A DNA stretch of 64,000 nt from Nibribacter ruber (GTDB taxonomy: Bacteria; Bacteroidota; Bacteroidia; Cytophagales; Hymenobacteraceae): positions 496,001 to 560,000 of the forward strand of contig NZ_CP047897.1 of assembly GCF_009913235.1 (NCBI RefSeq), in the 5' to 3' direction. The notes beneath the pieces are model-generated. The model ran no database searches. It was given only the letters and a program-made list of their open reading frames with translations, and was not told the origin of the DNA. Below are positions 1 through 64,000 of this stretch, in pieces (the stretch's first letter is position 1; every line of letters begins with the position of its first letter). The translations under genes and the position numbers were made by a program.

Positions 1-600
1 CACCATTTCGCGGGAGATGGCGGGCGGGAGCAAGGAGGTCTTGATTTCTTTGGTGACCGCCGAGGTGTTGTCCAGCTTATCATCCTGGTCAGCGTCTACT
101 TTGGCCTGGTCAATCTTGAGCAAACGGTCAAACAAAACGGCAGTGGCCTCTGCATCGCCAATAGCCCTATGGCGCATGCGCAACGGGATGTCAATGCTTT
201 TACAGAGCTTACCCAGACTATACGAGGGCAGGCCCGGCATGAGCTTGCGGCTAAGCCGAACGGTGCAAAGGGTTTTGCGCTGAAAGTTGAAGCCCAGGTC
301 AGAAAATTCTTTTTTCAGGAAGGAGTAGTCAAACCGCACGTTATGGGCCACAAACACCTTGCCTTCTGTGATCTGCACAATCTCCTTGGCCACCTCATGA
401 AATTTGGGCGCATCGCGCACCATCTCATCCGTGATGCCGGTGAGTTGCGAGATGAAGAAGGGGATAGGCCTCCCCGGATTGATCAAGGTGGTATACTGGT
501 CTACCACGGCGTTCCCATCATGTATAAAGACGGCAATCTCGGTGATTCTGTCGTCTGAGGGTTGGCTGCCGGTGGTTTCTATGTCAATTATGGCGTACAC
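1..600 (-). CDS. DnaQ-like 3'-5' exonuclease, C-terminus beyond window
   Basis: DEDDh-family exonuclease domain. The reading frame is open from a GTG at 600-598 to the window edge (200 codons seen). Exo I is DIETTG (D6, E8), Exo II is HNVRFD (D91) and Exo III is HRAIGDAEAT (H144, D149), so all catalytic residues are present. The GTG is chosen because the family usually begins MYAIIDIETTG and the in-frame codons upstream offer no ATG. The domain is that of the Pol III epsilon subunit and related repair nucleases. The sequence after residue 180 leaves the exonuclease fold; in Bacteroidota such proteins are often fused to a GIY-YIG (UvrC-like) nuclease, which I infer here but cannot see. Confidence 0.85.
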   Translation of the reverse strand, partial: MYAIIDIETTGSQPSDDRITEIAVFIHDGNAVVDQYTTLINPGRPIPFFISQLTGITDEMVRDAPKFHEVAKEIVQITEGKVFVAHNVRFDYSFLKKEFSDLGFNFQRKTLCTVRLSRKLMPGLPSYSLGKLCKSIDIPLRMRHRAIGDAEATAVLFDRLLKIDQAKVDADQDDKLDNTSAVTKEIKTSLLPPAISREMV

Positions 601-706
601 GCAAAATAGATTGGTGAAACATGGCGGTGCTTCCGCCTAGGATTATAACCGCTTTCAGGTGAATATCGTTTCATATTGATATTAATAGAAAATAGCTGAA
701 AAGCAT

Positions 707-735
707 AAAAAAAAGCAGCCCGAAAGCTGCCTTTT
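707..735 (-). terminator. Rho-independent terminator of the DUF2383 gene
   Basis: On the minus strand GCAGC (730-726) pairs with GCTGC (719-715), extended by a G.T pair and an A/T run, and is followed by eight T. It lies about 35 bp after the stop of the four-helix-bundle gene. Confidence 0.75.
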
Positions 736-770
736 CTGTCTCTAAGGGAGACGTACTATATTTCCAAATC

Positions 771-1244
771 TTACATAATGCCTTGTTTCAGGCTGGTGAT
801 GGTTTGCTTGGCCGCCTGAATCTCCTGCTGTTGTTTCTGGATGATGTTTTTTACGTCCATGGGCAAGGAAGGTTCCTGTAAAGCGTTGTTGTAGGCTTTC
901 AAAGCGGCCTCGTCGCCGTTTTCACATTCGCTCAAGATGGCTTTGCTGTCATTGCCGCCCACGGCAGACTTCAAGTTGATCCAGCCCCGGTGTACGGCCC
1001 CGGCCGCTTCCATGGCTACGGCTTCTACGGTGGTGGTGTTAGATGTGCTGCCACCCAATTGTTGGGCTTTGCTTTCCAGTTCGCTGGCAAACGTGGCACG
1101 CTGCTGGGCCAATCGCTCTAATTCTGATTTCACTCTGGGGTTGTCAACCGCACCGGCGGCCGTCTCATATCCTTTTCTACCGTCGCGGGCAGTGGCTACC
1201 AAGTCATTTAAGGTGTTGATGATTTTATCATTTGGCGTATTCAT
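771..1244 (-). CDS. PA2169-type four-helix-bundle protein (DUF2383)
   Basis: 157 residues with no signal peptide and an almost entirely helical, Ala/Glu/Lys/Gln-rich sequence. It begins MNTPNDKIINTLNDLVATAR, the usual start of DUF2383/PA2169 proteins, which fold as a ferritin-like four-helix bundle. The family has no firmly assigned biochemical role and is often linked with stress conditions. It lies downstream of the AI-2E permease on the same strand, separated by a 38-bp palindromic repeat at 1348-1385, and has its own terminator. Family assignment is good; function is unknown. Confidence 0.8.
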   Translation of the reverse strand: MNTPNDKIINTLNDLVATARDGRKGYETAAGAVDNPRVKSELERLAQQRATFASELESKAQQLGGSTSNTTTVEAVAMEAAGAVHRGWINLKSAVGGNDSKAILSECENGDEAALKAYNNALQEPSLPMDVKNIIQKQQQEIQAAKQTITSLKQGIM

Positions 1245-1347
1245 AGTCGTATTTTGGTTGGTAAAACAATTTGTTCCCTGGCTGCTCCAAGTGAAAGAGC
1301 AAGCAAAGCCTGTCTAGTTTTACTAATTAGAATACAATTGGTTACGC

Positions 1348-1385
1348 CGTTTTTTGGCAGTTTCCTGGAAAAGAGGCCAAAAACG
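1348..1385. repeat. 38-bp palindromic repeat, copy R1
   Basis: Copy of the window's 38-bp imperfect palindrome (CGTTTTTT arm, CTGG centre, AAAAACG end) between the AI-2E permease and the DUF2383 gene. Confidence 0.85.
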
Positions 1386-1391
1386 AAGCCA

Positions 1392-2489
1392 TTACGCTTT
1401 TCGCTGCCGTCTTAGTTTTTTAATCAGTTTCAGTTCACGCGGCTCGCGATGAATGTCACCTAGCAAGAAGGCAATGGGTTTAAGTGGAGTGTACTGATCC
1501 AGCAGAACCTTCAGGATGGCAATGAGCGGGATGGAAAGGATCATGCCGGCTGCTCCCCAGACTTCGCCACCCACAATCAAGGCAATGATGGCCGCAAACG
1601 GATTAATGCTCACCTTTGAACCTACAATGTTGGGCGTTATGAAATTGCCTTCCAGAAATTGCACAAACGCAAAAATAGCCACTACAATGAGCATGGTGGT
1701 CACAGAGCCCGTGTTTACCAGCACGTACAAGGCGGGCAGCGCCGCTCCCAGCATGATGCCAATGTAGGGAATGACCGTGAGCACAGAGGCAAAGGCCCCG
1801 AAGAAGATGGCATACTCAATGCCCATGATGAACAACCCAATGGAATTGAGAATGGCCACAATCACGATCACAATCACCAAGCCTGAAATGTAGCTCTGCA
1901 CCACCTGCTGTATGTTGTCAATGGTCACAATGATGGTATCACGCTTGGCCACCGGAATGAACTGAAACACAAATTGCCGCAAATGGTCACGGTAGTACAG
2001 CATGCAGAACACATAAATGGGAATCAGAGTCACTACGGTCAGGGCGCCGGTAGTAAGCGAGATTGTGCTGCCCAGGAAAGCGGTACCCGTCTGGCTTATG
2101 TTTCCCAAGGCCTTCTCCAGAAACTCAGAGCGGTTGGTGGGCTTTATGCCAAACTTGTCCTGCAAAAACATCTGGATCTTGGAGATAAGAATAGACAGCT
2201 TAGCGGATATGTCATTGAGTTCAGCGGAGAAACTGCCAATCTGGATGGAAAAGAAATACACCATAAGTGCCAGAACCAAAATAACCAGGACAAGGCTCAA
2301 GACAATGGCTACGGCCCGGGGCATGTGCCGCTCTAACCGCACGCTCATGGGGAGCAGCAGAAGCGCAAACAATCCAGCAAAGCTCAAAGGAATCAAGATG
2401 GACTTGAACGTCTGCATGAAATACAGCAGCAGAAAGAGCCCCAGCAAGATGACGGTGTATTTAAAGTAGGCGGGTAGTTTTATTTCCAT
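1392..2489 (-). CDS. AI-2E family (PerM/YdiK) membrane permease
   Basis: 365-residue polytopic membrane protein. Hydrophobic segments occur near residues 10-50 and 60-85, at about 150-175, and as a cluster from about 205 to 345. The soluble loop at about 90-150 and the conserved C-terminal block (VIPYIGIMLGAALPALYVL, then FLEGNFITPNIVGSKVSINP) are typical of the AI-2E transporter family. Members export or exchange varied small molecules; the name comes from E. coli TqsA, and the substrate here cannot be told from sequence. It ends with a basic tail (KKLRRQRKA). The 330-bp region upstream is shared with parE, which points the other way. Confidence 0.88.
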   Translation of the reverse strand: MEIKLPAYFKYTVILLGLFLLLYFMQTFKSILIPLSFAGLFALLLLPMSVRLERHMPRAVAIVLSLVLVILVLALMVYFFSIQIGSFSAELNDISAKLSILISKIQMFLQDKFGIKPTNRSEFLEKALGNISQTGTAFLGSTISLTTGALTVVTLIPIYVFCMLYYRDHLRQFVFQFIPVAKRDTIIVTIDNIQQVVQSYISGLVIVIVIVAILNSIGLFIMGIEYAIFFGAFASVLTVIPYIGIMLGAALPALYVLVNTGSVTTMLIVVAIFAFVQFLEGNFITPNIVGSKVSINPFAAIIALIVGGEVWGAAGMILSIPLIAILKVLLDQYTPLKPIAFLLGDIHREPRELKLIKKLRRQRKA

Positions 2490-2621
2490 GGACAGCAGCT
2501 AACGGGTAAGGTGTTAAGGTAGAGGTGTATACTCAAGAAAAGCTAAACAAATTAGCAATCTAATAGAAAGGGTTAGAATAGAAGCGTAAAATATGCTAAA
2601 AAAATAAGCAATGATTCTCTG

Positions 2622-2650
2622 TTTGAATGAACTGCAAAGCCCTATATTTG
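2622..2650 (+). promoter_or_regulatory. Putative promoter for parE-parC
   Basis: TTTG at 2622-2625 and TATATTTG at 2643-2650, spacer 17, match the Bacteroidota -33/-7 pattern. It implies a leader of roughly 160 nt before the ATG at 2820. The rest of the 2490-2819 intergenic region shows no gene or repeat to me. Confidence 0.6.
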
Positions 2651-2819
2651 GTTACAAAAGGGAGCCCTGCCAAGTGCTTTGGCAACCAATATTTCGTCTT
2701 AATTGGGCCCTGAATCCTGCAAGCAGCTGACGGAAAAATTGGTCTCCTTGTGCCAGGCATGGCAAAGTACACGCATTTTTTCATTTATTTTACCGAATTC
2801 TACTAAAACCAAGTGCCCC

Positions 2820-4691
2820 ATGGCAGAACAGATTAACGTAAATTACAACGAGGACAGCATTCGTTCCCTTGACTGGCGTGAACACATCCGGCTACGCCCG
2901 GGTATGTACATTGGTAAGCTGGGTGACGGTTCATCGCCTGACGACGGAATTTACATTCTTGTGAAAGAGGTGATTGACAACTCCATTGATGAGCACATGA
3001 TGGGGTTTGGCCGAACCATTGAGGTAAAAATCTCTGATCATAAAGTAATCGTGCGCGACTACGGCCGCGGTATTCCGTTGGGCAAGGTGATTGACTGCGT
3101 GAGTAAGATCAACACCGGGGGTAAGTATGACAGCCGCGCCTTCCAGAAGTCTGTGGGGTTGAACGGGGTGGGTACCAAGGCGGTAAATGCCCTATCCTCT
3201 CAGTTTAGAATCCAATCGGTGCGCGACGGCAAAACCAAAGTAGCGGAGTTTGAGCGCGGCGAACTGGTGAATGATGAGGCCTTGCAGGACACTAGTCAGC
3301 GCAACGGTACCACCACCACCTTTGTGCCAGATGACACCATCTTCAAAAACTACCATTTCATTCCGGAGTTCCTTGAAAACCAGATTTGGAACTACGTGTA
3401 CCTGAATGCGGGTCTTACCATCCATTTCAACGGACAGAAGTACTTGTCAGAAAATGGCTTGAAAGACCTGTTGGCCCGCAAGATAGATGAAGATAGCATG
3501 CGCTATCCTATCATTCACCTGAAAGGCGAGGACATAGAATTTGCTCTAACTCACGGAAATGACTACGGTGAGGAGTATTATTCTTTCGTGAACGGCCAAT
3601 ACACTACCCAGGGTGGTACGCACTTGGCCGCTTTCAGAGAAGCCGTGGTGAAGACGCTGCGTGAGTTCTACAAGAAGGATTATGACGCTACAGACATCAG
3701 AGGTTCCATTGTGGGCGCTATTGCCATACGCGTGCAGGAACCGGTGTTTGAAAGTCAGACTAAAACCAAACTAGGCTCAATTAACATTGCGCACGAGGGA
3801 CCTACCGTCCGCAACTTCGTGAATGACTATGTAAAAGAGCACTTGGACAACTACCTTCACAAGAACCCAGCGGTAGCCGAAGCGCTTAAGAAACGGATTG
3901 AGCAGAGTGAGCGGGAGCGCAAGGACATGGCAGGCATCAAGAAGCTAGCCAACCAGCGCGCCAAGAAAGCCAACCTGCATAACAAAAAACTGCGCGATTG
4001 CCGCTTCCACTTCGCGGAAAGCAAAGACCTGGAGAAGGAAGCCTTGACTACCTTGTTCATTACAGAGGGGGACTCAGCATCGGGTTCCATCACCAAGTCC
4101 AGAAACGTAGAGTTGGAGGCCGTGTTCAGCTTGCGTGGTAAGCCTCTGAACTGCTTTGGCCTCAAGAAGAAGGTAGTGTATGAAAATGAAGAATTCAACC
4201 TGCTGCAACACGCCCTTAACATTGAAGAAGGCTTAGAAGGTCTGCGCTACAACCGCGTGGTGGTGGCCACAGATGCTGACGTGGACGGTATGCACATTCG
4301 CTTGCTGCTCATGACTTTCTTCCTGCAATTCTTCCCTGACCTGGTGAAGAACGGTCACCTGTATATTCTGGAAACACCTCTGTTTAGGGTGCGCAATAAG
4401 AAAGAAACCATTTACTGCTACAATGAGCAGGAGAAGCAGAACGCCATGCGCAAGCTAGGCAAGAGTGCTGAAATCACCCGCTTTAAAGGACTAGGGGAGA
4501 TTTCTCCAGATGAGTTTGGCAAGTTCATCGGCGACAACATCAGGCTGGAGCCGGTGATCATGGGCAAGACGGAGCAGAACATCCAGAAAGTGCTTTCCTA
4601 TTACATGGGCAAGAACACCCCAGAGCGCCAGCAATTCATCATTGAGAATTTGAAGATTGAAAAAGATATAGTAGAAGAGGTTTATGCTTAA
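2820..4691 (+). CDS. parE: DNA topoisomerase IV subunit B
   Basis: ATPase subunit of type IIA topoisomerase, which works with ParC to decatenate and relax DNA. The GHKL ATPase motifs are seen ([31 protein letters not shown]), followed by a transducer domain and the TOPRIM motifs EGDSASGS and DADVDG. The protein is 623 residues, the usual ParE length. I chose the ATG at 2820 ([19 protein letters not shown]) over an in-frame TTG at 2703, because the extra 39 residues have no domain character. The last 8 bp overlap the parC start, so translation is probably coupled. Naming it ParE rather than GyrB rests on the adjacent ParC-type partner. Confidence 0.93.
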
Positions 4692-7431
4692 CGAAGAATT
4701 GGAAAACGAGAACAACTTAGAACTGGGCACTGAACTGGAGGGCGAAGAGACCATCCATGACATTACCTCTGTTTCTGGTTTGTACGAGAACTGGTTTCTG
4801 GACTACGCCTCTTACGTAATTCTGGAACGTGCCGTGCCAGCGCTGGAAGACGGGTTCAAGCCCGTGCAGCGCCGCATCATGCACGCCATGAAAGAAATGG
4901 ACGACGGTCGCTTTAACAAAGTGGCCAACGTGATAGGGCAGACCATGCAGTATCACCCGCACGGGGATGCTTCTATTGGTGATGCCATCGTGAACCTGGG
5001 CCAGAAAGACCTGCTCATTGAAACGCAGGGAAACTGGGGGGATGTACGCACTGGTGACAGCGCTGCCGCGCCACGTTACATTGAAGCCCGCCTGACCAAG
5101 TTTGCCTTAGACGTGGTCTTTAATGCGCAGACTACTGAGTGGCAGTTGAGCTATGACGGCCGTAAGAACGAGCCAATTACTTTGCCTGTAAAGTTCCCAT
5201 TGCTGTTAGCTCAGGGCGTGGAGGGGATTGCGGTAGGTTTGTCTACCAAGATCATGCCCCACAACTTCAGAGAGCTCATCAAAGGTTCTATTGATGTTTT
5301 GAAGGGCCGCAAAACGCAGTTGCTCCCAGACTTTCCTACCGGTGGCCTTGGTGATTTCACCAACTACAACGGCGGCGGCAGAGGCGGTAAGATACGCCTG
5401 CGCGCTACAATTGAGAAGGTAGACAAGTCTTTGTTGGTGATTAGAGACGTGCCCTATGGTACCACTACCACGGCCTTGATGGATTCTATCGTGAAGGCCA
5501 GCGAAAACAATAAGATCAAAATCAAGAAAGTAGTGGACAATACTGCGGCGGCGGTTGAGATTCAGGTGCACATTCCACCCGGGATTTCTCCTGACTTGAC
5601 CATTGATGCGCTGTATGCCTTCACCGACTGCGAGGTCTCTATATCACCCAATACCTGTGTGATCATTGAAGACAAGCCCCGTTTCTTGAACGTAGATGAC
5701 CTCCTGCGCATGTCTACCGTGAAAACCGTAAGGTTGCTGGAGCGTGAGCTGGAGATTAGAATGGGCGAGCTGGAAGACAAGTGGCACCAGTCTAGCCTGG
5801 AGAAAATCTTCATTGAGAACCGCATTTACCGTGACATTGAAGAATGTGAAACTTGGGAGGCCGTTTTAGAAGCCATTGACAAAGGTTTGGATCCGTTCAA
5901 GCCCATGCTGCGCCGCGAAGTAACCCAAGAGGACATCATTCGCCTGACGGAAATTAAGATCAAGCGCATTTCTAAGTTTGACGCCTTCAAGGCTGATGAG
6001 TTTATCAAGAAGCTGGAAGACGAGATGGCTGAGGTGGCAGACAACCTGGCCAACCTGACCCGTTATGCTATCAGTTATTTTGAAGGCTTATTGGCTAAAT
6101 ATGGCAAAGGCAAAGAGCGCAAAACGCAGATCAGAACCTTTGATGTAGTGTCTGCTCAGAAAGTAGCCATTGCCAACCAGAAGCTGTACGTGAACCGCAA
6201 AGACGGCTTTGTAGGCTATGGCCTCAAGAAAGACGAGTTTGTATGTGACTGCTCAGACATGGATGACATCATTGCCATCCGGAAGGACGGTAAGTTCATG
6301 GTGTCTAAGATCACAGATAAAATCTTCATGGGCAAGGACATCATTCACGTGGGCGTGTACAACAAGAATGATGAGCACATGGTCTACAACATGATCTATG
6401 TGGATGGGAAAACCGGTATTGCTTTCGCTAAGCGTTTTGCTGTGACTTCCATCACTCGTGACAAAGAGTATGACCTGACCAAGGGCGAAAAGAACTCCAA
6501 GGTGATTTACCTGACGGCCAACCCTAATTCTGAGTCTGAATTGGTGAGCATTCAGTTGCAACCCGCCAGCACGGCCCGCGTGAAGCAATTTGACTTTGAC
6601 TTTGCAGAACTGCTGATTAAAGGAAAAGGCTCACAAGGAAACATTGTGACTAAGTATCCTATCAAAAAGGTGACACAGAAAGCCCTGGGTGAGTCTACCC
6701 GCGGTGGTCGTGAGATCTACTATGATGAGGTGATTGGCCGCTTGAACACAGAGAACCGGGGCCGATACCTGGGAAGCTTCAATACAGATGATACCATTCT
6801 GGTGCTGTTCAAGGATGGATCGTATGAGTTGACTTCATTTGACCTGACCAACCATTATGATGTTGCCAACATAGAGACCATTCATAAGTTCTCACCAGAA
6901 GTGGTGGTGTCTGCGGTGTATACAGAAGGTGAAACCAAGGTGACCTATGTGAAACGGTTCCAGGTGGAAACCACCACGGTTGGTAAGCGCTTTACGTTCA
7001 TCAGTGAGTCTAAAGGATCTAAGCTGTTAGCCGCCTCGGTAGCTGAAGCGCCTAAAGCAGAGATTAAATTCCAGCGAGATAAGAAATCTGAGAAAGAAAC
7101 AGAGATTTTGCTGCTGAGTGATTTCATTGACGTAAAGGGCTGGCGCGCCATGGGCAACAAACTGAATTACTTTAAAGTGTTTGGGGTGACTATTCCGCAG
7201 GCCGAAGTAGTGGAGGTTGCTAAGGTAAAGAATAGCACTAAAACAATAAAAGCTGTAAAGGTAGAAACAAAAGTAAGTGAGAAAATTGCCTTAGGTTACG
7301 CTTCAGGTGAGGAAATCAACTTGGATATTCTGCCTTTACAACCTGAGACAGAGTTGTCCGTAGAAAGTGAACAAAACGGAGATGTAGCCGCAGCCCCTAA
7401 GAAAGAGAAAAGACAATTGAATCTGTTTTAG
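4684..7431 (+). CDS. parC: DNA topoisomerase IV subunit A
   Basis: 915-residue breakage-reunion subunit. The N-terminal winged-helix/tower region holds [22 protein letters not shown] and the catalytic tyrosine Y132 in APRYIEARL. From about residue 500 a repeated beta-rich section forms the C-terminal pinwheel. No canonical GyrA box (QRRGGKG) is present, only a degenerate STRGGRE, which fits ParC better than GyrA. The start overlaps parE by 8 bp. The C-terminal 60 residues are acidic and low-complexity and end in [10 protein letters not shown]. Confidence 0.92.
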
Positions 7432-7490
7432 GAAATTTCAAAGAAAAGCTGTAGATTACCTCTTGTTGGACCCACGTTTACTTGAGGATC

Positions 7491-8276
7491 ATGACACACT
7501 TTGGAAGAACAATCTATCTTTTATGTATAAGCTTAAGCTTTCTGAGCCTACCTGCCTTTGCGGGCGGTGTGGGCTCAGACCAGCTTCTTTGGGAAGCCAA
7601 TCAGCTTTTCAGGGAATACAAAGACGTTGAGGCGTTAGAAAAGTTTGAGCAACTCATCACGCAAGATCCCCACCACCAGGAAGCCCTGTGCAAAGCCACC
7701 GTTCTAAGTACCCGCATTGGGGGACGGTTCACAGATGATACCCGCAAGGGACAATACTTTGAGAAGGCGCTGGTATTTTCGGCTAGAGCCATTGAGGTAG
7801 ACAGTCAAAAAGCAGAAGCTAATTACGTGCGCGCCCTGGCCTTGGGAAGTATGTCACAGGTGACAGGCCTCAAAGAAAGATTGACCTATTTAAGCAGCTC
7901 TAAGCATTACATTGACCGGGCCCTGGCCATTGACGATAAACACGCCGGCGCCTGGCATTTGCAAGGTCGGTGGAGCTATAAAGTAGCCAACCTCACTATA
8001 GCAGAAAAGGCCGCCAGCAAGTTTCTAATGACGGGCGCTGCCTTTCCCATAGCCTCCAACAAAGACGCCTTGAGTGCCATTAGCAAAGCCGTTGAGCTTG
8101 ACCCTACCAACCTATTATACTACTTTGATTTGGCCCGAGTTCAGAAAGACGTGGACCTTAAAAGTGAGTGCATCGCCACACTTCAAAAAGCATTAGACCA
8201 AAAGCTGGTGACTACAGAAGATTTAGAGTTGAGCAGAAGATGTAAAATACTTTTGCAGCAAATGCTTAAAGTATAG
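7491..8276 (+). CDS. Secreted TPR protein, RMDN-like
   Basis: About 261 residues from the ATG at 7491; an in-frame TTG three codons earlier is less likely. The signal peptide runs to AFA-G (about residue 24). The rest is helical TPR-like repeats. The C-terminal half (HAGAWHLQGRWSYKVANLTIAEKAASK, then KAVELDPTNLLYYFDLARVQ) resembles the regulator-of-microtubule-dynamics (RMDN) TPR family known from eukaryotes and many Bacteroidota. It follows parC by 59 bp and is closed by a strong terminator, so it may be co-transcribed with parEC. The role is unknown, probably as a periplasmic scaffold. Confidence 0.7.
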   Translation: MTHFGRTIYLLCISLSFLSLPAFAGGVGSDQLLWEANQLFREYKDVEALEKFEQLITQDPHHQEALCKATVLSTRIGGRFTDDTRKGQYFEKALVFSARAIEVDSQKAEANYVRALALGSMSQVTGLKERLTYLSSSKHYIDRALAIDDKHAGAWHLQGRWSYKVANLTIAEKAASKFLMTGAAFPIASNKDALSAISKAVELDPTNLLYYFDLARVQKDVDLKSECIATLQKALDQKLVTTEDLELSRRCKILLQQMLKV

Positions 8277-8296
8277 TCTTCCTAAACTTGAAACGG

Positions 8297-8334
8297 AAAC
8301 GGCCCCATACTTATATGGGGCCGTTTCTGTTTTA
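8297..8334 (+). terminator. Strong Rho-independent terminator after the TPR gene
   Basis: A 13-bp stem (8297-8309 with 8314-8326) around a 4-nt loop (ctta), followed by a T-rich tail. Confidence 0.85.
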
Positions 8335-8433
8335 CGGCTTCGTCAGAGTTTTTTACGAATCAGTGCGGGGTATAGGTCTGTTTTGCTGTCATGGAGGAGC
8401 GAAAGCGGATTATTTTATCTCTGATTGGGCAGA

Positions 8434-10980
8434 ATGACAGGATTTTATCTGAAATTTCTAAATAGAAAATACCATATTTTTATATATTCGTTTTACAAAC
8501 CATTATCTGTGAGAATATACCTACTGCTTTTTTTACTTTTCATGAAGGCAGGTTTTCTCTTTGCCCAAACTACCCCCATTAGTGGCAAAGTGATTGACTC
8601 TGAAACCCAGAAACCGCTAGACTTTGTAACGGTACAACCGCACAAGGCCAAGGTTCCCGTGTTTACAGATGAAGCTGGTATATATATCCTGAACAAGTAT
8701 GAGGGCAACGACAAAGTGTCTTTTACACTTCTTGGATATGGGCAGATAACCAAAACCGTAAAGGAGTTAAAAGAGAGTAGCAACATCAGCTTGGTGCGCC
8801 AGAGCTACGCTCTGCAGGAAATTGTCATTGGTCCGCAGGAAAACCCGGCATATAAAATTGTAAGAGCCGCCGCGCGCAAAAAGGAACAATACCTGCCAGA
8901 AAACCAGAAGGCCCTTGAGTTTGAAACGTACACGCTCATGAAAGGCAGTATTCTGGAGAGCGAGGCCAAAGACAAAAAACGCAGTTTCTCCAAGCGCTAT
9001 GCCCCTTACTTTGACAGCCTTTTGGTGGGCGACAACTCTTCTAAACTAGCCTCACTGCCCATTTTTCAGTCTGAAACGGTTAAACAAAACTTCTACCTCA
9101 AAGACCCCAAAAAAAGCAAAGAAGTACTGCAGGCCAGCAAAGTAGTAGGGGTGGGGATTGAGAAGGAAGCGCAAATTGCCCAACTATTAAACGCCCAGGC
9201 CGAGCACTTTTCCTTGAACCAGAACTACATGCGCATGTTTGACAAAGACTTTGTCAGCCCCATTGCCAATAGCTGGTCCAATTACTATGACTATGATTTA
9301 GTGGATAGCATGGAGACGCCTTCTGGGAAAATCTATAAGCTCAATATCATTCCTAAACGCCCGCAGGACCTTACATTTGCTGGTACCATGTGGATTGCCG
9401 ATGGATCATTTGCCTTGCGCCGTATTGAGCTGAAGTTGAACCCAGATGTCAAGCTCAATTTTGTGAGTGATTTGCGCATTGTACAAATCTGGGACGAAGA
9501 AAACCCATCGCTGCTGCCAGTTTCCAGCAAACGCAAATTCCAGATCTCAGGGCTGCCAGGCACCGAGGTACGCCTTTACGTAGAGTCTACTACCTATTAT
9601 AGAGACATCGTCTTAAATCAACCCAGAAACCCAGACTTCTTTGACAATACCCATGCCATGGGGGATTCTGTGCTGAGCTACCAGGAGAACTTCTGGCAAA
9701 CGGTGAGGCCCCAGAGCTTTAGTCCAGAGGATGTGAAACGCGTGGAATCCATTGCCCAAATCAACAAGTTACCAGAAATACAGAGTATGGTGAAGCTGAT
9801 AAGGGTGGTGGTAGAAGGGCATCTGCCCCTCAATGACAAACTGGAATGGGGACCAGTGTTTGGTACGTACGTGTACAACAACATAGAAGGCCACCGGTTT
9901 CAGTTCGGGCTTAGGACTACTGAGGCTTTTCATAAGAACTGGATCTTGAACGGGTATGCGGGCTACGGCACAAGGGATAAGTCTCTGAAGGGCCTGCTGA
10001 ACATCCGGTACGTGGCAGACCGCGAACGCTGGACCGAATGGGGCGCCAGTTACCTCAATGACGTAGGGCCGGCCGCCATGGACTTGAACAATACGCGGGT
10101 CAATAGTCTGTTTTTCTCGGCTTTCCGGTGGGGAACCATGAATTTCCCTTATAAGCAGGAGCGTTTTCAGGTGTGGGCCGAGCGGGAGTGGTTCCAATCG
10201 TTCTCGCAGCGACTTACCTTGCGCCATACCAACCAAACACCAGCCTTTGCCTCGGCGCCCGTAGCAGAGGGCCAGTTCTCCCGGTTTGGACAATTCAGAA
10301 CCACGGACCTGGTACTCAACCTGCAATACACGCCCAACCGTAAGACCTTGATCCGGCACTGGGACAAGATAGGCATCTCCAATTCCAATTCGCCGGTGAT
10401 TGGCCTGGAAGTAGCCATGGGCATGAGCGGCTTACTTAATTCTGATGTTAGTTACCAGCAGGTGGCTTTGTCTGTAGAGCAACGGGTGCATGCCGGCGTG
10501 CTGGGTTATGGCCGCTATTATTTTAGAGCCGAGAAAACCTTCAACAAGGTGCCTTTGCCGCTTTTGCAAGTACCGGTGGGCAATGAGACGCCATTCTTTA
10601 TCCTGCACGGGTACAACCTAATGCCATTCTTTTCCTTTGGCAATGATGAGATGGTGTCGCTGCGCTATGATCATCATTTTGAAGGGGCACTCTCCCTTAC
10701 CAACCGCATTCCGTTGCTCAAGAAAACCCGGGCGCGTCTGGTGGCCGGCGGGGCCATGATGATGGGCAGACTATCAGAGAAAAATAAGTTCTCCCTGGTA
10801 GAGGGAGATCCTAACTTTGGAAGTTTCAGGGGCTTGGGCAGAGACCCGTACGTAGAGGTAAATGTGGGTCTGAAGAACCTGTTCCAGCTGCTGCGGGTTG
10901 ACCTAGTGCATCGGCTTACTTATCAAAACCTGGACATGCCAGCGTGGGGGGTACGGATGTCCATTTCTGTGAACCCATAG
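8434..10980 (+). CDS. DUF5686 outer-membrane protein with CarboxypepD_reg-like domain
   Basis: About 848 residues. A hydrophobic signal (IYLLLFLLFMKAGFLFAQ) is followed by a carboxypeptidase-regulatory-like beta-sandwich (ISGKVIDSETQKPLDFVTV, then VSFTLLGYG), a central DUF5686 region, and a C-terminal half of alternating strands that looks like a 3'-terminal beta-barrel. The family is Bacteroidota-specific, located at the outer membrane and of unknown function. The start is uncertain: ATG at 8434 gives a long basic N-terminus, whereas GTG at 8509 would give a compact signal peptide. It stands alone between a terminator and repeat R2. Confidence 0.8.
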   Translation: MTGFYLKFLNRKYHIFIYSFYKPLSVRIYLLLFLLFMKAGFLFAQTTPISGKVIDSETQKPLDFVTVQPHKAKVPVFTDEAGIYILNKYEGNDKVSFTLLGYGQITKTVKELKESSNISLVRQSYALQEIVIGPQENPAYKIVRAAARKKEQYLPENQKALEFETYTLMKGSILESEAKDKKRSFSKRYAPYFDSLLVGDNSSKLASLPIFQSETVKQNFYLKDPKKSKEVLQASKVVGVGIEKEAQIAQLLNAQAEHFSLNQNYMRMFDKDFVSPIANSWSNYYDYDLVDSMETPSGKIYKLNIIPKRPQDLTFAGTMWIADGSFALRRIELKLNPDVKLNFVSDLRIVQIWDEENPSLLPVSSKRKFQISGLPGTEVRLYVESTTYYRDIVLNQPRNPDFFDNTHAMGDSVLSYQENFWQTVRPQSFSPEDVKRVESIAQINKLPEIQSMVKLIRVVVEGHLPLNDKLEWGPVFGTYVYNNIEGHRFQFGLRTTEAFHKNWILNGYAGYGTRDKSLKGLLNIRYVADRERWTEWGASYLNDVGPAAMDLNNTRVNSLFFSAFRWGTMNFPYKQERFQVWAEREWFQSFSQRLTLRHTNQTPAFASAPVAEGQFSRFGQFRTTDLVLNLQYTPNRKTLIRHWDKIGISNSNSPVIGLEVAMGMSGLLNSDVSYQQVALSVEQRVHAGVLGYGRYYFRAEKTFNKVPLPLLQVPVGNETPFFILHGYNLMPFFSFGNDEMVSLRYDHHFEGALSLTNRIPLLKKTRARLVAGGAMMMGRLSEKNKFSLVEGDPNFGSFRGLGRDPYVEVNVGLKNLFQLLRVDLVHRLTYQNLDMPAWGVRMSISVNP

Positions 10981-10983
10981 CGT

Positions 10984-11021
10984 CGTTTTTGGGCGATTTT
11001 CCAGAAAACTGGCCAAAAACG
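10984..11021. repeat. 38-bp palindromic repeat, copy R2
   Basis: Close match to the repeat consensus (CGTTTTTGGGCGATTTT arm, CCAG centre). It sits 4 bp after the DUF5686 stop and 15 bp before a promoter -7 element. Confidence 0.9.
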
Positions 11022-11035
11022 AAAAACGGCTTTCT

Positions 11036-11043
11036 TAATTTTG
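11036..11043 (+). promoter_or_regulatory. Putative promoter -7 element for the TPR lipoprotein
   Basis: TAATTTTG fits TAnnTTTG and lies 38 bp before the ATG at 11081. No clear -33 TTTG is seen; that position falls in repeat R2. Confidence 0.5.
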
Positions 11044-11080
11044 TGTACCTTCACCAGTCATTTACCACTTGTCTTACTTC

Positions 11081-12151
11081 ATGCGCGGGTTTTACCAGCT
11101 TTCTTTGCTTTTCTTTCTATTCATAGGCCTAGGTTGTAGCCAGGAGAAGAGACAGGAGCGCATGTTTTCGCCTAAGAGGGTAAACAGTACCCCCGCCGTG
11201 CACATCAATGAAATTTCAAGAGCCATTGCGCAGGGCAATGAGCAGCCAGAATGGTATGTGAAACGCGCGCGCCTGTACCTGTCCATCGGTAAGGAAGGGC
11301 AGGCGTTACAGGATTTGAATACGGCCATCAAGGAAGACGCTTCTATAGGGGAGGCCTATTTTCTCAAGGCGAAGATTTTAGTGGCCCGGCAGCAGTACCA
11401 GGAATCCATGAAGCTGATGATGCAGGCCCGGGAGTTCAATTACTACACCCCGGAGTCTGAGGCCATACTGGCAGAGACCTACGTAGGTTTGCGCCAGTAT
11501 GAGCGGGCCCTGTCCCATAGCAGCAAGGCCGTGAAGCTGAGCCCCGGCGAACCCAAGTTCTACGTGTTGCTGGCCAAAGCGCAGGCGGGTACCGGAGACA
11601 CAATCCGAGCCGTTGCCAACCTGGGCAAGGCCTTAGAGCGCGATACCTTGTCATTGCCGGCCTTCAGAGAACTTTCAGCTATCTACATGGCGCAGAAACG
11701 ATTTGAGGAAGCCTATCCTATGGTGAATGTTGGCGTGAAAAAACAACCCAAAGATGCCTTCTGGTGGCGGCAACTAGGACAATACTTTATGGCCTACAAC
11801 CTCACTGACACGGCCATGGCCTCTTTTAACCACTCGGTGATGTTAGAGCCCAACCAGCCGGGCGTGTACCTTGGTTTAGCGCAGGCTTGGTTTAAAAAGA
11901 GACAATATGCCCTAGCCCTGGATCATCTGGTGAAAGCGCAGGAATTGGGAGCACCTCTTAATGAGGAGAACCGTTTTTTGCTGGCCAGATGCTATGAATA
12001 TACCGGGCAGCGGGAACTGGCGCGGGGACAATATGCTTTTTTAGTAAGAAAATACCCGCAAAACCCGCGTTATATGGTAGCTTTGCGCAAGATGCAGACG
12101 CCTGTTAAACGGCCAACCATGGATACCTTGAGCACGAATTCGGTTTTTTAA
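11081..12151 (+). CDS. TPR-repeat lipoprotein
   Basis: 356 residues from the ATG at 11081. The lipoprotein signal MRGFYQLSLLFFLFIGLGC has its lipobox Cys at about residue 19 (an in-frame TTG at 11069 would only lengthen it). Eight or more TPR-type helix pairs follow (for example AYFLKAKILVARQQYQESM and PGVYLGLAQAWFKKRQYALAL). It is probably an envelope-anchored scaffold with no catalytic motif. The last codons and TAA lie inside repeat R3. TPR assignment is firm; the partner is unknown. Confidence 0.82.
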   Translation: MRGFYQLSLLFFLFIGLGCSQEKRQERMFSPKRVNSTPAVHINEISRAIAQGNEQPEWYVKRARLYLSIGKEGQALQDLNTAIKEDASIGEAYFLKAKILVARQQYQESMKLMMQAREFNYYTPESEAILAETYVGLRQYERALSHSSKAVKLSPGEPKFYVLLAKAQAGTGDTIRAVANLGKALERDTLSLPAFRELSAIYMAQKRFEEAYPMVNVGVKKQPKDAFWWRQLGQYFMAYNLTDTAMASFNHSVMLEPNQPGVYLGLAQAWFKKRQYALALDHLVKAQELGAPLNEENRFLLARCYEYTGQRELARGQYAFLVRKYPQNPRYMVALRKMQTPVKRPTMDTLSTNSVF

Positions 12152-12179
12152 CTAATTTCCCGAAAACAAGCCAAAAACG
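12141..12179. repeat. Palindromic repeat copy R3, spanning a stop codon
   Basis: 39-nt diverged copy: the right arm (AAGCCAAAAACG) is intact, while the left arm (CGGTTTTTTAAC) encodes the last codons and stop of the TPR lipoprotein. Confidence 0.65.
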
Positions 12180-12203
12180 AAGAAGCATTTTCTTTACAGA
12201 CAT

Positions 12204-14138
12204 ATGATCAATATTACCTTACCAGACGGCTCTGTCCGTGAGTTTCAGGAAGGGGTGACTGGCATTGAGATAGCCGCCTCTATTAGTGAAGGCTTAGCCC
12301 GTAACGTACTTGCCGCCAAAGTAAACGGCCAGGTATGGGACCTTACGCGCCCTATCACGCAAGACGCCGCCGTACAGTTGCTCACTTGGAACGATGATGA
12401 AGGTAAGTCTACGTACTGGCACTCTTCGGCCCACTTGCTGGCCGAGGCCTTGGAAGCTCTCTACCCAGACGTTAAGTTTGGCATTGGACCACCCATTGAG
12501 AACGGCTTCTACTATGACATTGACCTAGGCGATAGAACCCTTTCTCAGGAAGAATTCCCGGCCATTGAGCAGAAGATGCTGGAGCTGGCGCGTCAGAAAA
12601 GCGAATTTGTGCGCCGCGAAGTAAGCAAAGACGAGGCTGTCGCTTATTTCACTCAGAAGGGTGATAAATACAAGCTGGATCTGTTAGAAGGGTTGCAGGA
12701 CGGAACCATCACGTTCTACTCACAAGGCAACTTTGTAGACCTTTGCCGCGGGCCGCACATTCCTAACACTGGATTCATTAAAGCTGCCAAACTCATGAAC
12801 GTGGCCGGCGCTTACTGGCGCGGCGATGAGAAAAGCAAGCAGCTGACCCGCGTGTACGCCATCACGTTCCCCAAGCAGAAAGACCTGACCGAGTACCTGG
12901 AGCGTCTGGAAGAGGCCAAGCGGCGAGATCACCGCAAACTGGGCAAGGAGATGGAGTTGTTCGCTTTCTCTGAGAAGGTGGGCATGGGTTTGCCACTGTG
13001 GTTGCCCAAAGGCACCATGCTGCGCGAGCGCTTAGAGCAATTTATGCGCAAAGCCCAGATGAGAGCAGGGTATATGCCGGTGGTAACGCCGCATATTGGT
13101 TCTAAAGAATTATATGTGACCTCTGGTCACTATGAGAAATATGGGGCAGACTCTTTCCAGCCCATCAGGACGCCTAATGAAGGAGAGGAGTTCTACCTGA
13201 AGCCCATGAACTGCCCGCACCACTGCGAAATCTACAAGACTCGTCCAAGGTCGTATAAAGAATTGCCAGTGCGCCTGGCCGAGTTTGGCACCGTGTACCG
13301 TTACGAGCAAAGTGGCGAGTTGCACGGCCTGACCCGCGTAAGAGGCTTTACCCAGGATGACGCGCACATCTTCTGCCGTCCAGACCAGGTAAAGGAAGAG
13401 TTCACCAAAGTAATAGACCTGGTGTTGTATGTTTTCAAAGCCCTAGGCTTTGAAAACTACACCGCCCAGATTTCTTTGCGTGACCCAGAAAACAAGGCCA
13501 AGTACATTGGTTCTGATGACCTTTGGGAGAAAGCTGAGAGTGCGATTATTGAAGCGGCCACAGAAAAAGGCCTGCCTACGGTAACCGAGCTAGGAGAGGC
13601 TGCGTTCTATGGACCAAAGCTGGATTTCATGGTGAAAGACGCCCTGGGCCGTAAATGGCAGTTGGGTACCATTCAGGTAGACTACAACTTGCCAGAGCGG
13701 TTCCAACTGGAATACATTGGCGCTGACAATGAGAAGCACCGCCCCGTGATGATTCACCGCGCGCCGTTTGGTTCTTTGGAGCGTTTTGTGGCTGTGTTGA
13801 TTGAGCACTGCGCCGGTAACTTCCCGCTGTGGCTGAGCCCAGACCAGGTAGCCATTCTGCCTATCTCTGAGAAATACCATGACTACGCCCAGCAGGTGTT
13901 TGCCCAGTTGCATGATCAGGACATCAGAGGGTATATTGACTCACGCGATGAGAAGATTGGCCGTAAGATAAGAGACGCCGAAGTGAGCAAAGTGCCGTAC
14001 ATGATCATTGTGGGGGACAAAGAGCAGGAAAACGAAATTATTTCTGTGCGTAAACATGGCTTCGGGGATATGGGCAGTATGCGCATAGATGCCTTCGTGG
14101 ACAACTTTAGAGCCGTGCTGGCAGAGTTGTTGAATTAA
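12204..14138 (+). CDS. thrS: Threonyl-tRNA synthetase
   Basis: 644 residues, full length for the class II enzyme that charges tRNA-Thr. Order: TGS domain ([17 protein letters not shown]), editing domain with [11 protein letters not shown] and the downstream [12 protein letters not shown] block, then the catalytic core with [10 protein letters not shown] (zinc Cys), [12 protein letters not shown] and the motif 3 region [11 protein letters not shown], and finally the anticodon-binding domain. It heads the conserved thrS-infC-rpmI-rplT cluster. It has an ATG start and no Shine-Dalgarno. Confidence 0.96.
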
Positions 14139-14211
14139 AAAGATAAAAAATTACTTTTATTATACCGGGGAAAACGCGATATTCGCACCCTGATTGTGAA
14201 ACCTTAAATTT

Positions 14212-14218
14212 AGGAGGT
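14212..14218 (+). promoter_or_regulatory. Strong Shine-Dalgarno of infC
   Basis: AGGAGGT ends 6-7 nt before the in-frame ATT at 14225. Perfect Shine-Dalgarno sequences are rare in Bacteroidota, and this one decides the infC start. Confidence 0.8.
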
Positions 14219-14224
14219 ACAACT

Positions 14225-14779
14225 ATTTCTACTAATAACAGACGCTACGTGCCACGTGGCAAGGTCGAAGAACCTTATCGGATCAATCAGCGCATCACCG
14301 GCGTACGCGACGTACGGGTGGTGGGTGAGAACGTAGAGCCAGGAGTCTACAGCATAGACCAGGCTCGCCGTTTAGCCACAGAGCAGAACCTTGACCTGGT
14401 GGAGATCTCGCCAAAAGCAGATCCGCCGGTTTGCCGCATCATTGACTATTCTAAGTTCAAGTACGAACAGAAGAAGAAGCAACGCGAGATGAAGGCCAAA
14501 ACCACCAAGGTGGTGATGAAGGAGATTCGTTTTGGTCCTAACACAGATGACCACGACTTTGAATTCAAACTGAAGCACGCCCGCCAGTTCCTGGCCGAGG
14601 GTGCCAAAGTAAAAGCGTACGTGCACTTTGTGGGCCGTACCATTGTCTTTAAAGAGCGCGGTGAATTACTTTTGCTTAAATTTGCGCAGGCGTTGGAAGA
14701 CGTTGCCAAGGTTGAGCAACTACCTAAGCTGGAAGGGAAGCGCATGTTCCTGTTCCTGGGGCCTAAAGTGAAAAAATAA
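14225..14779 (+). CDS. infC: Translation initiation factor IF-3 with ATT start
   Basis: 184 residues if read from ATT at 14225. The N-terminus is then (M)[20 protein letters not shown], the usual basic N-terminus of Bacteroidota IF-3. Starting at the GTG at 14249 would remove eight residues and leave no ribosome site. The family motif [15 protein letters not shown] and the C-domain ([29 protein letters not shown]) are present. IF-3 discriminates against non-canonical start codons, so an ATT start allows autoregulation, as known for E. coli infC. It lies between thrS and rpmI. Confidence 0.9.
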
Positions 14780-14799
14780 TTACCCTTAAATACACCTAG

Positions 14800-14994
14800 A
14801 TGCCTAAGATGAAAAGCAAATCAGGGGCTAAGAAGAGATTCACCCTGACAGGTACTGGCAAAGTAAAGCGTAAGCACGCCTACAAAAGCCACATCCTGAC
14901 CAAGAAGACCACCAAGCAGAAGAGAAATCTTACTCACATTGGCCTAGTTAGCGAAGCTGACCAAGCAAACGTGAAGAGAATGCTTGCGTCTTAA
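14800..14994 (+). CDS. rpmI: 50S ribosomal protein L35
   Basis: 64 very basic residues beginning [20 protein letters not shown], the L35 signature, with the central motif [14 protein letters not shown]. It is 20 bp after infC and before rplT, the standard infC-rpmI-rplT order. In many bacteria this operon is controlled by L20 binding to the leader; I did not find a clear L20-binding fold here. Confidence 0.96.
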
Positions 14995-15072
14995 TTCAAT
15001 TTAATTATTGTTTCAACGAGAACTGGTAACTAAGAATTAAACCGAAATCACCAGCCTCAAAAAATTTCAGAA

Positions 15073-15417
15073 ATGCCTAGATCGGTCAACGTTGTGGCGG
15101 CCCGCCACAAAAGAAAAAGAATAATGAAAATGGCCAAAGGTTACTTTGGTCGTAGAAAGAACGTTTGGACAGTAGCCAAAAACGCAGTAGAAAAAGGTTT
15201 ACTTTATGCCTACCGCGACAGAAAGGTGAAGAAGAGAGACTTCCGTGCTCTTTGGATTCAGCGTATCAACGCAGCTGCCCGTATCAACGGTCTGTCTTAC
15301 TCTCAGTTAATGGGCGGTTTGAAAAAAGCCAACATCACCTTGAACCGTAAGGTTTTAGCTGACTTAGCTTTGAACCATCCAGAAGCCTTCAAAGGAATTG
15401 TTGCAAAGGTGAAATAA
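15073..15417 (+). CDS. rplT: 50S ribosomal protein L20
   Basis: 114 residues, full length: [32 protein letters not shown] start region, then [16 protein letters not shown] and [10 protein letters not shown]20 is an early 50S assembly protein. It is the last gene of the cluster, followed by a GC-rich terminator. Confidence 0.97.
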
Positions 15418-15435
15418 GCCTTTTGACTATACATG

Positions 15436-15468
15436 AAAAAGCCCGGCCACACGCCGGGCTTTTTTTGT
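15436..15468 (+). terminator. Terminator of the thrS-infC-rpmI-rplT cluster
   Basis: GCCCGGC (15441-15447) pairs with GCCGGGC (15453-15459), flanked by an A-run and a T-run of seven or more. Confidence 0.92.
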
Positions 15469-15490
15469 GCTAATGATTTTTGCCATAAGC

Positions 15491-15528
15491 CGTTTTTGGG
15501 CTGTTTTCCAGAAAATAGCCCAAAAACG
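15491..15528. repeat. 38-bp palindromic repeat, copy R4
   Basis: Near-consensus copy (CGTTTTTGGGCTGTTTT, CCAG, AAAATAGCCCAAAAACG) between rplT and the POT transporter. Confidence 0.92.
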
Positions 15529-15626
15529 GCGCTATGCCTTCCTGCCTGTTGCAATTGCAGGAAATGTAAGTTTACTTCCGGTAGCATTCATAATTTTCAA
15601 CCCTCTCTACATTTACCAGTCACTCT

Positions 15627-17120
15627 ATGGATTTAACAGATTCTACCCTACCAGAGGACCAGCCGGCCAAAGGACATCCCAAACAACTGTATGTGCTCTT
15701 TTTCGCCGAGATGTGGGAACGCTTCTCCTTCTATGGCATGAAGGCCTTGCTCTTGGCCTACATGGTCACGGAGCTTAAGTTTGACGAGCCCAAGGGCTAT
15801 GCTATTCTAGGCTCTTACGCTGCGCTGGTCTACACCATGCCCATGTTTGGTGGCATGATGGCAGATAAGTTTCTGGGATACCGCAAGGCCGTGCTGTTCG
15901 GGGGAATTCTCATGACCATTGGTCACTTGGTCTTGGCCGTGCCCGCTGATTGGAGCTTTTTCTATGGCATGGCCTTCATCATTTGCGGTAATGGGTTTTT
16001 TAAGCCCAACATTTCTAGTTTGGTAGGAACGCTGTATGCAGAAAACGATCCTAGAAGAGACAGCGGCTTCTCCATCTTTTACATGGGTATTAACATTGGC
16101 GCGGCCCTGGGTGGTCTACTCTGCGGCTACGTGGGCCAGCAGATCAACTGGCACTACGGCTTCGGGTTGGCTGGTATCTTCATGGTGTTGGGGTTAATAG
16201 TGTTTTACATTGGTGGCAAATCCTTAGGGGAACGTGGCTTGCCGCCCAACCCGGCACAGTTGAAACAAGGACTTTTTCTGGGCATCAGCCGTGAGGTGTT
16301 TATTTATCTTGGCGCACTGGCCTTGATTCCGGTGATTGTGGCCCTGTTTCATCGGTATGAGATCATGGACTTCCTGATGTTTGGGCTGGGGGCGTTGGCC
16401 TTGCTCTATATTTTGTTTGTGGCGTTCCAGCTGGAGAAAATTGCCAGAAACAAGCTGTTTGCCGCCTTGATTATGATTGTGTTCTCTACCATGTTCTGGG
16501 CTTTTTATGAACAGAATGCGGGTTCTCTCAATTTGTTTGCCATGCGCAACGTAGACATGGAACTGGCCGGCGTACAGCTGCCCCCGCTCTCTGTGAACAA
16601 TTTTCTACCGCCGGCCTGGGTGATCATTCTCAGCTTCTTCTTTGCCTGGCTGTGGCCGGCCTTGAATAGAAGAAACCTGGAGCCTTCTACTCCCTTGAAA
16701 TTTGGCTTCTCTTTCTTGCTGTTGGGAGCCGGGTTTTATCTCTTCTATTGGAGCTGCCAGTTGAGCCAGGAAACAGGCCTCATTCCGTTGTACGCCTTCG
16801 TGGCGGGTTATTTTTTCATCATTTGCGGCGAGATGTGCCTTTCACCCATCGGGCTTTCCATGGTCACTAAATTGTCGCCGGTGAAGATGGTGGCCTTGAT
16901 GATGGGTATCTGGTTTTTTGCCAGCGCCATTGGCGAGTTTCTGGCAGGTAAGATTGGAGCCCTCATGAGCGTGCCCAAGGAGGTGGTGGACAATCCGGTG
17001 TTGTCGCTTCCTTACTATGCAGACATTTTAAGCAAAATTGGCATAGGGTCTTTTGCCATTGGCATACTGCTCATCTGCTGCGTGCCGCTCATACGAAAGT
17101 TGATGGGCGAGGTGAGGTAA
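15627..17120 (+). CDS. POT/PTR2-family peptide MFS transporter
   Basis: 497-residue proton-coupled oligopeptide transporter of the inner membrane. The POT signature ExxER is seen as FFAEMWERFSFYGMKALL in TM1, and the second family signature as FYMGINIGAALGGLLCGYVG. About 12-14 hydrophobic segments cover the protein. It likely imports di- or tripeptides. It is a single gene starting with ATG at 15627, flanked upstream by R4 and downstream by a long stem-loop. Confidence 0.92.
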   Translation: MDLTDSTLPEDQPAKGHPKQLYVLFFAEMWERFSFYGMKALLLAYMVTELKFDEPKGYAILGSYAALVYTMPMFGGMMADKFLGYRKAVLFGGILMTIGHLVLAVPADWSFFYGMAFIICGNGFFKPNISSLVGTLYAENDPRRDSGFSIFYMGINIGAALGGLLCGYVGQQINWHYGFGLAGIFMVLGLIVFYIGGKSLGERGLPPNPAQLKQGLFLGISREVFIYLGALALIPVIVALFHRYEIMDFLMFGLGALALLYILFVAFQLEKIARNKLFAALIMIVFSTMFWAFYEQNAGSLNLFAMRNVDMELAGVQLPPLSVNNFLPPAWVIILSFFFAWLWPALNRRNLEPSTPLKFGFSFLLLGAGFYLFYWSCQLSQETGLIPLYAFVAGYFFIICGEMCLSPIGLSMVTKLSPVKMVALMMGIWFFASAIGEFLAGKIGALMSVPKEVVDNPVLSLPYYADILSKIGIGSFAIGILLICCVPLIRKLMGEVR

Positions 17121-17146
17121 GCTGATCTTTCACGGTCAACTTGTTA

Positions 17147-17191
17147 GAAGCAACGCAAGGAGGGTATCTCAACCTATTCTTGCGTTGCTTC
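17147..17191 (+). terminator. Long stem-loop between the POT gene and the Gre factor
   Basis: A perfect 13-bp stem (17147-17159 with 17179-17191) around a 19-nt loop, ending 13 nt before the Gre-factor ATG. It has no real T-run, so it may be a weak terminator or an RNA structure in the Gre leader. Confidence 0.55.
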
Positions 17192-17204
17192 GTTGTAAAG
17201 GGCT

Positions 17205-17723
17205 ATGAGCAGAGCGTTTGCAAAAGAAGATGATGCCGTTGAGGCACCTATAATTCCGGCCAGGGCCGCCTTGCCACCAGGCGTCACCAATTATGTTACG
17301 CCTCAGGGTTTGGCCCAGCTGCGCGCAGAAGCTACGGCTCTGGAAGAGGAGCGCGCCAAAGCTGAAGCCATTGAAGGAGATGCGCTGGAACGTACCCGGC
17401 AACTCACCATCCTCAAGGGCAGAATAAGTCAGTTGAACGAGCGTCTGGCCTCTGCCAAACTGGTGGAGACCGAAGGACAGCCCACCGACCAGGTTCGGTT
17501 TGGGGCCACGGTTACCCTCAAAACCGTGGAAGGCGGAAAGCCAGGATTTGTAAGGACGTTCACCATTGTGGGCGTAGACGAAGCCTCCATCACCGACGGC
17601 AAGATTGCCTTTGTAGCCCCCATCGCCAAAGCCGTGCAAGGGGCCAGGCAGGGCGAAACCATCGTCTTACAGCTAGGCGGAAAAGAAGAAAGAGTATTGG
17701 TAGAAAGGATTGACTACGCTTAA
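17205..17723 (+). CDS. GreA/GreB-family transcript cleavage factor
   Basis: 172 residues. The N-terminal coiled coil (about 35-100: LAQLRAEATALEEERAKAEA, then LTILKGRISQLNERLASAKLV) and the C-terminal FKBP-like domain (RFGATVTLKTVEGGKPGFVRTFTIVG, AKAVQGARQGETIVLQL) match the Gre family. These factors enter the RNA polymerase secondary channel and stimulate cleavage of backtracked RNA. The acidic tip expected in the coiled-coil turn reads as EGDALERT. It is more GreB-like by its long N-terminal extension. A strong terminator follows. Confidence 0.85.
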   Translation: MSRAFAKEDDAVEAPIIPARAALPPGVTNYVTPQGLAQLRAEATALEEERAKAEAIEGDALERTRQLTILKGRISQLNERLASAKLVETEGQPTDQVRFGATVTLKTVEGGKPGFVRTFTIVGVDEASITDGKIAFVAPIAKAVQGARQGETIVLQLGGKEERVLVERIDYA

Positions 17724-17795
17724 AGCTTAGGAAGCGACTGGCGACCGTAAGGTTTTATCAGTCAATTAAGAAAGCTGTTGTTCGTCGGCTTATAG

Positions 17796-17846
17796 AAACG
17801 CATCGGCTCTGGTCTAATGGAAAGACCAGGGCCGATGCGTTTTTGG
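17796..17846 (+). terminator. Terminator of the Gre-factor gene, fused to repeat R5
   Basis: A 20-bp stem (17796-17815 with 17823-17842) with one G.U pair and a 7-nt loop. Its T-run is also the first arm of repeat R5. Confidence 0.9.
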
Positions 17847-17875
17847 GCTATTTTCTGGAAAACGGGCTAAAAACG
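17838..17875. repeat. 38-bp palindromic repeat, copy R5
   Basis: CGTTTTTGGGCTATTTT arm with CTGG centre; it overlaps the 3' side of the preceding terminator. Confidence 0.9.
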
Positions 17876-17916
17876 GAAGTTGAAGCGGGGAGGCTTCTGC
17901 CAAATAAAAGGGCCAT

Positions 17917-17949
17917 AAAAAAAAGCCCCACTGGTAAGTGGAGCTTTTG
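17917..17949 (-). terminator. Terminator of tRNA-Met
   Basis: Minus-strand stem GCTCCACT/AGTGGGGC (17944-17937 with 17932-17925) with a TACC loop and eight T, immediately after the tRNA 3' end. Confidence 0.88.
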
Positions 17950-18023
17950 TAGCGGGGAGCAGAATCGAACTGCCGACCTCAGGGTTATGAATCCTGCGCT
18001 CTAACCATCTGAGCTACCCCGCC
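17950..18023 (-). tRNA. tRNA-Met (anticodon CAT)
   Basis: A 74-nt cloverleaf on the minus strand: acceptor GGCGGGG/CCCCGCT (with a G.U first pair), discriminator A, D-arm GCTCAGATGGTTAGAGC, anticodon loop TTCATAA, T-arm with GGTTCGA-like core (CAGTTCGATTCTG). No CCA is encoded. CAT can be elongator Met, initiator or tRNA-Ile2 (lysidine); the paired acceptor end excludes the initiator, and overall similarity to Bacteroidota tRNA-Met favours elongator Met. Confidence 0.93.
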
Positions 18024-18034
18024 GAATTATGGTG

Positions 18035-18067
18035 CAAATGTAGGGTAAAGATTATTAATGGTACAAA
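18035..18067 (-). promoter_or_regulatory. Promoter of tRNA-Met
   Basis: On the minus strand, TTTG (18067-18064) and TACATTTG (18042-18035), spacer 21, lie 11 bp before the tRNA 5' end. This is one of the clearest Bacteroidota-type promoters in the window. Confidence 0.8.
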
Positions 18068-18150
18068 CTTTTTAGTGTAAAATATTTTCCCTTATTTGAC
18101 CACACAAGCTACCTACCTATACTACACCCTTTTACGTTAGCTCTTTTTTT

Positions 18151-18546
18151 ATGAGTAAAACTAAATTCATCAGAGAATACGCGTTGAATGCCTCTCCTAA
18201 AATGATCTATCCTTACTTAAGTACCGCTTCTGGCCTGGAACAATGGTTTTGCCAGAGTGTGAAGGTGATGGGAGACCGCGTATTTAATTTCATCTGGGAC
18301 AACCAGGACCATCTAGCCGAGATGACCAGCCACCGCACCAACAAGTCCGTGCGGTTTACTTTTCTGGGTCCAAACAGAATGACTACCTCTGAATCTGGCT
18401 ACATAGAATTCGTCATAGACTCCAGTGAGCTGACCCTGGAACAATATCTACGCATTGTAGACTATACAGACGAAGGCGACGTTGAGCAATTGGCGGAGTT
18501 GTGGGACAACCTGCTGCAAAACCTGCGCGAGATCATTGGCGGTTAA
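18151..18546 (+). CDS. START-like (AHSA1/SRPBCC) domain protein
   Basis: 131 residues: a single helix-grip SRPBCC/START-like domain (FIREYALNASPKMIYPYLST, AEMTSHRTNKSVRFTFLGP, and a C-terminal amphipathic helix WDNLLQNLREIIGG). Such folds bind hydrophobic ligands or act as chaperone co-factors. There are no catalytic residues or signal peptide. It is a short single gene conserved in Cytophagales near the LptF/G permease; function unknown. Confidence 0.8.
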   Translation: MSKTKFIREYALNASPKMIYPYLSTASGLEQWFCQSVKVMGDRVFNFIWDNQDHLAEMTSHRTNKSVRFTFLGPNRMTTSESGYIEFVIDSSELTLEQYLRIVDYTDEGDVEQLAELWDNLLQNLREIIGG

Positions 18547-18646
18547 GCATGCGTTTTCAGGGTCTTTTTGTAATTTCGGCCACTTTTTAGGCTTCGCCTT
18601 TGTTTACCGGCTTACCGCCGGCCCTAAGTAGGAGTGGCCATGCTGC

Positions 18647-20056
18647 ATGAAAAAACTAGATAAGCTTATTCTCAAGTCCTTTATTGGGCCATTTTTGCTC
18701 ACCTTTGCCGTAGTGGAATTTATATTTCTGCTGCAGGTGATCCTCAAGTACCTGGATGACCTGGTGGGCAAGGACCTGGGCGTGGCCGTGATAGGGGAGT
18801 TACTTTTTTACTTCAGCATCAACCTGGCGCCCAACGCCTTTCCGCTGGCTATCCTGCTTTCTTCGCTCATGACCTTCGGGAACCTGGGCGAGCATATGGA
18901 ACTGACGGCCATTAAAACCTCTGGCATCTCTTTGGTGCGCGCCCTGCGGCCGGTATTCTTTTTCGCCTTGCTGCTCACCATTGCCGCTTTCTTTTTCAAC
19001 AACACCATTGTGCCCAAGGCTAATTTGAGGGCCTTCAGTTTGATGTGGGACATCCGGCAGAAGAAGCCGTCCCTTGACATCAAAGAAGGCTCCTTCTACA
19101 ACGGGCTGCCCAACCGCAGCATACGCGTAGGCAAGAAGTTTGATGACGGCCAGACGCTCAAGGACATCATGATCTATGACCACAGCGGCGGGCAGGGCAA
19201 CACGGTGGTGGTGTTGGCTGACTCTGGTAAGATGTACACGCAGTACAATGACCAGTACCTGGTGCTGGAGTTGTTCAATGGCAAAACCTTTGTGGAGGAC
19301 GCCAGCAACCAAAGCAACGTGTCTCAAGACGGCGGCTTTGCCCGGCAGGGGTTCACGGCCAACAAGTTGGTGGTAAACTTGTCCTCGTTTCAATTGGACC
19401 GAAGCAATACCCAGCTGTTTGCCGACAATAAGATGATGAAGAACATCACCGAGCTCAAGCAGGTGACCGATTCTTTGGAAGGCCAGCAGACCCGTGAGCG
19501 GAAATTATTGGCGCCCAACGTGCGGCCGTTCTACAATCATTTTCAGGTGACCAAAGCCGCAGACACTCTCAAGGCCTTGGCCAATTATAAAACGCCGCTG
19601 CCAGCTGTCACGCTGGAAGACGTGCGCATGGCGTCCAGTTCGGCGCGCAACGTCAAGAGCTTTACCAGCAGCTACGCCTCACGCCTGACCACCCTGGAGC
19701 GGGAGAAGAACAACTATGAGATAGAGATCTACAAGAAGTTTACGCAGGCCCTGGCCTGTTTCATCATGTTCCTGATTGGCGCTCCGCTGGGCGCCATCAT
19801 CAGAAAAGGTGGCTTGGGCATGCCCGTGATCATCTCCATTGTCTTCTTCATCATTTACTACGTGCTCAGTATTCTGGGCGAGAAATGGGGGAGAGAGGGC
19901 GTGGCGCCGGTGCCGTTGGGTATGTGGGCGGCCAACATGGTGCTGCTGCCGGTGGGCATCTTTTTCCTGATCCAGGCCCGCAATGACTCTAATTTACTGG
20001 AAGTTGACTTCTGGCGCAAAATCACCTCCAGGCTTCGGCGCACCAAACCCTTGTAA
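18647..20056 (+). CDS. LptF/LptG-family lipopolysaccharide export permease
   Basis: 469-residue YjgP/YjgQ permease of the inner-membrane Lpt ABC exporter. Three TM segments lie at the N-terminus (residues about 10-130, MKKLDKLILKSFIGPFLLTFAVVEFIFLLQ) and three at the C-terminus (about 365-455, ALACFIMFLIGAPLGAIIRKGG), with a large periplasmic beta-jellyroll domain between them. LptB2FG extracts LPS and hands it to LptC. Only one permease is here, so its partner must be elsewhere. Confidence 0.9.
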   Translation: MKKLDKLILKSFIGPFLLTFAVVEFIFLLQVILKYLDDLVGKDLGVAVIGELLFYFSINLAPNAFPLAILLSSLMTFGNLGEHMELTAIKTSGISLVRALRPVFFFALLLTIAAFFFNNTIVPKANLRAFSLMWDIRQKKPSLDIKEGSFYNGLPNRSIRVGKKFDDGQTLKDIMIYDHSGGQGNTVVVLADSGKMYTQYNDQYLVLELFNGKTFVEDASNQSNVSQDGGFARQGFTANKLVVNLSSFQLDRSNTQLFADNKMMKNITELKQVTDSLEGQQTRERKLLAPNVRPFYNHFQVTKAADTLKALANYKTPLPAVTLEDVRMASSSARNVKSFTSSYASRLTTLEREKNNYEIEIYKKFTQALACFIMFLIGAPLGAIIRKGGLGMPVIISIVFFIIYYVLSILGEKWGREGVAPVPLGMWAANMVLLPVGIFFLIQARNDSNLLEVDFWRKITSRLRRTKPL

Positions 20057-20104
20057 TTCTTGGGTTTATTCTGGAGAAAGATTTTACTATTCCGGATTTT
20101 TATC

Positions 20105-20112
20105 TAACTTTG
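20105..20112 (+). promoter_or_regulatory. Promoter -7 element of rpsO
   Basis: TAACTTTG matches TAnnTTTG, 51 bp before the rpsO ATG. The -33 position is TTT rather than TTTG. Confidence 0.6.
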
Positions 20113-20163
20113 CGCCTTATATTCGATACTGCGAAAAAAACGTAAGCCAAGTACTTTACACGC

Positions 20164-20439
20164 ATGAAATTAACTACTGAAGCGAAACAAGAGATCTTCG
20201 AAAACAAAGGATTTGCCAAATCAGCAACTGACACTGGGTCACCTGAATCGCAAATCGCATTGTTCACCACCAGAATCAACCACCTGACGGATCACCTGAA
20301 GGTTCACAAAAAAGACTTCTCCACTCGTTTGGGTCTTTTGAAATTGGTAGGTAAGAGAAGAAGACTATTAAACTACCTGACTAAAACTGACATTGAGCGC
20401 TACCGTGCTATCATTGCAGAGCTAGGCATTCGTAAATAA
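20164..20439 (+). CDS. rpsO: 30S ribosomal protein S15
   Basis: 91 residues with the S15 signature ([22 protein letters not shown], then [12 protein letters not shown]). A primary 16S rRNA-binding protein of the platform. It is followed by a terminator and then pnp, the classic rpsO-pnp pairing. Confidence 0.97.
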
Positions 20440-20451
20440 CATCAAGAGAAG

Positions 20452-20490
20452 GATTAGGGAATTCATATACGGGATTCCCTAATCTTTTTT
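20452..20490 (+). terminator. Terminator of rpsO
   Basis: An 11-bp stem GATTAGGGAAT/ATTCCCTAATC (20452-20462 with 20474-20484) followed by six T. Confidence 0.93.
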
Positions 20491-20577
20491 ATTGCCCTTG
20501 CTTCTCAATCTCCTAATTGACAGCGCCCCTGGCACCGCTAGAGGGTGCATTTTACATTGATGCAATAGATAAATCAG

Positions 20578-22728
20578 ATGTCATATAACGCTATAAATAA
20601 AACTATCCGCATGGCCAACGGCCGTGACATTACCATTGAAACCGGTAAACTGGCCAAGCAGGCAGACGGTTCTGTAGTGGTAAGATGCGGAAACGCCATG
20701 TTGTTGGCGACGGTGGTATCCAACATTGGAGCCCGTGAAGGAGTAGACTTTCTGCCCCTTTCTGTAGACTACCAGGAGAAATTTGCCTCTAACGGTAAGA
20801 TTCCAGGTGGTTTCCTGAAGAGAGAAGCCCGTCTTTCTGACTATGAAGTATTGATCAGCCGTCTGGTAGATCGTATCCTTCGTCCTATGTTCCCAGAAGA
20901 TTACCACTCTGAGACGCAGGTAATCATCAACCTGATCTCCGCTGACGCTGAGATCCTTCCAGATGCCTTAGCCGCTTTGGCCGCTTCGGCTGCCCTTTCT
21001 GTGTCTGACATTCCGTTCAACGGCCCAATCTCTGAAGTAAGAGTAGCCCGCATTGACGGTCAGTTTCAGATCAACCCAGTACTTTCTGACCTGAGCCGCG
21101 CCGACATCGACCTGATTGTAGGTGGTACCGCTGACAGCGTAGCCATGGTGGAAGGTGAAATGAGCGAAGTTTCTGAAGAAGAGATGCTGGAGGCGATCAG
21201 AGTTGCCCATGAAGCTATCAAAATTCAGGTGGCTGTTCAGCAGGAGCTGGCCCAAGAAGTAGGAAAAACGACCAAGCGTGAGTACAGCCATGAGAACAAC
21301 GACCTTGAATTAAAGGAGTTGATTTACAAGGCAGTGTATGACCAAGCCTATGGCGTTGCCGCTTCTGGCAATAAAGTAAAGGCTGAGCGCAAGAACTCTT
21401 TCAAGGCCATCAAAGATGCATTTGTGGCTTCATTGCCAGAAGATCATACGTATGACGCAACGCTTATTGGAAAATACTTCCATGACGCAGAGAAAGACGC
21501 CGTACGTGACGTGGTATTGAAAGAGCGCCGTCGTTTAGATGGTCGTCAATTGGATGAGATTCGTCCTATCTGGTCAGAGGTGAATTATTTGCCATCTGCG
21601 CACGGTTCTGCTGTGTTCACCCGCGGTGAGACCCAGTCGTTGACGACGGTTACCTTGGGTACCAAGATGGATGAGCAAATGATTGACGGTGCCATGTTCT
21701 CTGGCTACAACAAGTTCATGCTGCATTACAACTTCCCTCCATTCTCTACCGGTGAGGCCAAGCCAATGCGTGGTACCGGTCGTAGAGAAGTAGGGCACGG
21801 TAACCTGGCCATGCGTTCTTTGAAGAAGGTGTTGCCGCCAGAAGATACCAACCCATATACCATCCGTATCGTTTCTGATATTTTAGAGTCTAACGGTTCT
21901 TCTTCTATGGCTACCGTGTGTGCGGGTACATTGGCCTTGATGGATGCCGGTATCCAAATCAAAGCGCCAGTTTCTGGTATCGCCATGGGTCTTATCATGG
22001 ATGAGACAACTGGTAACTTTGCCGTTCTTTCTGACATCTTGGGTGATGAGGATCACTTGGGTGACATGGACTTTAAAGTAACCGGTACGGCCAAAGGCAT
22101 TACGGCTTGCCAGATGGACATCAAGGTGAAAGGTCTTTCCTTTGAAATCTTGGGCCAGGCATTGTCTCAGGCCAAAAACGGTCGTCTGCATATCTTGGGC
22201 GAGATGAATAAAACCATCTCTCAACCAGCGGCAGACTTCAAACCACACGCTCCTCGTTCACAAAACATCATCATTGAGAAAGAATTCATTGGTGCGGTGA
22301 TTGGACCAGGCGGTAAAGTGATTCAGCAGATTCAGCGTGACTCAGGTGCGGTGATTCAGATTGAAGAGAAAAATGACAAAGGCTACGTGAACGTATTTGC
22401 CACCAACCAGGAAGCCATGCAGATGGCGGTCTCTAAGATCAAAGCCATTGTGGCCGTTCCAGAGGTAGGCGAAGTGTATACGGGCAAAGTGAAATCTATC
22501 CAGCCTTATGGGGCGTTTGTGGAATTCATGGCTGGTAAAGACGGTCTGCTGCACATTTCTGAAGTGAAGTGGGAGCGTCTTGAGAGCATGGAAGGCGTGT
22601 TGGAATTAGGCGAAGAGATCCAGGTGAAACTGGTGGATGTTGATCCTAAAACCGGTAAGTTCAAACTTTCTAGAAAGGCATTACTGCCTAAGCCAGAGAG
22701 AAATACAGAAGCTCCGCAAAATAAGTAA
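20578..22728 (+). CDS. pnp: Polyribonucleotide nucleotidyltransferase (PNPase)
   Basis: 716 residues. Two RNase PH-like domains flank a helical domain ([22 protein letters not shown] in the first; [14 protein letters not shown] and [15 protein letters not shown] in the second), followed by a KH domain ([12 protein letters not shown], about 575-630) and an S1 domain ([15 protein letters not shown], about 640-705). It degrades RNA 3' to 5' with phosphate and is a core degradosome enzyme. It lies downstream of rpsO but behind a terminator. Confidence 0.96.
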
Positions 22729-22742
22729 TTGAATTCATCCAG

Positions 22743-22791
22743 AACCCAACCATACGCGTTCTATACAAGAGAACCGGATGGTTGGGTTTTT
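22743..22791 (+). terminator. Terminator of pnp, fused to repeat R6
   Basis: An 11-bp stem AACCCAACCAT/ATGGTTGGGTT (22743-22753 with 22778-22788), with an inner GTTCT/AGAAC pairing; the T-run belongs to repeat R6. Confidence 0.88.
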
Positions 22792-22822
22792 GGGCTTCTT
22801 TCCAGAAAAGAGGCTAAAAACG
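22785..22822. repeat. 38-bp palindromic repeat, copy R6
   Basis: GGTTTTTGGGCTTCTTT arm, CCAG centre, AAAAGAGGCTAAAAACG end. It overlaps the pnp terminator tail. Confidence 0.88.
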
Positions 22823-22928
22823 GATGATTCAAGCCTATCTTGAGGACAAGAGAACTTTTGGAGCATGGGAAGGTGTTATCTCACCAGTCCTTTATAACAC
22901 AGAAATACACAGATAGACATACACTCCA

Positions 22929-23792
22929 ATGAGACAGCTGAAAATAAGCAAGCAGATTACCAACCGTGAAAGCCAGTCCCTGGATAAGTACCTCCAGGAG
23001 ATTGGGAAGGTAGACTTGCTCACCCCGGATGAGGAGGTAACGCTTGCCCAGCGCATCAAAGAAGGCGATCAGTTCGCGCTCGAAAAATTAACCAAGGCCA
23101 ACCTTCGCTTCGTGGTGTCGGTGGCCAAGCAATACCAAAACCAGGGCTTGTCTCTGGGTGACTTAATCAATGAAGGCAACCTGGGTCTGATCAAAGCCGC
23201 CAAGCGTTTTGACGAGACCCGTGGTTTCAAATTCATCTCGTACGCCGTTTGGTGGATTCGTCAGTCTATTCTGCAGGCCTTGGCTGAGCAGTCTAGAATT
23301 GTTCGTTTACCCTTAAACAGAGTAGGTTCTTTGAACAAAATCTCTAAATCGTTCTCAGAGTTAGAGCAGAAGTTTGAGCGTGAGCCGTCTCCAGAAGAAA
23401 TTGCTGAAGTGTTGGAGTTGACGACCGCTGAGGTAGTGGATACTTTGAAGATCTCTGGCCGTCACGTGTCTGTAGATGCGCCATTCGTGCAGGGCGAAGA
23501 AAACCGTTTGTTGGACGTGTTGGAGAACGAAGACGAAGAGTCTCCGGATACCGGCCTGATGAACGACTCCCTGCGCAAAGAAGTACAACGTGCCCTTTCT
23601 ACCTTGACCAAGCGCGAGGCAGACGTGATCACGCTTTACTTTGGCCTAAACGGTGAGCATTCCTTGACGTTGGAAGAGATTGGCGAGAAATTCAACCTGA
23701 CCCGTGAGCGCGTGCGCCAGATTAAGGAGAAAGCCATCAGAAGACTACGTCATACGTCACGCAGCAAAGCATTGAAACCATATTTAGGATAA
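22929..23792 (+). CDS. rpoD: Primary RNA polymerase sigma factor (sigma-70/RpoD type)
   Basis: 287 residues, the short primary sigma of Bacteroidota without region 1.1. Region 1.2 ([31 protein letters not shown]), region 2 ([33 protein letters not shown]), region 3 and region 4 ([29 protein letters not shown]) are all present. This is the sigma expected to read the TAnnTTTG/TTTG promoters seen in the window. It is monocistronic, with repeats on both sides. Confidence 0.93.
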
Positions 23793-23810
23793 GCATTCCT
23801 GACCCTTTCA

Positions 23811-23845
23811 GAAAGCCTTGGCTCTTACAAGCCAGGGCTTTTTTA
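23811..23845 (+). terminator. Terminator of rpoD
   Basis: Stem AGCCTTGGCT/AGCCAGGGCT with one G.U pair, followed by six T. Confidence 0.88.
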
Positions 23846-23883
23846 TTGACCTCCTGGCCGCGGTTAAATAATATTCAATAAGT

Positions 23884-23921
23884 CGTTTTTTGCCTATTTT
23901 CTGGAAAAGAGCCTAAAAACG
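23884..23921. repeat. 38-bp palindromic repeat, copy R7
   Basis: CGTTTTTTGCCTATTTT arm, CTGG centre, AAAAGAGCCTAAAAACG end, between rpoD and trxB. Confidence 0.9.
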
Positions 23922-24025
23922 AGGCCTATGGGCATGATGAGAAAGGAAGGGATGCCGCTTGCGGCATCTGGCAGGGCAGGTCAAAGAATTTATTCGTAAT
24001 ATTGCACTCCCAATTTTTACCTGAT

Positions 24026-24970
24026 ATGGAAACCCAGAAGGAAAAAGTAAAGTGTTTGATCATAGGGTCTGGACCAGCCGGCTACACCGCCGCCATTTAT
24101 GCCTCCAGAGCCGGTTTAAAACCTGTCATGTACCAAGGCTTGCAACCAGGCGGACAGCTCACCATCACCAATGACGTGGAAAACTACCCGGGCTACCCAA
24201 CCGGGGTTAACGGCCCGCAGATGATGGAAGATTTCAAGCAGCAGGCAGAACGCTTCGGGACGGACATCAGATACGGTATTGCTACTTCAGTTGACTTTTC
24301 GGGTAAACCCCACAGAGTGACCATAGACGAGCAGACAGAAATAGAGGCAGATACGGTCATCTTAGCCACAGGCGCATCTGCCAAATGGTTAGGTCTGGAG
24401 TCTGAAGCCAGACTGAACGGCAGCGGTGTTTCTGCCTGTGCCGTGTGTGACGGGTTCTTCTACCGCGGTCAAGAAGTGGCCATTGTAGGTGCCGGAGACA
24501 CCGCCTGCGAGGAGGCCCACTACCTTTCTAACCTTTGCTCTAAAGTATACATGATTGTAAGACGTGATGAAATGCGCGCCTCTATCATTATGCAGAACCG
24601 TGTCAAGAACACGCCTAATATTGAGATTCTCTGGAACAGCGTCACTGAGGAAATCTTGGGTGACCAAGTGGTGGAAGGTGCTCGCATCAAGAACACCGCC
24701 ACTGGTGAGACCACAGACATTAAAGTAAGCGGCTTCTTCGTGGCCATTGGCCATGAGCCCAACTCCAAAATTTTCCAGCCTTACCTGGAGCATGATGAGA
24801 GCGGCTACCTGAAGACCATTCCGGGAACGTCCAAAACCAATGTAGACGGCGTCTTTGCCTGCGGCGATGTGCAGGACAATGTGTACCGCCAAGCCGTTAC
24901 TGCCGCCGGGACTGGTTGCATGGCCGCTCTGGACGCTGAGCGTTACCTAGCTGCCCTGGCAGACCATTAA
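24026..24970 (+). CDS. trxB: Thioredoxin-disulfide reductase
   Basis: 314 residues from the ATG at 24026. It has the FAD-binding motif GSGPAGYTAAIYASRAG, the redox-active pair CAVC, the NADPH motif GAGDTACEEA and the terminal FAD motif GVFACGDVQDNVYRQAVTAAGTGCMAA. It reduces thioredoxin with NADPH in the cytoplasm. An upstream in-frame TTG at 24002 is rejected because it lies in a possible -7 element (TAATATTG, 23997-24004). Monocistronic, with a terminator. Confidence 0.94.
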   Translation: METQKEKVKCLIIGSGPAGYTAAIYASRAGLKPVMYQGLQPGGQLTITNDVENYPGYPTGVNGPQMMEDFKQQAERFGTDIRYGIATSVDFSGKPHRVTIDEQTEIEADTVILATGASAKWLGLESEARLNGSGVSACAVCDGFFYRGQEVAIVGAGDTACEEAHYLSNLCSKVYMIVRRDEMRASIIMQNRVKNTPNIEILWNSVTEEILGDQVVEGARIKNTATGETTDIKVSGFFVAIGHEPNSKIFQPYLEHDESGYLKTIPGTSKTNVDGVFACGDVQDNVYRQAVTAAGTGCMAALDAERYLAALADH

Positions 24971-24978
24971 AATAGAAA

Positions 24979-25030
24979 AACAAGCCGCTGTGATTGCCTG
25001 CGCAATAAAACAGCGGCTTGTTCAGTTTTA
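24979..25030 (+). terminator. Terminator of trxB
   Basis: A perfect 13-bp stem (24979-24991 with 25010-25022) around an 18-nt loop, then a T-rich tail. Confidence 0.85.
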
Positions 25031-25076
25031 AAACCGGACGCAGAAAAGGCTCTGCCCTGGTGATTAAGAGAATTGA

Positions 25077-26132
25077 ATGCTTTTAAGAAAGATACCCTTC
25101 TTCTTGTTGTTGAGTCTTTGCAGCCTGCTGGGAACGCAGGAGGTATTGGCTCAGAAAGGAGTGAAGAAAGATTTGTTCAAAGGCAAGGCGCCTAAGATCA
25201 AATACGTGAAGCCAGATACCACCGTGCTTATCAAGCATGAGGAGTTTCAGGACAATTCAGATGCTAAGAAAGCGGGCTTCAGCCCTGTGCGCAAACTGTC
25301 TATCGTGAGCGAAGACACCAGTTCCCTTCATTTAGGCGAACAAAGCATTGTGGAGATGTCTGACGAGGTGCAGATGGAAGACAGCGTATGGGTGAAGATT
25401 GCCGGCTATTACGCCATCTGGGACACGCACAACATCAACCCGTACCGCAAAGACGGCCGTACCCTCAAAGACACCATTCCCATCAAATTGGTGGACCCGG
25501 CCAAAAACCAATTGTACAAGATGCCGCTGGTAAAGACGCCTATTACCTCAGACTTCGGGTTTAGAGGCTACCGCTGGCACTACGGCACTGACCTGGACCT
25601 GGACACCGGCGACTCTGTGAAAGCGGCTTTTGACGGGGTGGTGCGTATCTCTAAATGGGATGGCGGCGGCTATGGTAATTACTTGGTGGTACGTCACGTG
25701 AACGGTTTGGAAACCTTGTACGGCCACTTAAGCAAGGCACTGGTGAAGCCGGGTCAGTATGTAAAGGCGGGTCAGTTGCTGGGCAAGGGCGGAAGCACCG
25801 GGCGTAGTTCTGGTCCTCACTTGCACTATGAAGTACGCTATGAAGGCAATCCCATTGACCCAGAGGAACTCTACAACTTCCCTGATTATCTGCTGAAAGG
25901 CAACAACTTTGCCGTTACCTCCGCCCTTTTCAATTATTACAACAGTGCCAAGCGTAAAACGTCGTCTTCGCCCTCCAGGGCCAGAAGAACCGTATATCAT
26001 AGAGTGAGAAGCGGGGAGGTGCTGGGCTCCATTGCCCGTAAATACGGCGTGTCTGTTTCTCAAATCACGCGCCTGAACAGAATCTCTACCAGAACCACCT
26101 TAAAAGTGGGCCGGAGCCTGCGCATAAAATAA
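25077..26132 (+). CDS. M23 metallopeptidase with LysM domain
   Basis: 351 residues. The signal peptide ends near VLAQ (residue 26). A LytM/M23 zinc peptidase domain lies at about 150-270 with the metal motifs HYGTDLD and HLHYE and the typical YGNYLVVRHVNGLETLYGHLS. A single LysM domain (YHRVRSGEVLGSIARKYGVSVSQI) is at the C-terminus, a reversed order relative to many NlpD-like proteins. It likely cleaves peptidoglycan cross-links in the periplasm or regulates amidases. The ATG is 11 bp from the next gene start, so it is probably co-transcribed with bshB1. Confidence 0.9.
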   Translation: MLLRKIPFFLLLSLCSLLGTQEVLAQKGVKKDLFKGKAPKIKYVKPDTTVLIKHEEFQDNSDAKKAGFSPVRKLSIVSEDTSSLHLGEQSIVEMSDEVQMEDSVWVKIAGYYAIWDTHNINPYRKDGRTLKDTIPIKLVDPAKNQLYKMPLVKTPITSDFGFRGYRWHYGTDLDLDTGDSVKAAFDGVVRISKWDGGGYGNYLVVRHVNGLETLYGHLSKALVKPGQYVKAGQLLGKGGSTGRSSGPHLHYEVRYEGNPIDPEELYNFPDYLLKGNNFAVTSALFNYYNSAKRKTSSSPSRARRTVYHRVRSGEVLGSIARKYGVSVSQITRLNRISTRTTLKVGRSLRIK

Positions 26133-26142
26133 AAACTACCAA

Positions 26143-26874
26143 ATGATGAAGTTAGACCTGTTGGCCTTTGCCTCTCATCCAGATGACGCTGAGTTAGGTT
26201 GCGTAGGTACCATTTTGGCTCATAAGGCCCAAGGCAAAAAAGTAGGAGTGGTAGATCTTACCCGTGGCGAACTGGGCACAAGGGGAACGCCAGAAACCAG
26301 GGCCCAAGAATCGGCGGATGCTACCAAGATTCTGGGACTGGACGTGCGGGAGAATCTGGGCATGGCCGACGGCTTTTTCAGGAACGATGAGGAACACCAA
26401 CGTAAGGTCATTGCCGTGTTGCGCAAGTATCGCCCAGAGGTAGTGTTGCTCAACGCCATCCATGACCGTCACCCTGACCATGGGCGCGGCAGCCATCTGG
26501 TGTCTGAGGCTTGTTTCTATTCTGGATTGCGCCAGATCAAAACCCAGAACGAGGCCGGAGAAGAACAGGAGGCCTGGCGCCCCAAGGCCGTGTACCATTA
26601 CATACAAGACCGGCTCATCACCCCAGATTTGATTGTAGACATCACTCCGTACTGGGAGCAGAAGGTAGAAGCCATCAGAGCGTTTAAATCGCAATTCTTT
26701 ACCTCGCCTGATCCTGAGGACAACGAGCCTGCCACCTACATTTCCACACCCGAGTTCATGCGTTTTCTGGAAGCTAGAGCCATGGAACTGGGCCATGCCA
26801 TTGGCGTGACTTATGGTGAAGGCTTCACCAAAGAGCGGCACCTAGGCGTGAAAAGTTTATTCGATTTGATTTAA
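26143..26874 (+). CDS. bshB1: Bacillithiol biosynthesis deacetylase BshB1
   Basis: 243 residues, a LmbE/PIG-L-fold zinc deacetylase with the metal motif SHPDDAELGC and the downstream HPDHGRG. The NLGMADGFF segment resembles the BshB1 subgroup. It removes the acetyl group from GlcNAc-malate during bacillithiol synthesis, the low-molecular-weight thiol of many Bacteroidota. bshA and bshC are not in the window. It follows the M23 gene by 10 bp and ends in a convergent terminator shared with accC. Confidence 0.9.
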   Translation: MMKLDLLAFASHPDDAELGCVGTILAHKAQGKKVGVVDLTRGELGTRGTPETRAQESADATKILGLDVRENLGMADGFFRNDEEHQRKVIAVLRKYRPEVVLLNAIHDRHPDHGRGSHLVSEACFYSGLRQIKTQNEAGEEQEAWRPKAVYHYIQDRLITPDLIVDITPYWEQKVEAIRAFKSQFFTSPDPEDNEPATYISTPEFMRFLEARAMELGHAIGVTYGEGFTKERHLGVKSLFDLI

Positions 26875-26889
26875 CATCTAACAACCCTA

Positions 26890-26955
26890 AAAAGTCTCGG
26901 CCCCGTTTTTGGCCTGTTTTCCAGAGAACAGGCCAAAAACGGGGCCGAGGCTTTT
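26890..26955. terminator. Bidirectional terminator built on repeat R8
   Basis: Nearly perfect long palindrome: flanks AAAAGTCTCGG and CCGAGGCTTTT (one G.U) extend repeat R8 on both sides. It lies between converging bshB1 and accC. Confidence 0.9.
26904..26941. repeat. 38-bp palindromic repeat, copy R8
   Basis: CGTTTTTGGCCTGTTTT arm, CCAG centre, one mismatch in the right arm. It is the core of the bshB1/accC terminator. Confidence 0.95.
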
Positions 26956-26970
26956 ATAAAACCTGCTGGT

Positions 26971-28482
26971 CTATTTCAAGCGGTTCTTGCGCCAGTCAGA
27001 CATGCCGTTTTTACTTTCAGCAGAAACAGGCGCGGCAGCGGTTTGGGCCGTCTTGGCCTGACCACTGAACAAAGCGGCCAGCACAGCAGCTAGTTCCTCC
27101 TCATCTGGGTTAGGCTGTGGTTTCAAAACCGATGGATCTGTGAAGTACCGGTTGATGAACTTGGTGTCAAAATCACCTGACCGGAAGGCTTCATGCTCCA
27201 TCACAAACTTACCAAACGGCAGGGTGGTTTCAATGCCCGTAATCTGGTACTCTTCAATGGCCCTAATCATTTTTTCAATGGCTTCCTGGCGGTCTTTGCC
27301 GTAGGTTACCAGTTTAGCGATCATCGGGTCATAATAAATGGGAATCTCCATGCCTTCCTCAAAACCATCATCTACACGCACGCCCAATCCTTGAGGACGC
27401 TTGTAGGTGGTCAAGGTCCCGATGTCTGGCAAGAAGTTGTTGGTCGGGTCCTCGGCGTACACGCGCAGTTCCATGGCATGGCCGGTGATGGTCAAGTCTT
27501 CCTGCGTGAAAGAAAGGCGTTCGCCTTGGGCTACTTTTATTTGCTCTTTCACCAAGTCCAATCCGGTGATTTGCTCGGTTACCGGGTGTTCTACCTGCAG
27601 GCGGGTGTTCATCTCCAGGAAGTAGAAGTTAAGGTTTTCGTCTACCAGGAATTCCACCGTGCCGGCGCCTTTGTAGTTACAGGCCTTGGCCACGTTCACG
27701 GCGCAGCGGCCCATTTCGGCGCGTAATTCTGGGGTAAGAATGGCAGAAGGGGCTTCCTCAATCACTTTCTGGTGACGGCGCTGAATAGAGCACTCGCGTT
27801 CAAACAAGTGCACAATGTTGCCGTGCGTATCGCCTAACACTTGTATTTCAATATGTCTGGGTGAGCCGATGTATTTTTCAATGAAGACAGAGCCGTCTCC
27901 GAACGCCGAGGTGGCTTCGCTCACGGCCATGGACATTTGCTGCTCAAACTCCTCCAGGTTCTCCACCACGCGCATGCCTTTTCCGCCGCCGCCGGCACTG
28001 GCTTTGATCAAGATAGGGAAACCTATGCTGGTGGCAATGGTTTTGGCCTCTTCCACGTCCGTGATGGCGCCTTCGGTGCCGGGTACCATGGGGATGTTGT
28101 AATTGGCCACGGCGGCCTTGGCGGCTAGCTTACTACCCATTAAGTCAATGGCCTCTGGTGACGGCCCAATGAAGGTAATGCCTGCTTCTTCCACCATTTT
28201 GGCGAAGCCCGCGTTCTCTGAAAGGAAACCATAGCCCGGGTGAATGGCGTCTACGCCCAGGTTCTTGCATACCTCCAGAATCACGTCGCCGCGCAGGTAG
28301 GACTGGTTGGAGGGAGGCGGTCCCACGCACACGGCTTCATCCGCGAAACGCACGTGCAAAGCCTGGCGGTCTGCCTCTGAGTAGATGGCCACGGTTTTAA
28401 TGCCCATCTCTTTGGCAGAACGCATGACGCGCAGTGCAATCTCGCCGCGGTTGGCTACCAGAATTTTATTTATTTTTTTCAT
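26971..28482 (-). CDS. accC: Biotin carboxylase subunit of acetyl-/acyl-CoA carboxylase
   Basis: 503 residues from the ATG at 28482. The N-terminal domain begins KILVANRGEIALRVMRSAKE; the ATP-grasp domain contains KASAGGGGKGMRVV and FLEMNTRLQVEHPVTE; the C-terminal carboxylase domain follows. It carboxylates biotin on a carrier protein with ATP and bicarbonate. It is about 50 residues longer than E. coli AccC, with an Ala-rich linker and the tail NGMSDWRKNRLK. No BCCP or carboxyltransferase gene is adjacent. The long form could serve an acetyl- or propionyl-CoA carboxylase. Confidence 0.9.
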   Translation of the reverse strand: MKKINKILVANRGEIALRVMRSAKEMGIKTVAIYSEADRQALHVRFADEAVCVGPPPSNQSYLRGDVILEVCKNLGVDAIHPGYGFLSENAGFAKMVEEAGITFIGPSPEAIDLMGSKLAAKAAVANYNIPMVPGTEGAITDVEEAKTIATSIGFPILIKASAGGGGKGMRVVENLEEFEQQMSMAVSEATSAFGDGSVFIEKYIGSPRHIEIQVLGDTHGNIVHLFERECSIQRRHQKVIEEAPSAILTPELRAEMGRCAVNVAKACNYKGAGTVEFLVDENLNFYFLEMNTRLQVEHPVTEQITGLDLVKEQIKVAQGERLSFTQEDLTITGHAMELRVYAEDPTNNFLPDIGTLTTYKRPQGLGVRVDDGFEEGMEIPIYYDPMIAKLVTYGKDRQEAIEKMIRAIEEYQITGIETTLPFGKFVMEHEAFRSGDFDTKFINRYFTDPSVLKPQPNPDEEELAAVLAALFSGQAKTAQTAAAPVSAESKNGMSDWRKNRLK

Positions 28483-28574
28483 CGTCAAAAGTCCATTCAG
28501 TTTGATACTTCAAAGAAATACCTTTCTGGGGTAAGATAAAAGCCATAAGAATAAATCATCTTGTAAAAGGCCGC

Positions 28575-28605
28575 TTTGCATTTGAGCACAATCAATGTAA
28601 ATTTG
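28575..28605 (+). promoter_or_regulatory. Promoter of the SPT-like gene
   Basis: TTTG at 28575-28578 and TAAATTTG at 28598-28605, spacer exactly 19, the consensus Bacteroidota arrangement. It lies 87 bp before the GTG start. Confidence 0.75.
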
Positions 28606-28691
28606 CAGGTCTTCTTGCCTTACAAAGCACTAGGAAGACAGCATGACGGATTTCGTCTAGATGATCTTCAACCGCCTTAATTTTATCTAAA

Positions 28692-29930
28692 GTGGATTTA
28701 TTTGAAAAGTTATTAGCCAACCGCGGACCGCTTGGCAGCCATTCTCACTACGCTCACGGTTATTTCACGTTCCCAAAATTAGAAGGAGAGATTGCTCCCC
28801 GCATGACATTCAGGGGCAAACAGGTATTGACCTGGAGCTTGAATAACTATCTGGGCCTGGCCAACCACCCAGAAGTGCGCAAAGCAGACGCCGAAGCCGC
28901 TGCTGAGTTTGGAATGGCCCTTCCCATGGGCGCCCGCATCATGTCTGGTAACTCAAATAACCACGAGCGCTTAGAAAATGAACTGGCCGAGTTTGTAAAG
29001 AAGGAAGATGCCTTCTTGCTGAACTTCGGGTACCAGGGTGTGGTGTCCATCATTGATGCTTTGGTAGACCGCCATGATGTGATTGTCTATGACGCCGAGT
29101 CGCATGCCTGTATCATTGACGGCGTGCGTTTGCACCAAGGCAAGCGTTTCGTGTACCAGCACAATGACATGGAAAGCCTGGAGAAACAATTGCAGCGTGC
29201 CACTCGCTTGACCAATGAGACCGGCGGAGCCATTCTGGTAATCTCTGAGGGGGTGTTTGGCATGAGCGGTAACTTAGGTGATTTGCAAGGGATTATTGCT
29301 CTGAAAGAAAAATACAGCTTTAGATTGTTCATTGACGATGCCCACGGTTTTGGTACCATGGGAGCCACGGGCGCTGGTACGGGTGAACACCTAGGCGTGC
29401 AGGATGGTATTGACATCTACTTCTCTACGTTTGCCAAGTCCATGGCCAGCATTGGTGCTTTTGTGGCCAGCAACGAAGACGTGATCACCTACCTGCGTTA
29501 CAACATGCGTTCTCAGACGTATGCCAAGTCTTTGCCTATGACTTTGGTGGTAGGAGCCTTGAAGCGTTTAGAATTATTGCGCTCTCAGCCTGAATTGAAA
29601 GATAATCTTTGGACCATAGTAAAGGCATTACAGTCTGGTCTTCGCGAGAAAGGTTTTAACATTGGCACCACCACCTCACCCGTAACACCAGTGTTGTTGA
29701 ACGGCCAGATTCCAGACGCTACGGCCTTGACTCTGGACCTGCGCGAGAACTATAACATCTTCTGTTCCATTGTAGTGTACCCGGTGGTTCCTAAGGATGT
29801 GATCATGCTCCGCTTGATCCCGACGGCGGCGCACACCCTGGAAGACGTGGCGGAGACCATCGCGGCGTTTGAGGCCATCTCTACCAAACTGGACAAGGGA
29901 CTTTACTCAAAAACGACGGTTACAGCCTAG
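28692..29930 (+). CDS. Serine palmitoyltransferase-like alpha-oxoamine synthase
   Basis: 412 residues, GTG start. PLP-dependent alpha-oxoamine synthase fold: NNYLGLANHPEV, GARIMSGNSNNHERLE, SHACIIDG (substrate His), IDDAHGFGTMG, and the PLP lysine in TFAKSMASIGAF. It condenses an acyl-CoA/ACP with an amino acid. In Bacteroidota close relatives are serine palmitoyltransferase (sphingolipids) or cysteate acyltransferase (sulfonolipids), and I cannot separate these by eye. Glycine C-acetyltransferase (Kbl) is less likely because tdh is not adjacent. It has its own promoter. Confidence 0.82.
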   Translation: MDLFEKLLANRGPLGSHSHYAHGYFTFPKLEGEIAPRMTFRGKQVLTWSLNNYLGLANHPEVRKADAEAAAEFGMALPMGARIMSGNSNNHERLENELAEFVKKEDAFLLNFGYQGVVSIIDALVDRHDVIVYDAESHACIIDGVRLHQGKRFVYQHNDMESLEKQLQRATRLTNETGGAILVISEGVFGMSGNLGDLQGIIALKEKYSFRLFIDDAHGFGTMGATGAGTGEHLGVQDGIDIYFSTFAKSMASIGAFVASNEDVITYLRYNMRSQTYAKSLPMTLVVGALKRLELLRSQPELKDNLWTIVKALQSGLREKGFNIGTTTSPVTPVLLNGQIPDATALTLDLRENYNIFCSIVVYPVVPKDVIMLRLIPTAAHTLEDVAETIAAFEAISTKLDKGLYSKTTVTA

Positions 29931-30041
29931 AAAAGCGGTTCTTTTGTGTAAAAAGAGCCTCTGCAATTTTTTTGCACCTTATTTTATAATTCCTATATTA
30001 GAGCCATTAAACGAAATGTTAAACCTTAAAAACAAGCTCTA

Positions 30042-30233
30042 ATGAACAATTTTTCTAAAATTAAGGACCTGGTTCTGTCTCTAGAAGGTGACTTTGAGAA
30101 GTTCTATGACAAAGGCAATTCAGCAGCTGGTACTCGCGTGAGAAAAGGTATGCAGGATTTGAAAAACATGGCTCAGGACATCCGTAAGGAAGTTCAGGAC
30201 ATGAAGAACGCTGAAGGTTCTGAGAAGAAATAA
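30042..30233 (+). CDS. Bacterial histone H1-like protein
   Basis: 63 residues, highly charged: MNNFSKIKDLVLSLEGDFEKFYDKGN, then AAGTRVRKGMQDLKNMAQDIRKEVQDMKN. This matches the short histone H1-like (Hc1-type) proteins annotated across Bacteroidota, proposed to bind the nucleoid. It is a separate transcription unit ended by a bidirectional terminator. Binding to DNA is inferred from the family only; the sequence is mixed acidic and basic rather than strongly basic. Confidence 0.85.
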   Translation: MNNFSKIKDLVLSLEGDFEKFYDKGNSAAGTRVRKGMQDLKNMAQDIRKEVQDMKNAEGSEKK

Positions 30234-30256
30234 GTTGCTGACTAGCAATAAGTTAT

Positions 30257-30290
30257 AAAAAAAGGCAGGTGTAAAAACCTGCCTTTTTTT
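30257..30290. terminator. Bidirectional terminator, histone H1-like gene and tyrS
   Basis: A-run, GGCAGGT/ACCTGCC stem (30064+200 to 30283 region: 30264-30270 with 30277-30283) and seven T, between converging genes. Confidence 0.92.
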
Positions 30291-30314
30291 ATGTTCAATC
30301 TATTGGTTTCTGGT

Positions 30315-31619
30315 TTAGACCGCCTTTACCAGGTAATAGTTCTTTTTACCTTTTTGCACCACCAGGTATTTGCCCTGTAACAGGTCTGAGGTAATGTTTT
30401 CATCTGGCTTGCCCACCTTTTGGCGGTTAATGCTCACGCCCCCGTTCTGGATCATTTTCTTGGCCTCGCCCTTTGACTCAAAAATTTGGTTTTGGGTGAT
30501 TTCAGACAGGAAATCCACGGCCTGCGCGCCGTTTGCTAAATTTTCTTTAGAAATTTCTATCTGCGGTACGCCTTCAAACACGGCTAATAGGGTAGACTCT
30601 GGTAAGCCTCGCAACGTCTCCAAATCTCCCTTGCCAAACAGAATCTGAGATGCCTCTACTGCTTGTTCATAGTCCTCAGCGGAGTGAACCGTGGTGGTCA
30701 CTTCTTTAGCCAGGGCTTTCTGCAACACCCGTAGGTGCGGGGCCTGGGCATGCTCTTCTACCAAGGCGGCAATCTCTTCTTGCGTGAGCAGGGTAAAGCG
30801 CTTGATTAGGTTTTCCGCTTCGTCATCGGCTACGTTCAGCCAGAACTGGTAGAACTTGTACGGGCTGGTCATAGTAGGGTCTAGCCACACGTTGCCGCTC
30901 TCAGACTTGCCAAACTTGCTACCGTCGGCTTTGGTCACCAACGGAGTGGTCAAGGCGTAGGCTTTGCCGCCTTCCATTCGTCTGATTAACTCCGTACCCG
31001 AGGTGATGTTTCCCCATTGGTCAGAACCACCCATCTGCAGGCGCACGTTCTTGTGCTTATACAGGTGCATGTAGTCATAACCCTGCAGCAATTGGTAAGA
31101 GAACTCGGTAAAGGAAAGACCTTCAGCGCCGTCTTCGCCTTCCTGGGCCGTGATGCGCTTCTTCACAGAGTCCTTCTTCATCATGTAGTTCACCGTTAGG
31201 TGCTTGCCCACGTTGCGCAAGAAATCCAGGAAGGAGAACTCTTTGAACCAGTCATAGTTGTTGACTACCTCGGCGGCGTTAGGTGCATCGCCAAAATGCA
31301 GGAACTTCTCCAGCTGCTTTTTAATGCCATTCTGGTTGTCTCGCAAAACTTCTTCAGACAAGAGATTACGCTCCGCTGATTTTCCAGAAGGGTCCCCAAT
31401 CATACCCGTCGCACCGCCTACCAAAGCCACTGGTTTGTGGCCGGCGCGTTGCAGGTGTACCAACAGCATGATGGTAGCCAGGTTGCCTATGTGCAGCGAA
31501 GAGGCCGTAGGGTCAAAGCCGATATAGGCCGTGGTCATTTCTTTCTGCAGTTGTTCTTCTGTGCCTGGCATGGTGTCCTGCAACATCCCGCGCCAGCGCA
31601 GTTCTTCAATCAAATTCAT
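30315..31619 (-). CDS. tyrS: Tyrosyl-tRNA synthetase
   Basis: 434 residues, a class I synthetase. The HIGH motif is seen as HIGNL (after FDPTASSL), the KMSKS equivalent as KFGKS ([10 protein letters not shown]), and the tyrosine pocket around [12 protein letters not shown] and [11 protein letters not shown]. The C-terminal S4-like RNA-binding domain ([17 protein letters not shown]) is complete. It charges tRNA-Tyr. It has an ATG start and its own promoter, and ends in a shared convergent terminator. Confidence 0.96.
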
Positions 31620-31640
31620 GTAGCTCTGTTTTAACTAGGC

Positions 31641-31648
31641 CAAAGATA
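31641..31648 (-). promoter_or_regulatory. Promoter -7 element of tyrS
   Basis: TATCTTTG on the minus strand, 21 bp before the ATG. No clear -33 TTTG at the usual distance. Confidence 0.5.
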
Positions 31649-31700
31649 CACTACATCTTTCAATTTGACAGAAGCAAGTACAAGCAGGAGTGGGGCTAGC

Positions 31701-31738
31701 CGTTTTTGGCCTGTTTTCTGGAAAATAGCACAAAAACA
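31701..31738. repeat. 38-bp palindromic repeat, copy R9
   Basis: CGTTTTTGGCCTGTTTT arm with CTGG centre; right arm decayed (AGCACAAAAACA). It lies between diverging tyrS and holA, so it cannot be a terminator there. Confidence 0.88.
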
Positions 31739-31825
31739 ATCCATCTTTATTTTGTGGCTGCGCATGGTGGTTTGGTTTGCCAGCATGAGTAACTTTGGCG
31801 TCTAGTTTTACATTACCTTGCATCC

Positions 31826-32878
31826 ATGGCGCTGACCGCTGACGATATCCTGAAACAACTCAAGAACCGTGAATTTGCCCCCGTGTATTTTCTGCAGGGC
31901 GAAGAGCCGTACTACATTGACCTCATCTCTGACTACATTGAGCAGCATGCCTTGAATGACATGGAGAAAGGATTCAACCAGGTGGTCATGTACGGCAAAG
32001 ACACAGACATCTCCAACGTGCTGCTGCAAGCCAAGCGTTTTCCCATGATGTCTGACCGGCAGGTGGTGATTGTGAAAGAAGCGCAGAACCTGCAAAACCT
32101 GGAAGCCGATCCTGAGAAAGACGCCGCCGCCAAACTACTGGACGCCTATCTGGCCAACCCGCTGCCCAGCACCATCTTGGTCTTCTGCCACAAGCATAAG
32201 GTGTTGGACGGCCGGAAGCGTTTAAGTAAAGTCTTGAATAAACAGGCGGTCTTGCTCACCACCAAAAAACTCTATGACAACCAGGTGCCCGCCTGGATCA
32301 CCAATTACCTCAAGACCAAGAACCTGCAGGCCACGCCGCACGCGGTCATGATGCTGGCAGAATACATTGGCGCTGACTTATCCAGACTCACCAATGAGAT
32401 TGAAAAGCTGACCATCAACCTGAAGACCGGCCAGACCATTGACGAAGGCGTGGTGCAGGAGAACATCGGGATCAGTAAGGAGTTTAATATTTTTGAGTTG
32501 CAGACGGCCATCATCAAGCAAGACGTTCTCAAGGCCAACCGCATTTTAAACTACTTCGCTTCTAATCCCAAAGACAATCCCTTGATTCCCAACCTGGTGC
32601 TGTTGTTTTCGTTTTTCTCTAAGCTCTTAACGCTGCATATGCTGCCCCAGGTAAATGAACAGGCGGTGGCCAAGAGCCTGGGCAACCGAAGCTTTCTGGC
32701 CAAGGAGTACATGCTGGCCCTCAGAAATTACCCGTATAGAAGAGTGTTACAGATCATTGGCTTCTTGCGGAAGGCAGACTTGCAAAGCAAAGGCGTGGAG
32801 GGTGGCAATCTGTCTGAAGACGCCATCTTAAAAGAGCTGGTTTTCAAAATCATCCACCCGGTGCCGGTAATCAGGTAG
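31826..32878 (+). CDS. holA: DNA polymerase III delta subunit
   Basis: 350 residues of the AAA+-like clamp-loader subunit that opens the sliding clamp. Family hallmarks: PVYFLQGEEPYYIDLISDYI near the N-terminus, FPMMSDRQVVIVKEAQNL, a TILVFCHKHK strand, and the C-terminal helical collar (NIFELQTAIIKQDVLKANRIL, then LSEDAILKELVFKI). The length is normal. It is a single gene between R9 and R10. Confidence 0.92.
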   Translation: MALTADDILKQLKNREFAPVYFLQGEEPYYIDLISDYIEQHALNDMEKGFNQVVMYGKDTDISNVLLQAKRFPMMSDRQVVIVKEAQNLQNLEADPEKDAAAKLLDAYLANPLPSTILVFCHKHKVLDGRKRLSKVLNKQAVLLTTKKLYDNQVPAWITNYLKTKNLQATPHAVMMLAEYIGADLSRLTNEIEKLTINLKTGQTIDEGVVQENIGISKEFNIFELQTAIIKQDVLKANRILNYFASNPKDNPLIPNLVLLFSFFSKLLTLHMLPQVNEQAVAKSLGNRSFLAKEYMLALRNYPYRRVLQIIGFLRKADLQSKGVEGGNLSEDAILKELVFKIIHPVPVIR

Positions 32879-32882
32879 ACGT

Positions 32883-32920
32883 CGTTTTTGGCTTGTTTTC
32901 TGGAAAATAGACCAAAAACG
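32883..32920. repeat. 38-bp palindromic repeat, copy R10
   Basis: CGTTTTTGGCTTGTTTT arm, CTGG centre, AAAATAGACCAAAAACG end, 4 bp after the holA stop. Confidence 0.92.
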
Positions 32921-33021
32921 GCGCAGAAAAATTGGGGCTCTAAACGCTAAAAGCGGAAAGCCGTCGTTGAAGAAACATCAGGAAAGGTGGGCCTTCGGGC
33001 CGCTTTCCAGCAATATTTTCC

Positions 33022-33029
33022 TATTTTTG
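33022..33029 (+). promoter_or_regulatory. Promoter -7 element of the envelope operon
   Basis: TATTTTTG matches TAnnTTTG, 63 bp before the ATG at 33093, and lies inside the longer upstream open frame, which argues for the later start. Confidence 0.55.
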
Positions 33030-33092
33030 AAGGAAAGGCCCTGGCGCCGCAGAGATTCATTTTCCAGGCGGCCGGGTTCAAACACACCAACT

Positions 33093-36000
33093 ATGAAACT
33101 ACCCCACAAGTTAGCGTTGGCTACGGCCTTGCTGGGAGGCGCCCATGCCGCCCAGGCCCAGCAGCCCCAGACGTTCCGTTCTGAAGAACGCTTTTTCCAG
33201 GAAGGCCTGGAATTATATGACCGGGAAAAGTTTGGAGCCGCCCAGCAGGCATTTGCAGAATACATCAGGCTCATCAAAGACCCCGCCAGAACCGCTGATG
33301 CCCAATACTATTATGCGGTCAGCGGCTTGCACCTGTTTCATCCAGACGCCGAACAGCTGGTCCTGCAGTTTGCCCAGCGCTATCCTACGCACCCTAAAGC
33401 CGCCGTGGCATTCTTTGAACTGGGCACGGCTTTCTTTGACAAGAAGAGCTATGACAAAGCCATCCTCTATTTAGAAAAAGCCCCCGCTGACCGCCTGGAT
33501 GATGCTCAGTTAAAAGAGGCGGAGTTCAAGCTGGGATATTCTTACTTTGCCAAGAAGAATTTTGACAAGGCCAAGACCCTGTTTGACCGCAACAAGAAAG
33601 GCTCACATGCCTATTCCTTTGCCTCTAGCTATTATGCCGGGTATCTGGCATACCGCTCTGGTGATTACATTGGGGCCAAGCTAGACCTAAAAGTGGCAGA
33701 GCAGAGCGAAGACTACCGCACCGTAGTGCCCTACATGCTCACTGAAGTGCTGTACAAAGAAGGGAATTTTGCCGAGGTGATTGCTTACGGGGAGAAGTCT
33801 CTGAAGATGACGCCTAAAGTGCAGAACCCAGACGAGATTTCCTTGCTGGTGGGCGATGCTTATTTCCAGCGCAATGATTTCAAGACCGCTGCCCAGTATT
33901 TCAAAAGCTATTCTGAAGGCAAGAAGAATCTGGACAAGACGGTGCAGTACAAAATGGGTTTCGCCGATTTCAAGACCGGGAACTACAAGAGCGCCATCCA
34001 GAACCTAAAGGCCGTTGCGTTTCAGTCAGACTCCTTGGGGCAGAATGCATCCTACCACCTGGGTTTAAGTTACCTCAAAGACAATAACAAGCAGTTTGCC
34101 TTGGGCGCCTTTGACCAGGCCCGCAAACTTAACATTGACAAGAATGTGAAGGAGGGAGCCACGGTTAAGTATGCGCAGATTAACTATGAGCTGGGCAACT
34201 TCTCTGAGGTCATCAACTCCCTGGCTTCTTTTAACAAAGATTTTCCTAATTCAAAGTTCGGGGATGAGGCGGATGATTTGCTGAGCGAAGCCTACCTGAA
34301 TTCCAGCAACTACCAGGAAGCCATCCAACACATTGAGAGCCTGCCTAAGCGCAGCCACCGCATTAATGAAACCTACCAACGGGTTACCTATTACCAAGCC
34401 GTTAAGCTGTACAATGACCAGCTGTTCCAGCAAGCGGTGGCCTTATTGGACAAGTCTCTCGGTTTCCCATATGACAAGGAGATTCAAGCGGGTAGTAATT
34501 TCCTGAAGGGCGAGGCCTATTCCATTGGGCAACGCTGGTCGCAGGCCATCAACAGTTACGGCGCCGTGTTTCAGACGCCCAACTCGGGCCGTACTGAGTT
34601 TTATGTGAAGTCCCGTTACGGCATTGGCTACGCCTATTACAACAACAAAGAGTACGAGAAGGCGCTTACGCATTTCAAAGCCTACCTTAATGACAATTCC
34701 GTAAAAGCCGGCAACCCAAACTATGCAGACGCCATGCTGCGCCTGGCAGATTGCTACTATGTGACCAAAGACTACGGCAATGCGCTGGAGTGGTATGACA
34801 AAGCACTGGCCGCCAAAACTCCGGACATGGATTATGCCCTGTTCCAAAAGGGTGTGGTGTACAGCCTGACCAACCGCCGCGATGATGCCATCAAGAGTTT
34901 GCAGACGGTGATCAGGTCGTATCCTAAATCACGCTACGCCGATGATGCCATCTACCAGAAAGGGATCATTGACTTTGAGAACTCCAACTACGCGCCCGCC
35001 ATCGCTAGCTTCAGTGACCTGATCGACAACCGTCCGGGTAGTTCGCTGGTGCCGCATGCCATTCAGAAAAGAGGCGTGGCCTACATGAACCTGCGCAAGA
35101 TGACTGAGGCCATTGCAGACTTTAAGCGCGTCATTGACCAATACCCTACGCACCCTATTGCCAACAACGCCATTTACAGCTTGCAAGAAGCTTTGGGAGA
35201 AAGCAATCAGACGGAGCAGCTAGATACGTATCTAACCAAGTTCAAAGCGGCCAATCCAGAAAGTGATGCTTTAGAAAGTGTTGAATTTGAAGCAGCCAAG
35301 TCGTTGTACTTCAATGAGAAATACAAGCAGGCTATTCCTAAGTTTGAGTCCTTCCTGAAAACCTATCCGGCCAGCTCGTCGGTAGCCAATGCGCGTTATT
35401 TCCTGGGTGATTCTTACTTCCGGAACGGGGACAAGGACAATGCCCTGCGCAGCTTGAAAGAAGTGGCCCTGGAAGGAAAGTCTGAATACCTGAGCAAGGC
35501 TGTTCAGCGTGTGGCAGACATGGAGTTTGAGAATGGCAACTACGCCGAGGCCGCCAGTTTCTATTCACGCCTGCGTGATCTGGCCGTGAATAAGAAGGAG
35601 CAGGCCAACGCCTTAAAAGGCCTCATGAAGAGCTTCTACTACACCAATGACTTCAACAACACCATCCTGATCGCAGATGAGTTAATTGCCCGCGGTAATG
35701 CTACTTTAGATGCTTACAACTCGGCGTTGTTGTTCAGAGGGAAAGCCAATTATGCGCAAGGCAGGTTGGATCAGGCCATCAAAGAATTCAGTACGGCCGC
35801 TACTTCTGCCACTGACGTGAACGGAGCCGAGGCGCATTACCTGCTTTCTGAGATTTACTACAAGCAGCAGAAGTACAAAGAGGCCCTTGATCAGGCCTTT
35901 GCGTTCAGCAAGACCTTTGGGGATTATGAAAATCTGCTGGGCAAGTCTTTCTTATTGATAGCCGATGTGTATGTAGCCCAGAACGAGGTGTTTCAGGCCA

Positions 36001-36128
36001 AGGCTACCCTAAACTCCATTATTGAAAACTCGCCTGACAAAGAGATTGTAGAGGCCGCCAAAACCAAACTGGCAGAGTTAGAAAACAAGGTGAACACGCC
36101 TTCATCTTCAAACGGATCAGAGCAATGA
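33093..36128 (+). CDS. 1011-residue periplasmic TPR protein (BamD/YbgF-like repeats)
   Basis: Start at ATG 33093 gives a clean signal peptide (MKLPHKLALATALLGGAHAAQAQ); the frame is open from 32967, but that stretch includes the promoter. The rest is some 20 or more TPR repeats (for example AYYNNKEYEKALTHFKAYL, PEADAQYYYA-type and YRNGDKDNALRSLKEVA). Outer-membrane/periplasmic scaffold proteins of this length occur in Cytophagales next to Tol/Ton genes. It overlaps the next gene by ATGA. Partners are probably the beta-barrel and SPOR protein downstream. Confidence 0.8.
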   Translation: MKLPHKLALATALLGGAHAAQAQQPQTFRSEERFFQEGLELYDREKFGAAQQAFAEYIRLIKDPARTADAQYYYAVSGLHLFHPDAEQLVLQFAQRYPTHPKAAVAFFELGTAFFDKKSYDKAILYLEKAPADRLDDAQLKEAEFKLGYSYFAKKNFDKAKTLFDRNKKGSHAYSFASSYYAGYLAYRSGDYIGAKLDLKVAEQSEDYRTVVPYMLTEVLYKEGNFAEVIAYGEKSLKMTPKVQNPDEISLLVGDAYFQRNDFKTAAQYFKSYSEGKKNLDKTVQYKMGFADFKTGNYKSAIQNLKAVAFQSDSLGQNASYHLGLSYLKDNNKQFALGAFDQARKLNIDKNVKEGATVKYAQINYELGNFSEVINSLASFNKDFPNSKFGDEADDLLSEAYLNSSNYQEAIQHIESLPKRSHRINETYQRVTYYQAVKLYNDQLFQQAVALLDKSLGFPYDKEIQAGSNFLKGEAYSIGQRWSQAINSYGAVFQTPNSGRTEFYVKSRYGIGYAYYNNKEYEKALTHFKAYLNDNSVKAGNPNYADAMLRLADCYYVTKDYGNALEWYDKALAAKTPDMDYALFQKGVVYSLTNRRDDAIKSLQTVIRSYPKSRYADDAIYQKGIIDFENSNYAPAIASFSDLIDNRPGSSLVPHAIQKRGVAYMNLRKMTEAIADFKRVIDQYPTHPIANNAIYSLQEALGESNQTEQLDTYLTKFKAANPESDALESVEFEAAKSLYFNEKYKQAIPKFESFLKTYPASSSVANARYFLGDSYFRNGDKDNALRSLKEVALEGKSEYLSKAVQRVADMEFENGNYAEAASFYSRLRDLAVNKKEQANALKGLMKSFYYTNDFNNTILIADELIARGNATLDAYNSALLFRGKANYAQGRLDQAIKEFSTAATSATDVNGAEAHYLLSEIYYKQQKYKEALDQAFAFSKTFGDYENLLGKSFLLIADVYVAQNEVFQAKATLNSIIENSPDKEIVEAAKTKLAELENKVNTPSSSNGSEQ

Positions 36129-37798
36129 GATATACCACAGCGTTAGCGGGCATTTCGGCCCTGTTTTTATTCGGATTGGCTCCAGCCACCTCTCAGGCCC
36201 AAACTGGCTGGGGCGAAGGCGGCAAGCTGGAAAACGCCGAGATTGTAGTAGAAAAAAACCGCACCCTGGAGCTGCCCGAGGCCAACCGAAATTTTGAGAA
36301 GTTTAGGATTGCCCCGCCTAAGTTGCAAGACCGTCAGGTGACGTACCGCTTCAATGAATACCGTCTGCCAGAGCATTACATTAACCTGCCCATGCGCGTG
36401 CTCACCATCCAGACGGAAGAACTGAGCAAACTCTACGGCAATTACGTGAAGGGCGGGATTGGCAACATTGGCACTATTTATCTGCGGGGTTATTTTCATA
36501 ACAAGCGCGATGACAAGGCTTCTTACGGTGCTGAGGTAGGCCATCTGTCTTCTGGAGAAGGACCCGTTCAGGATTCCAACGTGGCCAGCAGCTTCTTACA
36601 GGCCCACGGCGAGATGTACAGCGGTCCTCTCACCTTGGGTGGCCGCGTGAAATATGAGCGGGACCAGAACAACTTCTACGGGTTTGATCGCTTTGTAGAA
36701 GTAGACAGAGATTCTGTGAAGCAGGTATACAACCGCTTTCTGGTAGAAGGCCACCTGAACAACCTCACCGACAACAAGGCTCCGTTTCAGTTTAACGCCA
36801 AAGTTGGGCTGAACTATGCGTCAGACAATTACTCTGCCAAGGAAATGAATTTGATTGGCACCTCAGAAGGGAACTATGAACTGGGCAAGGACTCAAAGTT
36901 TGTGGTGAACCTGGAGGCAGCCTACGCCAACCTGAAAGACTCTGCCTCCATGGGGCGTGGGTTCTTTAAAGTGCGTCCGGCTTATTCCAAGCAGTTGGAC
37001 AAGCTAAGCCTTGTGTTGGGTGCCACCATTGCCTATACCGGAGACACCATTAACGATGCCCGCAAATTCAACATCTACCCGGCGGTAGAGGCAAATTACC
37101 AGGCCATAGAAAACAAGCTTACTTTGTTTGTAGGTGCCGGCGGAGACTTGCAGCGCACCACCTTGTACAGCCTGAGCAAAGAAAATCCCTGGCTGAACCA
37201 TAACGTGCAAATTGCTGACGTGAACAAGGGCTTAGAATTGTACGGAGGCGTGACGGGAAGCCTGGGCAAGAACGTGCAATTTACCGGCCGTCTGGCGCAC
37301 CAGAGCTTCCGAAACCTTTACTTCTTTAACAATGCCGCCAAAGACTCCGCTAAGTTTGACGTAGTCTATGACGATGGCGTTACCCAGGTGTTCCAGATTT
37401 TCGGGCAGCTGACCTACAACCAATCTGAGAAATTGAGAATAGGCCTGAAGGCAGAAAATAACAGCTATACAACTGCCTCACTGGCAGAGGCCTTTCACAA
37501 ACCTAGCACCATTCTCACCGCTTTTGGTTCGTATAATCTTTATGATAAGATTCTCTTCAACACTGAACTTTATTATATTAGCAGTTCGTTTGGCCAAATT
37601 GCACGTCCAGACGGATCCATGGCTTTGCGTGAGACAGACTCCATTCTGGACCTGAACATCAAAGCAGACTATCGTTTCTCACCTAGGTTCTCTGCCTTTT
37701 TAATGGGCAATAACCTGCTGAGCAACGAGTATGAACGGTTTGTGAACTATAAATCTCAGGGAATTTCTGTGATAGGCGGCGTGACCTATTCATTTTAA
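36125..37798 (+). CDS. Outer-membrane beta-barrel protein of the envelope operon
   Basis: 557 residues. The signal peptide ends at SQA-Q (residue about 26). A short N-terminal region (ENAEIVVEKNRTLELPEANRNFEKF) precedes a barrel of alternating strands (GGRVKYERDQNNFYGF, NAKVGLNYASDNYSA, and so on), ending GISVIGGVTYSF with a C-terminal Phe typical of BAM substrates. It is related to TonB-dependent receptors but lacks an obvious plug and carboxypeptidase-regulatory domain. It is translationally coupled (ATGA) to the TPR gene and 6 bp from the SPOR gene. Confidence 0.75.
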   Translation: MRYTTALAGISALFLFGLAPATSQAQTGWGEGGKLENAEIVVEKNRTLELPEANRNFEKFRIAPPKLQDRQVTYRFNEYRLPEHYINLPMRVLTIQTEELSKLYGNYVKGGIGNIGTIYLRGYFHNKRDDKASYGAEVGHLSSGEGPVQDSNVASSFLQAHGEMYSGPLTLGGRVKYERDQNNFYGFDRFVEVDRDSVKQVYNRFLVEGHLNNLTDNKAPFQFNAKVGLNYASDNYSAKEMNLIGTSEGNYELGKDSKFVVNLEAAYANLKDSASMGRGFFKVRPAYSKQLDKLSLVLGATIAYTGDTINDARKFNIYPAVEANYQAIENKLTLFVGAGGDLQRTTLYSLSKENPWLNHNVQIADVNKGLELYGGVTGSLGKNVQFTGRLAHQSFRNLYFFNNAAKDSAKFDVVYDDGVTQVFQIFGQLTYNQSEKLRIGLKAENNSYTTASLAEAFHKPSTILTAFGSYNLYDKILFNTELYYISSSFGQIARPDGSMALRETDSILDLNIKADYRFSPRFSAFLMGNNLLSNEYERFVNYKSQGISVIGGVTYSF

Positions 37799-37804
37799 GA
37801 GAAT

Positions 37805-38983
37805 ATGATCCAAAGGCACATAAAATCTTTATTGTACAAGTATGACTGCGTGATTATCCCAGAGTTTGGGGGATTGATTACGCATTATGCTCCTGCAAAA
37901 ATCCATCCGGTAAAACACACGTTTTCACCGCCTTCTAAGCGCATTGCCTTCAATGAACAGTTGAAGGTGAATGACGGGCTGTTGATCACAACGTTGGCCC
38001 ACCAGCAGCGATGGCCGGTGGCCAAGGCGCAACAGGAGGTGAAAGAGTTTGTGCGTGCCTTAAAAGAACAACTGCAGGCCAACCATCAGTTTGAGCTGCG
38101 GGAGGTAGGCATGTTCCGGTACAATGCAGAAAGCAAGCTGGTATTTGAAAGCCTGGACAATGACAATTTCTTAGAGCACAGCTTTGGCCTGCCAGAACTG
38201 GTGTCTAAGCCTATCCTGGGAAGGGACACATTGGTGCTGCGTGGCAAATTCCAGGACCAGCCAGCCAAAGAAGTTGCCAGCCTGAGAACCGGCAGCCGGA
38301 TGCGCAGACTATTCAAAATAGGAGCAAGCCTGGTAGTGGGTGGTCTGGCCGTCTGCGGCGTGTACTTGTACTCATTGCAGCAAGACGTGGCCTTGAGTTC
38401 TCTTAATCCAATGGAATTACTTTCTTCTTCGCACGCGCCAGCCCAAGAGGCACCGGAAGTGGTGGAGAAAGCAGCTACTGCTCCTGAAAAATCTGCCGCC
38501 ATGGATGCGTATGAGCAGTCCTTGCTGGCCGCTCAGGCTCCAGAGGATACCGTGGCTTCCTCAGTAAATGAATCCACTGCTGCACAAGAAGAACTGGTTT
38601 GGGGCGATTCCCAGAAAAACAGCCAAAAAACGGAAGAAGTTAAAGAAGAGGCGGTTATCCAGCCTGAGGTAAAGAAAGAGGTGAAGAAGGAGGCCGTTGA
38701 AAAACTGGTTGAGCCTGTGAAAGCCTTGAGCTCTACCACAATTAAAGGCAAGACCAACCGTTTCTATGTCATCATGGGCGTTTTCTCTGAGAATGAGTTT
38801 GCTTCTATGAACCAGAAAAGCCTGCGTAAGAAAGGGTACCAGGCTAAAACCTTGCTTCCTTCCAAAGAAAGTAAATGGCACAGGGTTTCCGTTGCTGACT
38901 TTGCCACTGAAGAAGAAGCCCAAGCCGCCCTGCCAACCCTACGCAAAGACGTAAGCCAAGAACTTTGGGTACTAAACTACTAA
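37805..38983 (+). CDS. HU-CCDC81 and SPOR domain membrane protein
   Basis: 392 residues. The N-terminal HU-CCDC81 domain (1-130: MIQRHIKSLLYKYDCVIIPEF, FNEQLKVNDGLLI) is predicted cytoplasmic. One TM segment is at about 170-190, then a Glu/Lys/Ala-rich linker, then a C-terminal SPOR domain (318-392) that in other proteins binds denuded glycan strands at division sites. The topology joins a nucleoid-like fold inside to a peptidoglycan sensor outside. A copy of the 38-bp repeat lies in the linker. It is 1 bp from the exbB start. Confidence 0.85.
   Translation: MIQRHIKSLLYKYDCVIIPEFGGLITHYAPAKIHPVKHTFSPPSKRIAFNEQLKVNDGLLITTLAHQQRWPVAKAQQEVKEFVRALKEQLQANHQFELREVGMFRYNAESKLVFESLDNDNFLEHSFGLPELVSKPILGRDTLVLRGKFQDQPAKEVASLRTGSRMRRLFKIGASLVVGGLAVCGVYLYSLQQDVALSSLNPMELLSSSHAPAQEAPEVVEKAATAPEKSAAMDAYEQSLLAAQAPEDTVASSVNESTAAQEELVWGDSQKNSQKTEEVKEEAVIQPEVKKEVKKEAVEKLVEPVKALSSTTIKGKTNRFYVIMGVFSENEFASMNQKSLRKKGYQAKTLLPSKESKWHRVSVADFATEEEAQAALPTLRKDVSQELWVLNY
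38595..38632. repeat. Repeat copy R11 inside the SPOR-protein gene
   Basis: 25 of 38 positions match the consensus by hand count (right half CCAGAAAAAC...CCAAAAAACG best). It is read in frame as WGDSQKNSQKTE within the disordered linker. Confidence 0.55.
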
Positions 38984-38984
38984 C

Positions 38985-39695
38985 ATGAACGCCATTTTAC
39001 TCCAGATTACCACGCCTGCCACTACTGCGGTGGTAGATACCACTGCCGCAGCCGCCAGCACCACCGCTGCAGAATCAGTTTCCCTTTTAGACTTAACTAT
39101 GGCCGGTGGCTGGGCAATGTTCCCGCTAGCGGCTTTGTCTTTGGTAGCCATTTATATTTTTGTAGAGCGTTTCTTAACCATCAAAAAGGCGTCCCGCAAC
39201 CCAGCAGATTTTATTGGCAGATTGAAAAGTCTGGTAGTAGCCGGTGATATTCAGGGGGCCCGCATGCTCTGCGCCCAAACCAATACGCCCATTGCCCGCA
39301 TGCTGGAAAAAGGCATTTCTAGAATTGGTCAGCCTTTAAAAAGTATTGAAGCCTCTATTGAGAACGTGGGTAAGATTGAAATTGCCCGCTTAGAGAAGAA
39401 TTTGTCAGGTCTGGCCACCGTGGCCGGTGCGGCACCCATGCTGGGTTTCTTAGGAACTGTGACGGGGATGATTGGCGCGTTCATTGCCATAGCCCAGGCC
39501 GAAGGCTCCATCAGCCCTAAGTTGCTTTCTGGTGGTATTTATGAGGCCATGGTGACCACTGCCGCGGGTCTTATCATCGGCTTGCCGGCCTATGTAGGAT
39601 ACAACTACCTGGTGTCAAAAGTAGACAGCATCATCCATGACATGGAGTACAGCTCAATTGAGTTCATTGACCTACTTCAAGAGCCACAAGCCTAA
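38985..39695 (+). CDS. exbB: MotA/TolQ/ExbB proton channel protein
   Basis: 236 residues with three hydrophobic segments (about 35-60, 145-170, 185-205). The family signature GLATVAGAAPMLGFLGTVTGMIGAF and the third TM segment AMVTTAAGLIIGLPAYVGYNYL are clear. With ExbD it forms the proton-driven motor that energises TonB or TolA. It overlaps exbD by 1 bp (TAATG). Whether it is the ExbB or TolQ of the organism cannot be decided; the operon partners favour a Tol-like role. Confidence 0.9.
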   Translation: MNAILLQITTPATTAVVDTTAAAASTTAAESVSLLDLTMAGGWAMFPLAALSLVAIYIFVERFLTIKKASRNPADFIGRLKSLVVAGDIQGARMLCAQTNTPIARMLEKGISRIGQPLKSIEASIENVGKIEIARLEKNLSGLATVAGAAPMLGFLGTVTGMIGAFIAIAQAEGSISPKLLSGGIYEAMVTTAAGLIIGLPAYVGYNYLVSKVDSIIHDMEYSSIEFIDLLQEPQA

Positions 39696-40096
39696 TGAAT
39701 TTACGCTCCAAAAATAGAATCAACGCAGAGTTTAGCATGTCCTCCATGACGGACATCATCTTTCTGTTGCTGATTTTCTTTATGCTCACGTCTAACTTCG
39801 TGACGCCTTCCGGGCTGCCAGTGAGTTTGCCATCCAGCAAGGCTTCGGCTATTGTCATGCAAAAGATAAGCGTGACCATCACCCCAGACTTAAAGTATTT
39901 CATGAACGACCAGGAGACCACCTTAGAAGCCCTTCCGGGCCAGTTGGAGGAAGCCTTGGCGGGAACTGAGGAAGGTCAGGGCGTTGTTGTGTTACACGTA
40001 GACAAGTCAGTGCCGGTAGAGCATTTTGTGAAAGTAGCCGGTATTGTCAATAATTTGAAAGCGAAGGTGTCTATTGCCACGCTTCCATCAGAATAA
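39695..40096 (+). CDS. exbD: ExbD/TolR biopolymer transport protein
   Basis: 133 residues: one N-terminal TM segment (MTDIIFLLLIFFMLTSNFV) whose Asp is the conserved proton-path residue, then a periplasmic ExbD/TolR domain (KISVTITPDLKYFM, GQGVVVLHVDKSVPVEHFV). It completes the motor with the upstream ExbB. It overlaps exbB and is 6 bp from the TonB-like gene. Confidence 0.9.
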   Translation: MNLRSKNRINAEFSMSSMTDIIFLLLIFFMLTSNFVTPSGLPVSLPSSKASAIVMQKISVTITPDLKYFMNDQETTLEALPGQLEEALAGTEEGQGVVVLHVDKSVPVEHFVKVAGIVNNLKAKVSIATLPSE

Positions 40097-40102
40097 AGCA
40101 CC

Positions 40103-40948
40103 ATGGTTGTTACCCAGGAAGAAGAGAAAAACAGAAAGATAGCCATGGGAGTTAGTGCCGCCGTGCATTTGCTCTTGTTGCTAATGCTGTTTTTCGTGAT
40201 GGCTTGGCAGGCACCAGATCCGCCACTGGACCAATTAGGCGGAATTGAAATCTCCTTTGGTACCACAGAAGTAGGCAGCGGTGACACTCACAGCAAGGCT
40301 GCGCCCAATGAATCTACCAACGCAGAAGACAGCAGCCCCGCCGCTGAAGCGCCTAAAGCTGTTCCAACGCCACAAGCCCAACCAAAGACGGCAGCCGCGC
40401 CTGAAGAACGCGTGGTGACCACCACGGCAGATGCGCCGGTGAGCGTGAAAGAAGAGAAGGTGGAGCCTAAACCAGAACCTGTCAAGGAAGAACCTAAGAA
40501 GGTAGATAACAGAGCGTTATTTCCGGGCAAAGCCAAAACGGGCACCGGCAATGGAACGGCTGGTACCAGCAGCAATCCCACCGGCAACAACAATGGTGAC
40601 GAGCCAGGCACCGTGGGCGACAAAGGCCGTCCCGAAGGCCAGTACCCTGGCAAGAAAAGCGGCAACGGCGGAAGCGGCGGCGGACCTTTGAACATGCCCG
40701 GCTGGCGTTTTGACATTGAGCCCCGCACCGACCCCTATGACAATGAAAGCGGGAAAGTGGTCTTTAGAGTACGTATTGACAAGGACGGTGAAATTATTGG
40801 CCTGGACGTGGTGGAAAGCAACGTGAGCCCGCAAGTGGTGAATTGGTACCGTAACGAAGTGCGCAAGACCTCTTTCAGCCGGATCAAAGGCAACGACAGC
40901 AATGCCGGCGCCTCCGGCCTGATTACCTTTATCATTCGAGCAAATTAA
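40103..40948 (+). CDS. TonB/TolA-like energy transducer
   Basis: 281 residues. A cytoplasmic start and one TM helix (IAMGVSAAVHLLLLLMLFFVMAW, about 14-36), then a long Pro/Ala/Lys/Glu linker and a Gly/Asn-rich segment, then a C-terminal TonB/TolA-like domain (VVFRVRIDKDGEIIGLDVVESN, ending GLITFIIRAN). It transmits motor energy across the periplasm. It is the last gene of the envelope operon; the Gly-rich linker is unusual for TonB and more TolA-like. Confidence 0.85.
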   Translation: MVVTQEEEKNRKIAMGVSAAVHLLLLLMLFFVMAWQAPDPPLDQLGGIEISFGTTEVGSGDTHSKAAPNESTNAEDSSPAAEAPKAVPTPQAQPKTAAAPEERVVTTTADAPVSVKEEKVEPKPEPVKEEPKKVDNRALFPGKAKTGTGNGTAGTSSNPTGNNNGDEPGTVGDKGRPEGQYPGKKSGNGGSGGGPLNMPGWRFDIEPRTDPYDNESGKVVFRVRIDKDGEIIGLDVVESNVSPQVVNWYRNEVRKTSFSRIKGNDSNAGASGLITFIIRAN

Positions 40949-40965
40949 CCTATACTCCTTTATTC

Positions 40966-42255
40966 GTGACCTACGAACAAGCCTTAGAGTATCTATACCA
41001 GCAGTTGCCGATGTTTCACCGCATCGGCAATTCTGCTTTTACAAAGAGCCTGGACAACATCCTAACCCTTACAAAAGCCTTAGGAAACCCTCAGCAAGAC
41101 TTTAGAACCGTGCATGTGGCAGGTACCAACGGCAAGGGAAGTTCCTCTAGCATGCTGGCAGCTATCCTACAATCGGCGGGCTATAAAACTGGTCTGTATA
41201 CTTCTCCGCACCTGAAAGACTTTACCGAGCGCATACGCATAAACGGCCAGATGATTTCTAAAGAGAAGGTTACGCAATTCACAGAGAAGCATCAGTCGCT
41301 CTTTGAGCAGGTGAAACCTTCCTTCTTTGAAATGACCGTGGCCCTTGCGTTTGAGCATTTTAAAGAAGAGCAGGTAGATATTGCCATCATTGAAGTGGGC
41401 CTGGGTGGACGTTTGGATTCTACCAACATCATAACACCGCTGGTTTCCCTGATCACCAATATTGGGTTGGACCACCAAAGCCTGCTGGGCAATACCCTGC
41501 AAGAAATTGCAACGGAAAAAGCCGGCATCATAAAACCTGGAGTTCCAGCCGTCATCAGCACTACTCAGGAGTCGGTTTTGGCCCAATTCCAGGAAAAGAG
41601 CCAAAAAACGGGCAGTCCTTTGTATTTCGCAGACCAGGAATATAGGGCAGAGCCGAAAGGGCAACAAGGTCATTTAGCATTATTTGACATTTACAAAGGC
41701 GAAACCCTCTATCTGGCAGACCTGGAACTTGCGCTGCTGGGTAAATACCAAAAACAGAACCTACCTGGCGTTCTCAAAACCATAGCACTGTTGCAGGCCC
41801 AAGGGTTTCAGATAACCGAAGAGCACGTGAAGGAAGGACTTAAGAACTTGCAGGCCCTTACTGGTTTAAAAGGCAGATGGCAGATTCTTAACGCGGAGCC
41901 TTTGACCATTTGTGACACCGGCCACAACATTGATGGCATCCGGCAAGTAGTGGAACAATTATTGGCGCTTCAAAAGCAGGTGCACTTTGTTTTCGGGGCG
42001 GTGAATGACAAAGACGTGACCAGTATATTAAGACTTTTGCCCTTGTCTTACCGGTATTATTTCTGTCAGGCCCAGATACCCAGAGCCTTGCCCGTGCAAC
42101 AACTATGGGAAGAGGCGCAGTTTGCCGGCCTGAAAGGTGCGGCCTATCCAACGGTAGAAGACGCCATACTGGCTGCCAAGGCACATGCGTTGCCAGATGA
42201 GGTAATATTCATTGGGGGTAGTACCTTTGTGGTGGCAGAAATAGCCGAACTATAA
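40966..42255 (+). CDS. folC: Folylpolyglutamate synthase/dihydrofolate synthase
   Basis: 429 residues, GTG start at 40966. Mur-ligase-like ATP-binding site VAGTNGKGSSSSMLAAIL, the family motif YTSPHLKDFTERIRING, and VGLGGRLDSTNI. The C-terminal ligase domain contains CDTGHNIDGI. It adds glutamate to (dihydro)folate or dihydropteroate. It follows the TonB-like gene by 17 bp and trmB by 3 bp. Repeat R12 lies in the coding sequence. Confidence 0.92.
   Translation: MTYEQALEYLYQQLPMFHRIGNSAFTKSLDNILTLTKALGNPQQDFRTVHVAGTNGKGSSSSMLAAILQSAGYKTGLYTSPHLKDFTERIRINGQMISKEKVTQFTEKHQSLFEQVKPSFFEMTVALAFEHFKEEQVDIAIIEVGLGGRLDSTNIITPLVSLITNIGLDHQSLLGNTLQEIATEKAGIIKPGVPAVISTTQESVLAQFQEKSQKTGSPLYFADQEYRAEPKGQQGHLALFDIYKGETLYLADLELALLGKYQKQNLPGVLKTIALLQAQGFQITEEHVKEGLKNLQALTGLKGRWQILNAEPLTICDTGHNIDGIRQVVEQLLALQKQVHFVFGAVNDKDVTSILRLLPLSYRYYFCQAQIPRALPVQQLWEEAQFAGLKGAAYPTVEDAILAAKAHALPDEVIFIGGSTFVVAEIAEL
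41573..41610. repeat. Repeat copy R12 inside folC
   Basis: 28 of 38 consensus positions by hand count; read in frame as VLAQFQEKSQKTG. FolC homologues have a similar stretch here, so it is not an obvious insertion. Confidence 0.65.
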
Positions 42256-42258
42256 TTC

Positions 42259-42912
42259 ATGGGTAGAGGAAAACTAGAGAAATTTGCCGTCAATGCCACC
42301 CGCGCCAACGTGGTGGAACCCGGTAAAGAGAATTTTGAAAAACTGAAAGGCCGCTGGAACAGCGACTTCTTCTTAAAAGACCAACCACTGGTATTGGAGG
42401 TGGGCTGTGGCAAAGGCGAGTATACCGTGGGCATGGCCCAGTTGTATCCTGGCAAAAACTACATCGGAATTGACATCAAAGGCAACCGCATCTGGAAGGG
42501 CAGTTCCTTAGCGGAAGAAGCGGGACTGTACAACGTGGGTTTCCTTCGGATTTTCCTGGAGAACCTGGACCAGCATTTCGGGGAGAAGGAGGTGGATGAG
42601 ATTTGGATTACCTTCCCAGACCCTCAGCCTCGCAAACGCGACATCAAACGCCGCCTAACCTCGCCACGCTTCCTGGAAATGTATGAACGCATCTTGAAAC
42701 CAGGGGGCAGACTCCACCTGAAAACGGACAGCGACCTTTTGTTTGATTATACCTTAGAAGTGCTGGAAGAACGTAAAGCCACGCACCTTTTGCATACCAA
42801 GGACCTGTATGAATCAGATTTGCAAGAGCATACCATGGGTATCTACACTACTTTTGAAAAGAAGTATCTTGATTTAGGCGTTCCCATCAAATACCTGCAG
42901 TATACTGTTTAA
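42259..42912 (+). CDS. trmB: tRNA (guanine-46-N7)-methyltransferase
   Basis: 217 residues. SAM-binding motif VLEVGCGKGEYTVGMAQLYP, IGIDIKGNRIWKG, and the TrmB signature ITFPDPQPRKRDIKRRLTSPRFL. It methylates G46 in the tRNA variable loop. It starts 3 bp after folC. Its stop codon lies at the outer end of a 57-bp inverted repeat. Confidence 0.94.
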   Translation: MGRGKLEKFAVNATRANVVEPGKENFEKLKGRWNSDFFLKDQPLVLEVGCGKGEYTVGMAQLYPGKNYIGIDIKGNRIWKGSSLAEEAGLYNVGFLRIFLENLDQHFGEKEVDEIWITFPDPQPRKRDIKRRLTSPRFLEMYERILKPGGRLHLKTDSDLLFDYTLEVLEERKATHLLHTKDLYESDLQEHTMGIYTTFEKKYLDLGVPIKYLQYTV

Positions 42913-42965
42913 TGTGCAAATGGTTTAATGTGCTGAGGTGCTAATTTCTTAATTTGAAGATGTGG
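42908..42965 (+). repeat. Left arm of a 57-bp inverted repeat
   Basis: TTTAATGTGCAAATGGTTTA through GATGTGG, starting inside the trmB stop codon. Its reverse complement recurs at 43151-43207 with one substitution and one 1-nt indel. Confidence 0.85.
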
Positions 42966-43024
42966 AGATTTGAAAATTGAGAAGGGGTATGTTCCTGAAA
43001 GATTCATACTAATTTTTCAATAGC

Positions 43025-43062
43025 CGTTTTTGGCCTCTTTTCACAGAAATAGCCTAAAAACA
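43025..43062. repeat. 38-bp palindromic repeat, copy R13
   Basis: CGTTTTTGGCCTCTTTT arm, CACAG centre, right arm AGCCTAAAAACA; between converging trmB and the TrpF-like gene. Confidence 0.88.
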
Positions 43063-43097
43063 GAAAGCGCTGGCCTTGGCCAGCGCTTTCTGTTTAC
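43058..43097. terminator. Bidirectional terminator, trmB and TrpF-like gene
   Basis: Perfect 18-bp stem (43058-43075 with 43078-43095) with a TT loop, bounded by A and T runs. It overlaps the end of R13. Confidence 0.92.
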
Positions 43098-43150
43098 TAA
43101 ATATCCATTTAAAGAATAGATCAGAAAGAAATCTTCACATCGTCACATTT

Positions 43151-43207
43151 CCACATCTTCAAATTAAGAAATAGCACCTCAGCACATTAAACCATTAGCA
43201 CATTAAA
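43151..43207 (-). repeat. Right arm of the 57-bp inverted repeat
   Basis: Reverse-complement partner of 42908-42965; its outer end abuts the stop codon (43208-43210) of the TrpF-like gene. Confidence 0.85.
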
Positions 43208-43828
43208 CTAGTCTTCCAATTGCTCAAAGATTTCTTCTAATTCGTCGAAGTCTTTGAAGCCGGGGCGGATTTCCTGACCACCTTTCAAAGCGATGCCAGC
43301 AGGGTGTATTTTCTCCAGGGCTTCCTTTGTGTTTTCTTTGGTAAGGCCAAAGCCCACCAGCACGGAGAACTTATCTGAGATATTGCGCAATAAGCCGTGG
43401 GTGGCAGAATCAATAGAATCCAGTTCAGTAGAATCAATCAAGAAGTATTCTACGTGGGGCTCATATAGTTCCAGGAACTGCAGTAGGTTTTGCTCATCTG
43501 TGTCTTTATCAATCAGAACCTTTAAGATTACCGGCAGCGGCATGAGTTCCAATTCTTCAATCAGGTAAACCTTGTTTAGCTGCAGCATGTGCAGAGGATA
43601 CTTCTCCAACAACGGCTGGATTTCCTCTACCGGAAGGTCTTCCATTTCGCCCACCAGCTGAACGCCAGCCACCCAGCCAGAAATTTCTTTAAATGCCTCT
43701 GGCGCCACAAAAGCCGGTGAATTTTCCTCTACGGAGAATCCGAGCATTTCTACGCCCATTCCTGCGCAATAGCGGGCATCACTAAGGTTGGAAATCTGGT
43801 TTACTAAAACTATTGTGCTGAGTGCCAT
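43208..43828 (-). CDS. TrpF-like (phosphoribosylanthranilate isomerase-like) TIM-barrel protein
   Basis: 206 residues. The N-terminus IVLVNQISNLSDARYCAGMGVEMLGFSV aligns with TrpF (KICGITNLEDAL..GADALGF), but the catalytic KxCG is replaced by VNQI, so the general-base Cys is missing. A glycine-rich phosphate loop is partly kept (LVGFGLTKENTKEAL, IALKGGQEIRPGFKDFDEL). I infer a paralogue with changed or lost isomerase activity. No other trp gene is nearby. Repeat R14 sits immediately upstream of the ATG. Confidence 0.65.
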   Translation of the reverse strand: MALSTIVLVNQISNLSDARYCAGMGVEMLGFSVEENSPAFVAPEAFKEISGWVAGVQLVGEMEDLPVEEIQPLLEKYPLHMLQLNKVYLIEELELMPLPVILKVLIDKDTDEQNLLQFLELYEPHVEYFLIDSTELDSIDSATHGLLRNISDKFSVLVGFGLTKENTKEALEKIHPAGIALKGGQEIRPGFKDFDELEEIFEQLED

Positions 43829-43829
43829 G

Positions 43830-43866
43830 CGTTTTTATCGTGTTTTCCTGAAAATAAGTCTAAACT
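43830..43866. repeat. Degenerate palindromic repeat, copy R14
   Basis: CGTTTTTATCGTGTTTTCCTGAAAA part matches, right arm decayed (AGTCTAAACT). It lies directly upstream of the TrpF-like start. Confidence 0.6.
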
Positions 43867-44046
43867 AGGGTTGTTAAACCAAATGTAATTCATAATGCCG
43901 TTTTTACTACAGGGCCGGCAAAAATTGTGTCCCAATCGGGATAATAACGGAGTGAACCGGGAAACTAGTATTGCTTGTTGTCGTTGCGTTCAGGTTTATA
44001 CTCATTGGAGCCTGCGCTTAAAAACGAAAGTGGAAGGTATTTTAGT

Positions 44047-44054
44047 TATATTTG
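44047..44054 (+). promoter_or_regulatory. Promoter -7 element of mnmA
   Basis: TATATTTG matches TAnnTTTG; transcription would begin near 44060, about 40 nt before the ATG. The 43867-44046 stretch upstream holds no gene that I can support. Confidence 0.6.
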
Positions 44055-44067
44055 CACATTGTTTCGG

Positions 44068-44084
44068 CAGGACTTTGAATCCTG
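44068..44084 (+). promoter_or_regulatory. Anticodon-arm-like hairpin in the mnmA leader
   Basis: CAGGA (44068-44072) pairs with TCCTG (44080-44084) around the 7-nt loop CTTTGAA, the geometry of a tRNA anticodon arm with TTG at the anticodon positions. It lies at the very 5' end of the predicted mnmA mRNA. Confidence 0.4.
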
Positions 44085-44100
44085 TTTAAATTAAGAAAAG

Positions 44101-45207
44101 ATGACTTCAAAAGGAAGAGTATTGGTCGCCATGAGTGGCGGCATTGACAGCTCAGTAGCGGCAGTTTTGTTGCACGAGCAAGGGTATGATGTGATAGGCA
44201 TGACCATGAAGACATGGGACTACGCCAGCGCCGGAGGCAGCAAGAAGGAAACCGGCTGCTGCAGTCTTGACTCCATCAATGACGCCCGAGACATAGCGGT
44301 TCAGCTAGGATTTCCCCATTACATCATAGACATTAGAGAAGAGTTTGGTGATTACGTCATCAACCACTTCACCGATGAATACATTGCCGGCCGTACGCCC
44401 AACCCTTGCGTTTTGTGCAACACCCACATCAAGTGGGATGCCTTGCTGCGCCGGGCAGATAAACTAGGCTGTGATTTTATAGCCACCGGTCACTACGCCA
44501 ACATACGCGAAGAAAACGGCCGTCATGTCATCTCCAAAGGGAAGGACCATAACAAAGACCAATCATATGCGCTTTGGGGAATCTCGCAGGAGAGCCTGAG
44601 CCGTACCATTTTCCCCTTGGGACATTTGCACAAGACAGAAATCAGGCAGATGGCCATGGACCGCGGCTTTGAGGCCTTGGTTAAGAAGGCTGAGTCTTAT
44701 GAAATCTGCTTCATTCCAGACAATGACTACCGCGGTTTCTTGAAACGCCGCGTGTCGGGCTTGGAAGAACAAGTGGCTGGCGGCGAGTTTGTGTTAGAAG
44801 ATGGTACCGTGGTAGGCAAGCATGAAGGCTATCCTTTTTACACCATCGGGCAACGGAAAGGTTTGGGCGTGGCCCTTGGTTTTCCGGCGTTTGTAACCCG
44901 CATAGAGAAAGATACGAATAGGGTGATACTGGGCAATTATGAGCAGTTGGCCAAGAACGGCATGAACGTGGGCAAGCTGAATATGGTCAAGTATGAAAAC
45001 CTGCACGGACTGCCTACTGAAACCATTACCAAAGTGCGCTACAATGACCCTGGCACCGCTGCGGTGATTGAGCAAGTGGGTGATAAAATGCTGGTGCAGT
45101 TTCATGCCGGCGTAAACGCGATTGCCCCGGGCCAGGCCGCCGTCTTCTATGAAGGAGACGACGTGATTGGCGGCGGATGGATTGAAACCAGCTTTAACCT
45201 AGACTAA
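44101..45207 (+). CDS. mnmA: tRNA-specific 2-thiouridylase MnmA
   Basis: 368 residues. PP-loop SGGIDSSVAAVLL, the N-terminal catalytic Cys in NPCVLCN and the second Cys in YEICFIPD, plus the central FIATGHYA and the C-terminal beta-barrel (VRYNDPGTAAVI). It thiolates U34 of tRNA-Gln, -Lys and -Glu. ATG start with a short leader that carries the anticodon-like hairpin above. Followed by a lipoprotein gene 15 bp later. Confidence 0.95.
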   Translation: MTSKGRVLVAMSGGIDSSVAAVLLHEQGYDVIGMTMKTWDYASAGGSKKETGCCSLDSINDARDIAVQLGFPHYIIDIREEFGDYVINHFTDEYIAGRTPNPCVLCNTHIKWDALLRRADKLGCDFIATGHYANIREENGRHVISKGKDHNKDQSYALWGISQESLSRTIFPLGHLHKTEIRQMAMDRGFEALVKKAESYEICFIPDNDYRGFLKRRVSGLEEQVAGGEFVLEDGTVVGKHEGYPFYTIGQRKGLGVALGFPAFVTRIEKDTNRVILGNYEQLAKNGMNVGKLNMVKYENLHGLPTETITKVRYNDPGTAAVIEQVGDKMLVQFHAGVNAIAPGQAAVFYEGDDVIGGGWIETSFNLD

Positions 45208-45222
45208 CCCGTCTACCTCTGT

Positions 45223-45963
45223 ATGAAAAGACTTTTGTTTGCAGTAGCCCTCATGGGTACGTTCTTGTCCTCCTGCGGCGATGATGAAGTGGTGTTGGAT
45301 CCATCCACTATAGGTGAGGCGTATTATCCTTTGGAGGTGGGAACTTATAAAATCTTCAATGTGGCAGTTACTACCTATGAGGACAATGAAGTCAAAGAGG
45401 AAGTTGCTTTCCAGGAAAGGGAGTTAGTCAATCAGATGTATAAGGACCAAGCAGGGAAAGACTGGTATAGAGTAGAGATAAGCAGAAGACAGACTTCTTC
45501 TGATCCTTGGCAGGTTTCTGGTGTTCGGAGTATATCAAGAGAATTTATTGATAAAACCTCTGGAAACTTGGTTATTCAGGAAAATAACAGGAAAAGAATT
45601 CACATGGTTTTTCCGGTGGTGGAAGGTAAGTCTTGGAACGCCTATGGTTTTGACTATGACTATAATAAAGATGATGGTAAACAGTATTATAGTTTCATAA
45701 ACGTAAACCAGCCTTTTAAAGTAGGTGAAAAAGTATTTGATAATTCGGTGAGACTTGTAATACAAGATTTTAATGGGATATCTGGAAATTCAGAAATCTA
45801 TGAAATTCTTTCCCTGAATGAGGGACCCGTCTATCGTTATACTAAACAATTGAACTATTGCTCTGATTCCCAAGGTATACAGTGTCCCTATAATGAGGAA
45901 TATATCATCAACGGTACCGAACGCATAGAAGAGCTGGAAAGCTCAGGTAAAATAGACCTTTAA
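45223..45963 (+). CDS. Lipoprotein of unknown function
   Basis: 246 residues. Signal MKRLLFAVALMGTFLSSC with the lipobox Cys at residue 18 (LSSC), then acidic GDDEVVLDP. The body is a beta-rich sequence with many aromatic residues (YYPLEVGTYKIFNV at the start of the domain) that I do not recognise as a named family. The second half (about 45430-45960) is visibly richer in A and T than its neighbours, which may reflect relaxed selection or later acquisition. It is probably an outer-membrane lipoprotein. Co-transcription with mnmA is likely. Confidence 0.7.
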   Translation: MKRLLFAVALMGTFLSSCGDDEVVLDPSTIGEAYYPLEVGTYKIFNVAVTTYEDNEVKEEVAFQERELVNQMYKDQAGKDWYRVEISRRQTSSDPWQVSGVRSISREFIDKTSGNLVIQENNRKRIHMVFPVVEGKSWNAYGFDYDYNKDDGKQYYSFINVNQPFKVGEKVFDNSVRLVIQDFNGISGNSEIYEILSLNEGPVYRYTKQLNYCSDSQGIQCPYNEEYIINGTERIEELESSGKIDL

Positions 45964-45977
45964 CCCTGAATCTAATT

Positions 45978-46013
45978 AAAGCCCTGTCCATCTTTTGGTA
46001 GACAGGGCTTTTC
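45978..46013 (+). terminator. Terminator of the mnmA-lipoprotein unit
   Basis: AAAGCCCTGTC/GACAGGGCTTT 11-bp stem (45978-45988 with 46001-46011) with a T tail. Confidence 0.9.
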
Positions 46014-46079
46014 TGTTGTGTTGCATTGGTTTTTGCCCTTAGAAAGTGTTGTTTTGTAGAAGCTAAACGTTCTCGTATC

Positions 46080-46736
46080 ATGTCCCATTTAATTGCCCCT
46101 TCGGTTCTTTCCGCTGATTTTGGCCAACTGGCCACTGATGTTCAAATGCTCAATGAAAGCACCTGTGACTGGATTCACTGTGATGTCATGGATGGCCGGT
46201 TTGTGCCTAATATTTCATTTGGGTTTCCGGTGCTGCAGGCCATCAAAGCACACGCCAAGAAAACGCTGGATGTGCATTTGATGATTGAGGCGCCAGAACT
46301 TTACATTGAGCAGTTTCAGAAGGCAGGGGCAGACATCATCACCGTGCATGAGGAAGCCTGCACGCATCTGCACCGCACCCTGCAGCAGATTAAAGCCACG
46401 GGAGCCAAGGCAGGAGTGGCCTTGAACCCGCATACGCCTGTTCACGTGCTATCAGATGTTATTGAAGACATAGACGTGGTGTGCCTTATGTCGGTGAATC
46501 CGGGGTTTGGAGGTCAGAAGTTTATTCAGAACACCTACCGCAAGATAGAGCAATTAAAAGCCCTCATTCTGGAGCGCAATGCTTCCACCTTGATTGAAAT
46601 TGACGGCGGCGTGAACGCTGAGAATGCACCCCTTCTCGTGAAAGCGGGAGCAGACGTGTTGGTGGCCGGCAGCTTTGTATTCAATTCAAATAGCCCCGCG
46701 CAAACCATTCAGTCCCTCAAGGAAATAAGCCTCTAA
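46080..46736 (+). CDS. rpe: Ribulose-phosphate 3-epimerase
   Basis: 218 residues from the ATG at 46080. TIM barrel with IAPSVLSADFGQLATDV, HCDVMDGRFVPNISFG (metal His and Asp), MSVNPGFGGQKFI and the phosphate site EIDGGVNAENAP. It interconverts ribulose-5-phosphate and xylulose-5-phosphate in the pentose phosphate pathway. The frame is open to 46026, but the leading residues are non-homologous. It is followed 3 bp later by a TonB-dependent receptor. Confidence 0.94.
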   Translation: MSHLIAPSVLSADFGQLATDVQMLNESTCDWIHCDVMDGRFVPNISFGFPVLQAIKAHAKKTLDVHLMIEAPELYIEQFQKAGADIITVHEEACTHLHRTLQQIKATGAKAGVALNPHTPVHVLSDVIEDIDVVCLMSVNPGFGGQKFIQNTYRKIEQLKALILERNASTLIEIDGGVNAENAPLLVKAGADVLVAGSFVFNSNSPAQTIQSLKEISL

Positions 46737-46739
46737 CGC

Positions 46740-49196
46740 ATGGGGTTTGGGCGGTTGGGTTGGTGCCTGTGTCTGTTGTTCCTGAGCTTTCCGGCCTGGG
46801 CGCAACAAGCGCATGTGCATGGCCTAATCACCGACACCCAGCAGCAGCCGCTGGCAGGAGCTACCGTTGTCCTTCAGAATACGAGCTATTCCACTTTGAC
46901 AGATGCTCAGGGAAGGTTTAAACTAGCCGTAGACCCAGAGCGCGAGTACACGCTGGTGGTAACCTATATTGGCTATGAGCGGCAAGAGAAGCCTCTGGTT
47001 TTACTCCCCAATGAGACGCGCTATGTAACGGTAGAATTAAGCCTGCAAGATAAGGCCTTACAGGAAGTACAGGTGCGCGCCAAGTCTGCCCAAGACACCA
47101 GGGACGTGGTCAGTATCACTAAAATCGACCCGAGGTTAACCCAAACACTGCCCAGCCCTTTTCAGGAATTCAATAAGATTCTGGTGACCTTGCCTGGGGT
47201 GACCAGCAACAATGAGTTGTCTTCTGCCTACTCAGTGAGAGGAGGCAATTTTGACGAAAACTTAGTGTATGTGAATGGCATGGAGGTGTACCGTCCGTTT
47301 CTGAGCATGACCGGGCAGCAGGAGGGGCTGAGCTTTGTCAATCCAGACATGGTAGAAGAAGTCACCTTTTCTTCCGGAGGCTGGCAACCCAGATACGGCG
47401 ACAAGCTTTCCTCAGTACTGGACATTCAATACCGCACGCCCACCAAGTTCAGAGGTTCTGTTTCGGGAAGTTTGACGGGCGGCTCTGTGCATACCGAAGG
47501 TATTGCCTTAAACAAGCGATTGGGGTATTTGGTAGGCATCAGGCATAAGAACGCGGGCTATGTCTTGAATAGCCTGGAAGTAGAAGGCGATTACAAGCCT
47601 AAATTCACAGATGTACAGACCTACCTCACCTATGATCTTTCTTCAGCCAAGCACCGAGCCTCGGGTACTCAGCCTATCACTGAACTAAGTTTTCTGGCCA
47701 ACCTATCGCAGAATGACTATCAGGTAAGGCCTGAAACCCGGGAAACAACCTTCGGTACACAGACGCAGGTGTTGCGCCTATTGGTAGGGTTTGACGGCCA
47801 GGAACAAATGAAGTACACCACATGGCAGAGCGGCTTGCGGTTGCAACACTTTTTTTCTTCTGAGGTGAAGGGAGAGTTGATTTACTCTACCTTGTACAGC
47901 CAGGAACGCGAGTTCAGGGATTTAGAAGCGGGTTACCGTTTTTGTGACGTAATGCCTATGGTGGGCGTGTCGCCGTTCAACAAATGCGCGGGAGAGCGAG
48001 GAGTGGGTTCTACCTACAACTATTCCAGAAACAAACTACGCGCCGCCTTTCAAGCCTTGGAAGGAAAAGTGTCCTGGAAATTCAATGCCTCTCATACTAT
48101 TTCTTCAGGGGCGAAAGCAGGGCATGAGTCCATTAAAGATGCGTTGCGAGAGTATTCCTTCACAGACTCTTCTGACTACGTACTGGGCCTGAAAACCCTT
48201 TCTGTCAACCAAACCCTTTCCTCTACCAGATGGCAAGCCTATGTGCAGGATGAGTGGTCCATTGACAGCTCAAAAACGTTGACGTATGGGGTAAGGGTGC
48301 ATTACTGGACGGTAAATGGACAGGTTTCCATCAGCCCCAGGGTACAGTATGCGTTCCGGTTAGCCAGTTTGCCGCAGTGGTCATTCAAGGCCGCCGCCGG
48401 TGCCTACGTACAGCCTGCCTTGTACAGAGAGATACGAGACCTGGACGGGTCCTTGGTCAAGGGCGTAGAAAACCAGCAAGCCTGGCATTTTGTGTCTGGG
48501 ACGGAGTATCAGTTTCAGAAATGGGGAAGGCCTTTCAAACTCACCGCCGAGGCGTATTACAAGTACATGCCAACAGTAAATCCGTTTGAGCAGGAGAACA
48601 TGCGCTTACGGTACCTGCCGCACGTAAAAGCAGAGGCCTACGCCATTGGCGCCGATGTACGGGTGAACGGTGAGTTCATCAAAGGAGAGGAGTCTTGGTT
48701 TAGCCTGGGCTTTTTAAGTACCCGTGAAAACCTGCAAGGCGACTCCACCGAAGTGCGGGACCCCATCACGGGAAAAACAGAGGCAGTAGCACCAAAAGGC
48801 TTCATCAGAAGACCCACCGACCAACACCTGAACTTCGGGATTTTCTTTCAGGATCACCTGCCGGCCAACCCCACCTGGAAAATGTATTTGAACCTGGCAT
48901 TCAGCACTGGTTTGCCGTTTGGACCTCCCGGCTTACTTAACCACCGAAGCGCCTTCAACGGCCCGGCTTACAGAAGGGTAGACATGGGCTTTTCCAAACT
49001 AATATCGGTGCGCGGGCCAGAAGCCACTGGTTTTGGCTTGGAAAGCTTCTGGGTTAGCCTGGAGGTACTCAACCTTATTTCAGCCAACAACGTGATTTCC
49101 TATAATTACGTGCGGGACAACAATGGCATCACCTACGCCGTTCCCAATTACCTGACCGATCGGTTGGTCAACCTTCGGTTCATTGCCAGATTCTAG
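46740..49196 (+). CDS. TonB-dependent receptor with CarboxypepD_reg-like domain
   Basis: 818 residues. Signal peptide to AWAQ (about residue 22), carboxypeptidase-regulatory-like domain (VHGLITDTQQQPLAGATVVLQNT, FKLAVDPEREYTLVVTYIGYER), plug domain (SPFQEFNKILVTLPGVTSNNELSSAYSVRGG, NLVYVNGMEVYRPFL), then a 22-strand-like barrel ending RFIARF. It imports or binds an unknown substrate using TonB energy. No SusD partner is adjacent, so it is not a PUL SusC. It is tightly linked to rpe. Confidence 0.9.
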   Translation: MGFGRLGWCLCLLFLSFPAWAQQAHVHGLITDTQQQPLAGATVVLQNTSYSTLTDAQGRFKLAVDPEREYTLVVTYIGYERQEKPLVLLPNETRYVTVELSLQDKALQEVQVRAKSAQDTRDVVSITKIDPRLTQTLPSPFQEFNKILVTLPGVTSNNELSSAYSVRGGNFDENLVYVNGMEVYRPFLSMTGQQEGLSFVNPDMVEEVTFSSGGWQPRYGDKLSSVLDIQYRTPTKFRGSVSGSLTGGSVHTEGIALNKRLGYLVGIRHKNAGYVLNSLEVEGDYKPKFTDVQTYLTYDLSSAKHRASGTQPITELSFLANLSQNDYQVRPETRETTFGTQTQVLRLLVGFDGQEQMKYTTWQSGLRLQHFFSSEVKGELIYSTLYSQEREFRDLEAGYRFCDVMPMVGVSPFNKCAGERGVGSTYNYSRNKLRAAFQALEGKVSWKFNASHTISSGAKAGHESIKDALREYSFTDSSDYVLGLKTLSVNQTLSSTRWQAYVQDEWSIDSSKTLTYGVRVHYWTVNGQVSISPRVQYAFRLASLPQWSFKAAAGAYVQPALYREIRDLDGSLVKGVENQQAWHFVSGTEYQFQKWGRPFKLTAEAYYKYMPTVNPFEQENMRLRYLPHVKAEAYAIGADVRVNGEFIKGEESWFSLGFLSTRENLQGDSTEVRDPITGKTEAVAPKGFIRRPTDQHLNFGIFFQDHLPANPTWKMYLNLAFSTGLPFGPPGLLNHRSAFNGPAYRRVDMGFSKLISVRGPEATGFGLESFWVSLEVLNLISANNVISYNYVRDNNGITYAVPNYLTDRLVNLRFIARF

Positions 49197-49269
49197 GCTA
49201 TTATACCTTCAGTTAATTATTTTAAAGCAACTCTTTTCCTCTCGCTAGAAAGGAGCCTGTCATCCATTG

Positions 49270-49311
49270 GTCGTTTTTGGCCTGTTTTCCAGGAAACAGG
49301 CCAAAAACGAC
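49270..49311. terminator. Bidirectional terminator formed by repeat R15
   Basis: GTCGTTTTTGGCCTGTTT arm pairs perfectly with the right arm around a short loop, between the converging receptor and DUF2911 genes. Confidence 0.82.
49272..49309. repeat. 38-bp palindromic repeat, copy R15
   Basis: Almost exact consensus copy (CGTTTTTGGCCTGTTTT, CCAG, GAAACAGGCCAAAAACG). Confidence 0.95.
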
Positions 49312-49315
49312 GTTC

Positions 49316-50185
49316 TTAGTTGGCCTGGAATCTCTTTTCTCGCCAAAGAACGGCGGCATCTTCAATTTCCTGGGCGTAGGCCTTGTAGGTTTGCTCATCA
49401 GCTTTGCCTAGTTTTTGGGCTTTCTTGTTGAGTTCCAGGGCTTCGTCGTATTCACTTTTCTGGGCCAGCAGGCGTGCCTTTAGCCAGGTGTTGTAGAAGT
49501 TTTCTTCTATGGAAATGGACTTGTCTATCCATTCCAGGGCCAGTTCATGGTCTGTGTTTTGCTGCAATACATAGTTCACGGCCTGTGCCAGCACCGACCA
49601 GTCACTGGGTTTTGCTACGGCCAAAGAATCTTTGATCAGGTTCATGGTTTGGGCATACACTTCCACTCTTATGGGAATGACCAATTGCTTTTTTTCCCAG
49701 TTCAAGACCAGGCGGGCGCTGGCGGGTTGTACGTCATTGAAAGAATACTTCAAGGTCTCATGGAATTCTGCGGATTTGGGGCTGAAGGGCAGTCTTATTA
49801 AGTCTTTGCTTTGATCGTAGCCGTCTGTGCCCCAAAGGTCCAGCTGCTTGTTCAAGACAACGTACCAGTTACTGGAATCTGTTGGCAATACAAACAAGGA
49901 GTAAGTACCCGCCGGCACGTTTTCCTGGAGTATGCGCACGTCTGTAGAAAAAGAAATGGTGGTGGCTTCATTTGCACCGGCCCGCCAGAGTTTGCCGTAG
50001 GGGACTAGCTTTCCCCATACCTCGCGGTTCTTGACCCCGGGCGCGCTGTAGGCCACGGTCACTTCTGTAATGCCAATGGTATGGGTGATTTTGGCCTTGG
50101 GGCTTGCCTGCGGAAGCTTTAGCGTAGTTTGCCCCAACAGACTAAAGGATAAGAGTAGAAAGAAAGAGGTGAGTACAGATTTCAT
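49316..50185 (-). CDS. Secreted DUF2911 protein with C-terminal helical repeats
   Basis: 289 residues. Signal peptide ends at LLGQ (residue about 19). The DUF2911 domain (about 25-175) shows ITEVTVAYSAPGVKNREVWGKLVPYGKLWRAGANEAT and FSTDVRI, typical of this Bacteroidota family. The C-terminal 100 residues are TPR-like helices (ALEWIDKSISIEENFYNTWLKARLLAQKSEYDEAL). Function of the family is unknown. It is convergent with the TonB receptor; the 200 bp upstream (50186-50386) shows no other gene. Confidence 0.85.
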   Translation of the reverse strand: MKSVLTSFFLLLSFSLLGQTTLKLPQASPKAKITHTIGITEVTVAYSAPGVKNREVWGKLVPYGKLWRAGANEATTISFSTDVRILQENVPAGTYSLFVLPTDSSNWYVVLNKQLDLWGTDGYDQSKDLIRLPFSPKSAEFHETLKYSFNDVQPASARLVLNWEKKQLVIPIRVEVYAQTMNLIKDSLAVAKPSDWSVLAQAVNYVLQQNTDHELALEWIDKSISIEENFYNTWLKARLLAQKSEYDEALELNKKAQKLGKADEQTYKAYAQEIEDAAVLWREKRFQAN

Positions 50186-50386
50186 AGGTTACATGGTTCA
50201 GGCAGTTGTTAGGTGCCAGCAACAGAAGAACGCACAACCGCTGGCAATCAATCAAATCAAGAAAGAAAAAATAATGCCACACCTGGTTCAGAGTGAAAAA
50301 CTGGGATAAAAAGAAGCAGAACCGGTGAGTTTGGTGTTTTGGGAGGAGAAAGTTGAAAAAAAAATCTGACTTTTCAATTTCCTGAT

Positions 50387-50394
50387 TACCTTTG
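50387..50394 (+). promoter_or_regulatory. Promoter -7 element of the his operon
   Basis: TACCTTTG matches TAnnTTTG; TCTG at 50365-50368 is a possible -33 (spacer 18). Transcription would begin about 50399, only a few nt before the leader-peptide ATG. Confidence 0.65.
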
Positions 50395-50404
50395 GGGCAA
50401 CAAT

Positions 50405-50494
50405 ATGATCCGCACTCCACAAAATATCTCCCTTTCTTCTGCCGCAACCGCGGTACACGGGGTGCATTGCCATCATATCCATCATTCCTCCTAG
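50405..50494 (+). CDS. hisL: Histidine operon leader peptide (29 residues)
   Basis: A short frame ATG to TAG just after the his promoter and 130 bp before hisG. Residues 18-27 read HGVHCHHIHH: six His in ten residues, the signature of a ribosome-mediated his attenuator. The first 17 residues (MIRTPQNISLSSAATAV) carry no histidine. It is too short for usual ORF calling. No Shine-Dalgarno is present, as usual in this phylum; the mRNA would be nearly leaderless. The stop lies inside a perfect palindrome, TTCCTCCTAGGAGGAA (50485-50500). Confidence 0.85.
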   Translation: MIRTPQNISLSSAATAVHGVHCHHIHHSS

Positions 50495-50550
50495 GAGGAA
50501 TTGTAACATCATATCGCCCATTCTGGGGCTGGGCCCCATCTATATCCAGT

Positions 50551-50586
50551 GCTTGTAAACAACAAGCTCCGCTGGTTGTTTCTTGT
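50551..50586 (+). promoter_or_regulatory. his attenuator: mutually exclusive hairpins
   Basis: Terminator-like stem AAACAAC/GTTGTTT (50557-50563 with 50575-50581; inner AGC/GCT) followed by TCTTGTATTCTTT. Competing stem GCTTGT/ACAAGC (50551-50556 with 50562-50567) uses the same bases. A further GGGGC/GCCCC hairpin is at 50524-50536. The T-run is weak, so the fold is a hypothesis. Confidence 0.55.
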
Positions 50587-50624
50587 ATTCTTTCGTATCC
50601 ATTCTTTTCGTAACCTCATAATCC

Positions 50625-51476
50625 ATGATCCGGTTAGCCATTCAAAAATCCGGTCGCTTGTCAGATGACTCTCTCAAATTAATTCGGGAGTGCGGCATTT
50701 CCTTTATCAGTACCAGCTCTAAGCTAAAAACCGAAGCCACCAATTTTCCCCTAGAGATCTTGTTCCTGCGCGACGACGACATTCCGGGCTACGTAGCCGA
50801 TGGTGTGGCAGACATTGGCATTGTGGGCCAGAACGTGTTGGTGGAGGAAGGCCTGCAGGCGCTGTCTGTCAAGAACCTGGGCTTTAGCAAATGCCGTCTT
50901 TCCTTGGCAGTGTCTAAGGGCGAAGCCTACACAGACGTTACCTCTTTGAAAGGCAAAAGCATTGCCACTTCCTACCCCAACCTGCTGCAAGAATTCTTAA
51001 CCTCCAAAGGCGTACAAGCCGACATTCACACCATTAGTGGGTCTGTGGAGATTGCCCCAAGCATTGGCTTAGCAGATGCCGTCTGTGACATAGTAAGTTC
51101 TGGTTCAACGCTCATCAGCAATGGCTTGCGCGAGGTAGAAACGGTTTTCAAATCTGAGGCGGTCTTGATCTCTAACCAGAACCTGGACGCTGAAAAGAAT
51201 CGTCTCCTGCAACAGCTATTGTTCAGGATGGAAGCCGTGCAGCAGGCCCAAAAGTCTAAGTACGTAGTCTTAAACGCCCCAAATTCTGCCATTCCGCAAA
51301 TAAAACCCTTGTTGCCCGGCATTAAGTCTCCCACCATTATTCCTTTGGCTGAAGAAGGTTGGAGTTCTTTGCACTCGGTGGTGAATGAAGATGATTTCTG
51401 GGACATCATCCAGAAGTTGAAAGAAGCCGGCGCCGAAGGTATTCTGGTAGTTCCCATTGAAAAAATGATCGGCTAA
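50625..51476 (+). CDS. hisG: ATP phosphoribosyltransferase, long form
   Basis: 283 residues, ATG start. First step of histidine synthesis (ATP + PRPP). MIRLAIQKSGRLSDDSLKLI, DIGIVGQNVLVEEG, and the PRPP-binding ADAVCDIVSSGSTL are seen. The C-terminal ACT-like regulatory domain (about 205-283, ending EGILVVPIEKMIG) is present, so it is the long form that does not need HisZ and is expected to be feedback-inhibited by His. First structural gene of the operon. Confidence 0.96.
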   Translation: MIRLAIQKSGRLSDDSLKLIRECGISFISTSSKLKTEATNFPLEILFLRDDDIPGYVADGVADIGIVGQNVLVEEGLQALSVKNLGFSKCRLSLAVSKGEAYTDVTSLKGKSIATSYPNLLQEFLTSKGVQADIHTISGSVEIAPSIGLADAVCDIVSSGSTLISNGLREVETVFKSEAVLISNQNLDAEKNRLLQQLLFRMEAVQQAQKSKYVVLNAPNSAIPQIKPLLPGIKSPTIIPLAEEGWSSLHSVVNEDDFWDIIQKLKEAGAEGILVVPIEKMIG

Positions 51477-51477
51477 G

Positions 51478-52761
51478 ATGAGAACCTATCTATATCCTAA
51501 GAAGGAAAAATGGCCAGTTTTAACCCAACGGCCCGTGCAGAAGCTGGACCAGTTGCGGGAGGGAGTACAGCAGACCTTTGACCTGGTACAACAGCGCGGC
51601 GATGCAGCTTTAATGGAATTGGCCACAAAGTTTGACAAAGCCACCCTGCAGAGTGTTTGGGTAAGCGATGAAGAAGTAGCGGCGGCCCTGCCTGAAGTAA
51701 GCGAGGAGTTGAAACAAGCCATTGAGGTAGCGTATGCCAACGTAAAGCGGTTTCATGAGGCGCAACGAGAGCCGGTACAACAGATAGAAACCATGCCAGG
51801 CGTCACGTGCTGGCGTAAATCAGTGGGCATCCAGAAAGTGGGCTTGTACATACCGGGAGGTTCAGCGCCCTTATTCTCTACGTTGCTCATGTTAGGAATT
51901 CCTGCCCAACTGGCCGGCTGCCGCGAAATCATTTTGGCCACTCCTCCCGGCACTAACGGTTCCATCAACGCCACCATTCTCTACACCGCCCACCGGCTAG
52001 GGATCAAACGCATCTTGAAAGCGGGAGGCGCGCAAGCCATTGCGGCAATGGCCTTCGGGACGGAGACGGTGCCAGCGGTAGATAAGATTTTTGGACCAGG
52101 CAATCAGTACGTAACCGCCGCCAAGCAGATGGTCACGCAAATGGGCGTCGCCATAGACATGCCGGCTGGCCCGTCAGAAGTCCTGGTGATTGCTGATGAC
52201 TCCGCGGAGGCAGACTTTGTGGCCGCCGACTTACTTTCGCAGGCAGAACACGGCCCCGACTCCCAAGTCGTTTTTGTCACGAATTCAGAAAAACAGCTCA
52301 AAAACGTCCAGGCTGCGGTGGCAGAACAAGTAGCCAAATTGCCTCGCCAGACGGTAGCAGAACAGGCCTTGACCAACAGCATTGGAGTAGTGGTGAGGTC
52401 ATTGGAAGAGGCGTTGGCTTTCTCTAATCTCTACGCACCAGAGCACTTGATTCTCTCCGTTGAGGAACCCGAAACGCTAGCCGAACAAGTCACACAGGCG
52501 GGTTCAGTCTTCATGGGGCACTTTAGCCCAGAATCTGTAGGAGACTATGCTTCAGGCACTAATCATACTTTGCCTACCAACGGCTACGCCCGCAACTACA
52601 GCGGTGTTTCCCTGGACAGCTTCATGAAGAAAATCACCTTCCAACAAGTAACCCGCGAAGGATTGGAGCGCATCGGACCCGCCGTAGAAATCATGGCTGA
52701 AGCCGAAGGGTTGCACGCACATAAGCATGCCGTGACGATTAGGCTAACTAAAGGGATTTGA
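51478..52761 (+). CDS. hisD: Histidinol dehydrogenase
   Basis: 427 residues, 1 bp after hisG. Last two steps of the pathway (histidinol to histidine). Family signatures GLYIPGGSAPLFSTLLMLGIPAQLAG and IFGPGNQYVTAAK, zinc-site LLSQAEHGPDSQVV and the C-terminal EGLHAHKHAV. Repeat R16 lies within the coding sequence at 52269-52306. Confidence 0.96.
   Translation: MRTYLYPKKEKWPVLTQRPVQKLDQLREGVQQTFDLVQQRGDAALMELATKFDKATLQSVWVSDEEVAAALPEVSEELKQAIEVAYANVKRFHEAQREPVQQIETMPGVTCWRKSVGIQKVGLYIPGGSAPLFSTLLMLGIPAQLAGCREIILATPPGTNGSINATILYTAHRLGIKRILKAGGAQAIAAMAFGTETVPAVDKIFGPGNQYVTAAKQMVTQMGVAIDMPAGPSEVLVIADDSAEADFVAADLLSQAEHGPDSQVVFVTNSEKQLKNVQAAVAEQVAKLPRQTVAEQALTNSIGVVVRSLEEALAFSNLYAPEHLILSVEEPETLAEQVTQAGSVFMGHFSPESVGDYASGTNHTLPTNGYARNYSGVSLDSFMKKITFQQVTREGLERIGPAVEIMAEAEGLHAHKHAVTIRLTKGI
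52269..52306. repeat. Repeat copy R16 inside hisD
   Basis: 28 of 38 consensus positions by hand count (CGTTTTTG and AAAACAG..CAAAAACG ends intact). Read as VFVTNSEKQLKN in a frame different from R12. Confidence 0.6.
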
Positions 52762-52902
52762 AAATTTGAAAATGTGGAGATGTGAAATTGATTTCTGTCT
52801 CACTTCCACACTTCAAATGATATTGATGAAAAGAAATAAAGGAAAATATGCAAAGGGAGAATACCATCTTCCCATCTGCACATTTCCAAATCTCCAAATT
52901 TG
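52755..52902. repeat. Imperfect inverted repeat between hisD and hisC
   Basis: GATTTGAAAATTTGAAAATG-type sequence after hisD is mirrored by CATTTCCAAATCTCCAAATT before hisC (about 24 of 30 positions). It fills the 145-bp gap; no promoter is evident inside. Confidence 0.6.
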
Positions 52903-52906
52903 AAAC

Positions 52907-53971
52907 ATGTTTACCATAGATAATTTCATCCGTCCGCACTTGAAGTCACTGAAACCGTATTCTTCGGCGCGTGATGAATTTGAGGGCGAAGCCAGCGTCT
53001 TTCTGGACGCCAACGAAAACAACCTGGGTAGCCTGGCCGGCGGAGTAGACTACAACCGCTACCCAGATCCCTACCAGAAAACCATCAAGGAAAAACTGGC
53101 CAAGCTGAAAGGTGTCAAGCCAGAGCAGATTTTCATAGGCAACGGTTCTGACGAGGCCATTGATTTGCTGGTGCGTCTGGTGTGTGAACCGGGCCAGGAC
53201 GAGGTGTTGTTGTTGCCCCCCACGTACGGCATGTATGAGGTGAGCGCCAACATCCACAACGTGGGCATTCAGCGAGTGCCGCTAGATGAGCGTTTTCAGC
53301 CTGTTTTCCAGAAAATAGCCGAAAAACAAACCGAGCGCACCAAAATCCTTTTCCTGTGCTCACCCAATAACCCCACCGGTAATGTCCTGGAGCACGCCAC
53401 GGTTGAAAATCTCATTCAGACCTTCAATGGCTTGGTGGTGGTAGATGAAGCCTATATTGATTTCACGGATCAGCCCAGCTGGAGCACGCGCCTGGACGAA
53501 TTTCCTAACTTGGTTGTCCTGCAGACACTTTCCAAAGCCTGGGGAATGGCGGGCCTGCGGCTGGGAATGGCTTTCGCTTCTCCAGAAATCATTGGCTACC
53601 TGAACAAGATAAAGCCGCCTTACAATATCAACGTAGTCACGCAGGGGTTGGTAAGTGATGCGTTGGATAAGACCGCGCAACTGCAAGATATGCTTCAAGT
53701 TATCATGGATGAACGGACCCGACTGTTACAAGCGTTTGAAGCTTTGCCCTTGATGGAGAAGGTTTATCCGTCAGATGCCAACTTCGTGCTGGTGCAGGTG
53801 CCCAATGCCAATGAACTGTATAGCTTTCTGCTGGAACGCGGCGTGGTAGTCCGGAACCGTTCCAACCAACCGGGTTGCGCCAACTGCCTGCGCATAACCG
53901 TGGGAACCCCCGCAGAAAACGATAACCTGCTGGAGGCGTTGCATTCAATTGCCGCCACGCAGAAAGTTTAG
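52907..53971 (+). CDS. hisC: Histidinol-phosphate aminotransferase
   Basis: 354 residues, class I/II PLP aminotransferase. LDANENNLGS, YPDPYQKTIKEKLAKLKG, FLCSPNNPTGN, VVDEAYIDF and the PLP lysine in LQTLSKAWGMAGLRLG. It converts imidazole-acetol phosphate to histidinol phosphate. It is separated from hisD by repeats and from hisB by R18 and R19. Repeat R17 is in the coding sequence. Confidence 0.95.
   Translation: MFTIDNFIRPHLKSLKPYSSARDEFEGEASVFLDANENNLGSLAGGVDYNRYPDPYQKTIKEKLAKLKGVKPEQIFIGNGSDEAIDLLVRLVCEPGQDEVLLLPPTYGMYEVSANIHNVGIQRVPLDERFQPVFQKIAEKQTERTKILFLCSPNNPTGNVLEHATVENLIQTFNGLVVVDEAYIDFTDQPSWSTRLDEFPNLVVLQTLSKAWGMAGLRLGMAFASPEIIGYLNKIKPPYNINVVTQGLVSDALDKTAQLQDMLQVIMDERTRLLQAFEALPLMEKVYPSDANFVLVQVPNANELYSFLLERGVVVRNRSNQPGCANCLRITVGTPAENDNLLEALHSIAATQKV
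53291..53328. repeat. Repeat copy R17 inside hisC
   Basis: 32 of 38 consensus positions by hand count, with the central 16 bases CCTGTTTTCCAGAAAA exact. Encodes RFQPVFQKIAEKQ in frame. Confidence 0.75.
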
Positions 53972-53975
53972 AAAG

Positions 53976-54013
53976 CGTTTTTGGTCTGTTTTCTGAGAAA
54001 CAGGCTAAAATGG
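53976..54013. repeat. 38-bp palindromic repeat, copy R18
   Basis: CGTTTTTGGTCTGTTTT arm, CTGAG centre, 4 bp after the hisC stop; end decayed (CTAAAATGG). Confidence 0.85.
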
Positions 54014-54109
54014 AAGAAGCTGGAAGGATGCTGCCTTGGGTCTCCAGACTTGCTTCATTTTAGTGGGAGCCTTAAGTCTCTCGCTAGAGTTGAAAAGAGA
54101 AGTTCCTGT

Positions 54110-54147
54110 CGTTTTTAGGCTATTTTTCAGGAATTAGCCCGAAAACC
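54110..54147. repeat. 38-bp palindromic repeat, copy R19
   Basis: CGTTTTTAGGCTATTTTTCAG then GAATTAGCCCGAAAACC; second copy in the hisC-hisB gap, 130 bp after R18. A CTCTCGCTAGA string precedes it, as also before R15. Confidence 0.8.
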
Positions 54148-54239
54148 AACAATACACAGGCATAAGCAAACGCTTTAGCCAATAAACATTAAACCAATAT
54201 CGTGCTACTTACTACACGGTGCGTGCTACTAAAAAACAA

Positions 54240-55334
54240 ATGAAAAAAGTTTTATTCATTGACCGCGACGGGACCATTCTCCTGGAACCGCCCACTGATT
54301 ATCAGGTAGACTCGTTTGAAAAGTTTTCATTCTACCCGAAGGTCCTACGGAACCTCTACAAAATCTACACCGAGCTGGACTATGAGTTTGTGATGGTTAC
54401 CAACCAGGATGGATTAGGCACTGATTCTTACCCTGAAGATACTTTCTGGCCCTACCAGAACAAGATGCTGGAGATTCTGGAAGGCGAAGGCATTAAGTTT
54501 GCCCACATCCACATTGACCGCAGTTTTGAGCACGAGAACAGCCCCAACCGCAAGCCGCGACTGGGTATGCTAAGCCAATACCTGACCGGTGACTATGACT
54601 TAGCGAACTCGTATGTAATCGGGGACCGCCTCACAGACGTGCAGATGGCCCACAACCTGGGTGCTAAGAGCATTCTGTTGCAAGAGGCCGCTAATGAAGA
54701 GGCAACATTCGTGAGCACTGACTGGGATGCCATTTACAACTTCCTGCGTCTGCCTGCCCGCAAAGCCACCATCCAGCGCAACACCAATGAAACACAGATC
54801 AGCGTAGAGATCAATCTGGACGGCGAAGGCAAGTCTGACATGCAGACCGGCCTGGGGTTCTTTGACCATATGTTGGACCAGCTGGCGCGCCACAGCGGCG
54901 TAGACATGCGCATTCACGTGAAAGGCGATCTTCACATTGATGAGCACCACACCATTGAAGATACGGCACTGGCATTAGGAGAAGCGTTTGCGCAAGCCAT
55001 TAGCGACAAACGCGGCATCAGTCGGTACGGCTTCCTGCTGCCCATGGATGATGCCTTGGTACACGCCGCCATTGATTTCTCTGGAAGACCATGGTTGGTA
55101 TGGGATGCTAAGTTTACCCGCGAAAAAGTAGGAGACATGCCCACTGAGATGTTCATGCACTTCTTCAAATCGTTCTCAGACGCGTCAAAGTCCAACCTAA
55201 ACATCAAGGCCGAGGGCGAAAACGAGCACCATAAAATTGAAGCCATCTTCAAAGCGGTGGCTAAAGCCATTAAAATGGCACTGGTGCGTGACGTGAACAA
55301 GATGGAAATACCTAGTACCAAAGGCATTCTGTAA
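54240..55334 (+). CDS. hisB: Bifunctional histidinol-phosphatase/imidazoleglycerol-phosphate dehydratase
   Basis: 364 residues from the ATG at 54240. The N-terminal HAD phosphatase (about 1-165; [13 protein letters not shown] nucleophile Asp, [14 protein letters not shown]) is fused to an IGPD domain (about 175-364; [41 protein letters not shown]). Carries out two pathway steps. An earlier in-frame GTG at 54219 adds seven residues without support. It overlaps hisH by 1 bp. Confidence 0.95.
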
Positions 55335-55915
55335 TGAAAATAGTAATTGTAGATTATAAAGCCGGAAACGTGCAGAGCGTCCTCTTCGCCTTGGAGAGAT
55401 TGGGGGCTCAGGCCACGGTGACGTCCAACGCAGAAGAAATCAAGAGCGCCGACAAGGTGATTTTCCCGGGAGTTGGGGAGGCATCCTCGGCCATGCGCGC
55501 CTTGAAGGCCAATAACCTGGATACGCTGTTACCCACGTTAACACAACCGTTTCTGGGCGTTTGTCTAGGCATGCAACTGTTGTGTCAGCATTCAGAAGAA
55601 GGAGATACTGATCTGCTGGGCATTATTCCGGTGCAGGTGAAGAAGTTTGATGCGGCCATTAAAGTGCCGCACATGGGCTGGAACAACCTGCACCATCTCC
55701 AGAGTGATTTGTTTACTGGCATACAGGAGGATGAATATGCGTATTTCGTGCACAGTTTCTACGCCCCGGTAACGGAATATACCATTGCCCAGAGTTCGTA
55801 TCCAGAGCCGTTCAGTGCGGCGTTGCAGTACAAGAACTTTTATGCGGTACAGTTTCATACAGAGAAAAGCGGCCCGGCGGGGGCGCACATTCTCCAGAAC
55901 TTCCTAAACCTTTAA
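55334..55915 (+). CDS. hisH: Imidazole glycerol phosphate synthase, glutamine amidotransferase subunit
   Basis: 193 residues, class I glutaminase. KIVIVDYKAGNVQSVLFAL, oxyanion PGVGEASSAM, nucleophile Cys in FLGVCLGMQLL, and the His/Glu pair in AVQFHTEKSGPAG. Supplies ammonia to HisF. Starts in the hisB stop (TAATG); hisA follows 3 bp later. Confidence 0.95.
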   Translation: MKIVIVDYKAGNVQSVLFALERLGAQATVTSNAEEIKSADKVIFPGVGEASSAMRALKANNLDTLLPTLTQPFLGVCLGMQLLCQHSEEGDTDLLGIIPVQVKKFDAAIKVPHMGWNNLHHLQSDLFTGIQEDEYAYFVHSFYAPVTEYTIAQSSYPEPFSAALQYKNFYAVQFHTEKSGPAGAHILQNFLNL

Positions 55916-55918
55916 GCC

Positions 55919-56638
55919 ATGGACATTATTCCGGCTATTGACTTGATTGGCGGCCAGTGCGTACGCCTTACAGAAGGAGATTTTTCCCAGCAGACTACCT
56001 ACCATTCTGACCCCGTAGAAGTGGCCAAACAGTTTGAGGGTCTCGGGCTGCGTCGCCTGCATTTGGTGGATTTGGACGGTGCCCGCGCCAAGAAGCCGGT
56101 GAATTTGCCGGTGCTGGAACGCATCGCCAGACAAACTAAATTGATCATTGACTACGGCGGGGGATTGCAAAGTTCAGAAGCCGTCCGGCAGGCGTTTGAC
56201 GCGGGTGCGCAGCAAATTACGGCAGGTAGCATTGCCGTCCGGGAGCCGCAGACGGTAGAAGCCTGGCTGCAGGAGTACGGTGCCGACCGCATCATTGTAG
56301 GAGCAGATTTCAAAGACAACCGCATTGCCATCAACGCCTGGGCCGAGCAGAGCGATTTAACGCTGGAGTCGTTTTTGGCCTCTTTTTCTGAAAAGGGCGC
56401 AAAAACGTTCATCTGCACCGATGTCAGCAAAGATGGCAAGCTGCAAGGTTCTTCCATAGAAGTGTATCAACGTTTGCTAGAGCGGTTCCCCACGTTGCAG
56501 TTCATTGCCAGCGGGGGCGTCACCACCATTGAAGAAGTTCGGCAATTGCATGAAGCGGGTTTGCACGGTGCCATTATTGGCAAAGCCATTTATGAGGGGA
56601 CCATCAAGTTGGAAGATTTAGCAAAGGAGGTTATTTAG
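55919..56638 (+). CDS. hisA: ProFAR isomerase
   Basis: 239-residue TIM barrel. [38 protein letters not shown] (catalytic Asp), [15 protein letters not shown] and [12 protein letters not shown]. Isomerises ProFAR to PRFAR. hisF begins 1 bp after. Repeat R20 lies inside the gene. Confidence 0.96.
56370..56407. repeat. Repeat copy R20 inside hisA
   Basis: 31 of 38 consensus positions by hand count (first 12 bases and last 8 exact). Encodes [13 protein letters not shown] in the same frame as R12 and R22. Confidence 0.75.
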
Positions 56639-56639
56639 C

Positions 56640-57392
56640 ATGCTCACAAAACGAATAATACCCTGCTTGGATATCAAGAACGGCCGTACCGTAAAGGGCG
56701 TGCGTTTTGAAGATATCAGAGATGCCGGTGACCCGGTAGAATTGGCGGCCTTGTACGCAAAACAGGGCGCAGACGAATTGGTGTTTCTGGACATCACGGC
56801 CACCAATGAGAAGCGCAAGACCCTGGTGGAACTGGTGCGCGAAGTGGCCCGCCACATAGACATTCCGTTCACAGTGGGCGGCGGCATCAGTGCAGTGGAA
56901 GACGTGGAAGTACTCTTGCAAAACGGCGCCGATAAAGTGTCCATCAACTCATCAGCCATTCACCGGCCAGAACTAATTACAGAGCTGGCAAGCAGGTTCG
57001 GGAGCCAGTGCGTTACCGTGGCCATAGACACTAAAAGCACACCAGAAGGCTGGAAGGTTTTCAGCAAGGCGGGCACGCTAGACACGGGCCTGAGAGCTTT
57101 AGACTGGGCCAGGGAAGTAGTGGAGCGCGGTGCCGGTGAAATTCTGCTTACTTCCATGAGCAATGACGGGACCAAGAGCGGTTTTGCCTTAGACATTACC
57201 GGTGAAATTTCGCGCAACGTGCGGGTGCCGGTCATTGCCTCGGGCGGCGCCGGGAATGCGCAACATTTCCTGGATGTGTTTGAAGCCGGGGCAGATGCCG
57301 CGTTGGCCGCCAGTATCTTTCACTTTCAGGAAGTTCCGCTGCCCGGCCTGAAGAAATTCTTAGCCGAAAATAAAATAGACATTAGATGCTAG
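56640..57392 (+). CDS. hisF: Imidazole glycerol phosphate synthase, cyclase subunit
   Basis: 250-residue TIM barrel homologous to His[25 protein letters not shown] (catalytic Asp), [33 protein letters not shown] (second Asp) and [13 protein letters not shown]. With HisH it forms imidazole glycerol phosphate and AICAR. A 90-bp repeat-bearing gap follows. Confidence 0.96.
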
Positions 57393-57477
57393 TATTTAGA
57401 CGCTAGATTTTAGATGATGGACTTCAGCGTAAATTCGAGCAAAGTCTATTGTCTAACATCTACTGTCTAGTATCCCA
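57388..57477. repeat. TAGAC-type imperfect inverted repeat between hisF and hisIE
   Basis: ATGCTAGTATTTAGACGCTA followed by reversed elements GTCTATTGTCTAACATCTAC and TGTCTAGTATC. The arms share TAGAC/GTCTA units but pair loosely. Confidence 0.5.
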
Positions 57478-57482
57478 AAATT

Positions 57483-58133
57483 ATGACCATAGATTTCAAT
57501 AAAGGAGAGGGGCTGGTGCCCGCCATCATCCAGAATGCCGCCACCGGAAAAGTATTGATGCTGGGCTACATGAACGAAGAGGCTTTTCAGAAGACGCAGT
57601 CTACTGGCCTGGTTACTTTTTTCTCCCGCTCCAAGAACCGACTCTGGACGAAGGGAGAAACTTCGGGGAATACCTTGAAGGTGGTAAAAGTAGAATTAGA
57701 CTGCGACCAAGACACCCTTCTCATTTTGGTAGACCCCAGCGGCCCGGCCTGTCACCGGAATACTGAAACGTGCTTTGACACGGAAGGTGATTCTACTTCC
57801 TATCACCTGAGAAGCTTCCAGAACTTCACACCCACAGAGCAAGCCTTGCAGTTCATCGCCAAATTGGAGCAGACCATTAAAGAGCGGCGCAGAAATCCCA
57901 TAGAGGGTTCTTACACCAACTTCCTGTTTGACAAAGGCCTCAACAAAATGGCCCAGAAAGTAGGAGAGGAAGCCGTAGAAGTAGTAATTGATGCCGTGGC
58001 CGGCCAAACCGAAACCATGAAAGGCGAAGCCGCTGATTTGCTCTTCCACTTACTAGTGTTGCTGGAGGCCTCAGGATTGTCTTTGGCAGAGGTGGTACAG
58101 GTGCTGGAAAGTCGGCATAAACCAAGAGAGTAG
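57483..58133 (+). CDS. hisIE: Bifunctional PR-AMP cyclohydrolase/PR-ATP pyrophosphohydrolase
   Basis: 216 residues. HisI domain (1-105; GKVLMLGYMNEEAFQKT, TKGETSGNTLKVVKVELDCDQDTLLILV, zinc Cys residues in CDQD and CHRNTETCF) fused to HisE (about 115-216; TNFLFDKGLNKMAQKVGEEAVEVVIDAV, ADLLFHLLVLLE). Catalyses the second and third steps. Last gene of the operon, closed by the terminator built on R21. Confidence 0.95.
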   Translation: MTIDFNKGEGLVPAIIQNAATGKVLMLGYMNEEAFQKTQSTGLVTFFSRSKNRLWTKGETSGNTLKVVKVELDCDQDTLLILVDPSGPACHRNTETCFDTEGDSTSYHLRSFQNFTPTEQALQFIAKLEQTIKERRRNPIEGSYTNFLFDKGLNKMAQKVGEEAVEVVIDAVAGQTETMKGEAADLLFHLLVLLEASGLSLAEVVQVLESRHKPRE

Positions 58134-58149
58134 GGATTCCATTACCTTT

Positions 58150-58213
58150 AAAAGCCAAGGCCCGTTTTTAGGCTGTTTTACAGAAAACAGCCTAAAAACG
58201 GGCCTTGGCTTTT
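58150..58213. terminator. Perfect 30-bp-stem bidirectional terminator built on R21
   Basis: 64-nt perfect palindrome with a 4-nt loop (ACAG) between converging hisIE and the LytTR regulator; bounded by AAAA and TTTT. Confidence 0.95.
58163..58200. repeat. 38-bp palindromic repeat, copy R21
   Basis: CGTTTTTAGGCTGTTTT arm with exactly complementary right arm; core differs from the consensus at paired positions. Confidence 0.95.
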
Positions 58214-58222
58214 ATGCAATTA

Positions 58223-58951
58223 CTACAGCTTGTTAATGCGGCCGTAGAATTTACTTTGGTAAGAACCCCCAATGGGAATGTACTTATCCTGCATGAACAC
58301 AGAATCATCTTCAATGAGCTCAATGCGCTTTAAGTTGATGATGAACGAGCGGTGAATGCGCATGAATTGGTCTTGCGGCAGCTTCTGGTCTATGGCGCTC
58401 ATGGTGGTGTAGACAATGTGTTTTTTGGTGTCTGTGTTGATGACCACATAGTCGCCGCGGGCTTCAATAAAAGCAATGTTTTGCAGGTTCACCTTGATGA
58501 TCTTGTTGTCTACCTTCACAAACAGCTCGTCTGGTTGCACGGCGGCCAGAACGGCACCGCTGCTTGCTTCCAACTTCTGCACTGTGTTGTTCACGGCCTG
58601 GGTGAAGCGGGCAAAATCTACGGGCTTTAACAGGTAGTCAGATACCTGCAGTTCAAAGGCCTGCACGGCAAAGTCTTTGTGCGAGGTGATTAAAATTGTG
58701 TGCGGCTTTTTAGGTAGCGTGCGCAGCAATTCCAATCCAGACATCTCCGGCATTTCTACGTCCAAAAACAGAAGGTCTACGCCGTCATTCTTCAAAAGCC
58801 AGACCAATCCTTCTTTGCTGGAATTGAAACTCTTCACCAGTTCCAGAGAGGGGGTAGCCTGAATGTGACGTTCCAGAATCAAGCGGCTCAGGTCGTCATC
58901 GTCAATAACTATGGTCCGGTAGGTAGTATCTTTTTTCAAATTGTCAGGCAT
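58223..58951 (-). CDS. LytTR-family response regulator
   Basis: 242 residues. Receiver domain (about 10-125; DDDDLSRLIL acidic pocket, phospho-acceptor Asp in DLLFLDVEMPEMSG, LITSHKDFAVQAFEL, KPV lysine) and LytTR DNA-binding domain (about 145-242; LFVKVDNKIIKVNLQNIAFIEARGDYVVI, FMRIHRSFIINL). No histidine kinase is adjacent, so it is an orphan here; targets unknown. Confidence 0.93.
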   Translation of the reverse strand: MPDNLKKDTTYRTIVIDDDDLSRLILERHIQATPSLELVKSFNSSKEGLVWLLKNDGVDLLFLDVEMPEMSGLELLRTLPKKPHTILITSHKDFAVQAFELQVSDYLLKPVDFARFTQAVNNTVQKLEASSGAVLAAVQPDELFVKVDNKIIKVNLQNIAFIEARGDYVVINTDTKKHIVYTTMSAIDQKLPQDQFMRIHRSFIINLKRIELIEDDSVFMQDKYIPIGGSYQSKFYGRINKL

Positions 58952-59192
58952 AAGGAGTCATTAGCGCATCTGCCAGAGCAGACGGTTGATCTTGTCCGGG
59001 ACAAGAGGGCTGTTATTTTCAGAAAGCAATATAACGCCAAAAGGTTTTAATGCCTTCGGGTAAATATAGCCATTGACGCTCAACGGCCGGCTCTTCATCC
59101 AAAGTTTTATACGCGAAACTTCCTAAAATTAGTTTACAACTCCCTGAATGAATCACGTATAAGAGGCACCAACCAACCCAAAATGAACGCTT

Positions 59193-59918
59193 GTGCTACC
59201 AGTTGCCTTATTAAATAAGCTTCAGATTTTAACTCAGCCAGATGATTCTACTTGTGGGCCTACCAGCTTACACGCGGTCTACCAATACTTTAAGGATGAT
59301 GTGTCACTGGACCAGGTCATCTCTGAAGTTTCTTTTCTGGAGGATGGGGGCACGCTGGCGGTTCTGCTGGGTTCCCATGCCTTAAAGCGGGGGTACAAGG
59401 CGCACATTTACTCTTACAATCTGCATGTCTTTGACCCTACGTGGTTCAAAATGAGCAATGAGAAGATCATTGCCAACCTGCAGGAGCAGCTTGAGTACAA
59501 ACAGGACCCCAAGCTGCAGATTGCCACGCAGGCCTACATTGAATTCCTGAGCCTGGGCGGCGAACTCAGGTACAAAGACCTTACAAGAGAATTACTGGAT
59601 CAGTATTTTTCACAGGGCATTCCGTTGCTTTCGGGGCTGAGTGCCACGTATCTGTACAACTGTGCCCGCGAGCGGACCAATGAACGCGACGAGTCCATCT
59701 TTGACGATGTGCGCGGCCACCCCATGGGCCATTTTGTGGTGTTAGCTGGCTTTGTAGATGACCAGGACAAAGAGCACGTGATTGTGGCAGACCCTTATCA
59801 GGAAAATCCGCTGTTCCGGAACAACTATTACAACGTGCCCACGCCCCGGTTGATCAATGCCATCATGCTGGGCATTGTCACCTATGACGCCAACTTGCTG
59901 GTCATTCAGCCTAAATAA
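59193..59918 (+). CDS. C39-like papain-fold peptidase of the amidoligase cluster
   Basis: 241 residues, GTG start at 59193. Papain-like triad of the C39 type: Cys21 in DDSTCGPTSLHAVYQYF (with Gln15 as possible oxyanion residue), His180 in GHPMGHFVVLAGF, Asp200 in HVIVADPYQ. No signal peptide, so it is likely cytoplasmic. Homologues beside RimK-type ligases are thought to cut or transfer amide-linked products, but the substrate is unknown. It is 36 bp from the ATP-grasp gene and probably heads the operon. Confidence 0.8.
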   Translation: MLPVALLNKLQILTQPDDSTCGPTSLHAVYQYFKDDVSLDQVISEVSFLEDGGTLAVLLGSHALKRGYKAHIYSYNLHVFDPTWFKMSNEKIIANLQEQLEYKQDPKLQIATQAYIEFLSLGGELRYKDLTRELLDQYFSQGIPLLSGLSATYLYNCARERTNERDESIFDDVRGHPMGHFVVLAGFVDDQDKEHVIVADPYQENPLFRNNYYNVPTPRLINAIMLGIVTYDANLLVIQPK

Positions 59919-59954
59919 TCTTATCTCACCAGAGAATAACCCCCATAAATATAC

Positions 59955-61439
59955 ATGCGCAAAATAGTAGTGGTCAACAACCCCAAAGACTGGGACATTG
60001 ACATTGAGGAGGTAGAAGTGGTAGATGCGCAACGCTATCTCACAGACCCCACCTACATTGAAATGAAAAGCGCGCGGGTGTTTAACCTGTGCCGTTCCTA
60101 TAAATACCAGAGCAGCGGCTATTACGTGTCTCTGCTGGCCGAAGCCAGGGGACACCGGGCCATCCCCAACGTGACCACCATCCAGGACATGAAGTCGCAG
60201 ACCATTGTGCGGGCCATTACGGATGAAATAAATGAGACTATTCAGAAAAGCCTGTCCAAACTCAAGTCCAAGAGCTTCACGCTGAGCATCTACTTCGGGC
60301 AGAACGTGGCCAAGCAGTATGAGAAGCTGAGCAAGCAGTTGCATGATTTGTTTCAGGCCCCGTTGTTGCGCGCGCAGTTTGTGTACAACAAAGAGTGGGT
60401 GTTGGAGAGCATTTCGCCTATTCCCGTGAACGAGGTACCTGAGCACCATGTGCGCTATCTGCTCAAATACGCCAAGGCCTATTTTGCCAGAAATCGGTTC
60501 TCCAGCGCGCGGGTGAGCAAGAAGGTCTATGACCTGGCCATTCTGGTGAACCCGGCAGAGAAAGATCCACCATCAAATGACAAGGCCCTGCAAAACTTCA
60601 TTGAAGCCGCAGGCGCGCTCGGGTTTTACACTGAACTCATCACCAAAGAAGACTACCGGCGGCTTTCTGAGTTTGACGCGCTCTTTATTAGGGAAACCAC
60701 GTCAGTGAACCACCATACCTACCGTTTTGCTCGGCGGGCGCACGCAGACGGCCTGGTGGTGATTGATGATCCGGTTTCCATTCTAAGGTGTACTAACAAA
60801 GTGTACCTGGCAGAACTGTTGACCAAGGCCAAGGTGAACATACCAAAGACCATGATCATTCACCGCGACAACTGTGACCGCGTGATTGAAGAGCTGGGGC
60901 TGCCCTGCGTCCTAAAAAAACCAGACAGTTCCTTCTCCCAAGGCGTGGTGAAGGTGAAGACCCAGGAGGAGCTTCAGGAAGAACTCAAAGAGATGCTCTA
61001 TGAATCTGACCTCATCATTGGCCAGGAGTTTACACCCACAGACTTTGACTGGCGCATAGGCATTCTTGACAAGCAACCGCTGTATGCCTGCAAATATTTC
61101 ATGGCCAAAGACCACTGGCAGATTTACAACTGGGACGGTAAAAAGAAAGACGTAGCCGGTGATTTTGAGACTGTGCCATTTGCCGACGTGCCTTTCTTTG
61201 TTTTGCACACCGCCATGAAAGCCGCCAATCTCATTGGAGATGGTCTCTATGGGGTTGACTTGAAAGAGATAGACGGCAAGGCTTACATCATTGAGGTGAA
61301 TGACAACCCGAACATAGACGCCGGTGTAGAGGACCAGATTTTGAAAAAAGATCTCTACCTCACCATCTTAAAGTCTATCAAACGACGCATTGACTTACAG
61401 AAAAACCTAGTGAACAGCAACACCCATGAGCCCAGTTAA
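59955..61439 (+). CDS. RimK-family ATP-grasp ligase with RLAN N-terminal domain
   Basis: 494 residues. The N-terminal 150-180 residues (KIVVVNNPKDWDIDIEEVEVV, VFNLCRSYKYQSSGYYVSLLAEARGHRAIP) match the RLAN domain found before some RimK-like enzymes. The ATP-grasp domain (about 270-480) has PCVLKKPDSSFSQGV (Lys321/322), EFTPTDFDWRIGI, and metal ligands Asp435, Glu447 and Asn449 (GVDLKEI, YIIEVNDNPN). It should form an amide bond using ATP; acceptor and amino acid are unknown. Its last 14 bp overlap the GCS2 ligase gene. Confidence 0.88.
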   Translation: MRKIVVVNNPKDWDIDIEEVEVVDAQRYLTDPTYIEMKSARVFNLCRSYKYQSSGYYVSLLAEARGHRAIPNVTTIQDMKSQTIVRAITDEINETIQKSLSKLKSKSFTLSIYFGQNVAKQYEKLSKQLHDLFQAPLLRAQFVYNKEWVLESISPIPVNEVPEHHVRYLLKYAKAYFARNRFSSARVSKKVYDLAILVNPAEKDPPSNDKALQNFIEAAGALGFYTELITKEDYRRLSEFDALFIRETTSVNHHTYRFARRAHADGLVVIDDPVSILRCTNKVYLAELLTKAKVNIPKTMIIHRDNCDRVIEELGLPCVLKKPDSSFSQGVVKVKTQEELQEELKEMLYESDLIIGQEFTPTDFDWRIGILDKQPLYACKYFMAKDHWQIYNWDGKKKDVAGDFETVPFADVPFFVLHTAMKAANLIGDGLYGVDLKEIDGKAYIIEVNDNPNIDAGVEDQILKKDLYLTILKSIKRRIDLQKNLVNSNTHEPS

Positions 61440-62667
61440 AAAGTTAGGTTTGTTTGCCGGCTTCGGCCTGGAAATGGAATACATGCTGGTAGACCGGGAG
61501 ACCCTTGAGATTCTGCCCATTGCAGATCAGGTGCTTCAAGCAGAAGCGGGTGAACTCACCTCAGACGTTGAGCGCGGAGACATGGCCTGGTCCAATGAAC
61601 TGGTGATGCACGTGCTGGAACTCAAAACCAATGGACCCACCACCACTTTGCACGGCCTGCACCAGAAGTTTCACCAACAGGTGACCAGAATCAATGAACT
61701 GCTGGCGCCCATGAACGGTATGCTGCTACCCACCGGCGCGCACCCATTCATGGACCCGTTTACAGAAACCAGGCTGTGGCCGCATGATTCCAGTGAGATT
61801 TATGAGGCATACAATAAGGTGTTCAACTGCCAAGGCCACGGCTGGGCCAACCTGCAAAGCACGCACCTAAACCTGCCTTTCTCTAATGATGAGGAGTTTG
61901 GCAGGTTACACGCCGCCATCCGGTTGATCTTGCCCTTGCTCCCAGGTATTTGCGCAGCCTCACCGGTTTTGGATGGCAAGGTGACGGGCTTTTTGGATAC
62001 CCGCCTGGAAGTGTACCGTAAAAACCAACAGAAGGTGCCGCAGATAGCAGGAGCCGTAGTCCCCGAAGCCGTTTTTACCCAGCAGCACTACCAGGAGCAA
62101 ATCTTTGAGCCCATGTTCCGGGCCATTGCGCCTTTTGATCCAGACGGCATATTACAGGAGGAGTTCCTCAATTCCAGAGGGGCCATTGCCAGGTTCAGCC
62201 GGGGAGCCATTGAAATTCGCGTCATTGACAACCAGGAATGCCCGCTCGCTGACGTGGCCCTGGTTTCCCTCATCGTGGAAGTGTTGAAAATGCTGGTTTC
62301 AGAGGAGCGTAGTTCATATGAGGAACAGCAGAAAATAGACACGGCTTCCCTGGCCTCAGTTTTCGTTCAAAGTCTGGAAAAAGGCCGAAAAACGGAGATT
62401 CTGGACACTTCTTATTTACAGGCGCTGGGCTTCTCAGAAAAGACAAAAACCGTGGCAGACGTGTGGCAGGCGCTTTGGGAAAAGGTGCAACAAAAAGGCG
62501 TGCTGGACGCTGAAATAAATACTGCCCTGGAACAGATTCTACAGCAGGGGTGCTTGGCAGAGCGTTTGTTACAAGCCCTGGGCTCAAGTCCCACTTTAGA
62601 AGAAATTAAAACCATTTACCGAAAACTTTCGAATTGCTTAAGTGAAAACAACTTGTTCCTTCCATGA
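61426..62667 (+). CDS. GCS2-family carboxylate-amine ligase
   Basis: 413 residues of the glutamate-cysteine ligase type 2 family (GS-like fold). FGLEMEYMLVDRETLEI with ATP/metal Glu residues, NELVMHVLELKTNGP, LPTGAHPF, LQSTHLNLPF and RGAIEIRVIDNQECP are seen. Relatives join glutamate or another carboxylate to an amine. Not E. coli-type GshA. Start inside the RimK gene, and ATGA overlap with the amidohydrolase, so expression is coupled. Weak repeat R22 lies in the gene. Confidence 0.85.
   Translation: MSPVKKLGLFAGFGLEMEYMLVDRETLEILPIADQVLQAEAGELTSDVERGDMAWSNELVMHVLELKTNGPTTTLHGLHQKFHQQVTRINELLAPMNGMLLPTGAHPFMDPFTETRLWPHDSSEIYEAYNKVFNCQGHGWANLQSTHLNLPFSNDEEFGRLHAAIRLILPLLPGICAASPVLDGKVTGFLDTRLEVYRKNQQKVPQIAGAVVPEAVFTQQHYQEQIFEPMFRAIAPFDPDGILQEEFLNSRGAIARFSRGAIEIRVIDNQECPLADVALVSLIVEVLKMLVSEERSSYEEQQKIDTASLASVFVQSLEKGRKTEILDTSYLQALGFSEKTKTVADVWQALWEKVQQKGVLDAEINTALEQILQQGCLAERLLQALGSSPTLEEIKTIYRKLSNCLSENNLFLP
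62357..62394. repeat. Possible repeat copy R22 inside the GCS2 gene
   Basis: Only 22 of 38 consensus positions by hand count, but with correct spacing and intact GGAAAA and AAAAACG. Same reading frame as R12 and R20 (VFVQSLEKGRKTE). Confidence 0.35.
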
Positions 62668-63371
62668 GTCTGGACAAACGAAAAGTACTGTTTACCTGTG
62701 AGCATGGCGGCAATGAAATTCCCCAGGAGTTCAATGCTGCCTTTGATGGCGCAGAAGGAGCCTTGACCTCGCACCGCGGCTATGACCTGGGCGCCTTGGA
62801 CTTGTTCCAGAAGTTTGCCAATGCACCGTATGCAGACAAGGCTTTTTACAGTACCACCAGCCGGCTTCTGGTAGAGTTGAATAGGTCAAGACACCATCCC
62901 AGGCTTTTCTCTGAGTTCACGCAGCCGCTGCAGGAAGAGGAGAAGCGCCAGATCATCACGCAGCATTATCTGCCTTATCGCCAGAAAGTAGAAGAACAGA
63001 TCCACGACTGGATTCAGGAGGGCTATCAAGTGCTGCACATTTCCGTGCATAGCTTCACGCCGGTGCTGGACGGCGAGAAACGCAAAGCCGACATTGGTCT
63101 GCTGTACAACCCCGGCCGGGAGCGCGAGCAGCTGTTTGCCTCTAAATGGCGCCAGGAAATCAGCCGGCTGGACGGAGACTACAAGATCAGGTACAATTAC
63201 CCGTACAAAGGCACGGCAGACGGTTTTGTCACGCTGCTCAGGAGAAAGCACACACCAGAAGAATACGCCGGCCTGGAGCTGGAGGTGAACCAAAAGTTTG
63301 CGCTGGGATCACCAGAAGACTGGCTGGTTCTGCAAAATGTGTTGGTAAGTTCCTGCGGCAAAGCGCTTTAA
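62664..63371 (+). CDS. N-formylglutamate amidohydrolase family protein
   Basis: 235 residues. Family motifs: FTCEHGGNEIP (His14), SHRGYDLGALDL (Asp41), LVELNRSRHHPRLFSEF, HISVHSFTPVLDG (His129) and RKADIGLLYNP. The fold is the HutG/formylglutamate deformylase type; here no hut genes are present, so it probably hydrolyses an amide product of the neighbouring ligases. ATGA overlap with GCS2. Last gene of the cluster. Confidence 0.85.
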   Translation: MSLDKRKVLFTCEHGGNEIPQEFNAAFDGAEGALTSHRGYDLGALDLFQKFANAPYADKAFYSTTSRLLVELNRSRHHPRLFSEFTQPLQEEEKRQIITQHYLPYRQKVEEQIHDWIQEGYQVLHISVHSFTPVLDGEKRKADIGLLYNPGREREQLFASKWRQEISRLDGDYKIRYNYPYKGTADGFVTLLRRKHTPEEYAGLELEVNQKFALGSPEDWLVLQNVLVSSCGKAL

Positions 63372-63455
63372 CCTTAGCCCGCCTTGTGGAGTATAACCCT
63401 CAGCCTGGCAGCAATGCCAGTATAAAACTACTGTTCTACCTAACTATGAAAAAAC

Positions 63456-63860
63456 ATGCTGAATTATCTTCTTGACCTACTCGTGAGCGCCGGGGTGCTG
63501 TTGCTCCTAGCTTACATTTTACCGCAAGTCACCATCAAGAGCTTTTGGACGGCCCTTTGGGTAGCCGTTCTGGTAGGAATTCTCAACATCTTGATTGGCT
63601 GGTTGCTATCTTTCGTGTTGAATTTGGTTACTTTCTTCCTGCTGGAGTTCATCGTGAAGGTGATTGTGTCTGCCATTGTCATTAAAATAGCCGACAAGCT
63701 GGTGCGCAACTTTGAAATCAAAGGCTTCTGGCCGGCGCTGGTGATTGCCGTGGCTCTTTCTGCCGCCAGTACCCTGGTACACCGCTCAGATGAAGACGAA
63801 ATGCGAAATGAAGAATACGGTTTTGTAATGCCTGTTGCGCAGCAGGAGTTCAAAGCATAA
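63456..63860 (+). CDS. Small holin-like (phage_holin_4_2) membrane protein
   Basis: 134 residues with four hydrophobic segments (about 3-25, 28-50, 52-80, 86-110) and an acidic C-terminal tail. Resembles the PF04020 family (YvlD-like), chromosomal proteins of unknown function despite the phage name. No phage genes are near. A GNRA-loop hairpin CTGGCA-GCAA-TGCCAG (63405-63420) lies in its leader. Ended by a strong terminator. Confidence 0.8.
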   Translation: MLNYLLDLLVSAGVLLLLAYILPQVTIKSFWTALWVAVLVGILNILIGWLLSFVLNLVTFFLLEFIVKVIVSAIVIKIADKLVRNFEIKGFWPALVIAVALSAASTLVHRSDEDEMRNEEYGFVMPVAQQEFKA

Positions 63861-63882
63861 CGCTTCATTATTTAAACATACA

Positions 63883-63917
63883 AAAGGCCGCCGCTAATCA
63901 TTAGCGGCGGCCTTTTG
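63883..63917 (+). terminator. Strong terminator after the holin-like gene
   Basis: 17-nt arms AAAAGGCCGCCGCTAAT and ATTAGCGGCGGCCTTTT, flanked by A and T, possibly working in both directions. Confidence 0.93.
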
Positions 63918-63991
63918 CTTTTAGTAATCCTGTAGTTCATCCCTTTCACTTCCTGGTTTATTTACCGTTGGCAGCAGGAGCGAGGGAAACT

Positions 63992-64000
63992 CGTTTTTGG
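63992..64000. repeat. Palindromic repeat copy R23, cut by window end
   Basis: CGTTTTTGG at the last nine bases looks like the left arm of another copy; the rest lies outside the window. Confidence 0.5.

What the first reader, a model, noticed from the sequence alone, without database searches (positions are those of the whole stretch)
1348..64000. A dispersed 38-bp palindromic repeat family, about one copy per 3 kb
Seen directly: about 16 intergenic copies of an imperfect palindrome with left arm CGTTTTTGGCCTGTTTT, a centre of CCAG or CTGG, and the complementary right arm, at almost constant length 38 (R1-R10, R13, R15, R18, R19, R21, plus diverged R3 and R14). They occur in codirectional, convergent and divergent gaps, so simple termination cannot explain all of them (R9 lies between diverging genes). 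No target-site duplication or transposase is visible. I know of no named family with this sequence; it could be a REP/BIME-like, nucleoid-associated or uptake-signal-like element.
Basis: partly seen in the sequence, partly recalled or inferred. Interest (0 to 1): 0.78.

Follow-up and report, generated by a model that had tools for sequence, protein, structure and literature searches.

The report
Genus-wide 38-bp palindromic signal sites
Bacteria of the genus Rufibacter carry a 38-letter mirror-symmetric DNA signal at many fixed places, mostly between genes and sometimes inside them, spelled in a different dialect in different species, which looks like the address label of an unknown DNA-recognising protein.

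Summary
The repeat is real and genome-wide. The window (genus Rufibacter) holds 21 copies. A 924-kb sample of its 4.35-Mb genome holds 365, none in the reversed control: about 1,700 per genome. All 16 Rufibacter genomes searched have it; of 184 other genomes of the family, 177 have no match and 7 have one or two.

It does not behave like a REP-type mobile repeat. Sites sit at orthologous positions in six other species (100 of 109 testable cells). At hisD, hisC and hisA the site region aligns without indel in 15 congeners. The two arms vary nearly independently, position 7 apart; solitary arms are rare. Fifteen species have similar density but differing consensus. G007 has many sites but no Y1 transposase at E 0.001.

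Best reading: double-stranded DNA recognition sites for an unidentified two-fold symmetric protein, evolving in concert. I favour a DUS/USS-like uptake or self-recognition signal (0.4); the main rival is a chromosome-architecture or insulator site (0.35). The protein was not found and no function was tested.

The parts
1348..1385 (.). 38-bp dyad site, codirectional gap
   Evidence: matrix 52.0 bits
10984..11021 (.). 38-bp dyad site, codirectional gap just after a stop codon
   Evidence: 52.2 bits; found in 6 of 6 species tested
12142..12179 (.). 38-bp dyad site, upstream of thrS, overlapping the end of the preceding ORF
   Evidence: 37.8 bits; 6 of 6 species
15491..15528 (.). 38-bp dyad site, codirectional gap
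   Evidence: 62.2 bits; 1 of 1 testable species
17838..17875 (.). 38-bp dyad site, codirectional gap
   Evidence: 56.8 bits; 1 of 1 testable species
22785..22822 (.). 38-bp dyad site, codirectional gap after pnp
   Evidence: 45.0 bits; 6 of 6 species
23884..23921 (.). 38-bp dyad site, codirectional gap
   Evidence: 55.7 bits; 6 of 6 species
26904..26941 (.). 38-bp dyad site, convergent gap, inside a longer terminator-like stem with T runs outside
   Evidence: 57.8 bits; fold -56.9 kcal/mol; 6 of 6 species
31701..31738 (.). 38-bp dyad site, divergent gap
   Evidence: 54.1 bits; fold no better than shuffles, 46 of 200; 6 of 6 species
32883..32920 (.). 38-bp dyad site, codirectional gap just after a stop codon
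   Evidence: 58.0 bits; 6 of 6 species
38595..38632 (.). weak 38-bp dyad site inside a gene (HU-CCDC81/SPOR protein)
   Evidence: 22.7 bits; gene; 6 of 6 species
41573..41610 (.). 38-bp dyad site inside a Mur-ligase-family gene
   Evidence: 41.0 bits; gene; 6 of 6 species
43025..43062 (.). 38-bp dyad site, convergent gap
   Evidence: 46.9 bits; 6 of 6 species
43830..43867 (.). weak 38-bp dyad site, divergent gap
   Evidence: 24.6 bits; 5 of 6 species
49272..49309 (.). 38-bp dyad site, convergent gap
   Evidence: 63.4 bits; 6 of 6 species
52269..52306 (.). weak 38-bp dyad site inside hisD
   Evidence: 28.8 bits; same codons in 15 congeners, no indel
53291..53328 (.). 38-bp dyad site inside hisC (class I/II aminotransferase)
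   Evidence: 49.3 bits; same codons in 15 congeners, no indel; lost as a site in G013
53976..54013 (.). 38-bp dyad site just after hisC
   Evidence: 43.5 bits; gap holds a site in 2 of 6 species
54110..54147 (.). second 38-bp dyad site in the same gap
   Evidence: 41.7 bits; gap holds a site in 2 of 6 species
56370..56407 (.). 38-bp dyad site inside hisA
   Evidence: 44.8 bits; same codons in 15 congeners, no indel
58163..58200 (.). 38-bp dyad site, convergent gap, inside a longer bidirectional terminator-like stem
   Evidence: 55.5 bits; fold -53.8 kcal/mol; 5 of 5 testable species

Best explanation
The 38-bp element is a double-stranded DNA recognition site for a two-fold symmetric protein. 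Each 17-bp arm has two T tracts about one helical turn apart around a GG-S-CTG core, the arms flank a 4-bp centre, and both arms are used together. Sites are held at fixed positions within the genus Rufibacter, mostly in permissive DNA close after stop codons, and in a few cases inside genes. They change in place by substitution, and the sites of a species share one dialect. Commitment: they work like DNA-uptake / self-recognition signals (DUS/USS). A receptor on the natural-transformation route would prefer DNA carrying the dyad, and recombination of such fragments would pull the sites of a species towards the receptor's current preference. Shown here: genome-wide occurrence, genus restriction within the family, positional conservation in one syntenic region, near-independence of arms, rarity of solitary arms, differing consensus between species, no indel in three in-gene cases. 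Inferred: the protein, its symmetry, uptake, and drive.
For: 365 sites in 924 kb, reversed control 0. 16 of 16 Rufibacter genomes against 0-2 matches in each of 184 other family genomes. 100 of 109 testable site-by-species cells hold a site, in-gene cells 30 of 30. No indel at hisD, hisC, hisA in 15 congeners; the HisA peptide at the site differs in five genomes of other genera. Arms independent at most positions in 192 and 367 copies and in 14 other species, so pairing is not what is kept. 686 strong arms in full sites against 22 solitary, 14 expected from the reversed control. Different consensus at similar density, 1.7-2.7 kb per site, in 15 species. About 48 bits per site (2 x 23.9) where about 11 would address 1,700 sites in 4.35 Mb (my arithmetic). 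An integrase-bearing stretch has 2 sites in 20 kb. Published DUS behave alike in being most frequent in permissive core-genome places yet highly conserved, spaced about 1.5 kb (PMC2397512, passages), and in dialects between species (PMC3630211, abstract). A Bacteroidota member is naturally competent with a machinery described as unique (PMC8459023, abstract); ComEC is present in all 13 Rufibacter genomes searched.
Against: No receptor was found and no competence data for Rufibacter were seen. ComEC is equally present outside the genus (6 of 6), so it discriminates nothing. PilT, usual in pilus-driven uptake, has no match over its cut-off in 13 Rufibacter genomes. An obligate dyad is unlike DUS, where a single copy suffices (PMC2397512, passage). 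Position 7 of the arms is symmetric more often than by chance in 15 of 15 species, unexplained. Sites are weak in some species, and in G009 individual sites are uncertain. Dialect tracking inside genes is shown for hisA in G013 only, and there modestly; hisC is lost and hisD weak. An architectural site explains the obligate dyad at least as well.
Confidence: 0.4

Rival explanations
1. Chromosome architecture: the sites bind a genus-specific dimeric nucleoid protein that bends or bridges DNA and insulates neighbouring transcription units every 2 kb or so.
For: Obligate dyad with independent arms; flexible CA or TG step at the centre in the window's genome (226 of 367); T tracts about 10.5 bp apart; occupancy 71 of 92 convergent, 185 of 357 codirectional, 32 of 104 divergent gaps; in-gene sites lie farther from intergenic sites than random coding positions (median 1707 against 930, p 0.01; the related interval test p 0.09 with 12 of 19 sites).
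Against: Re-spelling of all sites between sister species is hard for a protein with some two thousand working sites; information per site is far above need; no expansion of HU or ParB-type HTH; most of the even spacing follows from gene arrangement; the central CA/TG preference is not general (G005, G006).
Confidence: 0.35
2. REP/REPIN-type mobile repeat moved by a RAYT (Y1 tyrosine transposase).
For: Short palindrome in many copies near stop codons; three Y1_Tnp genes in the genome, one of them with a copy on both sides.
Against: G007 has 915 + 929 half-sites and no Y1_Tnp hit at E 0.001; orthologous positions; no insertion in three genes; arms not covarying; copies near a RAYT are expected at this density.
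Confidence: 0.04
3. Transcription terminators or other RNA hairpins.
For: Some copies fold strongly; 11 of 48 convergent, 9 of 107 codirectional and 1 of 18 divergent copies sit in longer stems, controls 0, 3 and 0.
Against: 5 or more T in the 8 bases after the site in only 18 of 208 codirectional copies; copies in divergent gaps and inside genes; no pairing constraint; the copy at 31701 folds no better than shuffles.
Confidence: 0.05
4. Preferred sites of a type II topoisomerase.
For: Two-fold symmetry about 4 bp with helically phased tracts resembles the E. coli gyrase motif, which is symmetric, has a 36-bp core and 10.75-bp period (PMC6379681, passages); occupancy is highest in convergent gaps.
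Against: The E. coli motif is long and degenerate and enrichment downstream of genes is not hard-wired there; a genus-specific sharp consensus with dialects is not expected of a conserved enzyme.
Confidence: 0.06

Closest known systems
DNA uptake sequences (DUS, Neisseriaceae) and uptake signal sequences (USS, Pasteurellaceae)
   Same: About one to several thousand copies, permissive places but conserved, dialects between species, inverted pairs used in terminators (PMC3630211 abstract; PMC2397512 passages).
   Different: Here 38 bp, both arms needed and solitary arms rare; no PilT over cut-off; uptake untested.
REP/REPIN elements with RAYT
   Same: Short palindromes near stop codons, many copies (PMC3733652, abstract and two sections).
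   Different: No hairpin covariation, positions orthologous, no insertion in genes checked, no RAYT hit in one site-rich species.
HIP1 of cyanobacteria
   Same: Highly iterated palindrome (start of abstract in a listing).
   Different: HIP1 is 8 bp and tied to orphan methyltransferases (same listing); here 38 bp.
DNA gyrase motif and BIME-2 (E. coli)
   Same: Symmetry about 4 bp, helical phasing.
   Different: The gyrase motif is 130 bp and degenerate.

Membership tests
DUS/USS | High genomic copy number, species dialects | tested here: met
DUS/USS | Sites changed in place by substitution, also inside genes | tested here: met
   hisD, hisC, hisA in 15 congeners without indel
DUS/USS | A single copy (not a pair) is the unit | tested here: not met
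   22 solitary strong arms against 686 in full sites, 14 expected by chance
DUS/USS | Type IV pilus route | tested here: not met
   PilT family: 0 of 13 Rufibacter genomes over the cut-off, one weak partial match; one marker only
DUS/USS | Enhances DNA uptake | not testable with these tools
   needs a transformation assay
REP/REPIN with RAYT | Hairpin kept by pairing | tested here: not met
   weak symmetry at position 7 only
REP/REPIN with RAYT | Cognate RAYT in genomes with the repeat | tested here: inconclusive
   15 of 16 Rufibacter have a Y1_Tnp hit, G007 has none; RAYTs can be lost elsewhere (PMC3733652)
REP/REPIN with RAYT | Terminal GTAG or CGTC tag | not tested
   no systematic test was made
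Intrinsic terminator | U run after the hairpin | tested here: not met
   18 of 208 codirectional copies
Nucleoid-protein binding site | Occupied in vivo by a DNA-organising protein | not testable with these tools
   no candidate found; HU and ParB not expanded
Rfam RNA family | Match over the gathering score | tested here: not met
   only a tRNA in the window

The most novel reading that the evidence does not exclude
A genus-wide, obligate-dyad recognition code of about 38 bp, with some two thousand sites per chromosome held in position within the genus, that the sites of a species re-spell together in a dialect, read by an unknown symmetric protein: either a non-pilus self-DNA uptake code in Bacteroidota or a sequence-addressed chromosome scaffold. 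I know of neither kind with such a site (recall), and the limited paper searches showed none.
Probability: 0.6. Interest if true: 0.88.

Novelty: new variant of a known kind. Interest (0 to 1): 0.76.

Why it matters
If it is an uptake code, it would be the first self-DNA recognition signal known to me in Bacteroidota, and one without the usual pilus marker, giving a test system for how such codes arise, shift dialect and isolate species. If it is an architectural code, it would be a bacterial chromosome whose scaffold is addressed by an explicit sequence. Either way, many positionally conserved sites with parallel dialects across 16 sequenced species make the question directly testable.

Tried and rejected
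REP/RAYT, intrinsic terminators and Rfam RNAs were tested and set aside as general explanations. An expanded ParB/Noc-like or HU protein as reader was looked for and not seen. The window's own consensus in genome contigs gave nothing, but the tool leaves out the window's genome and near ones. No exact match in viral contigs and no blastn match in plasmids or phages; the last two are weak tests for a 38-base query.

A first impression from the selected exact-match rows, that G002, G003 and G004 have strongly symmetric arms, did not hold on unselected sites. What remains is a weak symmetry at position 7, positive in 15 of 15 species; isolated excesses elsewhere (G015 position 4, G009 position 11, G012 position 6) and small deficits (own positions 11 and 13) are not consistent across species. 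G015 first seemed to lack the family because the search began from the window's dialect; other seeds recover it. In G009 two of nine seeds find more sites in the reversed control than in the sequence, so single sites there are uncertain. A hisC substitution in G013 that looked like dialect tracking is not one: the site scores 2.7 bits there. The covariance model R1 was not used further. The first window-only pair count already showed no covariation.

Limits: genes come from my own simple hexamer caller; the species matrices were trained on the sequences they then scored; G008 is not in the table; positional conservation was tested in one syntenic region and six species. Sites of at least 17 bits that look solitary (7, reversed control 1) include ones whose partner seems shifted or decayed by eye.

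Papers: PMC3733652 abstract, two sections and one passage; PMC3630211 and PMC8459023 abstract and outline; PMC2397512, PMC6379681 and PMC12306157 passages; PMC4390886 start of abstract in a listing. That I found no description of this repeat rests; one search is uninformative (its ten listed papers do not contain the genus name), and most subscription journals are not held.
Full report
Observation. The window's family is real: 21 copies of 38 bp. The window lies at 496001-560000 of a 4.35-Mb single-contig genome. In 924 kb of the genome (window plus 43 stretches) there are 365 sites of at least 16 bits and none in the reversed sequence, one per 2.5 kb, which scales to about 1,700 per genome. 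Counts per 20 kb (43 stretches) have mean 8.0 and variance 4.5, range 2-12.

Anatomy. Consensus CGTTTTTGGCCTGTTTTC, then TG or CA, then GAAAACAGGCCAAAAACG. Positions 4-6, 15 and 16 of the arm are nearly invariant; 8, 10, 11, 13 and 17 vary most. The base just outside is C or T in 86% of flanks. Arms pair about as often as when arms are shuffled between copies (192 copies; 367 copies), except a small excess at position 7. The central two bases are the exception of the other sort: they are TG or CA, which do not mirror each other. Within an arm the one strong dependence is between positions 2 and 3. Copies are not recent duplicates: in 36,672 comparisons (both orientations) 33 share 37 or 38 bases and the commonest value is 29. 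Neutral decay of perfect palindromes would also leave arms uncorrelated, but not the position-specific invariance, orthologous positions and dialects.

Solitary arms. Of arms of at least 13 bits, 686 lie in full sites and 22 do not; the reversed control gives 14. At 17 bits or more it is 7 against 1, several of them full sites with a shifted or decayed partner by eye.

Location. Of gaps of 50 bp or more, 71 of 92 convergent, 185 of 357 codirectional and 32 of 104 divergent ones hold a site; 19 of 365 sites lie inside predicted genes and 11 at stretch ends. In codirectional gaps 142 of 208 sites are nearer the upstream stop than the downstream start. When sites are shuffled among gaps of like type and length, most of the evenness is reproduced; fewer intervals over 5 kb remain than expected (22 against 30.6, p 0.018) and the other measures give p 0.05-0.08. 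In-gene sites lie farther from intergenic sites than random coding positions (p 0.01; a related measure p 0.09). One stretch with a serine recombinase gene, L260, has 2 sites in 20 kb.

Relatives. A dialect-wide pattern (up to 2 mismatches) matches 48-1572 times in each of 16 Rufibacter genomes; of 184 other genomes of the family 177 have no match and 7 have one or two. The half-site search agrees: outside the genus counts are at the level of the control (43 genomes). In 20 and 40 kb of two other genera nine seed motifs find 0-2 sites, as in the reversed control. Fifteen species have one site per 1.7-2.7 kb, arm information from 10.6 to 23.9 bits, and differing consensus: the window's species CGTTTTTGGCCTGTTTT, G013 CGTTTTCGGGCTCATTT, G005 CGTTTAGGGGCTGTTTT, G006 CGTTTTAGGCCTGTTTT. 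On a tree of four proteins the sister pairs G001/G005 (support 0.995) and G006/G013 (0.961) have different dialects.

Position and in-place change. Over the syntenic window in six species, 100 of 109 testable site-by-species cells hold a site; 17 of 126 cells were not testable. The misses are one at 43830 and eight at 53976/54110, one gap counted twice. Over orthologous gaps, summed over the species: 66 both, 5 own only, 23 other only, 184 neither. The other species hold 23-39 sites there against 21 (reversed control 0-2). At hisD, hisC and hisA the site region aligns without indel in 15 congeners. The HisA peptide at the site, [14 protein letters not shown] in the window's species, differs in five genomes of other genera. 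In G013 the hisA site scores 46.3 bits with that species' matrix and 29.1 with the window's; the window's own hisA site scores 44.0 and 44.7; in G013 hisC is lost (2.7) and hisD weak (10.2).

What it is not, as far as tested. RAYT: G007 has 915 + 929 half-sites and no Y1_Tnp match at E 0.001, while the other 15 Rufibacter have one to six. Of the three Y1_Tnp genes of the window's genome, L003 has a copy on both sides and L001 and L002 have copies downstream, which at this density is no evidence of a link. Terminators: few T runs follow the sites, and copies lie in divergent gaps and genes; still 11 of 48 convergent copies are embedded in longer stems, so some terminators are built around the site. 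Known RNA: none.

How it most likely works. The data point to recognition of double-stranded DNA by a symmetric reader that needs both arms. Re-spelling of many sites in place, far more information per site than addressing needs, and placement in permissive DNA are what uptake signals show (PMC3630211 abstract; PMC2397512 passages). The obligate dyad, the missing PilT marker (13 genomes) and the lack of any competence data weigh against it; a competent Bacteroidota member with an unusual machinery is known (PMC8459023, abstract). An architectural site fits the symmetry and the placement between transcription units but explains dialects less well. I put 0.4 on the first and 0.35 on the second.

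Limits. The reader protein was not identified; HU and ParB-type proteins are not expanded. Nothing here measures binding, uptake or expression. Gene calls are approximate, and the positional test covers one region.

Noticed in passing
window 26904-26941 and 58163-58200: Two convergent-gap copies sit at the tip of much longer perfect stems with T runs outside on both strands, so the signal has been built into bidirectional terminators.
   Followed up: partly
L260 (own genome 2700001-2720000), 12461-14068: Serine recombinase and an XRE-type HTH protein in a stretch with only 2 sites in 20 kb: probably an integrated island that lacks the signal.
   Followed up: partly
L003, 1325-2111: A RAYT-like Y1_Tnp gene (1402-1953) with a copy of the repeat on each side, the upstream one with an extended stem.
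   Followed up: partly
G005 (R. immobilis), many places: Many listed copies are near-identical around GTTTAGGGGCTGTTTTT, more homogeneous to the eye than in the window's species.
   Followed up: no
position 7 of each arm, 15 species: The one position with a consistent arm-to-arm symmetry, positive in 15 of 15 species; cause unknown, perhaps palindrome correction or a mixture of sub-dialects.
   Followed up: partly
window 42944-42975, 43131-43173, 52756-52787 and 52858-52908: A second, A/T-rich small repeat with an 8-base rhythm (ACATCTTC-like), in opposite orientations at two places (families D6 and D13).
   Followed up: no
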